From Phymorhynchus buccinoides (Eukaryota; Mollusca; Gastropoda; Neogastropoda; Raphitomidae), in contig CM065699.1 in the NCBI GenBank assembly GCA_017654935.2, forward strand, positions 13,822,011 through 13,886,010: DNA of 64,000 nt, read 5' to 3'. Under the pieces are notes generated by a model. It did not search any database, was not told where the DNA came from, and saw only the letters and a list, made by a program, of their open reading frames with translations. The position numbers were made by a program, and so were the translations under genes. Shown one piece after another: positions 1 through 64,000 of this stretch (position 1 is the first letter of the stretch; every line of letters starts with the position of its first letter).

Positions 1-381
1 GCTATAAATATCATGCTGTTCTCCTACCGCTTCGTCAGTATTACCATGTACCAGTCAGTTCGCCAGTTACGTTCAGTTTCAGACCCATTTCCCTTCAGAT
101 CCCTAGACCTGTATAAACTTTCAACTGCTGGTCGAAGCTCTTTGGCTGTATCTTTTTTAAGGACCAACCGCATAGAACAAAACAACGGCGTTGCATGGAA
201 CGCCCTACTTCCAGAAACCATTCAGGCCCCTTCTGCTAAGATCTTCAGAAGGCTGCTGGCAGAGCACTAAAGCTTCAGATCCAAGGGTAGGCAGTGGTTG
301 GGCCGGCATCATGCTGGGTACCGCTGAACGGTCCTTGTCTGGCCGGTTGTCTGGCTGTCTACCCACCAACCCCCCCCCCCC

Positions 382-462
<81 letters not shown>

Positions 463-490
463 CTTTCCTTTGACCTCTTCGCCCTTTTCA
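1..490 (+). mobile_element. LINE 3'-end unit (partial copy) with (CT)n tail
   Basis: The same unit recurs at 1260-2240 and, inverted, in the 26.6-30.6 kb array. Conceptual translation is broken but recalls the C-terminal end of CR1/L2-type reverse transcriptases: in fuller copies RIEHKLNTPCYKY, then RQLRSVSDPFP, then KLSTAGRRSFAV. The coding remnant is followed by a 3' UTR-like stretch and a (CT)n tract at about 383-462. It is a dead, 5'-truncated copy. Confidence 0.75.
383..462. repeat. (CT)n microsatellite
   Basis: A nearly pure CT dinucleotide tract follows a short poly-C run and forms the 3' tail of the LINE unit. Open frames here (poly Ser-Leu or Arg-Glu) are artefacts. Confidence 0.95.
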
Positions 491-1247
491 TCATTATATT
501 AAAAGGCAAACTGTCCGTCCGTCCGTGTGTGTGTCCCTGAAACACAGAACGGGCCTTACAACTCCGCCGTTTTTTGACCGAATCGCTTCAAATGTGCTAT
601 CAGCCCTAACGTGGCTATGGCAACGGCAACCAAGGCGGCCGTGTCATTTGCGCGGTTTGGCAAATGCGCGAAACACGTATCCACCGGCATCTCGGCGCCC
701 GTATCTCTGGTATTTCTGGACGGATTGCCTACCAATTTGGCAGGTAGATGACTGGGTGACAGTGACTATCTGTGTACCAAACTAGAAGCGAATCGCGCGC
801 GATATGGGCCGCTTCACCATTTCACACACCGCGTCAAAACGAGACCAGATATTGACACGCAATTTGGAATGTGCGTGACCAGGGATAGTGACCATCTTGG
901 TGCAAACTTGCAACAGCATCCATTCATAAACGCGCCCAATATGAGCCAATTTACATTTGCGCGGACCGCCGTCCACAACAAACAGTTTACACAGAAGCAA
1001 CTCGGTACTGCGTGCGCGGGCAAGAAAAGGGTTGGAGAGCGGAGATTACTTTAGCGAGGTACAATATCCCGCTATTCACCGAGTGAGAGCGGAGATTACC
1101 AAACAGTTTACACAGAAAGAACTCAGTACTGCGCGCGTGCAGGCAAGAAAAGGGTTGGAGAGCGGACCCTGCGAAACCGGTACTCAGCGTTACCGGTACT
1201 TGGCGTTACGAGTACTAGGCGTTACCGGTACTCGGCGTTGGCGCTAG
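491..1247 (+). mobile_element. Non-autonomous Helitron, left-arm specific
   Basis: The 757-bp insert begins TCATTATATTAAAAGGCAAA and ends GGCGTTGGCGCTAG, placed between A490 and T1248. That is the Helitron signature: 5' TC, 3' CTRR, insertion between A and T, no target duplication. The equivalent place in the inverted right arm (about 29810-29815) reads straight through with the AT intact, giving a natural empty site. Three relatives occur at 36225-36482, 44665-44829 and 52227-52799 (minus). No Rep/helicase coding sequence is present, so it needs an enzyme supplied in trans. The GGCGTTAC/GTAC motif repeated near the 3' end may form the terminal hairpin. Confidence 0.85.
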
Positions 1248-2260
<1,013 letters not shown>

Positions 2261-2329
2261 AGAAATGACCTTGTCAACAGTTGAAAGAACTGCCTTCGTT
2301 AGCGACCACCTCTGCGTCTTCAAAACGAA

Positions 2330-2751
2330 TACTAAAATCCACCAATGAAGCACACACTTTCTCTCTTGTTCTAGGTTTGTTTCTTTTCGCATGTTTCTTT
2401 GTCAAATGTGTGGGGGCTATTTTCCATTCTTCTGTGTATAGTGTTTTTGTTTGAATATGTTATTTTATATACCTTAATGTGTGTGTCAGAGAGAGAGAGA
2501 GAGAGAGAGAAAGTCTGACAAGATGGGTTTTTTTGGAATAAGAATAATATGAGATAATAATAATATAATAATAATGATGATATGCTAATAATAAGAATAA
2601 TAAGAATAATGAGATTGTGCACATAGAATGCTGAGAGAGGGGAGAGACAAACAAAAACAAGAGATATAGATGAATGCTTTACAACATGTTTAGCAAGAAT
2701 AATATCCATGAAAGTAATGAGATTGTACACATTGAATGCTGAAAGACAGAC

Positions 2752-2782
<31 letters not shown>

Positions 2783-3360
2783 GAGACAGACAGAGAGAGA
2801 TCGCCATCCTTTGACGCGGCATCGTGTCGGAGACCGCTGAACAAGTTGTGGCTGGCTGGGTCACTGTGTGTGTGCGGTGTGTGCGTGTGCGTGCGTGCGT
2901 GTGCGCGCGCGCGAACGCGTTGCGTGCGTCATTCTGTATGGGTCACTCTGTGTGTGTGTGTGTGTGAAACTCTGTGTTAGTATGTGTGTGTGTGTGTGTG
3001 TCACTGTGTTAGTGTGTGTGTGTGTGTGTATCCATCAAGTTTGGGGGAGGGGTGGAAGGAAGAGAGAGAGAGCAGATTTCAGACGATAAAACGCTTGGGC
3101 TGTTCATTTATTTATTTATTCATTGCAATAAGGGGGGGGGGGGGGGGGGGGGCCTTAAGGATTGTGGAAGCTGATACAAAACGAAAGTTCAAAGTGCAAA
3201 TAAATACAAAAACAAATCCCTCTTCATGGAAACAAAATCCTTTCGCGTGCATTGAATTGTTGTCATGACACCATAAACTTTGGCGCAGATAGACAGAGAG
3301 AGAAGGGGGGGGTGGGGGTGGAATCAGCACCCATTGACGCAGCATCACGTCAGATCCCAC
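2330..3360. repeat. Low-complexity stretch with GA, GT and poly-G tracts
   Basis: It holds (GA)n at about 2490-2510 and 2750-2800, GT/GC-rich sequence at 2865-3030 and a poly-G run at about 3132-3152. The module with a CTGGCTGGGTCACTGTG word recurs at 3370-3390, 24520-24540, 24940-24960 and 31540-31560. No gene is seen. The part from about 2700 onward is shared with the right arm. Confidence 0.6.
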
Positions 3361-4240
3361 TGAACGGGTTCTGACTGGCTGGGTCACTGTGTGTGCGCGC
3401 GTGCGTGAGCGCGCGTACATGCCCGCGGACATGGCATCATGTTGGAATAGGGTGGGTGGGGTCTGCACCGTCCATAAGGGTCTCTGACCGATTGGACGTT
3501 AATCTCATCACCATCCGTGGGGTCTGTCTCACCCATTATATGGAAACGAAAGCGTGTCCTGGGTGTAAAAGTTGTGACTAAATCTTCGATAGGTGCCGGA
3601 ATTATCCGTAAAGTGATGTTCCAGTTATTCGTTAGGCCTGCTTTCTGTTGTGTGTTTTTATTGAGGAATACGTAGTTCTTTTTTTTTTTTTTTTGTCGGA
3701 GTGTTGCACACAGATAACTCTTGTCAGATAATGAGTGGTCCTTGGTGGGTGGATAATTTTTTGTCTTGCAAAGAGTTTCACAGAGATACTTTATGTCAAT
3801 TGTTTTCCATTTTATTATGCGTAGTTGTCTTTTCTGGCGGCAAATTTCTTCCTAGGTGTCCTTTGGTAAAGAGGATGCACGTGAAAGGAATGTTCCTTGG
3901 TTTGCGAGCAGGACATTTCTCTCTCTCTCTCTGCTCAGTGGACATGGCTCAAAATAATAACCCTCCCTCGCCGCTCCCCCCCCCCCTCCCTCCCCCCCCC
4001 CCTCCTCCCCGTCAAAATGAAGAAATTAATGTCAAATGAAAATTGGGAAATTAATAAAGTAATAAATGAAGAATGAACTGGGAAGATCAGTAACCTGGGC
4101 TTACCATGATATATGCAAACTGAAAATGACCTGAAGGAATTTTAGAAACACGGACGAGGCACTATGGATGTGCAAAACTGGAACGACCACAGGCTTCATT
4201 TCTGACTGAAGGCAAGTAAAAGGAAAGAAAGGAAACCAGA
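3360..4240. other. Inverted-arm sequence, no gene recognised
   Basis: It is very similar to the reverse complement of 23655-24560. The open frame at 3701-4039 is nearly identical in the two arms, but so is the surrounding DNA, so the conservation reflects recent duplication rather than selection. It resembles no known family. Confidence 0.6.
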
Positions 4241-4372
4241 GAGAGAGAGAGAGAGAGAGGGGGGGGAGAGGGGGAGAGAGAGGTAGAGAGAGAGAGAGAG
4301 AGGGAGTGAGGGAGAGAGAAGAGAGAGGGGGATGGAGGGAGAGAGAGAGAGAGAGAGGGGGAACGAGAAAGA
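4240..4372. repeat. (GA)n-rich tract
   Basis: A purine tract of GA dinucleotides and short G runs. The right arm carries a shorter, purer (CT)n at about 23600-23652, so repeat length differs between arms. Confidence 0.9.
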
Positions 4373-4406
4373 GATTTGATACAGTTTATTTAATAAAAAG
4401 GTGAAA

Positions 4407-4652
4407 TTAACTCTAGCGCCATGTATGTTTTGACATTCTTGTTTGCCCGTTGCATCTCAACCAACAAGAGGGGAGTAACTATATTTTCGAGGGCGCATGC
4501 GTTTTAGTTTAACGTAAGAAACGGTGACATAAGCTTTAAAAATGGACGAACATATGGCAGGGTGCTTGGCAGTGGGAGTGTCTTTGCATTTGGTAGAAGT
4601 GTAGAGTGATGTCATGAGCGAATACATTCGCCCACGGTGCTAGAAGAGTTAA
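4407..4652. mobile_element. TTAA-flanked MITE, second family (left-arm copy)
   Basis: The element is bounded by TTAA at 4407-4410 and 4649-4652. Its inverted ends are CTCTAGCGCC and GGTGCTAGAAGAG, about 246 bp in all with no coding capacity. The same element is at the matching place in the right arm (23323-23566), so it predates the duplication. A 600-bp relative lies at 36855-37458. TTAA duplication suggests piggyBac-type mobilisation. Confidence 0.7.
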
Positions 4653-5440
4653 GAAATGAAGAGAAGAAACCAGTTATGGTTGTAGCAAAATATAAAGTGT
4701 TCCTGTGCAATTATCAACATTTTGTGCATCGATGAAAATAATATGAAGAAAATGAGCAAGCAAATGAGCAAGACTGTAAAAGTGCAAAGCGTAAGCAGAA
4801 AAGCATATTTCAAATAGTCATTAGACAGCGCACAGAATAAGTACAAAAGCGGAAACTTGAAGTTAAATCCATAACAGACGCTTACCCACAAGTTTAAACG
4901 GATGAAAGGATATTAAATGTTTCAATTGAAATTATTTCATCGTCCCTTAAATTAAATTAACAATTTCCTCTTATTTAAAAAAAAGATTCCTATTCTTTTT
5001 TGAAGAAGAATACAACTAAACTATTAAGTGTTTGAACACTATATATAAACATTCTGCATTTGCCATTTTCAGGAAACGACAGTACTCCCTGTCGCCGACG
5101 ACTTTACGCCCTCTTCGGCCTTTCGGCCATGTGGGGCAACTCCCTGTCGCAACCGACTGTCGCCCATAAAAGCAGCTTGTTAGAAGACAAGCACCACCAC
5201 ACAGAGGCCCATAGACTACACAGGCACACTGCGGGTTTGCCTGGAGATGGTCATAGCTCCTGGGAAGAAGCTACACAGCAGGCCACTGGAGGCACAGGAT
5301 GGAAAACAAAACACCCGATGGGAACTAGAGACTCGCTGACTTCCACCTGCCCTACCAACACAAGAACAGTTCCCCACACCTGCTGAGGCCGTTGGAGGCA
5401 CGGGAGCTGAGACAGTAGCGGAAAGGCGGAGCCAGAACCA
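4653..5440. other. Inverted-arm sequence, no gene recognised
   Basis: Shared with about 22600-23320 in reverse. AT-rich at first, then a GC-balanced stretch at 5060-5440 with short open frames that are not conserved between the arms. No domain, splice pattern or promoter was recognised. Confidence 0.5.
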
Positions 5441-5447
5441 TCCCTTA

Positions 5448-5685
5448 GTCTGGCTGAGCTGTGGATTTCCTGACAGCTGTTGACATAGGTGGGTCTGTTT
5501 GTAATGAATAAAGAACCTGCCGACACTGTAGGGTACTGAGTCTGGCTGAGCTGTGGATTTCCTTACAGCTGTTGACATAGGTGGGTCTGTTTGTAATGAA
5601 TAAAGAACCTGCCGACATTGTAGGGTACTGAGTCTGGCTGAGCTGTGGATTTCCTTACAGCTGTTGACATAGGTGGGTCTGTATT
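5448..5685. repeat. 93-bp tandem repeat, about 2.5 copies
   Basis: Each unit contains GGCTGAGCTGTGGATTTCCT and GTTGACATAGGTGGGTCTGT. The right arm has about 8.5 units (21801-22590). Because 93 is a multiple of three, open frames run through several units, but both arms vary and nothing suggests a protein. Confidence 0.9.
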
Positions 5686-6409
5686 AAATAATCTACCGTA
5701 CTTTTTGTGCAACGTAGTTATGACATGAACGTTGGTAGGAGGATACATTGATGTGTGTTTGTTATGCGCGGTTTTGAACCTTAAAGCCGCCTCACACTAT
5801 CCAACCTTTTTATTTGTGAAGAAATTTAATTTATGTGAATATATTCAGCTACTTGTGGCCGTATGCCGTCTAACACTATCAGCAAGCATTGGCAGTATTC
5901 CCACAACTGCCTGAGTGAGTTGGAAATAAATGGTGGTCGCCAATTCCTTCCGTCCAGTTGGAAGGGTTTCATCCGACCAAAATTTGCATAATTTGTGACT
6001 ACTCACTCTGCATCACTCAAACAACCATTTTCACCCGACTTGGTTGGATAGTTTGAGGCAGCTTTTTTTATTTTTGTACCGTGGTGACAGTTTTGAGATG
6101 ACCCATAGCTGTTGACAGGACTATAAACGACTAACTCGCCGACCTTTCAGTGGAAATTTAAAAAAATCAAAAGATAAGGAAAAAGAGCCAGAACTCCTTG
6201 CAGAAAAACCAAATATTGGTCATTGTTCTTGGAGATGACAGAAGTGGGTATATAGGACAGTCCAAATCTGCCCAGTGAAGCACGCAGTATGGGAACGAAG
6301 TAAATCAATATTTCCTGTGGCAGTCACCGATTAAATAACCTCCCCCACCCCCCACCCGTCCCTCCCATCCACCCACCCAGGCTCGTGATCCTCTTGAATA
6401 CTTTCTTCA

Positions 6410-6605
6410 TCTTTTTACATTTCCCCTGAGGGTGGAAAGGGGGGGTGGCTTTTGTACAAATACTTTACCCGTCTTCTGGAAGTTCTGTGCTAATATATCA
6501 TTCTCTTTGACTCTGCCTTTTCCTTTTGCTTTACTGAATCCTGTAATGTAAATTAATGTTGATATTGAAATGCTGTGATAAAATGTTTTTGCAGTGTGTG
6601 GGGGA
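6410..6605 (-). repeat. Fragment of a dispersed SINE-like repeat
   Basis: It contains the family words CTTCTGGAAGTTCTGTGC and CTTTGACTCTGCCTTTTCC, also found at 16.0-18.4, 20.6-21.1, 48.4-49.1 and 57.0-57.3 kb. The inverted counterpart is about 20520-20700. Confidence 0.65.
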
Positions 6606-6611
6606 GGGGTA

Positions 6612-8216
6612 ATGCTATTAATAATGATTAATGTTGATGACTGTGCTAATGTTTCAGAAATCGTGTGTTCGCGCGCGCATGTGCCGCTTCGTGCGCATAC
6701 AAAGCTTTGTGCATTTCGCATAAAACTCAGAAAGTTTAGGGTAGGGTTAGAGATAGGTTAGGGATAGGGTTAGGGTAGGATAGGGTTAGCGATAGTAAGA
6801 AAGTAACATAAAGTCACGTAGAGTGCATTAGCGCCTGCGTGCGTGTGTGGCAAACCCGTTTATCCTATCGGAAGATTTTTTAAATTTAGGATTATACTTG
6901 TGTGTGCGAACCGGTGGTAATGTTGCGTGTGTGTGTTCGTGTGTGTGTGTGTGTGTGTGATTTTTTTGTATTTTTATTGATTGAGAAATTGTTAATTTTT
7001 AATTTAGGGGGTGGGGTGCAGAAAGCGTCATTTTATTGTTATGAGTATTTTGTGTATTGTTGCGTGATTTTGTTTTACTTTTGAGAGAGAGTGGAAGAGT
7101 TGACCGTAGGTGGTGATGCAATGATTGTGATAATTGCCAAGAGAGGGTTATTGTGTTTGATTGAGATCCTAAGTAATTGCACAAAAATGTGTTATGGATT
7201 AAGATAGGGTGATTAAGGTGAGTGAAAGAGAGTTGGTTAGAGAGAGAGAGGGGGGGGAGAGAGGTTTTTTTTGCAATTTCATTTTTGTATAATTTCTTTA
7301 TACAATTTTGAATTTCATCGTTTTTGTTTTACTTATTTTTTTCATTGTCAGTACAGCTTTTATAGTTAATCTGACAATAAATTGGTTCCAGTCCAGTCCA
7401 GTGTGTGTGTGTGTGTGTGTGAAATTGTTTGATGTCCATGAGGGACGGTGTGTGGGTAAAACTGTTGGGGGATGGATGCAGTGAAAAGTATGTTGTGTAA
7501 CTTTGATCTGTGGGCATTTGTGTGTGTTTGTGGGTTTTTTTAATATTTGATTTAATGTATTTATTTTAATCCGCTGCACGTGTTGCTAAACAAAACTTCC
7601 CATTTTAAACTTGTTCTTTATTGGACAATGGAGTTGTTTTTAATTTGAATTAAAATCATTTCAATTTTTATGCCTATTAACTTCAGTTATCCGTACTTCA
7701 TGTCCTAGAACTTCATTAGATTCGTCTCCTAAGCTTTGAAGAAATAGCACGAGTATTAACGCACCACCTTAGTTAAAGTCACAAAGCATGACTACTCAAA
7801 ACGTGTCAAAATGGGTGTGCACATTCAAGCCTACATGTAGCAATAAGCTTGAGATGGTAATCAGCAATTCCTCTGGGCTTCTTTGACAAATTAGGGGGTT
7901 CATGAGAAATCGTTTAAATGTGTTTGCCTTGCCAACAACAGTTGACACGCCCAATGTTGGCACATTTTGAGCAGCCACACATTTGTGATTTTCACAATTG
8001 GGGATGCATTGTTTTGTTGAGCTATTGCAATCCCACGAAAACAATAAAACGTGAGATTTTAGTACTCGAATAATTGAATTAATTATCTTCCAATTGTGAG
8101 ATTATTGGAATCAGCCATCTTTATTTTGTGCGCTTGAGAAAATGCGGCCCTTCATTTTTTTTGTCACTAGTATAGTATCTTTACTTTTTCATTCTGATTT
8201 AACTTACTTTACAGGA
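6612..8216. other. 1.6 kb segment present only in the left arm
   Basis: The right arm passes from the match of 6605 to the match of about 8217 near 20500. The left arm has GAGG at both edges (about 6604-6612 and 8219-8222) and the right arm has one. This is either an insertion with a 4-bp duplication or a right-arm deletion through 4-bp microhomology. The contents are AT-rich with GT runs and no recognised gene or terminal repeats. Its last bases (pyrimidines then TTTACAG) resemble a 3' splice site. Confidence 0.65.
6727..6795 (+). repeat. Degenerate telomere-like (TTAGGG) repeats
   Basis: A short run of GGGTTAG, GATAGG and TTAGGG variants inside the left-arm-only segment. Metazoan and molluscan telomeres use TTAGGG. 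It is only about 65 bp and imperfect, so it is an interstitial remnant at most. Confidence 0.55.
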
Positions 8217-8329
8217 AACGAGGACTACAGCGAAAAAAGACGCGAGCCACCTGAACAAACAGCTTGCAGAACAGCCATCACAGAAGACGAGTTTGCAGAG
8301 AAGAAACCAGCAGCGACAATAACGATTCT

Positions 8330-8630
8330 ACTGTGAAGAAACCGACATCATCGGCATCTCTTCAGTGACTAAGCCAACATAATCGAGATCTGTTCAGAGA
8401 AGAAATCGACATAACCGACATCGGCATCTCTTCAGTGAAGAATCCGACATCCAAAACCGACATCATCGACATATCTTCAGTAAAGAAATCGACATCTGAA
8501 ACCGACATCAGCATCTCTTCAGTGAAGAAATGGACATCTCTTCTGTGAAGAGACCGACATCATCGGCATCTGAAACCGACATCATCAGCATCTCTTCAGT
8601 GAAGAAACCAAAATCTCTTCAGTGAAAAAA
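8330..8630. repeat. Degenerate short tandem repeat (CTTCAGTGAAGAA / CGACATC)
   Basis: Words such as CATCTCTTCAGTGAAGAAA and ACCGACATCATCGGCATC recur irregularly every 30-60 bp. The right-arm counterpart is about 20190-20400. CTTCAGTGAAG is itself a small palindrome. Confidence 0.8.
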
Positions 8631-8673
8631 GCAGCAACATCATCTATATTGTTAGCCTGTCCATATCCTTCCG

Positions 8674-8722
8674 CCTCTCTCTCTCTGTCCTCTCTTTCTC
8701 TCAAATCAAAGTATCTGTTATG

Positions 8723-8778
<56 letters not shown>

Positions 8779-8783
8779 CTCCG

Positions 8784-8824
<41 letters not shown>

Positions 8825-8842
8825 CCTCTCTCTCTCTCTCTG
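8674..8842. repeat. (CT)n microsatellite
   Basis: CT-rich tract with interruptions, leading directly into the 40-bp minisatellite. Absent from the right arm. Confidence 0.9.
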
Positions 8843-8859
8843 TAATATCAGACTCTCTC

Positions 8860-9480
8860 AGCCTTTCCCTTGGGAAATGTGGTTGATGCAATGTGGCACA
8901 TCCCTTCCCCTGGGAAATGTGGTTGATGCAGTGTTATACATCCCTTCCCCTGGGAAATGTGGTTGATGCAATGTGGCACAGCCCTTCCCTTGGGAAATGT
9001 GGTTGATGCAGTGTGGTACATTCCTTCCCCTGGGAAATGTGGTTGATGTAATGTGGTGCACCCCTTCCCCTGGGAAATGTGATTGATGCAGTGCGGTACA
9101 TCCCTTCCCCTGGGAAATGTGGTTGATGCCGTGTGGCATCCCCTTCCCCTGGGAAATGTGGTTGATGCCGTGTGGCACAGCCCTTCCCTTGGAAAATGTG
9201 GTTGATGCCATGGGGCACATCCTTTCCCTTGGGAAATGTGGTCGATGCAATTTGTGGTGGTGTAAAGACATCCCTTCCCCTGTGAAATGTGGTTGATGCA
9301 ATGTGGTACATCCCTTCCCCCTGGGAAATGTGGTTGATGCAATGTGGCACATCCCTTTCCTTGGGAAATGTGGTTGATGCAGTGTGGTACATCCCTTCCA
9401 CTGGGAAATGTGGTTCATGTGGCATGGCCTTCTGGCACTGTGCTTGCTGCGGTGTGGTATGTCCAAGGAAATGTGGTTAC
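8860..9480. repeat. 40-bp minisatellite, about 14-15 copies, left arm only
   Basis: The core GGGAAATGTGGTTGATGCA recurs every 40 bp (about 8872, 8912, 8952, 8992, 9032, 9072, 9112 and on), followed by a variable GTGTGGYACA word and CCCTTCCCCT. The right arm goes straight from the match of about 8600 to the match of about 9490, so the (CT)n plus minisatellite block is a difference between arms. Long minus-strand open frames (HQPHFPG, NHISQGKG words) are products of the repeat. Confidence 0.92.
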
Positions 9481-9489
9481 TATATGGCA

Positions 9490-10101
9490 CAAAGATTCAG
9501 GAGACTTGAGCATGCGCTGGTTTCATCACTCCAAGGTTGGTTCCTTCCGCTGGCCTGGAACAAGGTAGCTTTGACTGGTGGCAAGTTGAGGCGTAGGAAC
9601 GACGATGAATTTATTTTTTTTTTAAGTAAAAGATCGTGATCAGATTTATTTAATTCCAGGAAGCGCTAGCGAATTTCTAAATCAAATTTTGTTTATTCCA
9701 GAGAGAGCAAGCAAAATGTCTTATGTCCAAATGGCAAGCAACAAATGTAGATCAGATTTATCCAGGAAGCGAATTTCAAAATCAAATTATAGAAAATAAC
9801 CCTTGGATGAATTTATTAAGTTTTGTTTTCGGCTTATCAAAATGGCTCCCCACGACTACAATGTTGATTCTGCATCAGTTGGGTATATGTATGGCCAAAT
9901 CATTTCTAAATGCTTGTTCTTGTATTTCTGAACTCAGTGTTTCAATGTACATGTAGTGAAGTTCCTAGTCGATGTTTTAAACATGCTAACACTTCCCATA
10001 TATTTTGATACACCTTTTGTTGTTGTTTACACTCGACGACATGTGGAAAGTCGTTTTCATTCATGATGTATTAGCCGAATTCACATTAAATGATTCTCTC
10101 A

Positions 10102-10137
<36 letters not shown>

Positions 10138-10281
10138 GGATGTGTTCAACTTATTTGTCCGTGCGTATTGATTGTCATGTGCGCACGACGTGTGAATCTA
10201 GCATATTAATGACTGCCTGTGCGCGCGGCACGCGCGCGTGTGTATGTGTAGGTTTTTTTTACAGTTTAAAGTTATTTTAAA
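9490..10281. other. Inner end of the left arm, no gene recognised
   Basis: Matches 18923-20190 in reverse, except that the right arm holds two extra MITEs (18935-19180 and 19695-19941). The target site of the first is intact here at 10261-10275. A (CT)n tract lies at about 10100-10137. Confidence 0.7.
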
Positions 10282-10654
10282 CGAGGGCATCGCCAAGCGG
10301 CAGATATGTACTTTGCCAGCTACCTGCCCCGCCCTGCACCTCCCTTGTCCCTCACATGTTAGGCCCCCGTCCTCCTTATGTCCTTTGGGTGATACACCTA
10401 CACACACCTTTGACTGGGTGCAAATCCTTTTCCGGGATGGACACCCGTACTTGGTGGGGTATACACCCTTAACACTGAGACATGCCTGCCGCTCGGCGAC
10501 TTTAAGCCCCACGTGGCACATTTTGTGCTACAATGTCTTTTACTTTTAGTATTAGACGCACTCCTTTACCGGAATGCACACCCTTAATTAGTGGGGGTGT
10601 ACACCCTTAATCAATGTGGCGTACACACCCTTAACTCGGAGGGTCTTGGCTTCT

Positions 10655-10895
10655 TTAAAACCCTTTCAACGCTAGCCAAAATTTACCATTAAACTTACAC
10701 GGGTAGAGAAAAGATTATGTCTGCAATACAGTATTCGTTGTGACATGCATAAAATAAGGGCGTATCCGTGCCTCCCAAAATTAAGAACATAAAGCTACTA
10801 TGATACCAGACCTTCATGTTGATGCCTTTTAGTGACATGGCTGTTAAATCATTGTGGTGCCATGAGGCGACAGTGGCGATGAAAAGGTAAATTAA
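10655..10895. mobile_element. TTAA-type MITE, first family (diverged copy)
   Basis: It reads CCCTTTCAACGC at one end and GGCGATGAAAAGG at the other, with TTAA near both, and shares internal words such as TTAGTGACATGGCTGTTAAAT with the better copies at 18935-19180 and 59419-59663. Confidence 0.65.
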
Positions 10896-11200
10896 TTACT
10901 TGAAGAGAGGTTTGACAACTACATATTTGAAATGAGATGGAAAACGGCCAGAACATAGAGAATCATTGATGATGGATGTAAAGTAAGGAAGGAGATCATC
11001 AAGGCACTGGGAGAAGAGAGATGAAGGTAGTTCACAGGTTTTAGTCTGAGTTTTGGTCAAAATCTTCTTAACCTCTTCAGTGGGAAACTGAGCGGAACTA
11101 GACCACATAGTGCCAGAAAAGTAAGTATCAGGCACAGTTGATGATTGATCGATTGGAAATCAAGGTTTTTGGCGGATAAATGGCTAGCTTGTCCTGTGAA
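10896..11200 (-). pseudogene. Non-LTR retrotransposon reverse transcriptase fragment
   Basis: The minus-strand frame carries TEEVKKILTKTQTKTCELP, CLDDLLPYFTSIINDSLC and GRFPSHFKYVVVKPLFK. This is the region just before the polymerase motifs in CR1/L2-type elements, and the VVKPLFK word normally leads into motif 1. Only this piece is present. It abuts a MITE on one side and is cut by stops on the other. Confidence 0.75.
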
Positions 11201-11484
11201 AGAAATGGAGAAACGATGATGGATTCAGACCTAGTGGATACAGGAAGTAGTAGTTGTGGATTTTGGTTTTATCAAGGAGAGAGGTTGGCTTAAAAACTAA
11301 CCTTTAAATGATGCGAAGTAGTACAAGCGAGAATTTGGGCTTTCAACAAGAGCATTTGTCTATACTGTCGGACACAATTTTGATGGCTCGGAATCTTTGT
11401 GATTTCAAGTCCAGTCTTAACCCACTGGGCGCTCTGCACCGGCGGCCATTTCTTCCGTTAGCCTTGAGTCATCTCAGTGCCCTG

Positions 11485-11984
11485 NNNNNNNNNNNNNNNN
11501 NNNNNNNNNNNNNNNNNNNNNNNNNNNNNNNNNNNNNNNNNNNNNNNNNNNNNNNNNNNNNNNNNNNNNNNNNNNNNNNNNNNNNNNNNNNNNNNNNNNN
11601 NNNNNNNNNNNNNNNNNNNNNNNNNNNNNNNNNNNNNNNNNNNNNNNNNNNNNNNNNNNNNNNNNNNNNNNNNNNNNNNNNNNNNNNNNNNNNNNNNNNN
11701 NNNNNNNNNNNNNNNNNNNNNNNNNNNNNNNNNNNNNNNNNNNNNNNNNNNNNNNNNNNNNNNNNNNNNNNNNNNNNNNNNNNNNNNNNNNNNNNNNNNN
11801 NNNNNNNNNNNNNNNNNNNNNNNNNNNNNNNNNNNNNNNNNNNNNNNNNNNNNNNNNNNNNNNNNNNNNNNNNNNNNNNNNNNNNNNNNNNNNNNNNNNN
11901 NNNNNNNNNNNNNNNNNNNNNNNNNNNNNNNNNNNNNNNNNNNNNNNNNNNNNNNNNNNNNNNNNNNNNNNNNNNNNNNNNNNN
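11485..11984. other. Assembly gap (500 N)
   Basis: Exactly 500 N, as are the gaps at 35501-36000 and 61001-61500, so the size is a placeholder. Confidence 1.
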
Positions 11985-12052
11985 GTTTCATGAGGCAAAT
12001 TTGACTTCAAAATTTTCTTTATTATCATAAATAATTTAAATGGGCTTCTTAC
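11985..12052. mobile_element. Fold-back MITE, partial copy after the gap
   Basis: It reads GAGGCAAATTTGACT, an AT-rich stretch, then GGGCTTCTTACCCGTCTT: the right end of the element seen whole at 14131-14350. Confidence 0.55.
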
Positions 12053-12399
12053 CCGTCTTCACCTACTGCTGGATATTTAATATTCATATTATTCTTTATT
12101 TCAGGATTTCGATTGCAACTATATTGCGATATTTAATATTCATTTATTATTATGATTTTTGCAGATTCGATGCCACACATAATGCTCTTACAGCGTCAAC
12201 ACGGATAAAAATCAGGACTGCGTCGATGCCTGATACGCTGAACGGCGTCCCAGATATACTATGTCCTGCAACATATCGTGCGTGATCCAGGAAAACTATT
12301 CTCTGGGTAAGTATAAATCACTGCCAAGAAATGCGAAAGAGACACTCCACAACCATCCACAGACAGATCCCACGCCTGCTGCCGCGCGCGCACACACAT

Positions 12400-12570
12400 A
12401 AGGTAAGACGGGGTAAAAAGCCATGGCGGGTAAGAAGCCATGCTAATTATCTCAATGAAAATACAAATTTCAGTCAAGTTTGCCCATCAGACGATGTTAA
12501 GGGCAAACTGTGCTGAAATTGTTGGGTTTTTTCATGATATTGGCGTGGGCTTTTTTCCCGTCTTTCCCCT
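12400..12570. mobile_element. Fold-back MITE with GACGGGGTAAAA ends
   Basis: The left end is AAGACGGGGTAAAAAGCC and the right end is GGCTTTTTTCCCGTCTT. Inside, TTTCAGTCAAGTTTGCCCAT faces GGGCAAACTGTGCTGAAATT. The whole unit is nearly self-complementary and non-coding. Confidence 0.65.
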
Positions 12571-13226
12571 TCACTGCACTGACACCACATGCCAAACAAC
12601 CGCACAACTCTTCCCTACGCTACTCCATACATAGACACAAGTTTGTGTGTGCTTGCCGCCACACATACGCCGCGCGCGGACGACACACAACATAAACACT
12701 TGAAAGGCGCATGTATTAAGGACCGTTCAGTCACATTCCAAATATATCAAGCTGCTTGTACTGTAGGTTTATCTTTAGGAATAAAATACCCTCTTATCAG
12801 TATGTTGAGTTTGCTTTGACCATTCTAACACTCTAACTAAGTTACATTTGGGTTATTAATCCACCCTCTCTCTTTCTCGTCGTCGCGTCGCTCGCTGACA
12901 ACACGACGCGCGCGCGCTCACTTCCGTTTGATTATTGTCTCTGCTGTTTGGCTTTCACTTTATGCGTACAGGCTATGTTTTATGTAATGTGTGTGTGTAT
13001 TGTGTGTGCGCACTTGTGTGTGTGTGTATGACCGCGCGTGCGTGTATGTACGCACAGGCGCGCGCGTGCGTGTATGTACGCACAGGCGCGCGCATGCGTG
13101 TGTGTGCGCGCACCGGTATGTATTTGCGAGTGCGTTTGTTGTTGGTGCGAGCGGGATGTACGCACAGGCGCTGCATGTTATGTTTTGTGTAAGTACGTTT
13201 TGTTGTTGAAAGCGAGAAACATTAGA

Positions 13227-13257
<31 letters not shown>

Positions 13258-14130
13258 AGAGAGAAGAGCAGTTCGAAATCGTATAAACCCAATGTAGACT
13301 TATCCCCCAAACAGCAAGAGTGGCGGTAATGGTTCGAATTTCCCCCCCCCCCCCACACACAACACAGGAATGAAAACACAACTTTGTCCCTTATTCTTTA
13401 ACCCTCAATAACGATTTTTTGACTTGACACATACACACAAACGTGCTCACAAACTACATCCACGCGTGTGCGCAACTTGTTTAGTTTTTTCTCTGCGTGT
13501 TCACGCGTTTCGGTTTCAGGTTTATATGCGTGCCCACCCGCTGTGTGAGGCCAATGTGTGTGTGTTTCCACTTTCATGTACCCTCCAAAATGGAAGGAGG
13601 CCCACAATCCTTCTCGATCTTCATTCCTTCTCCTCCTTCCTCCTTTTTAGTCGCTTTTGCCGATCTATACGATCAGCAAAGGAAAGTAACTGTTTTCGTT
13701 CGTGTGGTTTTTTCAGGGCCAGGGGTGGGGGGCTTAGGGGGCTGCAGCCCCCACCCTTTTTCCTCCCCCCCAAAAAAAAATTTGATGTCGCCGAGCGGCA
13801 GCTGAAAATTTCCTCGCGGGCCATATTATATACTAGCACTCATCAGCACCACCAGTTGATAGGTACTTAATGGTTCAAAACATGTTTCAATAGGGGGTTA
13901 TGAACAGTAATGGCATTAGTCCTTTATTTCATGCCCAGTTTGCACTATTTTGCTTCTCGGATTTAACCTTTTTCCGGGGGAGCATGCCCCCGGACCCCGC
14001 TAGGGGTCTTGGTGCTTCCGCACCTTCGATGAATTAGCCCCACTCCTTAAAAACTTAGGTCCGGCCCTGTCCTTTTTTGTTCTATTGCCGATCTACAACA
14101 TCGCAAAAGGAATTTATTTTCGTTCGTGTA

Positions 14131-14350
14131 TATGGCAAGACGGGGTAAAAAAGCGCATGTTCGGGTAAGAAAAGCCCACCCCAATTATATTCTCATGAAA
14201 TAAAGAAAATTTCAGTCAAATTTGCCCATGAGACGAATGCTAGACATTAACTCTCGTCGTCATGGGCAAAATGAGACTGAAATTTTGCATTCATTTCATG
14301 ATAATCGTTACCCGCCCATGCGCTTTTTATATTTTACCCCGTGCTTCCCC
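14131..14350. mobile_element. Fold-back MITE with GACGGGGTAAAA ends (fullest copy)
   Basis: The left half has AAGACGGGGTAAAAAAGCGC, then ATTTCAGTCAAATTTGCCCA. The right half answers with TGGGCAAAATGAGACTGAAA and GCGCTTTTTATATTTTACCC. It can fold into one long hairpin of about 100-bp arms. This is the third copy within 2.4 kb. Confidence 0.7.
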
Positions 14351-14697
14351 CTATGTTTCTTTTGGTCTGTCCCAAGGATATCTCCCGAACCGGTTAACAT
14401 GCAAACGCTTGGATAGGATTTGTTCGGAAATAATTAAGGGGAGTCATTTCATGGTGTGTGTGGGAGTGGTCTTGCCTAATTCAATCGGTCAAACAGGGGA
14501 AGCTACTCTACCATCAGGTAGATCCCCAGCTCTCAACCTCGTGTGCTTGAGCAGACATACAGCACTTTGAGCACCGTGCGTCATTCTAAAATTGATGTCA
14601 TTTATATTTTTACGTCACATTTTTGCCAGTTTTATCAGTTTGTGGCCACTGGCCACCCCTCATGTTTTTTAAAAATTTGTTTGCAAGTCAGCTGACT

Positions 14698-14975
14698 CGC
14701 CGTAGGTACTTTATAAGTCACAGAAGGCATCTCTGTGAAATTCGGGTTGCTCCCACCTGGAGAGAACGTCGTAGGCAGAGGCGCGCCAACCTCATTTTTT
14801 TTCTTTTTTTGCATGCGGTTTTTGTGTGATTGATGAGGAAGGAAAAGGGGGTGGTGGGGTAAATTTTTGACCAAATGACAACTTTTTCGTTGCCACTGGG
14901 TTTAACGTATGCTAAGTGCATGGGCACACGGGACTTCGGTTTATCGTCTCATCCGAAAGACTCAAAGATTTTCTT
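14698..14975 (-). mobile_element. tRNA-derived SINE, 5'-truncated
   Basis: Reverse-complement match to the body of the full SINE at 18372-18715, including TTATCGTCTCATCCGAAAGA, a GTGCATGGGCACACGGGAC word and GCTCCCACCTGGAGAG. The tRNA-like head is missing. Confidence 0.75.
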
Positions 14976-15309
14976 CCTTTGAAGACAATAAAGAATGTGA
15001 TGGTGCATGGGAAAACCAAGACATAAGTCACTCAGAATGTTTCTGGAGCAAAAGCCAAAAATAGTCAGACCCACAACCTCCCCCCAAAAATATATAGAAA
15101 TAATTAGAATATATATTTTTACCTATTCAACCAGTATCTACAACACGAAAGGCAATTTTGAACGGTGTTTGTTGTTGCTTATTTATTTCTTTAAAAAACA
15201 AGCGCGGAATCGCAATAGTTTGTGGCACACGCTCTATTTTTACCACTCCAATCATTACAAACACTGAGTTACCTCCCCTTGATTTTCAATAATTTTAATC
15301 TGTAAAGCA

Positions 15310-15464
15310 GGGACGGTATTTATGTCGAGATAGCATGAGACTTAGCATGATGCTAACTTAGAAGCTCTTCCAATGTCCTATAGGATTTAATAGGACTTTT
15401 GGAAGAGCTTCTAAGTTAGCATCATGCTAAGTCTCATGCTATCTCGACATGAATACCGTCCCAG
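15310..15464. repeat. Near-perfect 70-bp snap-back hairpin
   Basis: Positions 15311-15380 and about 15391-15463 are reverse complements apart from two or three changes, around a loop of about 10 bp. The ends read GGGACGGTATTTATGTCGAG and CTCGACATGAATACCGTCCC. It also contains nested repeats of AGCATGAGACTTAGCATGATG. It is either a very short MITE (the CAGGGACGG end is hAT-like, but I see no 8-bp target duplication) or a source of hairpin RNA. Confidence 0.85.
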
Positions 15465-15896
15465 AATGTTATCTCTGCACCATTTCGTAACTTTTTATAT
15501 CTTTTGGAAAACATTTAAAACTATGTATCCTACTTATACTAATCGAAAGTCTTCTATGTCCCGACTTCTGCCAAGTGATCTATCTCTAACGTCAAAGTTC
15601 AAATGGCAGTAAAATATAAACTGGACGAAATAACCCAATTCTGTTTTGTGCGACCTTTTCCCTTAGCTTATTTCTATGCGTTTTCACATTATTTTTATCA
15701 ACACATTTATTTCTGTACCTTGTGTGTGTGCGCGCGCGCGCGTGCATGGCGTGTTTGAGGGGGGGGGGGGGTGCGTGCTTGTGTGTGTACTGAATAGCAT
15801 TACTTTATGATATTTTACTGTTTGCTGTGATGTTATCATTATGATGTTCTTTATTAATATTTCCTTGTTATGAACTGTGTTATGGGAAATTCTTCT

Positions 15897-16206
15897 TCGT
15901 TCGCTCAGTTTCCTGTCATACGAGCGTAGATGCGTCATGCTGGCGTTATGCGCCTAACTAAGAAATAGTCAGGCCCAGCAAGTCCGACTTCGGCTGAAGA
16001 AATCTTTTGTACGAATTTATAGAAAAAAAGGCAGGAGAATGGACCAGTGAGATAGAAAGATAGCAGATGACAGTAAGCAAAGGGAAAAGGCAGAGTCAAA
16101 GAGAGTGACAGAATTAGAAGAAGTTACAAGCACAGAACTTCCAGTAGGTGGGGGAACTATTTGTACAAAAGCCCCCCCCCCGGTATCCCCACGGGGGGAT
16201 GGGAAA
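15897..16206 (+). mobile_element. Dispersed SINE-like repeat with head type 1
   Basis: The head has TCAGTTTCCTGTCATACGAG, a GCGTCATGCTGGCGTTATGC word, then GTCAGGCCCAGCAAGTCCGA. The body has AAAAGGCAGAGTCAAAGAG, CAGAACTTCCAG and GGTGGGGGAACTATTTG, ending CCCCGGTATCCCCACGGGG. The same head and body occur at 20815-21135. Other copies share the body but carry a different head. Confidence 0.65.
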
Positions 16207-16555
16207 TTAATTTGTATTACATACTTTGTTTACTTAATATGGGGGACGGGGGGGGGGGGTGGGTAGATGGGAGTGTGTGTGTGAAGAAACTTAATTGGTC
16301 TCTGTGAATAACATGCGCTTTTATGTCTTAGTTTATAATGTCTCGTCAGTTTTATTTATTTAAGTGCACGCTGAAAAAAAAGATTTTCCTCCTTTGAAGA
16401 CAATAAATTAAAAAAATGGAATTTGAATTTAGACTACGGAAAAATTGCTCCATATTGTAAAATACAATCTCAATTTATGCCAGAATTCCATTATGTCCGT
16501 TTTTCCTCGCACGTTTGGTGCACATATAAACGACATACATACAACTATTCTACAG

Positions 16556-16862
16556 TTCCCTTCCCCGTGGGGATACCGGGGGGTCTTTCGTAAAAATAGT
16601 TCCACCTTCTGGAAGTTCTGAGCTGGTAACTGAAGCTCTGATCTGCCACTCTTCCTTTTCCCTTTTATCATCTACTATTTTTTCCGATTTATTGGCCCAT
16701 TCTCCTGCCTTAAAAAAAAAGTCTTCAAAGTCATTTTGTTCTCCTTTGAGCTCCTCCGAAATCGGAACGTGTCGCACTGTACGCAGCGGTGAGACCAGTG
16801 AAAACTGAAAACCGGACATATACGTACCTTATCCATTATGGCCATATGGTCTGGGAACGAAG
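16556..16862 (-). mobile_element. Dispersed SINE-like repeat with head type 2
   Basis: Minus-strand copy. The tail CCGTGGGGATACCGGGGGG is at the left. The body words follow, then head type 2 with a GAAATCGGAACGTGTCGCAC word, GTACGCAGCGG and CCATTATGGCCATATGG. It faces the copy at 16984-17302 with about 120 bp between. Confidence 0.65.
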
Positions 16863-16983
16863 AAGTAGTAGTTTCCGGTGTACTGAACACTTCGTTGTTT
16901 TTTTAAGTTACTGCATGTAGGCCTATTCACATTGAGATACTAGTATGAGACTTATCATCTCTTAGAAGCCATTCGTCTTCTGC

Positions 16984-17302
16984 GTTCCCAGGTCCATATC
17001 GGCATATGTCCATAATGGGTAAGGTACATATGTGTCCGGTTTTCAGTGGTCTCCCCGCTGCGTACAGCCGACACATTACGATTTCGGAAGAGCTCAAAGG
17101 AGAAAAATTATTTGGAAGATTTTTTTGGGGAAAAAAGGCGGGAGAATGGACCGGAAAGGCAGAAAGATAGTAGATGACAGTAAGCAAAGGGAAAAGGCAG
17201 AGTCAAAGAGTGACAGATTAGAGGAAATTACAAGCACAGAACTTCCAGAAGGTGGGGGAACTATTTATACAAAAGACCCCCCGGTATCCCCACGGAGATA
17301 GA
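16984..17302 (+). mobile_element. Dispersed SINE-like repeat with head type 2, inverted partner
   Basis: Plus-strand copy of the element at 16556-16862. It reads GTCCATAATGGGTAAGGTAC, CGCTGCGTACAGCCGACAC, the shared body and CCCCGGTATCCCCACGG. With its neighbour it forms a head-to-head inverted pair. Confidence 0.65.
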
Positions 17303-18114
17303 AGCCATTCATAAAGTAGTAGGATTTAAAGGTGGACCGTGACGGCTCCGTTTGTTTTGAAGAAACCCGTCGAGATCGCCCAGAAAACAGCTTTTTCAAG
17401 GTTCAGAACACTATCACGCACTTTGCTCTGGTTTCTTAGAATTAAACCATCATCCTGGCAGAGATAGTAGCCATTTTGGATGGGGTGGGTGGAGGTCACC
17501 CATTGTGGTTGAAGCGTTTTCTTTTTTTAGTAGTGCAGTAAAAAAAAAAAAAAAAGAAAAGAAGGATGTTTCCTTCGTTGTGAGTGAAACTCCTTTAGAT
17601 AAACTGGATAACATTTACAAATAAAAAAAGAAGGCTTGTACAGTAATGCGAAAAGTTCGTACTAACGATTTGGTCTAAACGCAGGCGGCCATTAGAAAAA
17701 AGAGACGGCAAACGCCTTCTCTTTGGGTGAAATAATTTGACTTCCAGCACCTCCGCCAAGGAGGAATCGCCGATTTGACGGCTCGATTTCTGGGACGAGT
17801 GTTCTGAACCTTGAAAAAAGCTGTCTTTCTGGTGAACTTTATTTTTTAGGAGGGAGGGAGGGGGGAGGTCAACAACACGTGGGCATAGCGACACGTCATT
17901 TGGGAGCACAGCAACACGGGGACACGACACGTGAACACAAAGTCCTAGGGTTTCCCCGAGTAAGACAATTACCTCACTGCTACAACCGGGCCTACTCGAT
18001 CAACAGCATAGCGTACATGGTTGTTTTTCTAATCTACCAGCACTGAAATGACAAAATTTGAAGTGGTTCTGTGCAGCGGTTTACAAAATACTGCGCAAGC
18101 TTGAACGACTGCAT

Positions 18115-18371
18115 GTCCCGTGGGGGAATCTTTTTTATACAAATAGTTCCCCCACCCTCTGGAGGTTCTGTGCTAATAGCTTCCACTAATGTATTGCTCT
18201 TCGCTGCCTTTTCATATTCTTACTAACATCGTTTTTGGCATCGTTGGCCCATTCTCCTGCCTTTTCCCCCCTAAAAAATATTCCAAATAATTGTCTCCTT
18301 TGAACTCAATAATTGGAATGTGGCATCTGAATGCAGCAGGGAGACCTCTGAAAACCGGACACATACACATA
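18115..18371 (-). mobile_element. Dispersed SINE-like repeat interrupted by a SINE
   Basis: It carries TAGTTCCCCCACCCTCTGGA, body words and GAAAACCGGACACATAC. The rest of its head (ATTATGGTATGGTCATATGG) resumes after 18716, so the SINE at 18372-18715 landed inside it. Confidence 0.6.
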
Positions 18372-18487
18372 GGTGTAGAGTGGCACAGAGGTAACGCGTT
18401 CGCCTCGTGTCAAGTAAACCCGAGTTCGAACCTGGGTACAGGGGATTTTTCCTCACTTTGCACTAGGCCTCACAGTCTGAACGTGGA

Positions 18488-18518
<31 letters not shown>

Positions 18519-18715
18519 CGTGTGCCCATGCACTTAGCACAGGTTAATCCCAGTGGCAACGAAAAAGTTGTCAATTGGTCAAAAATTACCCCCCCCCCCC
18601 CCTTACCTTTCTCATCAGTCACACAAAAATCGCATGCAAAAAGACATTGGGTGGTGCGCCTCTGGCTGCGACGCGCTCTCCAGGTGGGAACCCGAATTTC
18701 ACACACGCATGCGAT
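18372..18715 (+). mobile_element. tRNA-derived SINE, full-length
   Basis: The tRNA-like head has an A-box-like TGGCACAGAGG and a B-box GAGTTCGAACC. The body reads GGATGAGACGATAAACCGAG, GTGCCCATGCACTTAGCAC, a C-run, GGGTGGTGCGCC and CTCTCCAGGTGGGAACCCGA. The head and the repeated body in several copies support RNA polymerase III-type retroposition. It may belong to a widespread molluscan SINE group; I cannot name the family with certainty. It is nested in another repeat. Confidence 0.8.
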
Positions 18716-18934
18716 TCTAAAGTACATATCTTATGCATTATGGTATGGTCATATGGCCCCTGAAGGAAAAGGATTGCAAATCCCTCCGCTTCACAAGGAG
18801 ACAAAAGGCTACTTAGATCTCCAATGAACTAGACTAGTGGCAAGGGTACAGGTGCTGTGTACACGCGCATGTGCGTTTTGTGCATGTGTCAATATTGCTG
18901 ATATGTTATGCTTATTGCGCAATTTAAAATAACT

Positions 18935-19180
18935 TTAACCCTTTCGCCGCCTGCCATTTTTCAGCAAAAAACCCCCCATTAAACTGAACTGGGTATACCT
19001 TTTTCTCTGCAGTATGGGGAATTCCTCTGTGACATATATAACATTAGGCCTGTCCTTGCCTCCTAAACTTAAGAAAATAGGGTCTTTGGATAGCAGGCCC
19101 TGATTTGAATGCTTTTTAGTGACATGGGTGTTTTAAACCATTGTGGTGCATAAATGCGACATTGGCGGTGAAAGGGTTAA
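18935..19180. mobile_element. TTAA-type MITE, first family, with intact empty site in the other arm
   Basis: TTAA at 18935-18938 and 19177-19180 flank ends CCCTTTCGCCGCC and GGCGGTGAAAGGG. Removing the element and one TTAA gives exactly the left-arm sequence around 10261-10275 in reverse complement (ACAGTTTAAAGTTATTTT). This is precise insertion into TTAA, the behaviour of piggyBac-type elements. The 246-bp element has no coding capacity. Confidence 0.88.
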
Positions 19181-19279
19181 ACTGTAAAAAAAAAAACCAC
19201 CACATATACACGTGCGCGCGCACAGCCAGTCATTAATTTCCAGACTCACAAACGTGCGCACATACAAGCATACGCACGC

Positions 19280-19295
19280 AAATAAGTGAACACAT

Positions 19296-19342
<47 letters not shown>
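19280..19342. repeat. (GA)n microsatellite
   Basis: Pure GA tract at about 19301-19342; the left-arm counterpart is (CT)n near 10100. Confidence 0.9.
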
Positions 19343-19345
<3 letters not shown>

Positions 19346-19694
19346 TTTAATGTGAATTCGGATAATACATCATGAATGAAAACGATGAACTTTCCACATG
19401 TCGTCGAGCGTAAACAACAACAAAACGTGCATCAAAATATATGGGAAGTGTTGGCATGTTTAAAACATCCACTAGGAACTTCACTACATTGAAACACTGA
19501 GTTCAGAAATACAAGAACAAGCATTTAGAAGTTATTTGGCCATACATGTACCCAACTGATGCAGAATCAACATAGTCGTGGGGAGCCATTTTGATAAGCC
19601 GAAAACAAAACAATAAATTCAGCCAAGGGTTATTTTCTATCATTTGAATTTGAAATTCGCTTCCTGGACTTAGAGAAATCTTATCTCGATTTTT

Positions 19695-19941
19695 TTAACC
19701 CTTTCACCGCCAGCCATATTTCAGCCAAAAATGTTCCATTAAATTTACCTGGGTAGAGAACAAAATCCATCTGCAGTATTGGGGATTCTTCTGTGACATA
19801 TATAAAATAAGGTCTATCTTTACTTCCCAAAACTAAGACAATAGGGTCTTTGGATAATAGACCCCAATTTGATGCCTTTTAGTGACATAGGTCTTAAGTC
19901 ACTGTGGTGCTAAAATGCGACTTTGGCGGTGAAAGGGTTAA
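19695..19941. mobile_element. TTAA-type MITE, first family
   Basis: TTAA-bounded, with ends CCCTTTCACCGCCAGCC and TTTGGCGGTGAAAGGG, 247 bp. The left arm lacks it near 9740-9755, but the flanks there are not clean, with about 15 bp extra difference. It is closely similar to 59419-59663. Confidence 0.85.
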
Positions 19942-20559
19942 AACCAATTTTTGCTTGCCATTTGGACATAAAAGACATTTTTCTTGCTCTTTCTGAAATA
20001 AACAAAATTTGATTTTGAAATTCGCTAGCGCTTCCTGGAATTAAAGAAATCTGTATCTCGATCTTTTACTTTTTTAAAAATTATTCATCGTCGTTCCAAC
20101 GCCTGAACTTGCCACCAGTCAAAGCTGCCTTGTTCCAGGCCAGAGGAAGGAACCAACCTTGGAGTGATGAAACCAGCGCATACTCAGATGTCGGATTCTT
20201 CACTGAAGAGATGCCGATGTCGGTTAGAGATGTCGATTTCTTCACTGAAGAGATGTCGATTTCAGATGTCGGATTTCTTCACTGAAGAGATGCCGATGTC
20301 GGTTTCATATGTCGATTTCTTCACTGAACAGATGTCAATTATGTTGGTTTAGTCACTGAAGAGATGCCGATGATGTCGGTTTCTTCACAGTAGAATCGTT
20401 ATTGTCGCTGCTGGTTTCTTCTCTGCAGACTCGTCTTCTGTGATGGCTGTTCTGCAAGCTGTTTGTTCAGGTGGCTCGCGTCTTTTTCGCTTAAGACAGT
20501 CCTCCCCTATGCACACACTGCAAAAAACATTTTATCACAGCATTTCAAGATCAACATTA

Positions 20560-20720
20560 ATTTACATTACAGGATTTAGTAAAGGAAAAGGAAAAGGCAG
20601 AGTCAAAGAGAATAAGCATAGAACGTCCAGAAGACGAGGAAAGTAGTTGTGCAAAAGCCCCCCCCCCCCCCCCCCCCTTTCCACCCTCAGCACTCCTTCA
20701 GGGGAGATGTAGAAAGATGA
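20560..20720 (+). repeat. Fragment of the dispersed SINE-like repeat
   Basis: Counterpart of 6410-6605, with AAAAGGCAGAGTCAAAGAG and a C-run at about 20659-20679. Confidence 0.6.
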
Positions 20721-20814
20721 AGAAAGTATTCAAGAGAATCACGAGCCTGGGGGGTGGATAGGAGGGACGGGTTGGGGGGTGCGTACTTCACTGGGCAGAT
20801 ATATACCCACCCAC

Positions 20815-21135
20815 CCCCCTGTGAGGATACTGGGGGGGGGGGGGTCCTTTTGTATAAATAGTTCCCCCACCTTCTGGAAGTTCTGTGCTTGTAACTTCCT
20901 CTAATCTGTCACTCTCTTTGACTCTGCCTTTTCCCTTTGCTTACTGTCATCTATATCTTTCTGCTCATACCGGTCCATTACCCTGCCTTTTCTCATGAAA
21001 CGCTTTCAAAAACATTTCCTCCAGCCGAAGTCGGACTTGCTGGGCCTAACTGTTTCTTAGTTAGGCGCATAACGGCAGCATGACGCATCTGCGCTCATAA
21101 TTGACAGGAAACTGTCTGAGCGATCGAACATACCC
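20815..21135 (-). mobile_element. Dispersed SINE-like repeat (head type 1), right-arm insertion
   Basis: It carries the tail with a G-run near 20832, body words and a head with CGAAGTCGGACTTGCTGGG and GCATAACGGCAGCATGACGC. The left arm lacks it near 6250-6330, so it probably inserted after the duplication. Confidence 0.65.
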
Positions 21136-21646
21136 ACTTCTGTCATATCCAGGAAAAACAATATTTGTTTTTTCTTCAAGGAGTTCTGGCTCTTTTTCCT
21201 TATCTTTTAACTTTTATTAATTTCCACTGAAAGGTCGGCCAGTTAGTCGTTTATAGTCCTGTCCACAGCTGTGGGTCATCTCAAAACTGTCACCACGTAA
21301 AAGGAAAGCTGCCTCAAACTATCCAACCAACGGGTCAAAATGGTTGTTTCCACAGTGTTCCCTTTTTATGACAGAGTGAGTAGAAATCACAAATTATGCA
21401 CATTTTGGTCGGATGAAACCCTTCCCACTGGACGGAAGGAATTGGCGACCGTCGTTTATTTCCAACTCACTCAGGCAGTTGTGGGAATACAGCCAATGCT
21501 TGCTGATAATGACGACGGCATACGGCCACAAGTAGCTGAATAGAGTTCACAAATGAAATTTCTTCCAAATAAAAAGGTTGGATAGTGTGAGGCGGCTTTA
21601 AGGTTCAAAACCGCGCATAACAAACACACATCAATGTGTCCTCCTA

Positions 21647-21757
21647 CCAACGTTCATGTGGTTTAAACAAATCTTCATCACTCGGAAACGACAAACACAA
21701 AAGACAATTACGTTCAGCAACAAACAAAAGCATTATACCGTGCTCCAACGTTCATGT
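21647..21757. mobile_element. 98-bp insertion with 13-bp direct repeat
   Basis: CCAACGTTCATGT occurs at 21647-21659 and again at 21745-21757. The left arm has one copy (reverse complement, 5723-5735) and no intervening sequence. This looks like a small retroposed or repair-captured fragment with a target-site duplication. The insert matches nothing I recognise. Confidence 0.75.
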
Positions 21758-21800
21758 CATAACTACGTTGCACAAAAAGTACGGTAGATTATTTAATACA

Positions 21801-22590
21801 GACCCACCTATGTCAACAGCTGTAAGGAAATCCACAGCTCAGCCAGACTCAGTACCCTACAATGTCGACAGGTTCTTTATTCATTACAAACAGACCCACC
21901 TATGTCAACAGTTGTTAAGGAAATCCACAGCTCAGCCAGACTCAGTACCCTACAGTGTCGGCAGGTTCTTTATTCATTACAAACAGACCCACCTATGTCA
22001 ACAGCTGGTAAGGAAATCCACAGCTCAGCCAGACTCAGTACCCTACAATGTCGGCAGGTTCTTTATTCATTACAAACAGACCCACCTATGTCAACAGCTG
22101 GTAAGGAAATCCACAGCTCAGCCAGACTCAGTACCCTACAGTGTCGACAGGTTCTTTATTCATTACAAACAGACCCACCTATGTCAACAGCTGTCAGGAA
22201 ATCCACAGCTCAGCCAGACTCAGTACCCTACAGTGTCGACAGGTTCTTTATTCATTACAAACAGACCCACCTATGTCAACAGCTGGTAAGGAAATCCACA
22301 GCTCAGCCAGACTCAGTAGCCAGACTCAGTACCCTACAGTGTCGGCAGGTTCTTTATTCATTACAAACAGACCCACCTATGTCAACAGCTGTCAGGAAAT
22401 CCACAGCTCAGCCAGACTCAGTACCCTACAGTGTCGGCAGGTTCTTTATTCATTACAAACAGACCCACCTATGTCAACAGCTGTCAGGAAATCCACAGCT
22501 CAGCCAGACTCAGTACCCTACAGTGTCGGCAGGTTCTTTATTCATTACAAACAGACCCACCTCCACAGCTCAGCCAGACTAAGGGATGGT
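21801..22590. repeat. 93-bp tandem repeat, about 8.5 copies
   Basis: The unit contains GACCCACCTATGTCAACAGC, AAATCCACAGCTCAGCCAG and GTTCTTTATTCATTACAAAC. Copies are almost identical, with a local rearrangement near 22310. The left arm has about 2.5 copies. Frames reading KSTAQPDSVPY..FFIHYKQTH exist only because the period is a multiple of three. Confidence 0.92.
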
Positions 22591-22599
22591 TCTGGCTCC

Positions 22600-23320
22600 G
22601 CCTTTCCGCTACTGTCTCAGCTCCCGTGCCTCCAACGGCCTCAGCAGGTGTGGGGAACTGCTCTTGTGCTGGTAGGGCAGGTGGAAGTCAGCGAGTCTCT
22701 TCGGGTGTTTTGTTTTCCATCCTGTGCCTCCAGTGGCCTCCTGTGTAGCTTCTTCCCAGGAGCTATGACCATCTCCAGGCAAACCCGCAGTGTGCCTGTG
22801 TAGTCTATGGGCCTCTGTGTGGTGGGTGCTTGTCTTCTAACAAGCTGCTTTTATGGGCGACAGTCGGTTGCGACAGGGAGTACTGTCGTTTCCTGAAAAT
22901 GGCAAATGCAGAATGTTTATATATATTATAGTGTTCAAACACTTAATAGTTTAGTTGTATTCTTCTTCAAAAAAGAATAGGAATCTATGTTTTTTTTATC
23001 ATAAATAAGAGGAAAAATTGTTAATTTAATTTAAGGGACGATGAAATAATTTCAATTGAAACATTTAATATCCTTTCATCCGTTTAAACTTGTGGGTAAG
23101 CGTCTGTTATGGATTTAACTTCAAGTTTCCGCTTTTGTACTTATTCTGTGCGCTGTCTAATGACTATTTGAAATATGCTTTTCTGCTTACGCTTTGCACT
23201 TTTACAGCTCATTTCTTGCTCATTTTCTTCATATTATTTTCATCGATGCACAAAATGTTGATAATTGCACAGGAACACTTTATATTTTGCTACAACCATA
23301 ACTGGTTTCTTCTCTTCATT
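22600..23320. other. Inverted-arm sequence, no gene recognised
   Basis: Reverse match of 4653-5440. The small open frame at 23090-23326 is present in both arms with an in-frame indel and no recognisable domain. Confidence 0.5.
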
Positions 23321-23322
23321 TC

Positions 23323-23566
23323 TTAACTCTTCTAGCACCGTGGGCGACTGTATTCGCTCATGACATCACTCTACACTTCTACCAAATGCAAAGACACTCA
23401 CTGCCAAGCACCCTGCCATATGTTCGTCCATTTTTAAAGCTTATGTCACCGTTTCTTACGTTAAACTAAAACGCATGCGCCCTCGAAAATATAGTTACTC
23501 CCCTCTTGTTGGTTGAGATGCAACGGGCAAACAAGAATGTCAAAAAATACATGGCGCTAGAGTTAA
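23323..23566. mobile_element. TTAA-flanked MITE, second family (right-arm copy)
   Basis: TTAA at 23323-23326 and 23563-23566, with ends CTCTTCTAGCACC and GGCGCTAGAG. Orthologous to 4407-4652. Confidence 0.7.
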
Positions 23567-23594
23567 TTTCACCTTTTTATTAAATAAACTGTAT

Positions 23595-23599
<5 letters not shown>

Positions 23600-23652
<53 letters not shown>
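23600..23652. repeat. (CT)n microsatellite
   Basis: Pure CT tract, shorter than its left-arm partner at 4240-4372. Confidence 0.93.
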
Positions 23653-23654
<2 letters not shown>

Positions 23655-23877
23655 TTCCTTTCTTTCCTTTTACTTGCCTTCAGTCAGAAATGAAGCCTGT
23701 GGTCGTTCCAGTTTTGCACATCCATAGTGCCTCGTCCGTGTTTCTAAAATTCCTTCAGGTCATTTTCAGTTTGCATATATCATGGTAAGCCCAGGTTACT
23801 GATCTTCCCAGTTCATTCTTCATTTATTACCTTATTAATTTCCCAATTTTCATTTGACATTATTTTCTTCATTTTGA

Positions 23878-23911
23878 GGGGGGGGGGGGGGGGGGGGGAG
23901 GGGGGGGGGAG
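23878..23911. repeat. Poly-G run
   Basis: About 33 bases, nearly all G, with interruptions. The left-arm equivalent is a C-rich run near 3977-4008. Confidence 0.9.
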
Positions 23912-24819
23912 CGGCGAGGGAGGGTTATTATTTTGAGCCATGTCCACTGAGCAGAGAGAGAGAGAGAAATGTCCTGCTCGCAAACCAAGGAACATTCCTT
24001 TCACGTGCATCCTCTTTACCAAAGGACACCTAGGAAGAAATTTGCCGCCAGAAAAGACAACTACGCATAATAAAATGGAAAACAATTGACATAAAGTATC
24101 TCTGTGAAACTCTTTGCAAGACAAAAAATTATCCACCCACCAAGGACCACTCATTATCTGACAAGAGTTATCTGTGTGCAACACTCCGACAAAAAAAAAA
24201 AAGAAAAAAGAACTACGTATTCCTCAATAAAACACAACAGAAAGCAGGCCTAACGAATAACTGGAACATCACTTTACGGATAATTCCGGCACCTATCGAA
24301 GATTTAGTCACAACTTTTACACCCAGGACACGCTTTCGTTTCCATATAATGGGTGAGACAGACCCCACGGATGGTGATGAGATTAACGTCCAATCGGTCA
24401 GAGACCCTTATGGACGGTGCAGACCCCACCCACCCTATTCCAACATGATGCCATGTCAGCAAGCAAGCACAATACGCACGCACGCGGGCATGTACTGCGC
24501 TCACGCACGCGCGCACACACAGTGACCCAGCCAGTCAGAACCCCCAGTGGGTTCTGACGTGATGCTGCGTCAATGGGTGCTGATTGTCCCTCTCTGTCTA
24601 TCTGCGCCAAAGTTTATGGTGTCATGACAACAATTCAATGCACGCGAAGGGATTTTGTTTCCATGAAGAGGGATTTGTTTTTGTATTTATTTGCACTTTG
24701 AACTTTCGTTTTGTATCTGCACCCACCCCCCCCCACCCTTTTATTGCAATGAATAAAAATAACCTCTCCCCACCGTTTTCTCGTCTGAAACTCTTTCTCT
24801 CTTCCTCTCCCGTCCCCCC

Positions 24820-25146
<327 letters not shown>

Positions 25147-25189
25147 CAGATTGGAAGAATAGGCTTGGCCTAAAATCTCAATCCTTGAA

Positions 25190-26639
25190 TAATAAAGTTT
25201 TTTTCAGTCTCTAGCAACAACATACCATAAGGCGCTTAATCTTGATGAAATCAAATCAAAGTGCTTTCAAAACAAAAACACCAAGCAGCATTCAGAGGGG
25301 AAAAGGAGATATTGCAGATTGCAATCACAGGGGAACAGGTGGGTTTTCAGGTTTATTTTTTAAGATAGAGAGGGTGGGTTGATGACGGGGGGAGAGGAGA
25401 AGTGGTTTTTAGAGGCAGTACATCCTGAAAAATCAAAAGAATGCCGACCAACAGATGAAAGTTTATACCTAGGGATATTATGAAGGGGAAGAGAATATGA
25501 AGTTGAACGTGGCGGGCGAGCTGGCTTGTACAAATGATAATACTGTCAGAGATAAGAGGGAGCAACCTGATGGATAGATTTATAGCAGAGGGTGTTCAGT
25601 TGGTATTCAATTCTACCAACGACTGGTAGCCAGTACAGAGAGTGGAGTAGAGGGCCGATATGATCGAACTCTTTTTTAAAGAACAAGCCGTGCAGCCGTA
25701 TTTTGAAATCGCTGGAGACAAGAAAGAGAAGAAACAGGTAGGTCAGAAAGAAGAGCAATGCAATAGTCAAGATGAGTGAAGTAACGAGCTGGACTGTGGC
25801 TTTGACTGATAGGTATTTGCGAATATAGCCGATGTGACGGATTTGGAAGTAGCACGACTGACATGTCTGAGTCAGGAAACTCTGCATTGAGAGAGTATTG
25901 TCCAGAGGGACAGCTTAGTTCTTAACGGAGTCAGAGAGAGAGGGGGGATGTTTTCGCCTAGTTGGATTGTCTCGGCTGAAACAGAGGCCAGTTTCCTGTT
26001 TGTGCCTACAAGCATGGCTTCGGTTTTATCGTCATTTTAACTAGACGGTTTTGAATCACCCAGTTTTGCGTGTCAAAGTAGCAGCTGGATACATCCGAAA
26101 GAAGGGAATGTAGGTCTTCGGAGAGTGCACTGTTATGGAGTTGCGTGCCATCTGCACAGAAGTGGTGTTTCATGTTGTGCTGGTCAGTGATGTTGGGAAC
26201 TCCACAAGAAAGCCTAACCTGTCGAGACTGACGAACCATTGGCGAGAACAGACTGAAAGCGACCAGAAAGGTAACAGAAAGCCTTGAAAGAGCAGAGCCC
26301 ACACTTCCGAAAGTATGTTCAAGACGAGACGTAATGTGAGTGGTCTGTGGTATGAAAGGCAGCAGAGAGACCGAGAAGTGTCAGAAGAGAGAGTTGACAA
26401 CATCAGATGCGAGTAGAGGTCAGTGACGATTTGAAGAACAGCTGGTTCAGTGCTGTGGTTACATTCAGACTGGTAAGGATGGTGGAGAATGTTTGCATAG
26501 AGATGGCAGACTGGTAAGGTTGATGGAGATTGTTTGCAAAGATTGATGGCATACAGACTGGTATCCGAGTGGAGATTATTTTCGCATAAACAGACTTGTA
26601 AGGATGATGGAGATTGTTTGCATAGAGATTGAGGGTTGG

Positions 26640-26640
<1 letters not shown>
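25190..26640 (-). pseudogene. Decayed LINE reverse transcriptase (C-terminal half)
   Basis: Minus-strand frames in order: VRLSCGVPN with HHFCADGTQLHNSAL (the catalytic YADD box decayed to CADG) and SLLSDVSSCYFDTQNWV at about 26302-26006. Next come a SHRLYSQIPIS word, LDYCIALLSDLPVSSLSCL, QRFQNTAARLVL, then FDHIGPLLHSLYWLPV and RIEYQLNTLCYKSIHQ at about 25560-25870. This is the palm-to-thumb and C-terminal order of CR1/L2-type non-LTR elements. Several frameshifts are present. The element is absent from the left arm. Confidence 0.85.
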
Positions 26641-30589
<3,949 letters not shown>

Positions 30590-30590
<1 letters not shown>

Positions 30591-31470
30591 CGACAGGTCA
30601 GAGTCAGGAGATTATGCATAGAAAGTGTGTTGTCCAGAGTGACACATAGGTTCTTAACAGAGTCAGGGAGAGTGATGATGCTGCCAAGTTGGATTGACTC
30701 CACTGAGACAGGGGCTAGTATGCTCGTTGCAACTGAAGTTTATCTTGAATCATCCATTTGTGGATGTCGGAATAATAGCTGCCAATTTCGGGAAGAATGG
30801 AATTTTGATCTCCGTTAGTTGTACTGTTCTGCAGTTGTGTTTCATGTTATGCTGGTCGATAACATTGGCTAGAAGTGATCACCAATAATGAGGACTTAAA
30901 GCAATCAGAAACGTAAGAAAAGCGAGAGCTGGTCTGTTAATTCCACACATGTGTTCAAGACGAGAGAGAAAGATAGGGAGGTCTATGATATCAAAGGCAG
31001 CAGACGAATTAAGAAATGCCAGTAAAGAGATGTTCTGCCAGCATTAAAAGCAATGGGAGTTCATTCACTATCTGAACAAGATCTGTTTCAAGTACTGTGG
31101 TTAACTCTGTAGGCAGACTGATAAGGATGGATATTGTTTGAAGAGAGATGATCGTTCAGTTGTATCAGAATAGCTTTCTCCAGAAATATGTGATGCAGGT
31201 CTGTAGTTGTCTTTTTTCAGATTATTGGGATCCAGATTGGGGTTTTTTTCCCCTTGAGAAAGTGCTTCACAAGAGCAAATTTTAAAGCAGAAGGGAAGAC
31301 GCCTGACATTAAAGAATTGACGATGGTGGTGATTGATGGCAGAAGATGTTAGAAAAGAGAGGGTGGGGTGGGATCCAAATCAAAGCATTTGCAACATTTA
31401 CTTGAGGACATCAGTTGACTCTGTCTCTGATACTAGCTGGAAAGAGAGAAGGGAGACACGATTGAACGAT
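30590..31470 (-). pseudogene. Decayed LINE reverse transcriptase (N-terminal and central part)
   Basis: Minus-strand reading gives SAFKFALVKHFLKGKKP-like words near 31270-31220, and words shared with 25860-26400 such as AGTCAGGAGATTATGCATAG. Frames are broken throughout. It continues, in the same orientation, into the tandem LINE-tail array, so array and RT body appear to derive from one element. Confidence 0.65.
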
Positions 31471-31514
31471 TGGTGCGAGACTGGCAGAAGAGCATAGAGT
31501 CAGTTTTAGCATGC

Positions 31515-31935
31515 AGATCAACACACACACACACACACAGTGACCCAGCCAGCCAGATCCCGTTCAACGGGCTCCAACTCTGTAATACTCTCAGCACCCC
31601 CCCTCTCTCTCTCTCCACCCTCTCTGCATTCGATGTGCACATTCGGATTCGATTCACTTACATTGTTCTTGTTCTAAACAACTCGATGTTGTCACACGCT
31701 ACCCTCACCCACCTCAACACCTATTTTGACAGAGCCAGCCTCCCGTTCAACGGGCACAATGCACTGTCACGTCAACAGGCTCTCTCTCGCACTCTCTCTC
31801 TCTCTCTCTCTCTGTGCATTCTATGTGCACGATTCGGATTCGATTCATTTGGACATTGTTCTTGTTCTAAATAAATCTATGTTGTCACACGCTACCCTCA
31901 CCCACCTCAACACCTATTTTGGCAGAAAAACCCAA
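31515..31935 (+). repeat. Two tandem copies of a (CT)n-containing module, about 190 bp
   Basis: CTACCCTCACCCACCTCAAC occurs at about 31700 and 31890, with ATTCGGATTCGATTCA and TTGTTCTTGTTCTAAA before each copy. The preceding CAGTGACCCAGCCAGCCAG block is shared with 3370, 24520 and 24940. Confidence 0.8.
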
Positions 31936-32009
31936 TTAAAAAACTGCTCAACATGGCATTGCACGCATGCACGCAAAACACACACGCGCACACAGTAATA
32001 ATCTATTCA

Positions 32010-32469
32010 AACCTTGTTTTGTTTATTCAGGGAGAACAGCATGGAACAATTTATCATCATCCTTAAAATCATATCCCTCAATTCCAGCCTTTAAAAAAGT
32101 TCTTAAAAAGAATTACTCGAAAAATTTAAGACTACTAACATTTTTTCTATTGTTGACTTGTTGATGTGAAATATGTTTTCTGTTACTAGGTGTCTGCTCT
32201 CTTGTTTTATTTTCTGATCAATACCCTTGTATTGTTAATTTATCATCTCGTGCTTATCTCTCTAAATGTCTCTTACTTCATTTAACTTCAACTAGAATGT
32301 TCCACTATTATTCTCCCTCCTCTAATAACTACTTTCACACTTGTGCATTCTCTCTCTCTCTCTCTCTCTCTCTCCCCTCTTAGGGCTGAGTGTAAAAAAG
32401 CTGTAAATTGCTTATCTCATTACCTTGGGTAAATAAAATTTCGTTTTCTCTCTTTCTCCCTCCTCCCTC

Positions 32470-32470
<1 letters not shown>
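32010..32470 (+). pseudogene. LINE 3' end (different family)
   Basis: The plus frame reads FVYSGRTAWNNLSSSLKSY and PSIPAFKKVLKKNYS, the usual C-terminal end of a non-LTR ORF2 (GPTAWNSLP..FKKKLK type). A 3' UTR follows, with (CT)n at 32349-32373 and TAAATAAAATTTCG, then more CT. Only the extreme end is present. Confidence 0.75.
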
Positions 32471-32501
<31 letters not shown>

Positions 32502-32529
32502 CATGTGGATTTTCCATAATGAATGACTA

Positions 32530-33258
32530 GCGATACTTGGTTGATTCATTTGATTGCCTAATATTTCCTGCGTTCCTCGCAGATAACAAAATCACCCATC
32601 GCATCCATTTTGACAAAGACCAGAAGACTTCACTCTCAACTGGAACAGCACTGTTTCTTTTTCTTTCTTTTTTCATCATATCACCTAACCCAATATCTTT
32701 TACGCGATAGAATAAATTTTGACAAACATCCGCAAACTTTGCGATTTCGCCTTGAACTACATCACCCACAACAACCTGCCCCCATTTCCTCAACACTGCC
32801 CCAATCTGCTGCACCCATAAAACAAGTATGAAATAGTGAGGCTAAGAGAGAGACTATAGTGAAATGAATAAGGGGAAGGAACTTCTCATAATTAACTCCC
32901 TTTTACCAAAGTTATTTATGGCACCTATTCGCCTAGCAAAGTGAAAGTAGTTGCCACAACAATACAGACCCAAGTTCATCCTCATATATATTGTGTTCAG
33001 TGTCTCAAAATCTTCAACTGTATCCCCCAGTAAAGCAAAAGTTTGCTTACGACCGTAACTTCCAGACCTGTAGCAGAAGAGGCAACTGGTATTCGAGAGA
33101 GCTGGGCTGAAATTTTATTTTTAAAACTTGCCCAGGGGACATCCCTACTCCTTGAAGTTAAATTCAGGTGTTACAGCATTAAGATCTCAGTGCAGTGAAC
33201 ATGGTCTGATATGTACAAGGACCAGAGGGGGGGGTGTGGGGAGGAGGGGGGGTAAGAA

Positions 33259-33323
<65 letters not shown>

Positions 33324-33960
33324 AGGTGGAGGGGAGAATGCAAACGCGTTCAGATAATTTTCAGTTTCAATGACTGGTGAAAATTATTGGCAAAAAAAAT
33401 TAAAACAAAACAATTAGGACCTGAAAAAACTTCAAAACACTTCAGCCACACTGTAGACTGGTGTCTGCAAATCAAATCGAAATATTTGCTATTTTTACAT
33501 TGTCTTAATATATAAGCCATGTCTGGATAGCTAAAAATATTAATATGTTGTCATGGTGTGAAATGTTTTGTCATTTTTAATTACAAAAATCATCAACCCC
33601 AATTCACTGAAAATGTGCAGCAGTCAAGAATTAAACAAAATAATTTTAAAATTGTAACAGAGAACGTGTGCAGCAAGCTAGTCATAATGTGTTTTTACAA
33701 AGTAGCTGGTCTAAAAATTGTGTGCAGTCCTACAAGACAGTTTGGTTCTTTTTTTATCATAACATGTGCGCGCACATTGTATAATGTGCTAAAATCAGGA
33801 CTTTTCTGCAAATGGCTAACTGGAATTATTCACATTTCTTCTCCATTACTGCTTAACGCAAAAGATTGCATTTTTCGCAAATGAAAATACAGTTTGAAAT
33901 CTTGATCCCATTCAACTGAAGCGTTCATGGTTGTAACTAAATGTGAATATAACCCGGTTG
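32530..33960. other. No gene recognised
   Basis: Mostly AT-rich single-copy-looking sequence with short open frames. It contains the poly-G tract listed separately. The MBTPS1 membrane-anchor exon might have been expected on the minus strand here; I could not find a hydrophobic-then-basic frame with splice borders. Confidence 0.5.
33215..33334. repeat. Long poly-G tract
   Basis: A G-rich lead-in is followed by about 62 consecutive G at about 33260-33322. It could form G-quadruplexes, and its length is likely unreliable in the assembly. Confidence 0.92.
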
Positions 33961-33966
33961 ACTTAC

Positions 33967-34060
33967 CTTTCATAGGTGAGAAGTCAATTAAATGGACCCG
34001 GCCTGGCAGCAGTGAGGGCTGGGCCGATTCCAGTGAGGATGATGGTGGGATGATGGTGAC
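33967..34060 (-). CDS. Candidate further MBTPS1 exon (uncertain)
   Basis: A strong donor (ATGAAAG then GTAAGT) on the minus strand ends at 33967. Upstream of it an open frame reads SSSLESAQPSLLPGR and VHLIDFSPMK. The position fits an exon after 36001-36198, and LLPGR recalls the MPGR stretch preceding the membrane anchor of vertebrate MBTPS1. The acceptor is unclear: the nearest upstream AG that fits is inside the adjoining minisatellite. It could equally be chance. Confidence 0.25.
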
Positions 34061-34815
34061 AGGGCTGGGCCAGGGGGGGAATGTTGAGGGTCTTCAGCAG
34101 TGACGATTCCTGAGGATGGTGGGATGATGGTGACAGGGCTGGGCCATTGGGGGCCTGTTGTGGGTCTTCAGCAGTGACGATTCCTGTTGATGGTGGGATG
34201 ATGGTGACAGGGCTGGGCCATGGGGGAATGTTGTGGGTCTTCAGCAGTGACGATTCCTGAGGATGATGGGATGATGGTGACAGGGCTGGGCCATGGGGGA
34301 ATGTTGTGGGTCTTCAGCAGTGACGATTCCTGTTGATGATGGGATGATGGTGACAGGGCTGGGCCATGGGGGAATGTTGAGGGTCTTCAGCAGTGACGAT
34401 TCCTGAGGATGATGGGATGATGGTGACAGGGCTGGGCCATGGGGGAATGTTGAGGGTCTTCAGCAGTGACGATTCCTGTTGATGGTGGGATGATGGTGAC
34501 AGGGCTGGCCGATTCCTGAGGGGGAATGTTGAGGGTCTTCAGCAGTGACGATTCCTGAGGATGATGGGATGATGGTGACAGGGCTGGGCCAGGGGGGAAT
34601 GTTGTGGGTCTTCAGCAGTGACGATTCCTGAGGATGATGGGATGATGGTGACAGGGCTGGGCCATTGGGGACTGTTGAGGGTCTTCAGCAGTGACGATTC
34701 CTGGGACTGGTGGTGGTGACAGGGCTGGGACAGGGCTGCCATGGGGGACTGTTGAGGGTCTTCAGCAGTGACGATTCCTGTTCTGGTGGGGTGATGGTGA
34801 CCACAGGACTGAGCC
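33990..34815. repeat. 73-bp minisatellite, about 11 copies
   Basis: TCTTCAGCAGTGACGATTCC recurs at about 34091, 34165, 34238, 34311, 34384, 34457, 34537, 34610, 34684 and 34757, followed by GGATGATGGTGACAGGGCTG-type words. The last unit merges with the candidate exon end at 33967-34060. The period is not a multiple of three, so frames do not persist. Confidence 0.92.
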
Positions 34816-34860
34816 AGTCCTTGCTAACGAGAGCCGAACCTAAACATGAAGAGAACATTT

Positions 34861-34982
34861 TTGGCGATATTCACAATTACGCCTGCCAAGAACGATAATT
34901 TGTAACAGAAAAGAACACTAACCCATTGCTTTTTCAGTCAACATTATCGTTCTTGGCGGGCTGTAATTGTGAATATTGTCAA
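34861..34982. repeat. Short inverted-repeat (snap-back) element
   Basis: GGCGATATTCACAATTACGC..AAGAACGATAAT (34863-34899) faces ATTATCGTTCTTGGCGGG..TGTGAATATTGTC (34943-34980), about 37-bp arms around a 43-bp loop. It is MITE-like and non-coding. Confidence 0.8.
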
Positions 34983-34999
34983 TTTTTATAAAAAATCTA

Positions 35000-35500
35000 A
35001 GCAAAGTCCAATTCTTAAGCAGAACAAACTCTAAAGCTACATTTGGATTTTTTTAAAAAAAGCATTTAGATTGCTTAACTCAATCTTTGAAACGTATTGA
35101 CCTGATTTATAAAATTAAAGAAAAAATTATGTTATGTGAATTAGAACTTTTAAACAAATTTGTAAAAATTAACGTGAGCAAAGCTAGTTGTTAATTTAGA
35201 CACCCCCTTCATGCTTACGACTCTCATCATTCTCAAAGTCTCAGGTTCTTTCAGTTACAAGACTGTCAACAACCTTAGGCTGATCCTAACCCTATCCCTT
35301 TTCCCGAGAACAGCAGAATGTTGCTTTTCAGTGAAAATTTTCAAAGCGAAAATGTAATACGGGTATCTAAACTACAACCCAGCCAAACCTTAGCCACATT
35401 ATTGCGGCGCATTGTTTCTGCCACTGAATTATAATAATAATAATTGATAGCATTTCTATGCTGTCTTTCTATCATTATTTTACACTCAAGGCGCTTTCCA
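35000..35500. other. No gene recognised; LINE/SINE-tail-like end at the gap
   Basis: AT-rich, then ATAATAATAATAATTGATAG and CTCAAGGCGCTTTCCA before the gap. The AAT repeat plus GCGCTTT tail recurs at 36483, 40825, 50940 and 52970. Confidence 0.5.
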
Positions 35501-36000
35501 NNNNNNNNNNNNNNNNNNNNNNNNNNNNNNNNNNNNNNNNNNNNNNNNNNNNNNNNNNNNNNNNNNNNNNNNNNNNNNNNNNNNNNNNNNNNNNNNNNNN
35601 NNNNNNNNNNNNNNNNNNNNNNNNNNNNNNNNNNNNNNNNNNNNNNNNNNNNNNNNNNNNNNNNNNNNNNNNNNNNNNNNNNNNNNNNNNNNNNNNNNNN
35701 NNNNNNNNNNNNNNNNNNNNNNNNNNNNNNNNNNNNNNNNNNNNNNNNNNNNNNNNNNNNNNNNNNNNNNNNNNNNNNNNNNNNNNNNNNNNNNNNNNNN
35801 NNNNNNNNNNNNNNNNNNNNNNNNNNNNNNNNNNNNNNNNNNNNNNNNNNNNNNNNNNNNNNNNNNNNNNNNNNNNNNNNNNNNNNNNNNNNNNNNNNNN
35901 NNNNNNNNNNNNNNNNNNNNNNNNNNNNNNNNNNNNNNNNNNNNNNNNNNNNNNNNNNNNNNNNNNNNNNNNNNNNNNNNNNNNNNNNNNNNNNNNNNNN
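35501..36000. other. Assembly gap (500 N)
   Basis: It truncates the MBTPS1 exon that starts at 36198 and may hide the C-terminal exons. Confidence 1.
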
Positions 36001-36198
36001 GAGAGGAAGGTGGGGTGATCGGACACCAGGCTGACCCCGGTCAGCTGACTGTCCATGTAGCCGTAGCCGCCCCCCGGCCGCTCCTGAATCCCTGCTAGCG
36101 GCCCGTCCAGCGGGTTGTCTCCCCTTTTGTTCAGCGGCAACATGGCCGCCGCCGGGTCAAGGTCGATGGACATCAGCTTCTGCGGCTGGTACAGGTTG
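36001..36198 (-). CDS. MBTPS1: MBTPS1 exon l (3' part lost in gap)
   Basis: The exon starts after a CCCCCAG acceptor and is read NLYQPQKLMSIDLDP, PLNKRGDNPLDG, QERPGGGYGYMDSQLTG, VSLVSDHPTFL, still open at the gap. Vertebrate site-1 protease has NLW.HQKLLSIDLD here, so the first 15 residues are recognisable and the rest is lineage-specific, as expected for the poorly conserved linker before the membrane anchor. The single C at its 5' end completes the Ser codon begun by exon k (AG). The donor and the following exon(s) with the transmembrane helix and basic tail are not visible. Confidence 0.88.
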
Positions 36199-36224
36199 CT
36201 GGGGGCAACAGAAATAGGTCATAA

Positions 36225-36482
36225 TCATATAATAAAAAGGCAAGTGTGTGTCTGTCTGTCTGAAACACAAAACGGGCCTTATAACTCCACCGTTTTTCGA
36301 CCAAATCGCTTCAAATTTGCTGTCAGGCTTGCTGTGGTCGGGGCAAAGCCTGGCAGCAAATTTGAAGAGAATCGGGAGAGCGCGTCACTCTCAGAGCAGC
36401 GCCAACGGGAAACGGGGCCTTATAACTCCGCAGTTTCTTAACCGAATCGCTTCAAATTTGCTGTACTCAGCGTTACCAGTAC
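36225..36482 (+). mobile_element. Helitron-family fragment
   Basis: It begins TCATATAATAAAAAGGCAAG preceded by A, with ACTCCACCGTTTTTCGACCA and AATCGCTTCAAATTTGCTG words. It ends without CTAG and runs into an AAT repeat, so the 3' end is lost. It lies in the intron just upstream of exon l. Confidence 0.75.
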
Positions 36483-36575
36483 TTAATAATAATAATAATA
36501 ATAATAATAAACGGACACTTATAATAGTTATATAGTGCTTTTTATTGAGCACAAAGCGCTTTACAATCAGCATTG
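36483..36575. repeat. (AAT)n with GCGCTTTACAAT tail
   Basis: AAT repeats are followed by TATATAGTGCTTTTTATTG and CACAAAGCGCTTTACAATCA. This tail recurs in the window and resembles the 3' end of a LINE or SINE in reverse. Confidence 0.6.
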
Positions 36576-36854
36576 AAACACTCGCACAAGCGCACACACA
36601 CGCACAACAGACACACACGTACGTGCACGCACGCGAGTGAACACGTTCTTGCGCACAGACATTCCCACACAGACCCACACACATTTCATCAAACACACAG
36701 AAAACACATTCTCACTGAAACGCACACACACTTACTCAAACATACACTTGTACAAACATGCACACATGCACGCACATGAGCACACACACACACACACACA
36801 GACAGACACAAACACTCACATACACAAAAAACCCTGGTATTAATACCACTACTA

Positions 36855-37458
36855 TTAACTCTTCTAGCGAATGCAGACCTGTTTAACCTGAAATCGGGCT
36901 TCGTGTATTCAGAATCCAAAATAAGTCTATTTTTCACAAAATAGGAGTACCGTACTCCAACAGGAAAGTTAAAAAAAGAATGAGTGCAAACATGCATACA
37001 TTTTTATAACTTATAGAAATACTATGTCAAAAGTGTCATCCATTGATTACAACAACAAAACACGCACGCACACGCACGCACACACACACAGATCGCACCA
37101 GTTTCCTGAATCAGGCATGATCAAGATGATTTGTTTTCACCATTTCACAGTATTTTCCCCCATGTACCATATTTATGTCAGAACTGTGTACAAAATACAG
37201 TGAAATCTTATGGGTAAACAGGTCTGCGAATGTGTTTAGCCCAAGGCATCACTCTACACTCCCACCAAAAGGCGGAGACATTTACCTCCAAGCACCCTGC
37301 CTAGTTCTTGTATATTTTTAGAGCTTATGTCACTGGGTTTTTTTCTGTAAAGTAATGATTGCGCACATGGGAAAAAAAAAGAGTTATTGCCCTGTTGTTG
37401 GTTGAGATGCAACGGACAACCAAGAACATCAAAAAATACATGGCGCTAGAAGAGTTAA
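36855..37458. mobile_element. TTAA-flanked MITE, second family (600-bp copy)
   Basis: TTAA at 36855-36858 and 37455-37458, with ends CTCTTCTAGCG and CGCTAGAAGAG as perfect inverted repeats. The right part resembles 4407-4652. The left part carries extra sequence including CA repeats, perhaps a nested insertion. It sits in an MBTPS1 intron. Confidence 0.75.
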
Positions 37459-37504
37459 AAACAGGACAACACACCACGTGGATGTACTCACAGAACTGGT
37501 CATG

Positions 37505-37514
37505 GGGGTGAGGA

Positions 37515-37550
<36 letters not shown>
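37505..37550. repeat. Poly-G run
   Basis: G-run of about 35 with a GA-rich lead-in. Confidence 0.9.
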
Positions 37551-37569
37551 TGGAAACCTAGCAATCAAT

Positions 37570-37815
37570 TTAGTTCATACCTGGCAGCGGGATTTCTCCC
37601 TGCTCTTATCGACTTTTTAATTGTTGTGAGATTTTTATGCGCATAAAGAGCATGGGTCAGACTAGCTTTAAGTCCCCCGTCCGAAGGATTTGATGTTCGG
37701 TTCGATTTTTCAGTCAAACTGGAAAGCAAGGGCGAGGCCGGGATTCGAACCTGGGTCACTCAAGCACTGAATTGGCAGGCGAACGCTTTAAGTTAAAGTT
37801 TAACCAACTCTCTAA
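37570..37815 (-). mobile_element. tRNA-derived SINE, second family
   Basis: On the minus strand: TTAAAGCGTTCGCCTGCCAA, then CCAGGTTCGAATCCCGGCC (a good B box), then a body with ACTTAAAGCTAGTCTGACCC and GGGAGAAATCCCGC. The plus strand shows CGGGATTTCTCCCTGCTCTT, repeated at about 60850-60880. Confidence 0.75.
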
Positions 37816-37881
37816 CTAAAATCACCGGCACAAAAAACTTTCCTACCACGTTCTATCCATCTCTTAAATTCATGATTCATT

Positions 37882-37885
<4 letters not shown>

Positions 37886-37936
<51 letters not shown>
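37886..37936. repeat. (CT)n microsatellite
   Basis: Pure CT tract in an MBTPS1 intron. Confidence 0.93.
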
Positions 37937-37938
<2 letters not shown>

Positions 37939-37999
37939 CCTTATTCTATCTTGTTCTGATTGAAACAGCTAGCTGACTGCAGTAATTGTTGTTAAATGT

Positions 38000-38258
38000 T
38001 AATGTGTAGAGATACTATTACAGAGCTGCCAACCCAAAAATCTCTTCTCAGTACTACTTATGAATCTTCTCAGTATTTTTCATACAGTATTTTTTTCCGC
38101 GCGGTTATTTTGTGTGTGCTATTCTTTAGTTGAACAAATGTTGATTAAAAAAAAATATCACTGACTGTATCACTATCAGTGATTATATTACAAAGAGTTT
38201 TTCTTTGACAATAACACACTTTACTACTGCTACTACTACTACTAGTAATGCTATTACT

Positions 38259-38294
<36 letters not shown>

Positions 38295-40010
38295 TATTCA
38301 CAGATTGAGACAGACATACACACAAACACCTTACAGTCACACTGACAGACAATGACAACACAGAGAGAGAGAGAGAGAGAGAGAGAAAGGGGGGGAGGAG
38401 ACAGAGACAGAACAGGCACAACACACACAAAGAAAGTCATCTCTCTGAACAGCTCTCCCGCATGTGTCCACCAAAAAGTGTGCAAACAACGTTTCGGCCC
38501 TAATCAAAGATGAATCGTCTGCTTTTGCACTTGGAGGAGTCGCGCGATAGTAAAAAAAGTTCGTCAATATTTTGATGACTGTTCGATGGCAGCGCCTTTC
38601 TTTTTATGTCTGGTAGACTTACGTGAGAGTTGAAACATCGTTTGTGCCGCCGTGGCTGATAACAAAATCCATGTCACATGTCATGAACCTTGCTACGTCG
38701 GACCCATTTTTGATGTGATGATGCACGGAAAGTCCGTTCTATATGAAGCCAGAAAGTGCTGTTGCCGGTTTTTTCCACCACTCCCCGAAGGTGCAGTCTC
38801 CTCATTTTTTTCTTTTTCGTGCTCTTGTCCATTTTGTAGATGATGATGAACTTTGAAGAATACAAACTAGGCCTAGGCTAGTGCTTGCTGCTTCGAGAAC
38901 GCAACTGTCAAGCAGCTTCGCGTGCTTTACTGCCGCCTTCGTTGATTGGATGAAATCACAAGAAATCTTGAGCAAAGAGCAGCGATTGGTCTTTTTCTTA
39001 TGACGTTTTCCACTTGGCGTTACTAAAAATAACCTCAGCCATACTCTTGACTCGATTACCGAGGCAAGTTACCACAACAACCGGCGATGTCCGATTCAGC
39101 CATAAAATTGACCAGCAAGTCTCTCGACTCGATTAGCCTACTCGGATTCACTAGAAGTTATGCAACAAACGGCTGAAAGTCTGTTACAGCCACTCTAGGT
39201 CCGCTAGAGTCCTGGCAAGTCTGTTGACTCGATTAGCCTACACGGATTGACAAGAAGAGCTATAGAAGGCCGTACATTTTTCGCAAGATTGTTGCCGTAT
39301 TGATTTGTACTGGACCGTATTTCCGTATTTTGTTAAGGTCGCCATATTAAAATACGGCCGGAACGTAACGGTTGGCAGCTCTGCTATTATCATCTGTATT
39401 GATGTGTGTGTATTGATTGTTGATGTCAATGATGACGAGAAGTATTCCAAATGTTATTTGATTGACTGTTATAAGTTAATAATGGTTACTCTGTTTTAAA
39501 TGTGCACATTTCTAAGTTCATGTAATGAATCTTAATAATTATTTGATTGGTATAATTTTGTTTCACACGTTTGATTAATGTTCTTTCTTTCAGTTATGTT
39601 GTATCTCTGTCATGTTGTTGCACCTAACCTGAATTTCTCTTTTGGAGATATTAAAGTATACTTGAACCACTGCACCAGCTTCCTTTTCTACTAAAGACCA
39701 TGGTTTGGAGACACGGAAGAAAAACAATAATTCTACAAACTACGCCATTCAAAATCACACACTCTCAGTTTACAGAGCATTAAAAGCATATAAGGCCGTG
39801 TACACAGCAGACGCGAAAATCCCATGCGCAATCCGTAAATAAGTAAAAGAAAGAAGGAAAAAATTAAATACACCTGTCCGTATTTCACTTTCTTTTACTT
39901 ATTTATGGGTCTACGTGCGTAACTTCCGCGTCTCATGTGTTCTTGCCGTAACACAGTGATGACGTAAGAATCTTCAAAAACACCACATCGAAATTTTACT
40001 TCAACTTCAA
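38000..40010. other. Intronic sequence, no exon recognised
   Basis: Part of the long intron between exons k and l. CA/GA runs lie at 38270-38390. Imperfect repeats of GACTCGATTAGCCTAC occur at about 39140 and 39228. No open frame with splice borders and similarity to MBTPS1 was seen. Confidence 0.55.
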
Positions 40011-40018
40011 GCACCTAC

Positions 40019-40145
40019 CTGGGAGCTGATTTATTCAAAGGATGAGGTTTGGCCCAATTCAGGCTTGGGCATGGTGGCAAAGGTCGTGACCTTGACTTCC
40101 CAAGGTTACCTTCGATGACCTTGGAGTACCGATGAAGGTGGTTTC
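40019..40145 (-). CDS. MBTPS1: MBTPS1 exon k
   Basis: The acceptor is TTTTTCTAAG and the donor is CCCAG then GTAGGT. It reads [41 protein letters not shown]. Vertebrate MBTPS1 has [20 protein letters not shown] here and PRLSWAKPQPLNETAPS after it, so the match is unmistakable. The leading GA completes the Gly codon opened by exon j, and the trailing AG opens the Ser of exon l. It encodes lumenal stem sequence downstream of the catalytic domain. Confidence 0.95.
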
Positions 40146-40259
40146 CTTAGAAAAAGAAAACACAATCATTGCAAAACACACGCATAAATAATACAGTTTT
40201 TCAACAGGACTGATAACATGGCAAAACAATTTGTAATGCATTGTATGTTCAAATTCAAA

Positions 40260-40280
40260 TGTGTGTGTGTGTGTGTGTGT
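40260..40280. repeat. Short (GT)n
   Basis: GT tract just upstream of exon k in the intron. Confidence 0.85.
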
Positions 40281-40567
40281 GCATTAGTGTGTGCAATGAA
40301 AGTGCATGGGCATATGTGGTATCTATCTGTAGGAGTTGGTTGCACTGCGGAGCAAACATGCACGCATATAAATGCGAATTCTTGATGCACTGCTGCGCTA
40401 GCATGCATGCACATAAGCGTGCATCCTTGACATGCAGACTCTTAAGGTACACACACTTAACTGCGACTCCCCTGCCCTCACTCATGCATGAATACACGCA
40501 TGCTAGTAATAAAGCATCTACAATACAGTTGTGGCTTCTTCTTCTTCTTCTTTGTTCCAAGCTAAAC

Positions 40568-40724
40568 TACCATATTTTTCGGACTATAAGGCGCACACCC
40601 CACATTTGACACAAAATTCAGATTTTGCTATTATGTTTTCTTACTATATTATTAGTCATATTATAAAGCACAGCGGTTTCAATCTGGGGAAAAAGTATCG
40701 CCTTATAGTCAGAAAAATACGGTA
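40568..40724. mobile_element. TA-flanked MITE with ATTTTTCGGACTATAAGGCG ends
   Basis: The ends ACCATATTTTTCGGACTATA and TATAGTCAGAAAAATACGGT are inverted repeats bounded by TA. This is a Tc1/mariner-type MITE layout found widely in animals. A second copy is at about 54080-54214, and a degenerate one may lie at 62120-62222. Confidence 0.75.
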
Positions 40725-40824
40725 GATGTTTAGTCCAGTCCAGTAAATGAAGGTTGCAGTTGACTGCAGCATCACAACAGAACCCCACAGCTTGTTTTCT
40801 AGCGCCACAGGCCTGGGCCATATT

Positions 40825-41260
40825 TATAATAATAATAATAACAACAATAATTATCATTATATAGCGCACATATCTAGAAACTTCTATTCATGGTGCTTTA
40901 CAATAAAATAAAACTACAAACGGTCCCATTTTAGCACACACATACACAAATATTTGTTTAAAAGGTGGCGATTCACACACACACACACCTCAATTATCCA
41001 TGCAGTGCAATTAACCAATGCATGACAGCTACAGCTTGAAGAATAGATGAGTTTTCAAACTAGTTTTGAATGCTTGCAGAAAGTCAGAGTGTCTGAGAGA
41101 CAGGGGTAAGTTGTTCCACACAGACGGAGCCTGTGATGAAAAGGACCCTTTCACCATAAGTCTTAGTTTTGACAATGACTGGTTGCAGGAGGTGAGCGTC
41201 AGAGGAAGAGCGGAGGAGACGAGAATGTCACATCTCAGTGTGGCTAGAATATGTTTTCTT
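40825..41260. repeat. Dispersed repeat with AAT / GCTTTACAAT tail
   Basis: It begins with AAT repeats and TATATAGCGC, then GGTGCTTTACAATAAAATAA, and continues into GATGAGTTTTCAAACTAGTT and GGTAAGTTGTTCCACACAGA words typical of long interspersed repeats in invertebrate introns. No intact frame. Confidence 0.45.
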
Positions 41261-41286
41261 TTAAAGTGTAAAGGGGTTGACAGTAC

Positions 41287-41409
41287 CTTCCATCCTCTCA
41301 GGCAGCTCTGCCACAGGGCTGAGTGGCACAGAGTCCTGCATGTAGAGGTTGACAGGCAGCACCTTGTGCGCCGTGTACTCCAGCATGGCCTTCAGCATCC
41401 AGAAACAGT
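41287..41409 (-). CDS. MBTPS1: MBTPS1 exon j
   Basis: The acceptor is GTGTTTTTCAG and the donor is GGAAG then GTACTG. It reads DCFWMLKAMLEYTAHKVLP, VNLYMQDSVPLSPVAELP, ERMEG. The family has DCFWLLDALLQYTSYG.TP at the start and PERMEGN at the end. The middle is variable. The lone leading AC completes Asp with the G of exon i, and the trailing G opens the Gly of exon k. Confidence 0.96.
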
Positions 41410-41627
41410 CTGAAAAACACACAGCACACAATAATATATTATATACATGCAGGGGTGCTAGTGGGAGCACGTCCACAAACCTGAAATTAGAATTCTTGCG
41501 AACCTGAAATAAAATATCGTGAAAACCAAAAACCCGAAACTTCCTATAAAAAGTGTTGAAACCCCCCCCCCCAAATGGAGGTCAAAAGTGTTTATACTCC
41601 AAAAACCAGAAGCCACAAGTTTATATG

Positions 41628-42030
41628 TGTATAAGAGTCTGCACCTTTCTGGAGGTAAACAAACTGAGACAGACTGCAGCGTCAATGAGGTGGCTGTGTG
41701 TGTGTGCAATATGTGCATGTGTGTGTGTGCATATTTTTTATGTGTGCATACCTGTAAGTGTGTACTGGGAACGAAAAAGAAGAAGTAAGTGTGTACATTT
41801 TGCAGGTGGTTGGTGTCGAGGAGCTGACAGCACGATGAGCCTGTACCAAGTGTGTATGTGTGTGTGTGTACACGCATACACATGTGTGACTGTAAAAGCG
41901 TGTACATTTCAGCAGGTGGCTATAAGTATGCATTGTGTGTGTGTGTGTGTGTGTGTGTGTACGTGCGCATGTACATGTGCATGACTGTAACAGTATGCAA
42001 CTTTCCGCAGGTGGCTTTAAGATTGCAGTG
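41628..42030 (-). pseudogene. Four tandem copies of the donor end of MBTPS1 exon i
   Basis: In the intron downstream of exon i, the exon's last bases plus donor recur near 41628-41680, 41783-41842, 41888-41925 and 41981-42025, separated by GT-rich sequence. Plus-strand words are CACCTTTCTGGAGGT, CATTTTGCAGGTGGTTGGTG, CATTTCAGCAGGTGGC and AACTTTCCGCAGGTGGC, against the true CACCTTTCTGCAGGTGGCTG. The 41783 copy extends further into the exon (CAGCACGATG word). Donor GT is kept in three copies and changed to TT in the 41981 copy. All are degenerate and not expected to code. Confidence 0.8.
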
Positions 42031-42266
42031 TGTGTGTGTGTGTGCATGCATGCATGTGTATGTATGTACACTGTATGCATGTGTGTTGTTAGTTCTTCAG
42101 TTTAACGTCCTTCCACTAAAAGTGATTCAGACAGTATTATAGTGAGGTTTTAATTTTGGTGTAGGGTGTGTCTGTGGTGATTGTGTGCATGTGAGTGTGT
42201 GTCTGTGTGTGTGTGTATTCACGCATGTTTGCCTGTGCGCGTGTGCATGCCCGTAAGAGTGCGCAC

Positions 42267-42410
42267 CTTTCTGCAGGTGGCTGGTGTCCAGGCAGTTGGA
42301 GTCTCCGTACAGCACGATGCGTCCTGCGCCTGGCTTGGCAGGGGTCTGGTGCATGCCCAGGATGGGCACCCCTTCCTTGCTCTGCGTCTCCCCCTTCAGC
42401 ACCTCGTAGC
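42267..42410 (-). CDS. MBTPS1: MBTPS1 exon i
   Basis: The acceptor is TTTCTCTCTCAG and the donor is CAGAAAG then GTGCGC. It reads [47 protein letters not shown]. Vertebrate MBTPS1 has LEVLKQETAVVENVPILG and [20 protein letters not shown], one of the most conserved stretches outside the protease domain. The leading GC completes Gly and the trailing G opens Asp. Both borders of this exon have been tandemly copied into the flanking introns. Confidence 0.97.
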
Positions 42411-42892
42411 CTGAGAGAGAAATACGAAACACAAAATATTTAATGCTTCAAACATGGGTGAATGTGGCGACCAAAGCGTTTGCCTGATCTTTCCATCATA
42501 ACCCTTGCTAAAACGGTCCATTTAAGAGCAAGAAGAGCATGAGAAGAGGCCTGTCTTCAGGCAGACCACTGCCTGAACCAGCATCAAATTGCCTGAATTC
42601 AGGCTTCAGGCAGACCTACATGCACCCCTGTTCAAAGCTATATAGCTCCATTAGCATTTCGGCACGATGCACATAGCAAAATAATCGAAAGTAACAAACA
42701 AACAAATCAGCCGTGAAAAGTTCGACATGGCAACCACAGCGAACAATGTACATTTTTCTTTTCTTTTCCGTTTTTTCCCCTCATCTGTCTCTCATATGCT
42801 ACAAGTCACAGGTCAAGCTTGGTCCACGCATGGGAATCCCGTGGCAGTCAGCTGTGTCAGCCAAAGTTGCTGTCACCCAGGTATTGATGCAT

Positions 42893-42916
42893 AGCCTGAG
42901 AGAGACAGACACACAG
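42893..42916 (-). repeat. Detached first unit of the acceptor minisatellite
   Basis: TAGCCTGAGAGAGACAGACA, identical to the start of the 48-bp units at 43237-43790 and separated from them by the SINE at 42917-43236. Confidence 0.75.
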
Positions 42917-43034
42917 AGTGTAGAGTGGCACAGAGGTAACGCCTTCGCCTCTTACACAATAAACCCCAGTTTGAACCTGGGTACAGGGGATTTTTCCTCT
43001 CACTTTGCACTAGGCCTTACGGTCTGGACGTGGA

Positions 43035-43068
<34 letters not shown>

Positions 43069-43236
43069 GTGTCCATGCACTTAGCACATGCTAAACCCTG
43101 TGGCAACGAAAGAGTTGTCATTTTGTCACCCCCCCCCCTTTCCTTTCTCATCAGTCACAATAAAATTGCATGCAAAAATGTTTTTCTAAATGGGTGGCGC
43201 GCCTCTGGCTTGCGCTCTCCAGGTGGGAGCAAGTTT
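42917..43236 (+). mobile_element. tRNA-derived SINE, first family, inside the minisatellite
   Basis: A-box-like TGGCACAGAGG, B-box-like AGTTTGAACC, GGATGAGACGATAAACCGAG, GTCCATGCACTTAGCAC, a C-run and CTCTCCAGGTGGGAGC. AGCCTGAGAGAGA stands on both sides, which may be a target duplication or simply two array units. Confidence 0.8.
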
Positions 43237-43790
43237 AGCCTGAGAGAGATGGTATCAGTATTTGTAGCCTGAGAGAGACAGACACAACTGTCAGAGATGG
43301 TATCAGTATTTGTAGCCTGAGAGAGACAGACACAACTGTCAGAGATGCTATCAGTATTTGTAGCCTGAGAGAGACAGACACAACTGTCAGAGATGGTATC
43401 AGTATTTGTAGCCTGAGAGAGACAGACACAACTGTCAGAGATGCTATCAGTATTTGTAGCCTGAGAGAGACAGACACAACTGTCAGAGATGGTATCAGTA
43501 TTTGTAGCTTGAGAGAGACAGACACAACTGTCAGAGATGGTATCAGTATATCTAGCCTGAGAGAGAGACACAACTGTCAGAGATGGTATCAGTATTTGTA
43601 GCCTGAGAGAGACAGACACAACTGTCAGAGATGGTATCAGTATTTGTAGCCTGAGAGAGACAGACACAACTGTCAGAGATGGTATCAGTATTTGTAGCCT
43701 GAGAGAGACAGACACAACTGTCAGAGATGGTATCAGTATTCCTAGCCTGAGAGAGACAGACACAACTGTCAGAGATGGTACCAGTCATCT
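43237..43790 (-). repeat. 48-bp minisatellite built on an MBTPS1 splice acceptor, about 11.5 copies
   Basis: Plus-strand unit: GTAGCCTGAGAGAGACAGAC then ACAACTGTCAGAGATG and GTATCAGTATTT. On the gene's strand each unit reads TGTCTGTCTCTCTCAG|GCTAC, and the true acceptor of exon i, 0.8 kb downstream, reads ATTTCTCTCTCAG|GCTAC. Splicing exon h to a unit would give Gly-Tyr-Lys-Tyr then TGA, a premature stop. Copies differ by single bases. Confidence 0.9.
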
Positions 43791-43799
43791 ATGTCCATA

Positions 43800-44390
43800 A
43801 AAGGAATTCTATCAAGACTTTGCAGACACCATTCACATCAGCGCTGATCCAATCTCGGTAATATTCACATTTCTGCTCCTAGGGGAGATAATCTATGACA
43901 GAAAAGAGCACAGCCGGAGAAATGAAAGACGATTACGGGTTTTTACTTCAGGTTTAGACATAGGGAAGTGGTAGATCAGACTTTTTTTTTATATATATAG
44001 ACTTTATATAGAAAATCTCTCTACACCGATTGGTTCCCCACAACAAACCACTAAAAAAGCAAAGTCAGAGGCAAAATTGTGGTCTAAGGGAGCGAAGCGA
44101 GTTTAGAAGTGACCAAGGTATGGTGTGCACACAGATTTACTTCCCTCGAAAAAATGCATCAAATTGACAGCTATCTATTAATTCCGGACATATACAGACT
44201 TGAATGATTTAAGCCACAAAATTGCTAGAAACAATAAAACACACACATACAGATTACAACAGGCCCATATTTTTTTCCCAGCAAAAGTCTGTGATCTCCA
44301 TACTTTGAAAGGCAAGCAAACAGATTCAATCACACTGACTCGACAGTATGAAAATGGTGAACTTGTGAACAATGCACCGAATAATCAGTC
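43800..44390. other. Intronic sequence, nothing recognised
   Basis: AT-rich intron between exons h and i, without repeats or open frames I can assign. Confidence 0.55.
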
Positions 44391-44398
44391 CTACTCAC

Positions 44399-44476
44399 CC
44401 TGGTTCTTCAAGGTCTGGGTCAGAAGCAGGCCGTCGCTAGGAAACTTGGCGATACTGGTGCCCGAGGCGTAGTGCA
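44399..44476 (-). CDS. MBTPS1: MBTPS1 exon h
   Basis: The acceptor is GTGTCTGCAG and the donor is CCAGG then GTGAGT. It reads HYASGTSIAKFPSDG and LLLTQTLKNQ. The family has MYYASGCSIAKFPEDG and VVITQTFKDQG. The leading TG completes the Met opened by exon g, and the final G opens the Gly of exon i. Confidence 0.97.
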
Positions 44477-44664
44477 CTGCAGACACGAAAATAACTTTGA
44501 TGTTAAGGCTGTGTGAAAGGTCAATGCATTTTCTAATGACACTTAAGACTGGTTTAAAAGTGAATGCACATTTCTGTGGTAAGCTGCAGTGTGGTGTGGT
44601 GTGTTTGCAGTTAATGAGTTATGTCGTGTTCAGTGTGGTGAGTGTAACTAAATTGTGATAATAA

Positions 44665-44829
44665 TCATATAATAAAAAGGCAAGTGTGTGTGTGTGTGTG
44701 TCTGAAACACAAAACAGGCCTTATAACTCCGCTGTTTTTCGACCGAATCGCTTCAAATTTGCTGTCAGGCTTGCTGTGGTCGGGGCAAAGCCTGGCAGCA
44801 AATTTGAAGAGAATCGGGAGAGCACGTCA
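44665..44829 (+). mobile_element. Helitron-family fragment
   Basis: It starts TCATATAATAAAAAGGCAAG after an A and shares the AATCGCTTCAAATTTGCTG and CAGCAAATTTGAAGAGAATC words. It is cut short at the CACGTCATAGTAATAAT junction. Confidence 0.75.
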
Positions 44830-45133
44830 TAGTAATAATAAATAACTCTTCTATAGCGCTATTCTCCGGACACAGCAGGACTCACCGTGCTTTACATGTC
44901 AAAATGTAAAAAAAGTAAGTTTACATCACACACACAAAAGATATTCAAAACACATGTACTTAATATTTAGAAACAATTCACTTGAAATGAAAAAAAGCAA
45001 CATTATCGCACTCACACAACTCACATTTAAAATACCTACATAAAACATATTATTAAAAAACAAAATCCACTGAAAATACCCAGAAAAAAAAAGACAAACA
45101 GGAATGTTTCGCCACACTGTAAATCATACTTAC

Positions 45134-45177
45134 TGTCATGTTCCCCAATGGTGAAATCTCCTTCATAGACCTCATCA
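45134..45177 (-). CDS. MBTPS1: MBTPS1 exon g (44 bp)
   Basis: A small exon with acceptor TTCTTTGTGCAG and donor TGACA then GTAAGT, reading DEVYEGDFTIGEHD. The family has FSDGLYEGEFTLANHDM here. Phase is +1 at the start (completing Ser) and +1 at the end (opening Met). Confidence 0.95.
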
Positions 45178-45356
45178 CTGCACAAAGAAATCAAATAGTA
45201 TTATTCTATATATACAACGTTCAATTGAGAACAAAGGAATTCTCATGCAAAAGTTACATAGTTTGTTAGTCATTTATAGTCCAGTCAACAGCTATGGTCA
45301 TCTCAGGACTGTCACCATGTAACGTTTGACTATGCATCACAATGCAAAAGAAAGGT

Positions 45357-45448
45357 ATTAGGTATTAGGTACTTTATAGTCACAGAGGCATCTCTGTGAA
45401 ATTCGGGTTGCTCCCACTTGGAGAGCACATCGCAGCCAGAGGTACATT
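45357..45448 (-). mobile_element. SINE 3'-end fragment, first family
   Basis: It carries GGCATCTCTGTGAAATTCGG, GCTCCCACTTGGAGAGCACA and a GCCAGAGGT word, as in 14715-14790. Confidence 0.65.
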
Positions 45449-46261
45449 TCTCATCATGACATAGACACAAACAAACAGGAAGTCCTTGTCATTGTTTTTT
45501 TAAATCCAAATCATGCAATACACAGACATATAACGTTCAGAAAAAGAAATGCGACAATGTTCAGATAGGCAATGCAATATACCCCCAACTGCTTCTGGAC
45601 GTGGCTCACTGGACAGTTCACGCACCTTTGAAAATGAATGAAATGTCCAAGGAACAACCTTTAAAGTGTAACAAGTTTGGACGTTTTCACTTCTTCTATT
45701 ACTTTTCAACAATTCTTTTGTCAGTATGCAAATAAATAATGATAAGTTCAAAGGAATGGGTTGTCCCATTTCTTTTTTGAACAGTATATCGTCGATGAAA
45801 TTCAAAAACCTCGTATCTCAATTTTGGTAGTTTTGAGAAAAATGAAAAAAACTGTTTTAAAAATTAACCGCGTTGACGACAATTGATTAACTACGATGAC
45901 AAGACATTGTGAGTTTAATCCTGCATTTCGTTAAAATTACTATAAAAATTTTTTTTAGGTTTGAAAACAACGAAGATACAAGATTTTTGTCCTTAACTAG
46001 ATCTGAATTTGGGACTTACAAGTTTTTCGTCTATTTTCACAACCTCATTTACCCCAGATAGAAAGTCGTTAGAGATACGAGCTTTTGGTGGAAGGTGGCT
46101 GGAAAAATTAGAGAGCTGACTATGTATCTAACTCAAAACCCCCAAAAATCGAGATACGATTTTTTAAAATTTAACTGCATTGCAGTTATTCGAAAAATTA
46201 ACAGTAAAATCTGCATTGGCATTGTTAATTAACAATAGTGAGGAAACGTGGAAATGCTGAC

Positions 46262-46342
46262 CTGAAGGCCATGCTGTATGGCAGCAGCAGATCGTTGATG
46301 GCTGGGATGTTGGCGCCCCCTGTGTCCGGCATCCACCATTGT
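46262..46342 (-). CDS. MBTPS1: MBTPS1 exon f
   Basis: The acceptor is CTATTGTCAG and the donor is CTTCAG then GTCAGC. It reads [46 protein letters not shown] is a signature block of MBTPS1. The leading A completes the Arg from exon e, and the final AG opens the Ser of exon g. Confidence 0.97.
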
Positions 46343-46536
46343 CTGACAATAGCACACAGAGAAAGCAATGACACGGTGCAAACCTCACCCAGAAATATAA
46401 AAAAATCCATAGAAACGTGAAGTGCAAGGATGCTTGAATGCATTTTTGCCTTGGCAGAAAGAAACCCCACACACACTTGTCACAACATAGCCCTTTTTGG
46501 TACACTCTGTGAGTCTATAGTATGACAGTTGTTCGG

Positions 46537-46537
<1 letters not shown>

Positions 46538-46619
<82 letters not shown>

Positions 46620-46645
46620 AGTGTGTGTGTGAGTGTGTGTGCGTG
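46538..46645. repeat. (GT)n microsatellite
   Basis: About 76 bp of pure GT, then GT with GC/GA interruptions, in an MBTPS1 intron. Confidence 0.95.
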
Positions 46646-47061
46646 TGTGTATTGCGTCTGTGGTCTAATCTCCAAACTTTAACGTTGGCATTTTCTCGGG
46701 AAATAGAAGGCACACATTGTTCAAACTTTGCACACATAAAGATGTCTATGCAAGCTTTCAAACAATAATGATTTGAATAATTAAATACTTAAAACAACAC
46801 TGTAAACAGATAACAAACAGATAACATTTTAGATTAGTGGGTTAGAGAGTATTCAACAGGCAACATGAGTTAAGAAACTCATCAACACTGAAAGCTTCAT
46901 TTGTACTTTAAAATTTTATTGGCCAGCTTGTACTTTGGACACCCCCCTTAATCTTTGTTTGTCGTTGTCCCACATGTTCCTGCTTGAGTGAGCCTTGAAG
47001 GCTTTGCCTCTTGTTTCATGCTAATGCTGTACGTGTTGATAAAAACTGATGGACAGATTTC

Positions 47062-47279
47062 TTAAAAAAACTTTTGCGACCAATTGATGCATTGATGCAC
47101 CACAATGGTTTAACACCCATGTCACTAAAAGGCAACCAATCAGGCACTGCTCAGGCACTGCTGATGCTATATACATGCCACAGAGAAATTTCCACTATTG
47201 AAGAAATTTTTTTTCTCGACCCAGTTAAGATTAATGGTATTTTTTGGCTGAAAAAAATGGCTGGCGGAAAAAGGGTTAA
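47062..47279. mobile_element. TTAA-type MITE, first family (diverged)
   Basis: TTAA near 47062 and at about 47276-47279. Internal words are CCACAATGGTTTAACACCCA and TGTCACTAAAAGGCA, and it ends GGCTGGCGGAAAAAGGG. Confidence 0.7.
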
Positions 47280-47559
47280 AAAAAATAAAATAATAAATAT
47301 ATCCATGCCAACGAAACGAAGATAGCAAAACCTAGCCTCCCACCATTGCAGATGCAAAGAACAAAGTGTCCCCACTGTAGATTCATACTTTCTTCATCTA
47401 GGAGACATTGTGCCACTCGAGGAACTCAATGACAGATGGACTTTGAAAGAAAAGTTTACAGACAAATCGATTTTATTTCATTAGTAACCAGTCAAGGAGT
47501 TTATAGACAAAATCCCCCAACAAAACACCAATTAAATACAGTGAGATAATTTTGAGGGG

Positions 47560-48170
47560 CCTGGTCCTCTTTATCAATCCATGGACTCATGCTAATGAAC
47601 TTCAGAAGGACTTCCAAGGTATCATGATAAGCTTAGTGCAACGTCGTGCAGCTTGATGGGTGGTGAACCGCCATCGCCAAACATCGAGCGTGGACAACAT
47701 GATGTTGGAGCTGCACTGGGACCCACTGAAAGACAGACGACGATCGGCAAGGCTGGCCACCTTCTTCAAGCACCATCATGGAGAGGTGGCCATCAACACC
47801 CAGCACATCCCCCACCCACCATCACGCCAGACAAGACTGTCACACATAGCAGCATTATCTTCTTCCGGCAACAAAAACACATAACAGGAAGTTTTCTTTC
47901 TTCCTCAGGGCTGTGTGTGAGTGGAACAGCCTTCCACCTGAGGCAATAACATCTGCCTCAATGGAGGTCTTCAAAGTCCAGATTTAACCCCCCTCCCTCC
48001 CTCCCCCCCCCCCCCCCCGATACCCTCTTCCCCCCTCACTTCCCTTTCCCTGGAGCTGATCATCTGGGCAGCGCTTACTCCCCACAGATTGATTTTTATA
48101 CCGGAAACCCCCGTTTGTAATGCATCATAACCGTCAATAGGATGACGTAGGATGCTAAGAGAAAGAAGAA
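47560..48170 (+). pseudogene. LINE reverse transcriptase C-terminal fragment
   Basis: Plus frames read VNRHRQTSSVDNMMLELHW, DPLKDRRRSARLATFFKH, then after a frameshift a FFLRAVCEWNSLPPEA-like word and SASMEVFKVQI. This is the order at the end of CR1-like ORF2. C-runs and a 3' tail follow. Inserted in the intron between exons e and f. Confidence 0.75.
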
Positions 48171-48202
48171 GAAGTCTCATACTATCTATGTGAATACAGG
48201 CC

Positions 48203-48273
48203 CTGGGGTTTTCATCGAAGAATCTCACTTTCTTCACGACAGAGACGTACCGGTCGGCAAAGATGATGAAGGT
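48203..48273 (-). pseudogene. Duplicated fragment of MBTPS1 exon e
   Basis: The minus frame reads FIIFADRYVSVVKKVRFFDEN, against [22 protein letters not shown] in exon e. About 72 bp match with roughly eight substitutions and a 3-nt loss. The donor GT after the exon end is gone (reads GGGCC). It lies 1.6 kb downstream of exon e in the same intron and orientation. Confidence 0.85.
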
Positions 48274-48307
48274 CCGACACAAACCAAAATAAGCCAGTAT
48301 GACATAT

Positions 48308-48329
48308 CAAATTCCCTGTGGGGATACCA

Positions 48330-48363
<34 letters not shown>

Positions 48364-48385
48364 GTGTGTGTGTGGGTGTGTGTGT

Positions 48386-48416
<31 letters not shown>

Positions 48417-49140
48417 GGGGTCTTTTGTACAAATAGTTCCTCCACCTTCTGGAAGTTTTGTGCTTGTAGCTTCCTGTAATCTATCATTCTCTTTGACTCT
48501 GCCTTTTACCCCTTTCAGGGTTCCCAGGGCTTTCAGCTATCCCCAAGTAAGGACCTTGTAAGGACCTGTATGCCTAAGGATAATGTCCATCGGCATCTTT
48601 TAGCCAACGATCTCGAAAGGAACACTTTCCCAGCATTGTGAACGATGTCTAAGCAGATACAAAAACTATGGCTCACACAGATATATGCGTTTTCTCGCAA
48701 AACGACACCAGGATAAAGAACGAGATTTCAATCCAATTTCTCTTGACAACTCATGGTGCATCATTCGTCTGCTAAGCGGTCAGTTGAAACGGGAAGGTGG
48801 GGGAGGGGGGTAAGGTGGAGTAGGTGCTGAGCGATGTTTCTCAAGTGTAAAAGTGCTGCTTCTGCAATCTATTTTGAGTATGGTCTTGCTGCTCAGGGCA
48901 GTTTTTGGCAGCTGTCAGGACTTGTAAGGACCTTGAAGTGAATGTAAGCACTTGTAAGGCCTTACTTGGAGATTTCAATTTGTCAAGACTTCTAAGGACT
49001 GGTAAGGCCCCTATGAACCTTGCCTTTGCTTACTGTCATCTGCTATCTTTCTCCCTTACTGGTCCATTCTACCCCTTTTCTATAAACTCTTTCAAAGATA
49101 TTCTCCGGCCAAAGACGGACATGCTGGGCCTAACTACTTA
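48308..49140 (-). mobile_element. Dispersed SINE-like repeat, interrupted
   Basis: It starts with CCCTGTGGGGATACC and G-runs split by a (GT)n block (48331-48420), then TAGTTCCTCCACCTTCTGGA and the body. An unrelated stretch of about 500 bp containing repeated TAAGGACC-type words follows, then the element resumes with TTGCTTACTGTCATCTGC and GGACATGCTGGGCCTAACTA. Confidence 0.6.
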
Positions 49141-49293
49141 GTTTTTCTCTGAAAATATTACAGGGTTTCAGGAGATGTTGTCTCTTGGTGTAACCAATGG
49201 ACTAAAAGCCCTTTATGGTGATCAGGGGGCAACTGCTCTTGAAGATGAATATGTAATACTGTTCAAACTTGGGGAAATGGCATCTTCTCAAAC

Positions 49294-49537
49294 TTAACCC
49301 TTTTGCCGCCAATGTCGCATTTATGCACAATGGTTTAACACCCATGTCACTAGAACTAGAAGGCATCAAATCCAGGTCTGTTATCCAAAGACCCTATTTC
49401 TTATGTTTGGGGATAGGCCTAGTGTTATACATCTCACAGTCCAGAATTCCTAATATTGCAGATAAAATGTTTATCTCTACCCAGCTAAGTTTAATGGAGT
49501 TTTTTGGCTGAAAAATGGCTGGTGGTGAAAGGGTTAA
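49294..49537. mobile_element. TTAA-type MITE, first family
   Basis: TTAA-bounded, with ends CCCTTTTGCCGCC and GGTGGTGAAAGGG, 244 bp. Orientation is opposite to 18935-19180. Confidence 0.82.
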
Positions 49538-49901
49538 AACCCCTTCTGACATATGATTTTTTGCATTCACTTTTCTCTGAATTCAGAGTAATCTCTGAAA
49601 ATTACCATGCCTGATAACGGCAGCATGACGCATCTGCGCTCACACGACAGGAGGCTGTCCGAGTGAACGACAAAGAAACAAACAAAACAGAAAGCGTCAA
49701 ATTTCACAAGTCACACAAGTCAAGAAGTCAAGTCACAACATTTTATTGTCCTTAAAAGGATATACAGCTTGTGGTGGCACGTAAAAGTAAAACATAAAAC
49801 AAAACCCAACATATCACAGGTCTAATAACGCAGCATTCATGCAAAACACGCTCACGCACTCGACATGCAACCATTCATTCCCACTGAGGCCTTGAACCCA
49901 C

Positions 49902-50094
49902 CTGGTGTTTTCGTCGTAGAATCTCACTTTCTTCATGACAGAGACGTTGTACCAGTCGGCGAAGATGATAATGGAGAGGCCGTTGTCCACGTCGCGCTTC
50001 AGCTTGGTCACCTCCTCCGGGAAGTACTCCTCCTCTGCGTCCACGATCAGCAGGGTGCCGTACTGACTGGCGTCGAAGCACGTGAAGGGGGACC
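49902..50094 (-). CDS. MBTPS1: MBTPS1 exon e
   Basis: The largest exon here, with acceptor GTTTTGCAG and donor ACACCAG then GTGGGT. It reads [63 protein letters not shown]. The family has [38 protein letters not shown] and LVIFSDWYNTSVMRKVKFY, so identity is high throughout. The block is a glutamine-amidotransferase-like (GATase/ThuA-type) fold in the lumenal half, without the subtilase active site. The leading GG completes the Gly opened by exon d. Confidence 0.97.
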
Positions 50095-50198
50095 CTGCAA
50101 AACACCACGTAAATAGAAATTGTAAGTAATACAGGTAATACTCTTGAAAGATTCTGTGGAAACAAGAAAAAGAAGTAGGAGTGAGAGATAGAGATAGA

Positions 50199-50240
50199 CG
50201 CGTCCACAATCAGTAGTTGACCCCTCTGATATCTGGAAGT
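50199..50240 (-). pseudogene. Possible short fragment copy of MBTPS1 exon e
   Basis: The minus strand reads [11 protein letters not shown], resembling [10 protein letters not shown] in exon e. About 15 bp around CTGATTGTGGACGC match well and the flanks poorly. It sits 100 bp upstream of the exon's acceptor. It may be chance. Confidence 0.4.
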
Positions 50241-50351
50241 CATGAGGACATGGCTGAGTAGCTTGCACGCACGCGCAAACACACATACATACGCACGCAC
50301 ACACTTCATGTACCATTCAACTTTGCCTTCTTTGCCATGTTTGGAAATGGG

Positions 50352-50532
50352 TACAGTGGGACCTCCCTATTAAGACCTCCCCTACTAAGACTCCCTCTAA
50401 ATGTGACCCAACAAATTTTCACCGATGATTTCTCCCCCTTCATATCTGGACTACTGAGTGTCCTAGACCCCTCTCCATTAAGACCTTTTGGGGCTGATTT
50501 GTTCAAGGTCTTTATACGGAGGTTCCACTGTA
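50352..50532. mobile_element. TA-flanked MITE with CAGTGGGACCTCC ends
   Basis: TACAGTGGGACCTCCCTATT and ACGGAGGTTCCACTGTA are inverted repeats bounded by TA, 181 bp, non-coding. This is the typical layout of a mariner-type MITE. It lies between exons d and e. Confidence 0.8.
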
Positions 50533-50554
50533 ACTGGTGGTGCATTGTTCTTAC

Positions 50555-50634
50555 CCAACACTTCCACATAGTATCCGCTGGTCCTCAAGTGCTGGTACAT
50601 GTCCCTGAAGTTGGTGTGGATGTGGTCGCCATTC
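50555..50634 (-). CDS. MBTPS1: MBTPS1 exon d
   Basis: The acceptor ends GCGCAG and the donor is GTTGG then GTAAGA. It reads [26 protein letters not shown]. The family has [20 protein letters not shown] and FVEVLG, nearly identical. The leading G completes Trp and the trailing G opens Gly. Confidence 0.98.
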
Positions 50635-50694
50635 CTGCGCAACACAGGGCCAGGACCATTTTATAATAATAATAATAATAATAATAATGCATAT

Positions 50695-50936
50695 TTAACC
50701 CTTTCACCGCCAATGTTGCATTTTTGCACCACAATGGTTTAACACCCATGTCACTAAAAGGCATAAAACCAGGGTCTGTTATTCGAAGACTCTATTTTCT
50801 TAAGTTTGGGAGGTAAGGACAGGCCTAATGTCGCACATGTCACAGAGGAATTCACAATATGGCAGAACATTTTTTTTCTCCAGTTAAGCTTAATGGTATA
50901 TTTTGGCTGAAAAATGGCTGGCGGCGAAATGGTTAA
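50695..50936. mobile_element. TTAA-type MITE, first family
   Basis: TTAA-bounded, with ends CCCTTTCACCGCC and GGCGGCGAAATGG, 242 bp, between exons c and d. AAT repeats stand just before it and a TATATAGCGCTTTACC tail just after. Confidence 0.8.
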
Positions 50937-51239
50937 AATGAGTATTTATATAGCGCTTTACCTCGAATGATCGCAAAGCACTTTACAAAATGATGTCCAA
51001 GCAACAAGCACGCAACAAATTACATGTACAGCACTCAAGAAGAACAACACTGGACAGACACACATACAAGCACATACACACTCTTTCTCTCACTTCTTAT
51101 ACCCAATTGGCTCACTCTCTATCTCTCTCACACTCTCAGTCTCTTTTGCAAACAGACACACACATACACACAAACACGAACACACACTGAACAACTTTAT
51201 TTAACAAGGATAAAGATTTTAGGCGATGCCTATACTGAC

Positions 51240-51335
51240 CAGTCCAGAGGGTCGTTCTTCATGCGCAGATTGTCCCTGGGGAAGTAGCCCGGGGGGTACC
51301 TCAGGTTGTGGTACTGGTCCCACAGAATGCGCTTA
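51240..51335 (-). CDS. MBTPS1: MBTPS1 exon c
   Basis: The acceptor is CTGTTGCAG and the donor is GGACTG then GTCAGT. It reads [31 protein letters not shown]. The family has [20 protein letters not shown] and [12 protein letters not shown]. The leading T completes Asn and the final TG opens Trp. Confidence 0.98.
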
Positions 51336-51360
51336 CTGCAACAGGTCACAGGGGATTTAT

Positions 51361-51363
<3 letters not shown>

Positions 51364-51416
<53 letters not shown>
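51364..51416. repeat. (GT)n microsatellite
   Basis: Pure GT tract immediately upstream of exon c. Confidence 0.95.
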
Positions 51417-51421
<5 letters not shown>

Positions 51422-52226
51422 TGGGGGTTTTTTTCTTTCTTTTTTTTTCTTCATGGTTTTTTGTTTGTTCGTGTGTGTGTGTGTGTGGTGTGTGTGTGCA
51501 TGATTGTGTGTGTGTGTGCATGAATATGTAAGCACATGCATATATGCATAAATGTGCCTGTAAATGCATGTGCTATTTATGCATATATGCATGCACATAC
51601 ATATTATGTATGTGGCATAACATCCATGTGTGTAAAAAGGTAAAGAACTCTCCGTTTTAATAAGAACTTATCTCCTGTCAAAATACTTGAAGACACCCAT
51701 TTGTCTTAGACTGTGGTTGCGGATGACAAGACGGCCAATCCTGAAGACTGTTTCTATCAGTTTTTTCAATCCTGATTTCACGAGCATGTCTGAACTACCT
51801 TTACAGTTCACAAGTTTATTCATTTGTCTTTGAGTTACAAAGAAAATCATTGCTCAGGATGCACATACAACAATAAAATGTTTCTTACATAAGCCACACA
51901 ACACGCACAGAAGAAACACACACACACACACACACTATACAAAATGAGGACAGGATGAAAAAAAGCTGTCAAGTTTATTTCTTTATCCTCAATAAAGATC
52001 ATTTTGACTTGACTTGACTTGACTTGACACACAAACCACATTTTCACACTCCTTTTTACCCCTCACCCCCATTCTACAGGTACCTTTTTCATCACCCCTT
52101 TCTACCCCTCAGAAGTGTTTAGATGTAGTCTTTTGACAGAACAAAAAGCTACTCTACATCTTTTGAGTTTGAAGAGTCCACAAACAGAAATGTGAATATT
52201 ACTGTTATGTACAACAATAATAACCA

Positions 52227-52799
52227 CTAGCGCAACGCCGAGTACCAGTAACGCCTAGTAACGGTAACGCCTAGTAATGGTAACGCCAAGTACTCGTAAC
52301 GCTGAGTACAGCAAATTTGAAGCTGTTGGCGCTGCTCTGAGAGTGACACGCTCTCCCGATTCTCTTCAACTTTGTTGCCAGGTTTTGCCCCTGCAACAGC
52401 AAGCCTGTCAGCAAATTTGAAGCGTTTCGGTTAAAAAAACGGCAGAGTTATTTGTGAAAAGGTGAAGCGGCGTATATCGTGCGCGTGTCTGCATCGATTC
52501 GCTTCCGGTTTGGTACATCGATAGTCACCGTCCCCGGTCATCTACCTGCCAAATTCGAAGGCAATCGGTCCAGAAATACCGGAGATACGGGCATTGAGAG
52601 GCCGGTGGATACGCGTTTCGCGCATTTGCCAAACCGCGCAAATGACACGGCCGCCTCGGTTGCCGTTGCCACCGCCCCATTAGGGCTCACAGCAAATTTT
52701 AGGCGATTCGGTCAAAAAACGGCGGAGTTATAAGGCCCGATTTGTGTTTCAGACAGACAGACAGACACACACACAGACACTTGGCTTTTTACTATATGA
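52227..52799 (-). mobile_element. Non-autonomous Helitron (573 bp)
   Basis: On the minus strand it starts TCATATAGTAAAAAGCCAAG after A (52800) and ends GGCGTTGCGCTAG before T (52226). Sub-terminal GGCGTTAC/GTAC repeats match those of 491-1247. It sits in the MBTPS1 intron between exons b and c and has no coding capacity. Confidence 0.85.
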
Positions 52800-52827
52800 T
52801 TATCGTAATAAAAAGACATATTCTTAC

Positions 52828-52904
52828 TTTCTGGGAGGTGTGGGAATAATCCTCACTCTAATGGGCAGAGTCACAGTCGATCGCCGCGGTTCCTTCTCTT
52901 CCTC
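52828..52904 (-). CDS. MBTPS1: MBTPS1 exon b
   Basis: The acceptor is TTGATTATCAG and the donor is AGAAA then GTAAGA. It reads EEEKEPRRSTVTLPIRV and RIIPTPPRN. The family has [20 protein letters not shown]. The acidic start is lineage-specific. Phase is 0 at the start and +2 at the end. Confidence 0.94.
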
Positions 52905-52967
52905 CTGATAATCAAAAACAATACAAATGAGCAGGTACCTCCACGACTTAGCAAAACTTTTCCTACC

Positions 52968-53045
52968 ATTTAATAATAATAATTATAATTGATATTTTCA
53001 GAGCTCTTTCTCTGAAGAGTTCAGAGCGCTTACAACAAAGTTAAT
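52968..53045. repeat. AAT-repeat tail with GAGCGCTTACAACA
   Basis: Another copy of the AAT plus GCGCTT tail type, as at 36483, 40825 and 50940. Confidence 0.5.
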
Positions 53046-53554
53046 TTAAGATAATTAAATAACAACAATAATAACGACATAATTAATCAAGAAAAAGTCT
53101 TAAATAGAGAATTATTTTTTTTACATAATTACAAATCCAATACTATGCATGTGCATGCGAGCACACATACACACACACAAACATAAAGCATAAAAAAGAC
53201 ATTCTTAAGCAAAGGCTACTCTACGTACAAGCAGGACTAAACAGGGCGCAGTGCAATTAGGGGTAAGACAGAGAAGATGTTGGCGATGGAGTTATCGATC
53301 CTGGCAATCCTGCAGGGTCTCCATCGATTTGGCCACTACTACCAACTGTCATCGTGATTGTGAAGACAAATCATGACGTGTGTGTGTGTGTTTGATAACT
53401 ATGTTTTATGTCAATTACATGTGCTTTTATGTTATTTTACAAATTGTCTTTTATGTGCATGCCGAAAAACAAATTTCTTCATTTGTTTGGAGACAATAAC
53501 AATGTGGAATTGGAATTGCATGCACTGCAAACACACACCACCACCACCACTCAC

Positions 53555-53740
53555 CCCTTCTGCTGGTGACTCTATGGTGAGGGTGACCTGGCCCTTGGCG
53601 ATGCCTTCCCACGATGCTGCGGCCTTGGCGGCCGTGATGGAGACGGCCAGGAAGCCAGACCAGGGCCACAGGTGGGTGGAGGCGGAAAACGCAACTTCAA
53701 TGTAGCCTCCAAATTCTGGCATGTACGGCTCCCACCGCGG
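53555..53740 (-). CDS. MBTPS1: MBTPS1 exon a (most 5' exon seen)
   Basis: The acceptor is TTCTCTGTTTTCCAG and the donor is GAAGGG then GTGAGT. Its 62 codons read [54 protein letters not shown] and TIESPAEG. The family has PDWQPYLP..GDNIEVAFSY and LWPWSGYLAISI, then [20 protein letters not shown]. This is just downstream of the subtilase domain, whose Asp, His and Ser exons are not in the window. The first 85 nt and the acceptor are repeated upstream. Confidence 0.97.
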
Positions 53741-53937
53741 CTGGAAAACAGAGAAAAACAAACTGTTGACTTGTATGTACGCCAGTCAGTCGTTTTGGAT
53801 GGTGACTACCAGATAGCAGAGGGGGCAAATTCTATTCCGGCGGGCTGGGCTAGAATTTGTTTACAGTGGAGATGCTTTTCCCGAAAATGTGAAATGCTTC
53901 AGGAAAAGGCATGTCATCCTTTGACTTAGTGAACAAA

Positions 53938-54790
53938 GTTATAGACAAGCAGCCAGACCAGGGCCACAGGTGAGTGGAGGCAGAAAACGCAACCTCAACA
54001 TAGCCTCCAAACTCTGGCATGTATGTTCCCACCGAGGCTGGAAAACAGAGAAAGACAAACTTCTGACAATCAGTATTTTCTTTTTACTATAAGGCGCATC
54101 CCCCAAATTTTACACCAAAATTTATATTTTGTTACTATATTTTCTGACCATGTAAGGCGCAGGGGTCTCAGTCTGGGGGGAAAAGGGTATCGCTTTATAG
54201 TCTGAAAAATACGGTTGTGAACAAAGTAATTGACAAGCAGCCAGACCAGGGCCACAAGTCGGGATGGACAACAGAGGACAAATGACTTAGTGAACAAAGT
54301 TATAGACAAGCAACCAGACTAGAGGCACAGGTGGGTGATTGAGAAAAGAGGAAAACACAACCTCGACATAGCCTCCAAACTCTGGCATGTACGGCTCCCA
54401 CTGAGGCTGGACAACAGAGAAAGACAAACTGTTGACTTAGTGAACAAAGTTATAGACAAGCAACCAGACTAGAGGCACAGGTGGGTGATTGAGAAAAGAG
54501 GAAAACACAACCTCGACATAGCCTCCAAACTCTGGCATGTACGGCTCCCACCGAGGCTGGACAACAGAGAAAGACAAACTTTCGACTTAGTGAACAAAGT
54601 TATAGACAAGCAACCAGACTAGAGGCACAGGTGGGTGATTGAGAAAAGAGGAAAACACAACCTCGACATAGCCTCCAAACTCTGGCATGTACGGCTCCCA
54701 CCGAGGCTGGAAAACAGAGAAAAACAAACTGTTGACTTACTGAACAAAGTTCAAGATAAGCAGCCAGACCAGGGCCACAGGTCTTCTGGG
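53938..54790 (-). pseudogene. Tandem copies of the acceptor and 5' half of MBTPS1 exon a
   Basis: About five units lie upstream of the true exon. Three regular ones recur every 150 bp (GACAAGCAACCAGACTAGAG at 54305, 54455 and 54605). One is near 53938-54060 and a deleted one at about 54226-54300. Each has a pyrimidine tract, CAG acceptor and [16 protein letters not shown]-like coding, then breaks at the WPWSG position and joins intron sequence. The 53938 copy has a 1-nt frameshift early on. The regular copies reach a stop soon after. A MITE interrupts the array at 54080-54214. Confidence 0.92.
54080..54214. mobile_element. MITE of the ACTATAAGGCG family inside the exon array
   Basis: ACTATAAGGCGCATCCCCC at the left and TATAGTCTGAAAAATACGGT at the right, as at 40568-40724. 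It inserted after the array formed. Confidence 0.65.
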
Positions 54791-54883
54791 TCGTCCCATA
54801 TTCATGTTTTTATTCCATTTCAATTCTGTGTAAAGCGCCCTGTAGCCTACATAGTAGGATGGGCGCTATATAAAATAAATCGA

Positions 54884-54962
54884 GGGGTGCCTGCCAGAAC
54901 GGTCTATCTCAAAAGGAATAAAGAGCACAGATGGGCAGTTCTGGCATTCACCCCTCGAAATG
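54884..54962. repeat. Short inverted-repeat element
   Basis: CGAGGGGTGCCTGCCAGAAC faces GTTCTGGCATTCACCCCTCG, 20-bp arms with one or two mismatches, 78 bp in all. It directly follows a GGGCGCTATATAAAATAAAT tail. Confidence 0.7.
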
Positions 54963-54999
54963 TTTCTCATTATTATTATGATTATTAAGTCAAAATTGA

Positions 55000-55400
55000 A
55001 GGGACTGAAATTTTATTTTGAGATAGCCAATATTTTGAGTTAAAAAGACTTTTCAACATAGAGATCACTATGCTGGGACCAAAAAATTATTGTGAGTTAT
55101 CCAGTGTTTTTGAGTTATCCATTTTTGAGTTATCAGTTATCCACAGTACGTGGGGTAGGCAGCTTGCAAACACTAACATCAAGTGTAAGCAAGGTTGAAA
55201 ATCTGGGCACACTTAGCTGACAATTTTCATCACAGATCAACACTTGTTTACTCTGTAGCCATGCCTGTTTCTACGGAAACAGCTGATATGTTGAGACTTC
55301 CCCAGTATGTAACGCTTTGTTGATTTCAGCTTGTATACAATTATGTTAGACTCCATTGACTTTTTCTGCCTTTCTTTGATCTTTTACTGGAGAGGAAACG
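55000..55400. other. No gene recognised
   Basis: It has repeated TTTTGAGTTATCCA-type words at 55090-55140 and otherwise unassigned intron sequence. Confidence 0.5.
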
Positions 55401-55420
55401 TCCCAAGTTTATCATAGAGG

Positions 55421-56009
<589 letters not shown>

Positions 56010-56010
<1 letters not shown>

Positions 56011-57030
56011 AGTGCGTGCTTGAGTTTTATTAAAAGATTTCTTTCATAAAGAATAGCTCAGCAAATATGGAAACAACCCTGGACAAGAGTGGGTTGCTAG
56101 TACAAAGGTTGCTCATGCTCAGGAAGGAAGCACTTGACAGTGAGGCCATTTAACATGACTGTCATCCAACGAATGTAGAAAGGGCCAATAGTAAATGAGA
56201 GCTGTACTATACATGATATTCTACACTATTGGAATATCATGGTACAGCTTAGTCTTTTGTGGAAGACTATGACTTTCGAACGGGGGGGGGGGGGGGGCCC
56301 TTGCACCGGCTATGGTGCTGCAGTCTTGGTTGGCCTTTGGGGGACCTTCCCCACACATGCACACACACACACACACACACACACACGCAAACACACACAA
56401 ACTGAATCAAATGTAAATGTTTATTAAGTAATTCAATTAGTATTTATCTCGTAACATTGTTCATTGTTCAGTTACTTTACTTTATTATCCTTTTTGATAA
56501 TAGGGGTGGGGGTGGGGTGCAGGGTCATGATTGCATTATTAACTTAATATTTACTTGATTACTTACACACACTCTTAGACACACCCACTCTCACTTACCC
56601 ACATCAGAATTAAAACTGCTGCAATATAATGCTGCCTGAATCACTTTTAGTAGAAGGACGATAAACTGAAGAACAACACAAACACGCATGCACGCGCGCA
56701 CGCACGCACACACACACACACACTATACCTACACACACACACACACCTATACCTACACACACTCACATACACGTTTGCCTTTCAAAAGCCCACATCCCCA
56801 TCTCTCTACTTTCCCTTTTTCTTTTCGAAGAAAAACAAGAAGTGGAACGCAAAACCACCCACTAAGTGACTAACCCAAATGCTATGTTACATCGCCAGAC
56901 TCCGACTCAAGCAAGAAGAAGCAGTAATATGCATAAAACAGGCCAATCAAGCACAAAAGAAAAATCAACAAATTCAATGTAGTTGGCTGAATGACTGGTA
57001 AATGTCAAGCCTTATGCATTTTGTATAACA
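56010..57030. other. No gene recognised
   Basis: It contains a G-run at 56282-56297, CA runs at 56361-56387 and 56700-56760, and otherwise unassigned sequence. Confidence 0.5.
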
Positions 57031-57034
57031 TAGG

Positions 57035-57345
57035 CCTCCCCGTGGGGGTACTGGGGGTCTTTCGCAAAAATAGTTACCCCACCTTCTGGAAGTTCTGTGC
57101 TTGTAACTTTCTCTAATCTGCCACTCTCTTTGACTCTGCCCTTTCCCTGTGATTTCTATCATCTACTATCTTTCTGACTTATTGGCCCCATTCTCCTGCC
57201 TTTAAAAAAAAAAATCTTCCTTTGAGCTCCTCTGAAATCGGAATGTGTCGGCTGTACGCAGCGGGAAGACCAGTGAAAACCGAAAACTTGACACATACGT
57301 ACCTTACCCATTATGGCCATATGGCATGGGAACGCAGAAAAAGAA
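57035..57345 (-). mobile_element. Dispersed SINE-like repeat with head type 2
   Basis: Tail CCCCGTGGGGGTACTGGGGG, body with CACCTTCTGGAAGTTCTGTG, head GTGTCGGCTGTACGCAGCGG and CCATTATGGCCATATGGC. Confidence 0.7.
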
Positions 57346-57484
57346 GAAGCATAACATATGCAAACATACAGGCTGGTGACAGATACACTACTTAGTTTTA
57401 TGCACACACATGTAATAGACGTCAACATGCGCGCGTGGGTGCACACACATTTACACTCCAGCTCTCTCTCTCTCTCTTTCAAAT

Positions 57485-57485
<1 letters not shown>

Positions 57486-57541
<56 letters not shown>

Positions 57542-57597
57542 ACATGCATTCTCTCTTTCCACCCACCTTCTTTTACATAAACACACACACACACACA

Positions 57598-57643
<46 letters not shown>

Positions 57644-57717
57644 GGTACACACGATCTCTCTCTTTCTCCATCCTCTCTCATCTTCCCCAACACACACACA
57701 CACGCACACGCATGCAT

Positions 57718-57772
<55 letters not shown>

Positions 57773-57785
57773 CGCACATACACAC
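57486..57785. repeat. (CA)n and (CT)n tracts
   Basis: CA at 57487-57541, 57580-57597 and 57718-57770; CT at 57601-57635. Confidence 0.94.
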
Positions 57786-58109
57786 AGACATTCTCTCTTT
57801 CTCTCTCCATCCTCTCAAATGATTGTTGTGTGTACGTGTTCACATGCTGACAGGCTGGTGGCCTTCTTGCATTAACATTTCCTGAGTTCGGAGTTCTCTC
57901 TCCATCCTCTATCATCTTTCCCAACACATACACACAAACTCCCTCCTCCTCCCCCCTCCCCCTGTCTTTCACCCACACATCTTAACCCACAAACAGGCTT
58001 GCAAATGCACACACACACACACACACACATAGAGTGCAGACAAACTGACTCCCAATTCACCCACTTTATCCTGTCTTCATTACCCACACAATGGCTTCAT
58101 TCATTCACA

Positions 58110-58570
58110 GACAGGCACACTCACTAGGCTAGACACAAACAGAATTTCCTGAATGAGCCTGGATAATAATAAGAGGAATTAAAAACGAAGCACAGATTTG
58201 AGCTGTGTTCATTGTAACCTTGCTTCAGAGGAGTGTAATTTGCTGCACGCTCTAACGGTAAGTGATACAATTTCATTTATCTAAAAAACAAAACATAAAC
58301 ATCTTCTGTCAGGTGATATGCCCCAAGCAAAACAGCATGGCTTGGCAAGTCTTTAAAAAAAATTTAATTTCTTTTGGTGATTTTATAATGTACTTTTAGC
58401 ACAATAAGTGAAAAGTAAGTTCACTTTATACCAACTATTAACAAAATAAAATAAAATAAAACTGGAAAAAAAAGAAAGATTCGTCCACAAATTGGTTTTT
58501 ACAATTTTTTTGTAGCCTCAAGGATAAATTATGAATTGAATAGTAAAATACCCATATATTATGATTATTG
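58110..58570. other. No gene recognised
   Basis: AT-rich, no open frames of note. Confidence 0.5.
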
Positions 58571-58579
58571 TTACAAGCT

Positions 58580-59105
58580 CCTGTTACAGTACTTGGAATC
58601 AGTTGCCTCCCTCTCTCAGATACTCTCCCTCTCTGCCCACACTCAAATGCCATCTCAAAACTTACCCGTTTCTTAAGTAACTAAGTATTCTAATCCCTCC
58701 TTTCATGACCTGGTGTGTGTATGTCTGAGTATGAATGTCTGCGCTTGGTCTGTGTGAGTGCGCATACCCATATGTATGTATGTATGTGTGTGTATGTATG
58801 CTTAAACCAGAAGCCTATTTTTCCTAAGCGCAGAAACCTTTTTCCAAGTTAATCTTCAGAATCTTCAGTACGATGAAGGTGGAAGATCAAATGAAGAAGA
58901 AGAAGAAGAAGAAGTGTGTAGTTGTGTGTCTGTCTGTCTCACTGTCTTTGGGTGTTTGTGCAATTTTGCTTCCCCCAATTCTTTATGCTATATGTTGAAT
59001 ATTATCATATGTTGTGTTGTATGTGTTTGTTATGTTGTTATATTGTAAACGCCTAGGGCATTGAACTGATTAGGCGTGCTAAATGTTCAAAATAATAATA
59101 AGAAG
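58580..59105 (+). pseudogene. LINE 3' end
   Basis: The plus frame reads TWNQLPPSLRYSPSLPTLK and CHLKTYPFLK, the usual ORF2 terminus. The 3' UTR with GTAAACGCCTAGGGCATTGA follows and ends in AATAATAATAAG. Only the end of the element is present. Confidence 0.75.
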
Positions 59106-59418
59106 AAAACACCGACACACTTATTTATTAGTATCCACAACTGTTACAGAGAGTTCACTAAATGTACTCCAAGAACAGGCTTAATTCTTTCAAACAGTGA
59201 AAATGAATGCATTAGATGAATGAGCCATTTTAACTCAAAATTTAAGATGAACCCCTAACTTTCCACACATTTTTATTAAAATATATTTATAAGTTTTAAG
59301 CAAATCTTCTAAACAGACCACACACCTATAGAGATCTTAAAAACTAAAACTACAGAAAACTTTGATTAAATGGCATATGTGTGCGTGTGTTTAAAAAACC
59401 CAAGATATGTTATTAGTA

Positions 59419-59663
59419 TTAACCCTTTTACCGCCAGCCATATTTCAGCCAAAAATTCCCATTAAATTTACCTGGGCAGAGAATAAAATCCATCCTGCAG
59501 TATTGGGGATTCTTCTGTGACGTATAAAAAATAAGGTCTATCCTTACTTCCCAAAACTAAGACAATAGGGTCTTTGGATAATAGACCCCAATTTGATACC
59601 TTAGTGACATAGGTGTTAAATCATTGTGGTGCTAAAATGCGACTTTGGCGGTGAAAGGGTTAA
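59419..59663. mobile_element. TTAA-type MITE, first family
   Basis: TTAA at 59419-59422 and 59660-59663, with ends CCCTTTTACCGCCAGCC and GGCGGTGAAAGGG, 245 bp. Very similar to 19695-19941. Confidence 0.87.
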
Positions 59664-59718
59664 GGCAGACAGAGACACAAAGATTAAAACCTAACCTCTT
59701 TCGCAGAGGTATTAAAGA

Positions 59719-60138
59719 TATGCGACCCAGCACCACGAAAGGGACATTAAGTGTCAAACTGACCTTTCTGAGAAAATTATATTGAAAACTTCAGACAATT
59801 CTCTTTCTAACGATACAAGAACCATTGTTGCATCTTTTTTTTGTTCTGGAGTTTTAAGCATTTAAAATTAGTAGGGTGAGCATTTGCCATTTTTAGAAAA
59901 CAGCCTAAACTCTAGATAACTAAAGAAAATGAATTGACTTACTCATTTTAAAGCACTTATAAGACCATTTAGAGATCATATTATTAAAGTGTCCTTTATA
60001 AATATGAAATATATGTTAGAGAACATGAAAATACCCATAACTCAAAATTGACAAATATGAGAATTTTTGAGTTTCCAAGCCTGTTGTGAGAAACTCGTCC
60101 AGTGATTTAATGTCCCTTTCGTGGTGCTGGGTCACATA
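59719..60138. mobile_element. 420-bp terminal-inverted-repeat element
   Basis: GACCCAGCACCACGAAAGGG (59724 onward) then ACATTAA, answered by TTAATGTCCCTTTCGTGGTG then CTGGGTC (60107-60133). The terminal repeats are about 30 bp and nearly perfect, with TA at the outer edges. The interior is AT-rich and non-coding, and it includes CATAACTCAAAATTGACAAA. Confidence 0.8.
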
Positions 60139-60139
60139 A

Positions 60140-60785
60140 TATTATACAGTCTCTTCATTCACTTACTTTCGTATTACCAATACTTATTGTGCCGATTCAT
60201 TTTTTTCTATGAGATGATGATGCATGATGCACGAATCATGTGTGTACATGTGTGTGTGTGTGTGCATACGCACATATGCGAGAATGTGTGTGCATCACTG
60301 TATGTGCAAATGTTTATGTGTGTGTGTCTGCTTCGATTTGATTTCAATCAAGATTTTGCGCCATATAAATACTGTATGTTGTTGTTTTTGCTTAGCGTCG
60401 TATAAATATTGCTGTCGTTGTTGTGTGCCTGTGTGTGTCTGTGTGTGTGCATGCGTGTATGTTAATGCGCACACAGACGTGTGTCTGTGTTTATGCGCAC
60501 GCGCGTGTGTGTATGTGCTTTCCCGACAATGACCTCTCGATAACAGAGAAGACATCTGCAATTCTGTAAAGCTGTGCTGGAAGCTATACCTATATCATAA
60601 AATTCATTGTGCTTCTGTGTGTCTGTGTGTGTGTATGTGTGTGAGTAACTCACGAACCAGTGGACAGAAGCGCTTCAAATTTTCTATGGTGGTGTATCGT
60701 GGTACACAGACGGTCCCATATAAACTATGAACCTTCAGAGCAAATCTCAGTTTTCTGTAAGATTGTATACTGTAGTAGTAAAGGG
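60140..60785. other. GT-rich sequence, no gene recognised
   Basis: Scattered GT/GC alternating runs at 60240-60330 and 60420-60520; otherwise unassigned. Confidence 0.5.
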
Positions 60786-61000
60786 TGTGAGGGTGCCTGG
60801 GCCGCAGACTTGGGAAATCTAGCTATCATAGCTATCAATATGGCCATACCAACAGCGGGATTTCTCCCTGCTCTTACCGACTTTCAACTGCCGAGGGATT
60901 TTTATGTGCATAAAGCGCACGGGTCAGACTAGCTTTAAGTCCCAACTCGACGTTCAGTTCGATTTTCCTATCAAACTAGAAACCCATGTGCGTTGTACAA
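60785..61000 (-). mobile_element. tRNA-derived SINE, second family (cut by gap)
   Basis: GGGATTTCTCCCTGCTCTTA, CATAAAGCGCACGGGTCAGA and CTAGCTTTAAGTCCC match 37590-37680. The B-box end would lie in the gap. Confidence 0.65.
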
Positions 61001-61500
61001 NNNNNNNNNNNNNNNNNNNNNNNNNNNNNNNNNNNNNNNNNNNNNNNNNNNNNNNNNNNNNNNNNNNNNNNNNNNNNNNNNNNNNNNNNNNNNNNNNNNN
61101 NNNNNNNNNNNNNNNNNNNNNNNNNNNNNNNNNNNNNNNNNNNNNNNNNNNNNNNNNNNNNNNNNNNNNNNNNNNNNNNNNNNNNNNNNNNNNNNNNNNN
61201 NNNNNNNNNNNNNNNNNNNNNNNNNNNNNNNNNNNNNNNNNNNNNNNNNNNNNNNNNNNNNNNNNNNNNNNNNNNNNNNNNNNNNNNNNNNNNNNNNNNN
61301 NNNNNNNNNNNNNNNNNNNNNNNNNNNNNNNNNNNNNNNNNNNNNNNNNNNNNNNNNNNNNNNNNNNNNNNNNNNNNNNNNNNNNNNNNNNNNNNNNNNN
61401 NNNNNNNNNNNNNNNNNNNNNNNNNNNNNNNNNNNNNNNNNNNNNNNNNNNNNNNNNNNNNNNNNNNNNNNNNNNNNNNNNNNNNNNNNNNNNNNNNNNN
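61001..61500. other. Assembly gap (500 N)
   Basis: Could hide an upstream MBTPS1 exon. Confidence 1.
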
Positions 61501-62480
61501 AGGCCTACACACACTTTGGTGAGACGAGTGAGCCAAAGATGTAAACCTGGGGTGTTAAACATTCTCCAAGAAGAAATGGACAGGTGGGAAATAGGGCAAT
61601 AGGTGGATCGGGATTTTCCTAAGCCTTTGGGTCAATAAATTGACAGAACTGCTAAGTATGAGGACTCAGTCAAAGTCTAAGTCAGTTTATTTCAGAAACC
61701 CCTCAAGTAGTATGTTCATTGCTCTTGGAAGATTGAAAGACAACCGTAGTTTTTGGCATATCAGACGTATTTTTTGGTTTTTACTGCAATTTGACCCCTG
61801 CGTCTTATCTGCTGATAGCGCCTTATCTACACCCAAAATAGAAAAGAATATGACAGAGTAACATGCATCTAAAATGAATAACTTGCTTACGTTATCACAG
61901 GCGTGTCATTTCTTTGGATTTTAAGCACAAAAGGTCTGATAGATTCGTTGAAAAGTGACACCAATTGCTACTGTATTATTATTTTTATCATAGTCAACCA
62001 TTTGTGTTCAATTTCTTTGTTATTATAAATGTTTTTCATCATCTTCACAGAGTTATTCACTATCCATTACATACTATTATCAAATGTGGCAATACAATTT
62101 TTGCACGTTTTCCTCTATTTAGTTGCGCATTATCCGCTGTAAGCGCTTTATCTGTGACCAAATTGAGTTTTTCCTTCTAAATATGTGCTCTGTAACGCCT
62201 TGTAGGCCGAAAATTACGGTATGTTATCTGGATGCATATTTGTTTGATGGAGTCCATTGTAACAGGACAAACAACAGCAAAACCAACAACAACAACAAGT
62301 ACAGAAAGCTAACTACCGCAAAAGAACAGAACGATGTCCGAAATTGAGAAAAACAAAGCTTAAAGCTGTGTCAAATTTGAGGTTTGTAAGGCTTTCGTCA
62401 ATGTAGCGAGAATTTTGTGAATAAAAGGCTATAGCCCAACTAGCTTTACTCTCACCTGGACTTATAATCAGCTTATGCGT
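61501..62480. other. No gene recognised
   Basis: AT-rich. GCGCCTTATCTACACCC near 61790 and AGCGCTTTATCTGTGACC and GTAGGCCGAAAATTACGGTA near 62140-62220 look like worn copies of the ACTATAAGGCG MITE family. Confidence 0.45.
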
Positions 62481-62484
62481 CCTA

Positions 62485-62712
62485 GCACACACACGCGCGC
62501 GCGTATACACGCACACTCACGCGGGCACACGCGCGCGCACACATACACACATGCACGCACGCAGTCGCGCGCGCGCACACGCACACACACACACACACTG
62601 ACGCACATACTAACACATACACTACCACAAACACACGAGCGTACAAGCACATGAAGAAATCTCGAAACATAAATGTACACAGATAATACAGCCACGCACA
62701 CGCACATGATTA
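62485..62712. repeat. CA/GC alternating tract
   Basis: CACGCGCGC and CACACA runs, a potential Z-DNA stretch. Confidence 0.85.
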
Positions 62713-62713
62713 G

Positions 62714-63150
<437 letters not shown>

Positions 63151-63156
63151 CACTCT

Positions 63157-64000
63157 TCCGAAAATCCGAACTAGCTGTTCCTGCAATAACAGTTTGTGAT
63201 GTTTATCTTTATCTTAATCATTTAAAACAAACAGGTACACGTGGTCTTGATGGTTTAGATGGAATTATTCTTAAACTTAGTGCTCCTCTCATTACAGACA
63301 CACTGACTTATCTATACAACCTCTGTATCGATAAAAGTTATTTTCCTAACATTCTGAAGCAAGCTAAAGTTATACCACTTTTTAAATCTGGTGATAAAGC
63401 TGACCCTTCAAACTATAGACCTATTTCGCTCGTTTCTGTTCTTTCTAAACCTCTAGAAAAGCATTTTAGCAAATATATAATTTCTCATTTATCTAAATAT
63501 GATTTAATACACCCTAATCAATCTGGCTTTAGATCAAATCACTCTTGCCACACAGCTTTGACTAATCTTGTTGACCAATGGCTTGCAAACATAGATGATT
63601 TAAAAATTACAGGGGTCCTTTTAGTAGACTTCGCCAAAGCATTTGATGTAATCGACCATAATCTACTACTGAGGAAAATAGCAATATATAGATTTTCAAA
63701 ATCTGTCCTTCAGTTCATCAAATCATTTATTACAAATCGTAAGCAGACTGTTTTCCTTCATAATAAACAATCTAGTTCTTTACCAATCAAATTCGGGGTT
63801 CCACAAGGATCAGTTATAGGTCCCCTTTTGTTTTTACTATATGTCAATGATCTTCCTCTTCATATTAAAGACCCTTGTGAGATGTTTGCCGATGATACGT
63901 CAATTCACGCTAACCATACTGATCTCAATCAGCTATCCTTTAAATTGCAAGAAAATATAGATCAGCTAGTTGAATGGACAGAACTTAACCACATGACATT
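63157..64000 (+). CDS. Non-LTR retrotransposon reverse transcriptase (partial)
   Basis: The frame (codons aligned to 63183) is open from the CT tract to the window end, at least 270 codons. In order: GTRGLDGLDGIILK near 63235, KVIPLFKSGDKADPSNYRPI (RT motif 1-2, about 63367), HPNQSGFRSNHSC (63512), VLLVDFAKAFDVIDHNLLL (motif A, catalytic Asp, about 63616), GVPQGSVIGPLLFLLYVNDL (motif B, about 63796) and MFADDTSIHA (motif C, both catalytic Asp present, about 63880). It resembles CR1/Jockey-clade ORF2. The N-terminal endonuclease is not visible; upstream is pure (CT)n, so the copy is 5'-truncated or the tract is intrusive. The RT core looks intact, suggesting a young copy. Confidence 0.93.

Follow-up and report, generated by a model that had tools for sequence, protein, structure and literature searches.

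Tandem copies of splice-border sequence in a mollusc-like MBTPS1 gene probably correspond to the 'mirages' of amphioxus genes

Tandem units that span an exon-intron boundary have been published and named 'mirages' in amphioxus genes (PMC3087553, PMC3902484). They were described for BflGb6, with units of 150-160 bp on the acceptor side, and for BflGb9, on the donor side (PMC3087553); further cases are PGBD5, alongside which Adh and TnC were cited (PMC3902484), and Adh3 (Canestro 2002, as cited in PMC3902484). Amphioxus mirages were reported to leave splicing undisturbed (PMC3087553, PMC3902484), and a step from mirage to new introns was proposed for the amphioxus globins (PMC3087553). An earlier sequence-only reading of the DNA analysed here had regarded its partial exon copies as a pattern without a described name, a view that these publications contradict. 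No boundary minisatellite of a mollusc was found among the papers listed by searches of the open literature, few of which used mollusc-specific terms; the available portions of the Conus and abalone papers mention intronic repeats, none of them across a splice border.

The window (the whole stretch of 64,000 nucleotides that was analysed) encodes, on its minus strand, the C-terminal half of MBTPS1, with Pomacea as best named match (82%). Exon a corresponds to the MBTPS1_3rd domain (Pfam PF23094, 8e-20) and has its acceptor AG at 53741-53742, exon e corresponds to the MBTPS1_4th domain (Pfam PF23090, 2e-30), and the donor of exon i follows position 42267. The window is rich in minisatellites, with 19 arrays of period at least 16 (hand-picked from TRF output) covering 4,811 of 62,500 bp. 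Neither a tRNA nor an Rfam family reaching the gathering score was detected in it. Outside MBTPS1, 141 filtered ORFs of at least 70 aa were present, and a search for a second host gene among six ORFs (five of these 141 and one shorter) yielded no Pfam match at E<=0.1. Three repeats (47071-47281, 49294-49539 and 50695-50938) were judged, by eye only, to be a dispersed element. The 73-bp minisatellite at 34 kb was present as claimed, but the candidate exon said to adjoin it found no support: the two ORFs beside it gave no Pfam match at E<=0.1, and neither of the MBTPS1 proteins P0001 and P0004 aligned there with tblastn.

Table 1. Positions in the window of the MBTPS1 source exons, their copies and associated repeats.
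Feature	Position	Strand	Basis or remark
Exon a, authentic source copy	53555..53740	-	tblastn of P0001/P0004, Pfam, splice sites
Exon a family, outlying unit, 89% identical	53951..54067	-	sequence comparison
Repeat inserted between outlying unit and array	54086..54215	.	72% match to 40583-40723
Exon a family, degenerate partial unit	54217..54281	-	80% to array units; 54239-54262 matches exon a
Exon a family, tandem array of 150-bp units (3.3 copies, 95% matches)	54283..54782	-	TRF, alignment
Exon e, source of exon e fragments	49902..50094	-	tblastn, splice sites, Pfam
Copy of exon e end (final 68 bp; 86.8%, E 6e-18)	48203..48267	-	alignment
Exon e fragment (43 bp, 76.7%, 33.7 bits), probably an older copy	47377..47419	-	above all 21 controls
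48-bp minisatellite, unit sharing 15 bp with exon i acceptor	43245..43785	.	TRF; link not supported
Exon i, source of donor-side family	42267..42410	-	tblastn, splice sites
95-bp tandem pair, two copies of exon i end and donor, (CA)n-rich	41850..42044	-	TRF, alignment
Third donor-side exon i copy, 33.7 bits, more exon sequence	41788..41821	-	sequence comparison
Fourth donor-side exon i copy, 32.8 bits	41632..41656	-	sequence comparison
73-bp minisatellite downstream of MBTPS1	34041..34801	.	TRF

The acceptor side of exon a presents itself as a clear tandem boundary duplication, in line with what had been noticed before. The segment 53653-53740 recurs at 53951-54037 (88.6%) and three times within 54314-54706 (~81%), and each of these four copies carries a polypyrimidine tract with AG (ppt-AG); partial units exist besides. 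The outlying unit joins 88 nt of exon a to about 30 nt of intronic sequence that includes the ppt-AG, and the array contains three full copies of acceptor plus exon a with exon-like starts at 54406, 54556 and 54706. In the degenerate partial unit the acceptor AG is gone (CCAT where CCAG would be expected, near 54270), so that four of the five boundary copies retain it. Other sequence intervenes between the exon and the outlying unit, and again between that unit and the array. A 7-bp insertion is common to the three full array units and missing from the outlying unit. The last ~27 nt of the unit showed no match to exon a (P 0.54 versus shuffles), and no source was found for them, which counts against plain tandem duplication; a unit reaching further into the exon and closing on a 4-bp microhomology was rejected, its tail being no better than shuffles.

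Chance level was set by comparing 12 queries (exon +-40) with 21 control targets, which gave 16 matches of at least 28 bits, 8 of at least 30 and none of at least 33, placing 28 bits at chance level. Every exon copy of at least 30 bits matched the orientation of its exon, as had been stated. Judged against these controls, the donor side of exon i likewise reads as a clear tandem boundary duplication, with four decayed copies (41632-42016) where a donor-side copy had been proposed. All lie downstream of the exon on the same strand, with (CA)n between them. Two exceeded every control match, namely 41976-42016 (82.9%, 43.7 bits) and the third copy, in which 24 bp of exon alone accounted for 31.0 bits; the assignment of the other two, 41892-41921 (28.3 bits) and the fourth copy, rests on register and spacing within the series and not on score alone. 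The junction of exon end and GTGC was kept only in the fourth. The acceptor-side copy of exon i claimed at the same time was rejected, being a 15-bp exact match (28.3 bits) composed largely of polypyrimidine-AG and including 5 exon bases, at a score that the controls reached by chance.

Set beside the amphioxus cases, the exon a unit spans the exon-intron boundary in the outlying and the three full array units, tandem units lie beside the authentic boundary (150 bp x 3.3), splice signals of the AG/GT kind are retained in many units, and the cluster has evolved in concert to the exclusion of the boundary unit (95% among array units versus ~81% to exon a). At exon i, tandem units span the donor, two of the four being no higher than controls by score. 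On this sequence comparison, the exon a and exon i structures are probably of the mirage type, a kind already known from lancelets.

What the locus displays directly is tandem order, a common strand, a splice border inside the unit and a homogeneous array. The reading that we favor, with a probability of about 0.7, is ordinary small-scale tandem duplication, which can copy exon sequence harmlessly where it straddles a splice site. Duplications of roughly 100-150 bp would by chance straddle an MBTPS1 splice junction, and the duplicates would then expand and homogenise as intronic minisatellites. If a segment running from intron into exon is duplicated, the copy adjoining the remaining exon sequence would be left intact and the other would be wholly intronic, so that the intronic copy would be expected upstream for an acceptor and downstream for a donor; this is where the copies of exon a and of exon i, respectively, are found. 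A duplication confined to an exon would alter the protein and be purged, and one confined to an intron would go unnoticed as an exon copy. Anchoring at splice sites would thus follow from the geometry of duplication, presumably with selection filtering the outcomes; growth of the arrays would be due to slippage or unequal exchange.

The copy of exon e at 48203 proved real, but neither local, as had been asserted of all copies and holds for exons a and i, nor tandem. Its homology is exonic and ends at about the exon/intron border; around the weaker exon e copy, tblastn gave a match at 47365-47436 (E 0.03-0.04). Both are single copies, 1.6 and 2.5 kb from the exon, and form no tandem units spanning the boundary. 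Exon e does not fit the tandem geometry and counts against the tandem-duplication account. Most likely its fragments are a different thing, either short templated or ectopic exon insertions or remnants of an older duplication.

The earlier suggestion of a recurrent process at exon borders held insofar as duplication has affected exon borders of MBTPS1 on more than one occasion, at exons a and i and, in a less direct way, at exon e. A special border-seeking process, in which splice-junction DNA is a hotspot of tandem duplication (by template switching or R-loop-linked breaks at exon edges), was not demonstrated, because window-level enrichment was absent and the event-level excess was weak and sensitive to detection bias; we consider such a process improbable. 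Contrary to the expectation of more copies near exons, local same-strand copies of at least 36 bits were found at 2/23 junction windows versus 105/824 intron windows of this locus within 1 kb, 3/23 versus 132/824 within 2 kb and 3/23 versus 146/824 within 3 kb, in a comparison biased against a junction excess since windows overlap and each array copy is counted. At the level of events, based on a family list made by hand after the data had been seen, exon-border or exon-end sequence occurs in three of eight local families when exon e is included (expected 0.49, P 0.008 unweighted), and in two of seven when only tandem families count (mean expected 0.41, P 0.055, or 0.074 if one family is given a different unit length). 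Exon copies could stay detectable longer since the exon itself is conserved. If they are detectable twice as long, P becomes 0.16 for tandem families only and 0.044 with exon e, and at threefold weighting 0.28 and 0.105, respectively. Mirages in several amphioxus genes do suggest that some lineages are rich in them (PMC3087553, PMC3902484), but the present case is a single gene picked for its striking look.

Slippage nucleated at the edges of introns by (CT)n/(GT)n tracts, as originally proposed, is very unlikely. It would suit exon i, 51 bp from the nearest dinucleotide tract and with (CA)n between its copies, but not exons a and e, where the nearest tract of at least 6 units is 349 bp away (exon a acceptor) or 1461 bp away (exon e donor). 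Moreover, only 1/23 junctions lay within 50 bp of a tract, versus 13.1% of gene bases, and the pyrimidine tract of exon a sits inside the repeat unit instead of at its edge. There is equally little likelihood that the copies serve MBTPS1 regulation as decoy or alternative splice sites or as remnants of alternative exons. The four AG-keeping copies of exon a, all offset from the true acceptor by multiples of 3 nt, and the single preserved exon i junction might hint at such a role, but the exon a frame stops after 32-39 codons in those four, the fifth is without AG, and the amphioxus counterparts reportedly left splicing undisturbed, as noted above. That the arrays reflect assembly error or collapsed haplotypes is just as hard to credit: three 500-bp N gaps mark the window as draft scaffold, and arrays with units 95% identical are a challenge for assembly, but misassembly would hardly yield copies that are diverged by 11-20% from their exon counterparts and bear indels, or the repeat that lies between units. 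The copy number of the array in this draft assembly is nevertheless in doubt.

One gene alone serves chiefly to identify the pattern as one already named, for which a simple neutral account is available. It is unlikely that this snail lineage, like lancelets, carries boundary minisatellites in many genes with exon edges as real duplication hotspots; were that so, a second animal phylum would be steadily supplied with decoy splice sites and with material from which new introns and exons could form. If mirages were common in a mollusc, they would be no lancelet peculiarity, neutral survival versus mutational hotspot would become testable across genomes, and so would the frequency with which new introns originate from them, for which a potato case has been reported (PMC4974935).

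Among other systems, an abalone TSSK1-like gene likewise has a length-variable minisatellite (27-bp) in a gastropod intron, not described in the available text as spanning a splice border, unlike that of MBTPS1 (PMC6905558). In the dmrt1 gene of Solea senegalensis, too, a partial exon copy without function lies between other exons, arising there from a 10-kb intragenic duplication as opposed to the short tandem unit of MBTPS1 (PMC7605655). In potato RdRp, a duplication across the acceptor also yielded a copy with ppt and AG, which became a new intron and exon, whereas the MBTPS1 copies lie in introns with no such sign (PMC4974935). Compared with the amphioxus mirages, MBTPS1 differs in being a mollusc-like and not a cephalochordate gene, known here from one DNA haplotype alone, and its exon i family in being strongly decayed and (CA)n-rich. 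Shared with them are tandem units of ~150 bp over an acceptor or donor beside an intact authentic exon, splice signals in many units, and an array that has evolved in concert with its boundary unit excluded (PMC3087553, PMC3902484).

On its minus strand, the window was found to encode the C-terminal half of membrane-bound transcription factor site-1 protease (MBTPS1). Twelve exons (a to l) were placed from 53740 to 36003 and checked by tblastn with the MBTPS1 proteins P0001 and P0004 as queries, with AG at all 12 acceptors and GT at all 11 visible donors; exon b ended at 52828, and exon l continued into an N gap (35501–36000). Pfam assigned MBTPS1_3rd to exon a and MBTPS1_4th to exon e, the latter also resembling site-1 protease chains in the PDB. 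Among the best 120 of 1321 matches, the closest named relative was Pomacea canaliculata (82%), and three other entries reached 84–85%, which makes a caenogastropod snail the likely source. By tblastn, neither the first ~570 residues of the two queries nor their C-terminus past exon l had a counterpart in the window, which places the minisatellite at 34 kb on the downstream side of the recognised coding exons. The candidate exon previously proposed beside this minisatellite found no backing, as two ORFs tested next to it gave no Pfam match.

Several other repeats were observed in the window. A dispersed repeat occurred in both orientations (36221–36464, 44661–44829, 52288–52451 and 52686–52803), one copy lying immediately upstream of exon l. 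Regions 1409–5683 and 21797–28004 shared several ORFs and a 92-bp minisatellite in inverted orientation, as if a large segment had been duplicated and inverted or long elements were paired there, and 26624–30588 held a tandem array of ~830-bp units that were ~91% alike and carried (GA)n tracts.

Upstream of exon a, a segment made up of ~30 nt from the end of the intron, its AG and the initial 88 nt of exon sequence recurred in an outlying unit and a 150-bp tandem array, confirming the acceptor-side copies reported in the sequence-only reading, an earlier note made without database searches. Over exon bases only, identity to exon a was 88.6% for the outlying unit and ~81% for the array units. 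The array units showed 95% matches among themselves (TRF), and the three full ones had a common 7-bp insertion that was absent from the outlying unit and from exon a. These figures indicate homogenisation within the array that did not extend to the boundary unit. The final ~27 nt of each unit did not match exon a (P 0.54), and the DNA between the outlying unit and the array (54086–54215) was a repeat that occurs again elsewhere in the window. Between the outlying unit and exon a lay ~140 bp of unrelated DNA (53772–53920) with AAGTCAA on either side, resembling inserted DNA bounded by a short target-site duplication.

Copies of MBTPS1 exon sequence in the flanking introns
Feature	Position	Identity or score	Remark
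Outlying exon a unit	53951–54067	89%	
150-bp array	54283–54782		three full exon a units
Partial exon a units	54217–54281 and 54762–54782		
Exon i donor copy 1	41976–42016	43.7 bits	
Exon i donor copy 2	41892–41921	28.3 bits	
Exon i donor copy 3	41788–41821	33.7 bits	more exon sequence
Exon i donor copy 4	41632–41656	32.8 bits	exon-end/GTGC junction kept
Exon e copy	48203–48267	86.8%, E 6e-18	final 68 bp of exon
Probable second exon e copy	47377–47419	76.7% over 43 bp, 33.7 bits	part of the same 68 bp

Downstream of exon i, the exon end and donor were repeated four times (80–88% identity over 25–41 bp), the copies being separated by (CA)n and the first two forming a 95-bp tandem pair. For exon e, homology in the better copy stopped at about the exon/intron border; the claimed copy at 48203 is present but not tandem, the two copies lying 1.6 and 2.5 kb from the exon. 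Either a short templated insertion or the remnant of a larger duplication would fit. Nearby, a ~240-bp element occurred in three same-strand copies within 4 kb (47071–47281, 49294–49539 and 50695–50938); by eye, its ends resemble inverted repeats beside TTAA, and it is perhaps a small DNA transposon.

As controls, the 12 exons with 40 bp on either side were searched (word size 7, against 6 in the copy search itself) in 21 targets, of which 20 were block-shuffled versions of the gene region and one a reversed version. These yielded 16 matches at ≥28 bits, 8 at ≥30 and none at ≥33. Chance does not account for the exon a and exon e copies or for the better ones of exon i. Among the exon i copies, only 1 and 3 exceeded all control matches by score alone; copies 2 and 4 were accepted because they are in register within the same series. 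A supposed acceptor-side copy of exon i (15 bp, 28.3 bits) was rejected, since controls also gave at least 28 bits.

A concentration of copies at exon borders is doubtful. Among 80-bp windows, a local same-strand copy of at least 36 bits was present for 2/23 junction versus 105/824 intron windows within 1 kb (3/23 versus 132/824 within 2 kb; 3/23 versus 146/824 within 3 kb), an outcome that the sequence-only reading had named as refuting its proposal, although this comparison leans against that proposal because intron windows overlap and include arrays. Event counting leans in the opposite direction: of 7 tandem families listed by hand, 2 held a junction (mean 0.41, P 0.055, or 0.074 when one family is given a different unit length), and 3 of 8 when exon e was included (mean 0.49, P 0.008, or 0.024 after adding the dispersed 240-bp family). 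Exon copies also stay recognisable for longer because the exon itself does not drift; weighting them by guessed factors of 2 or 3 gave P 0.16 or 0.28 for tandem families; when exon e was included, the values were 0.044 or 0.105. Any border excess, undecided for one gene, one haplotype and a hand-made family list, needs no special process. Nucleation by CT/GT tracts, likewise proposed earlier, fits exon i, with a tract of at least 6 dinucleotide units 51 bp from its donor, but not the exon a acceptor (349 bp) or the exon e donor (1461 bp); 1/23 junctions lay within 50 bp of such a tract, versus 13.1% of gene bases.

The most likely origin is a tandem duplication crossing from intron into exon. 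It would leave the exon intact and place a partial copy in the upstream intron if an acceptor was crossed, or in the downstream intron if a donor was; in both clear cases, exons a and i, the copies lay on the side predicted by this geometry. Selection would act against duplications within exons, and duplications confined to introns would go unseen as exon copies, so that anchoring at splice sites can be inferred to be a survivor effect. Minisatellites ordinarily grow and homogenise, and subsequent changes of this kind in an array would be ordinary behaviour.

The polypyrimidine tract and AG were intact in four of the five exon a boundary copies, the AG being lost near 54270, and these could possibly act as decoy acceptors. 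For all four AG-keeping copies (54037, 54406, 54556 and 54706), the distance in nucleotides to the true acceptor was divisible by 3, which may be chance, and each copy reached a stop codon after 32–39 codons.

The pattern, thought in the sequence-only reading to have no described name, is already known as 'mirages' from amphioxus globin genes, in which tandem repeats lie across exon-intron boundaries (Ebner et al. 2010, PMC3087553). According to excerpts of that paper, the BflGb6 mirage is on the acceptor side, with 150–160 bp units present 6 times in one haplotype and 3 times in another, BflGb9 has a duplicated 3′ boundary of exon 2, and Adh3 provided earlier cases; the data suggested that regular splicing was undisturbed, and mirages were proposed as a route to new introns. 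In further excerpts, PGBD5 was added as a case, with TnC cited (PMC3902484), and a boundary-crossing duplication created a new intron in potato (PMC4974935). A literature search, with mollusc terms in a small part of it, found no mollusc boundary minisatellite, and excerpts of Conus and abalone papers described intronic repeats, none spanning a splice border. Exons a and i agreed with the amphioxus mirages in all features examined, whereas exon e did not conform to them.
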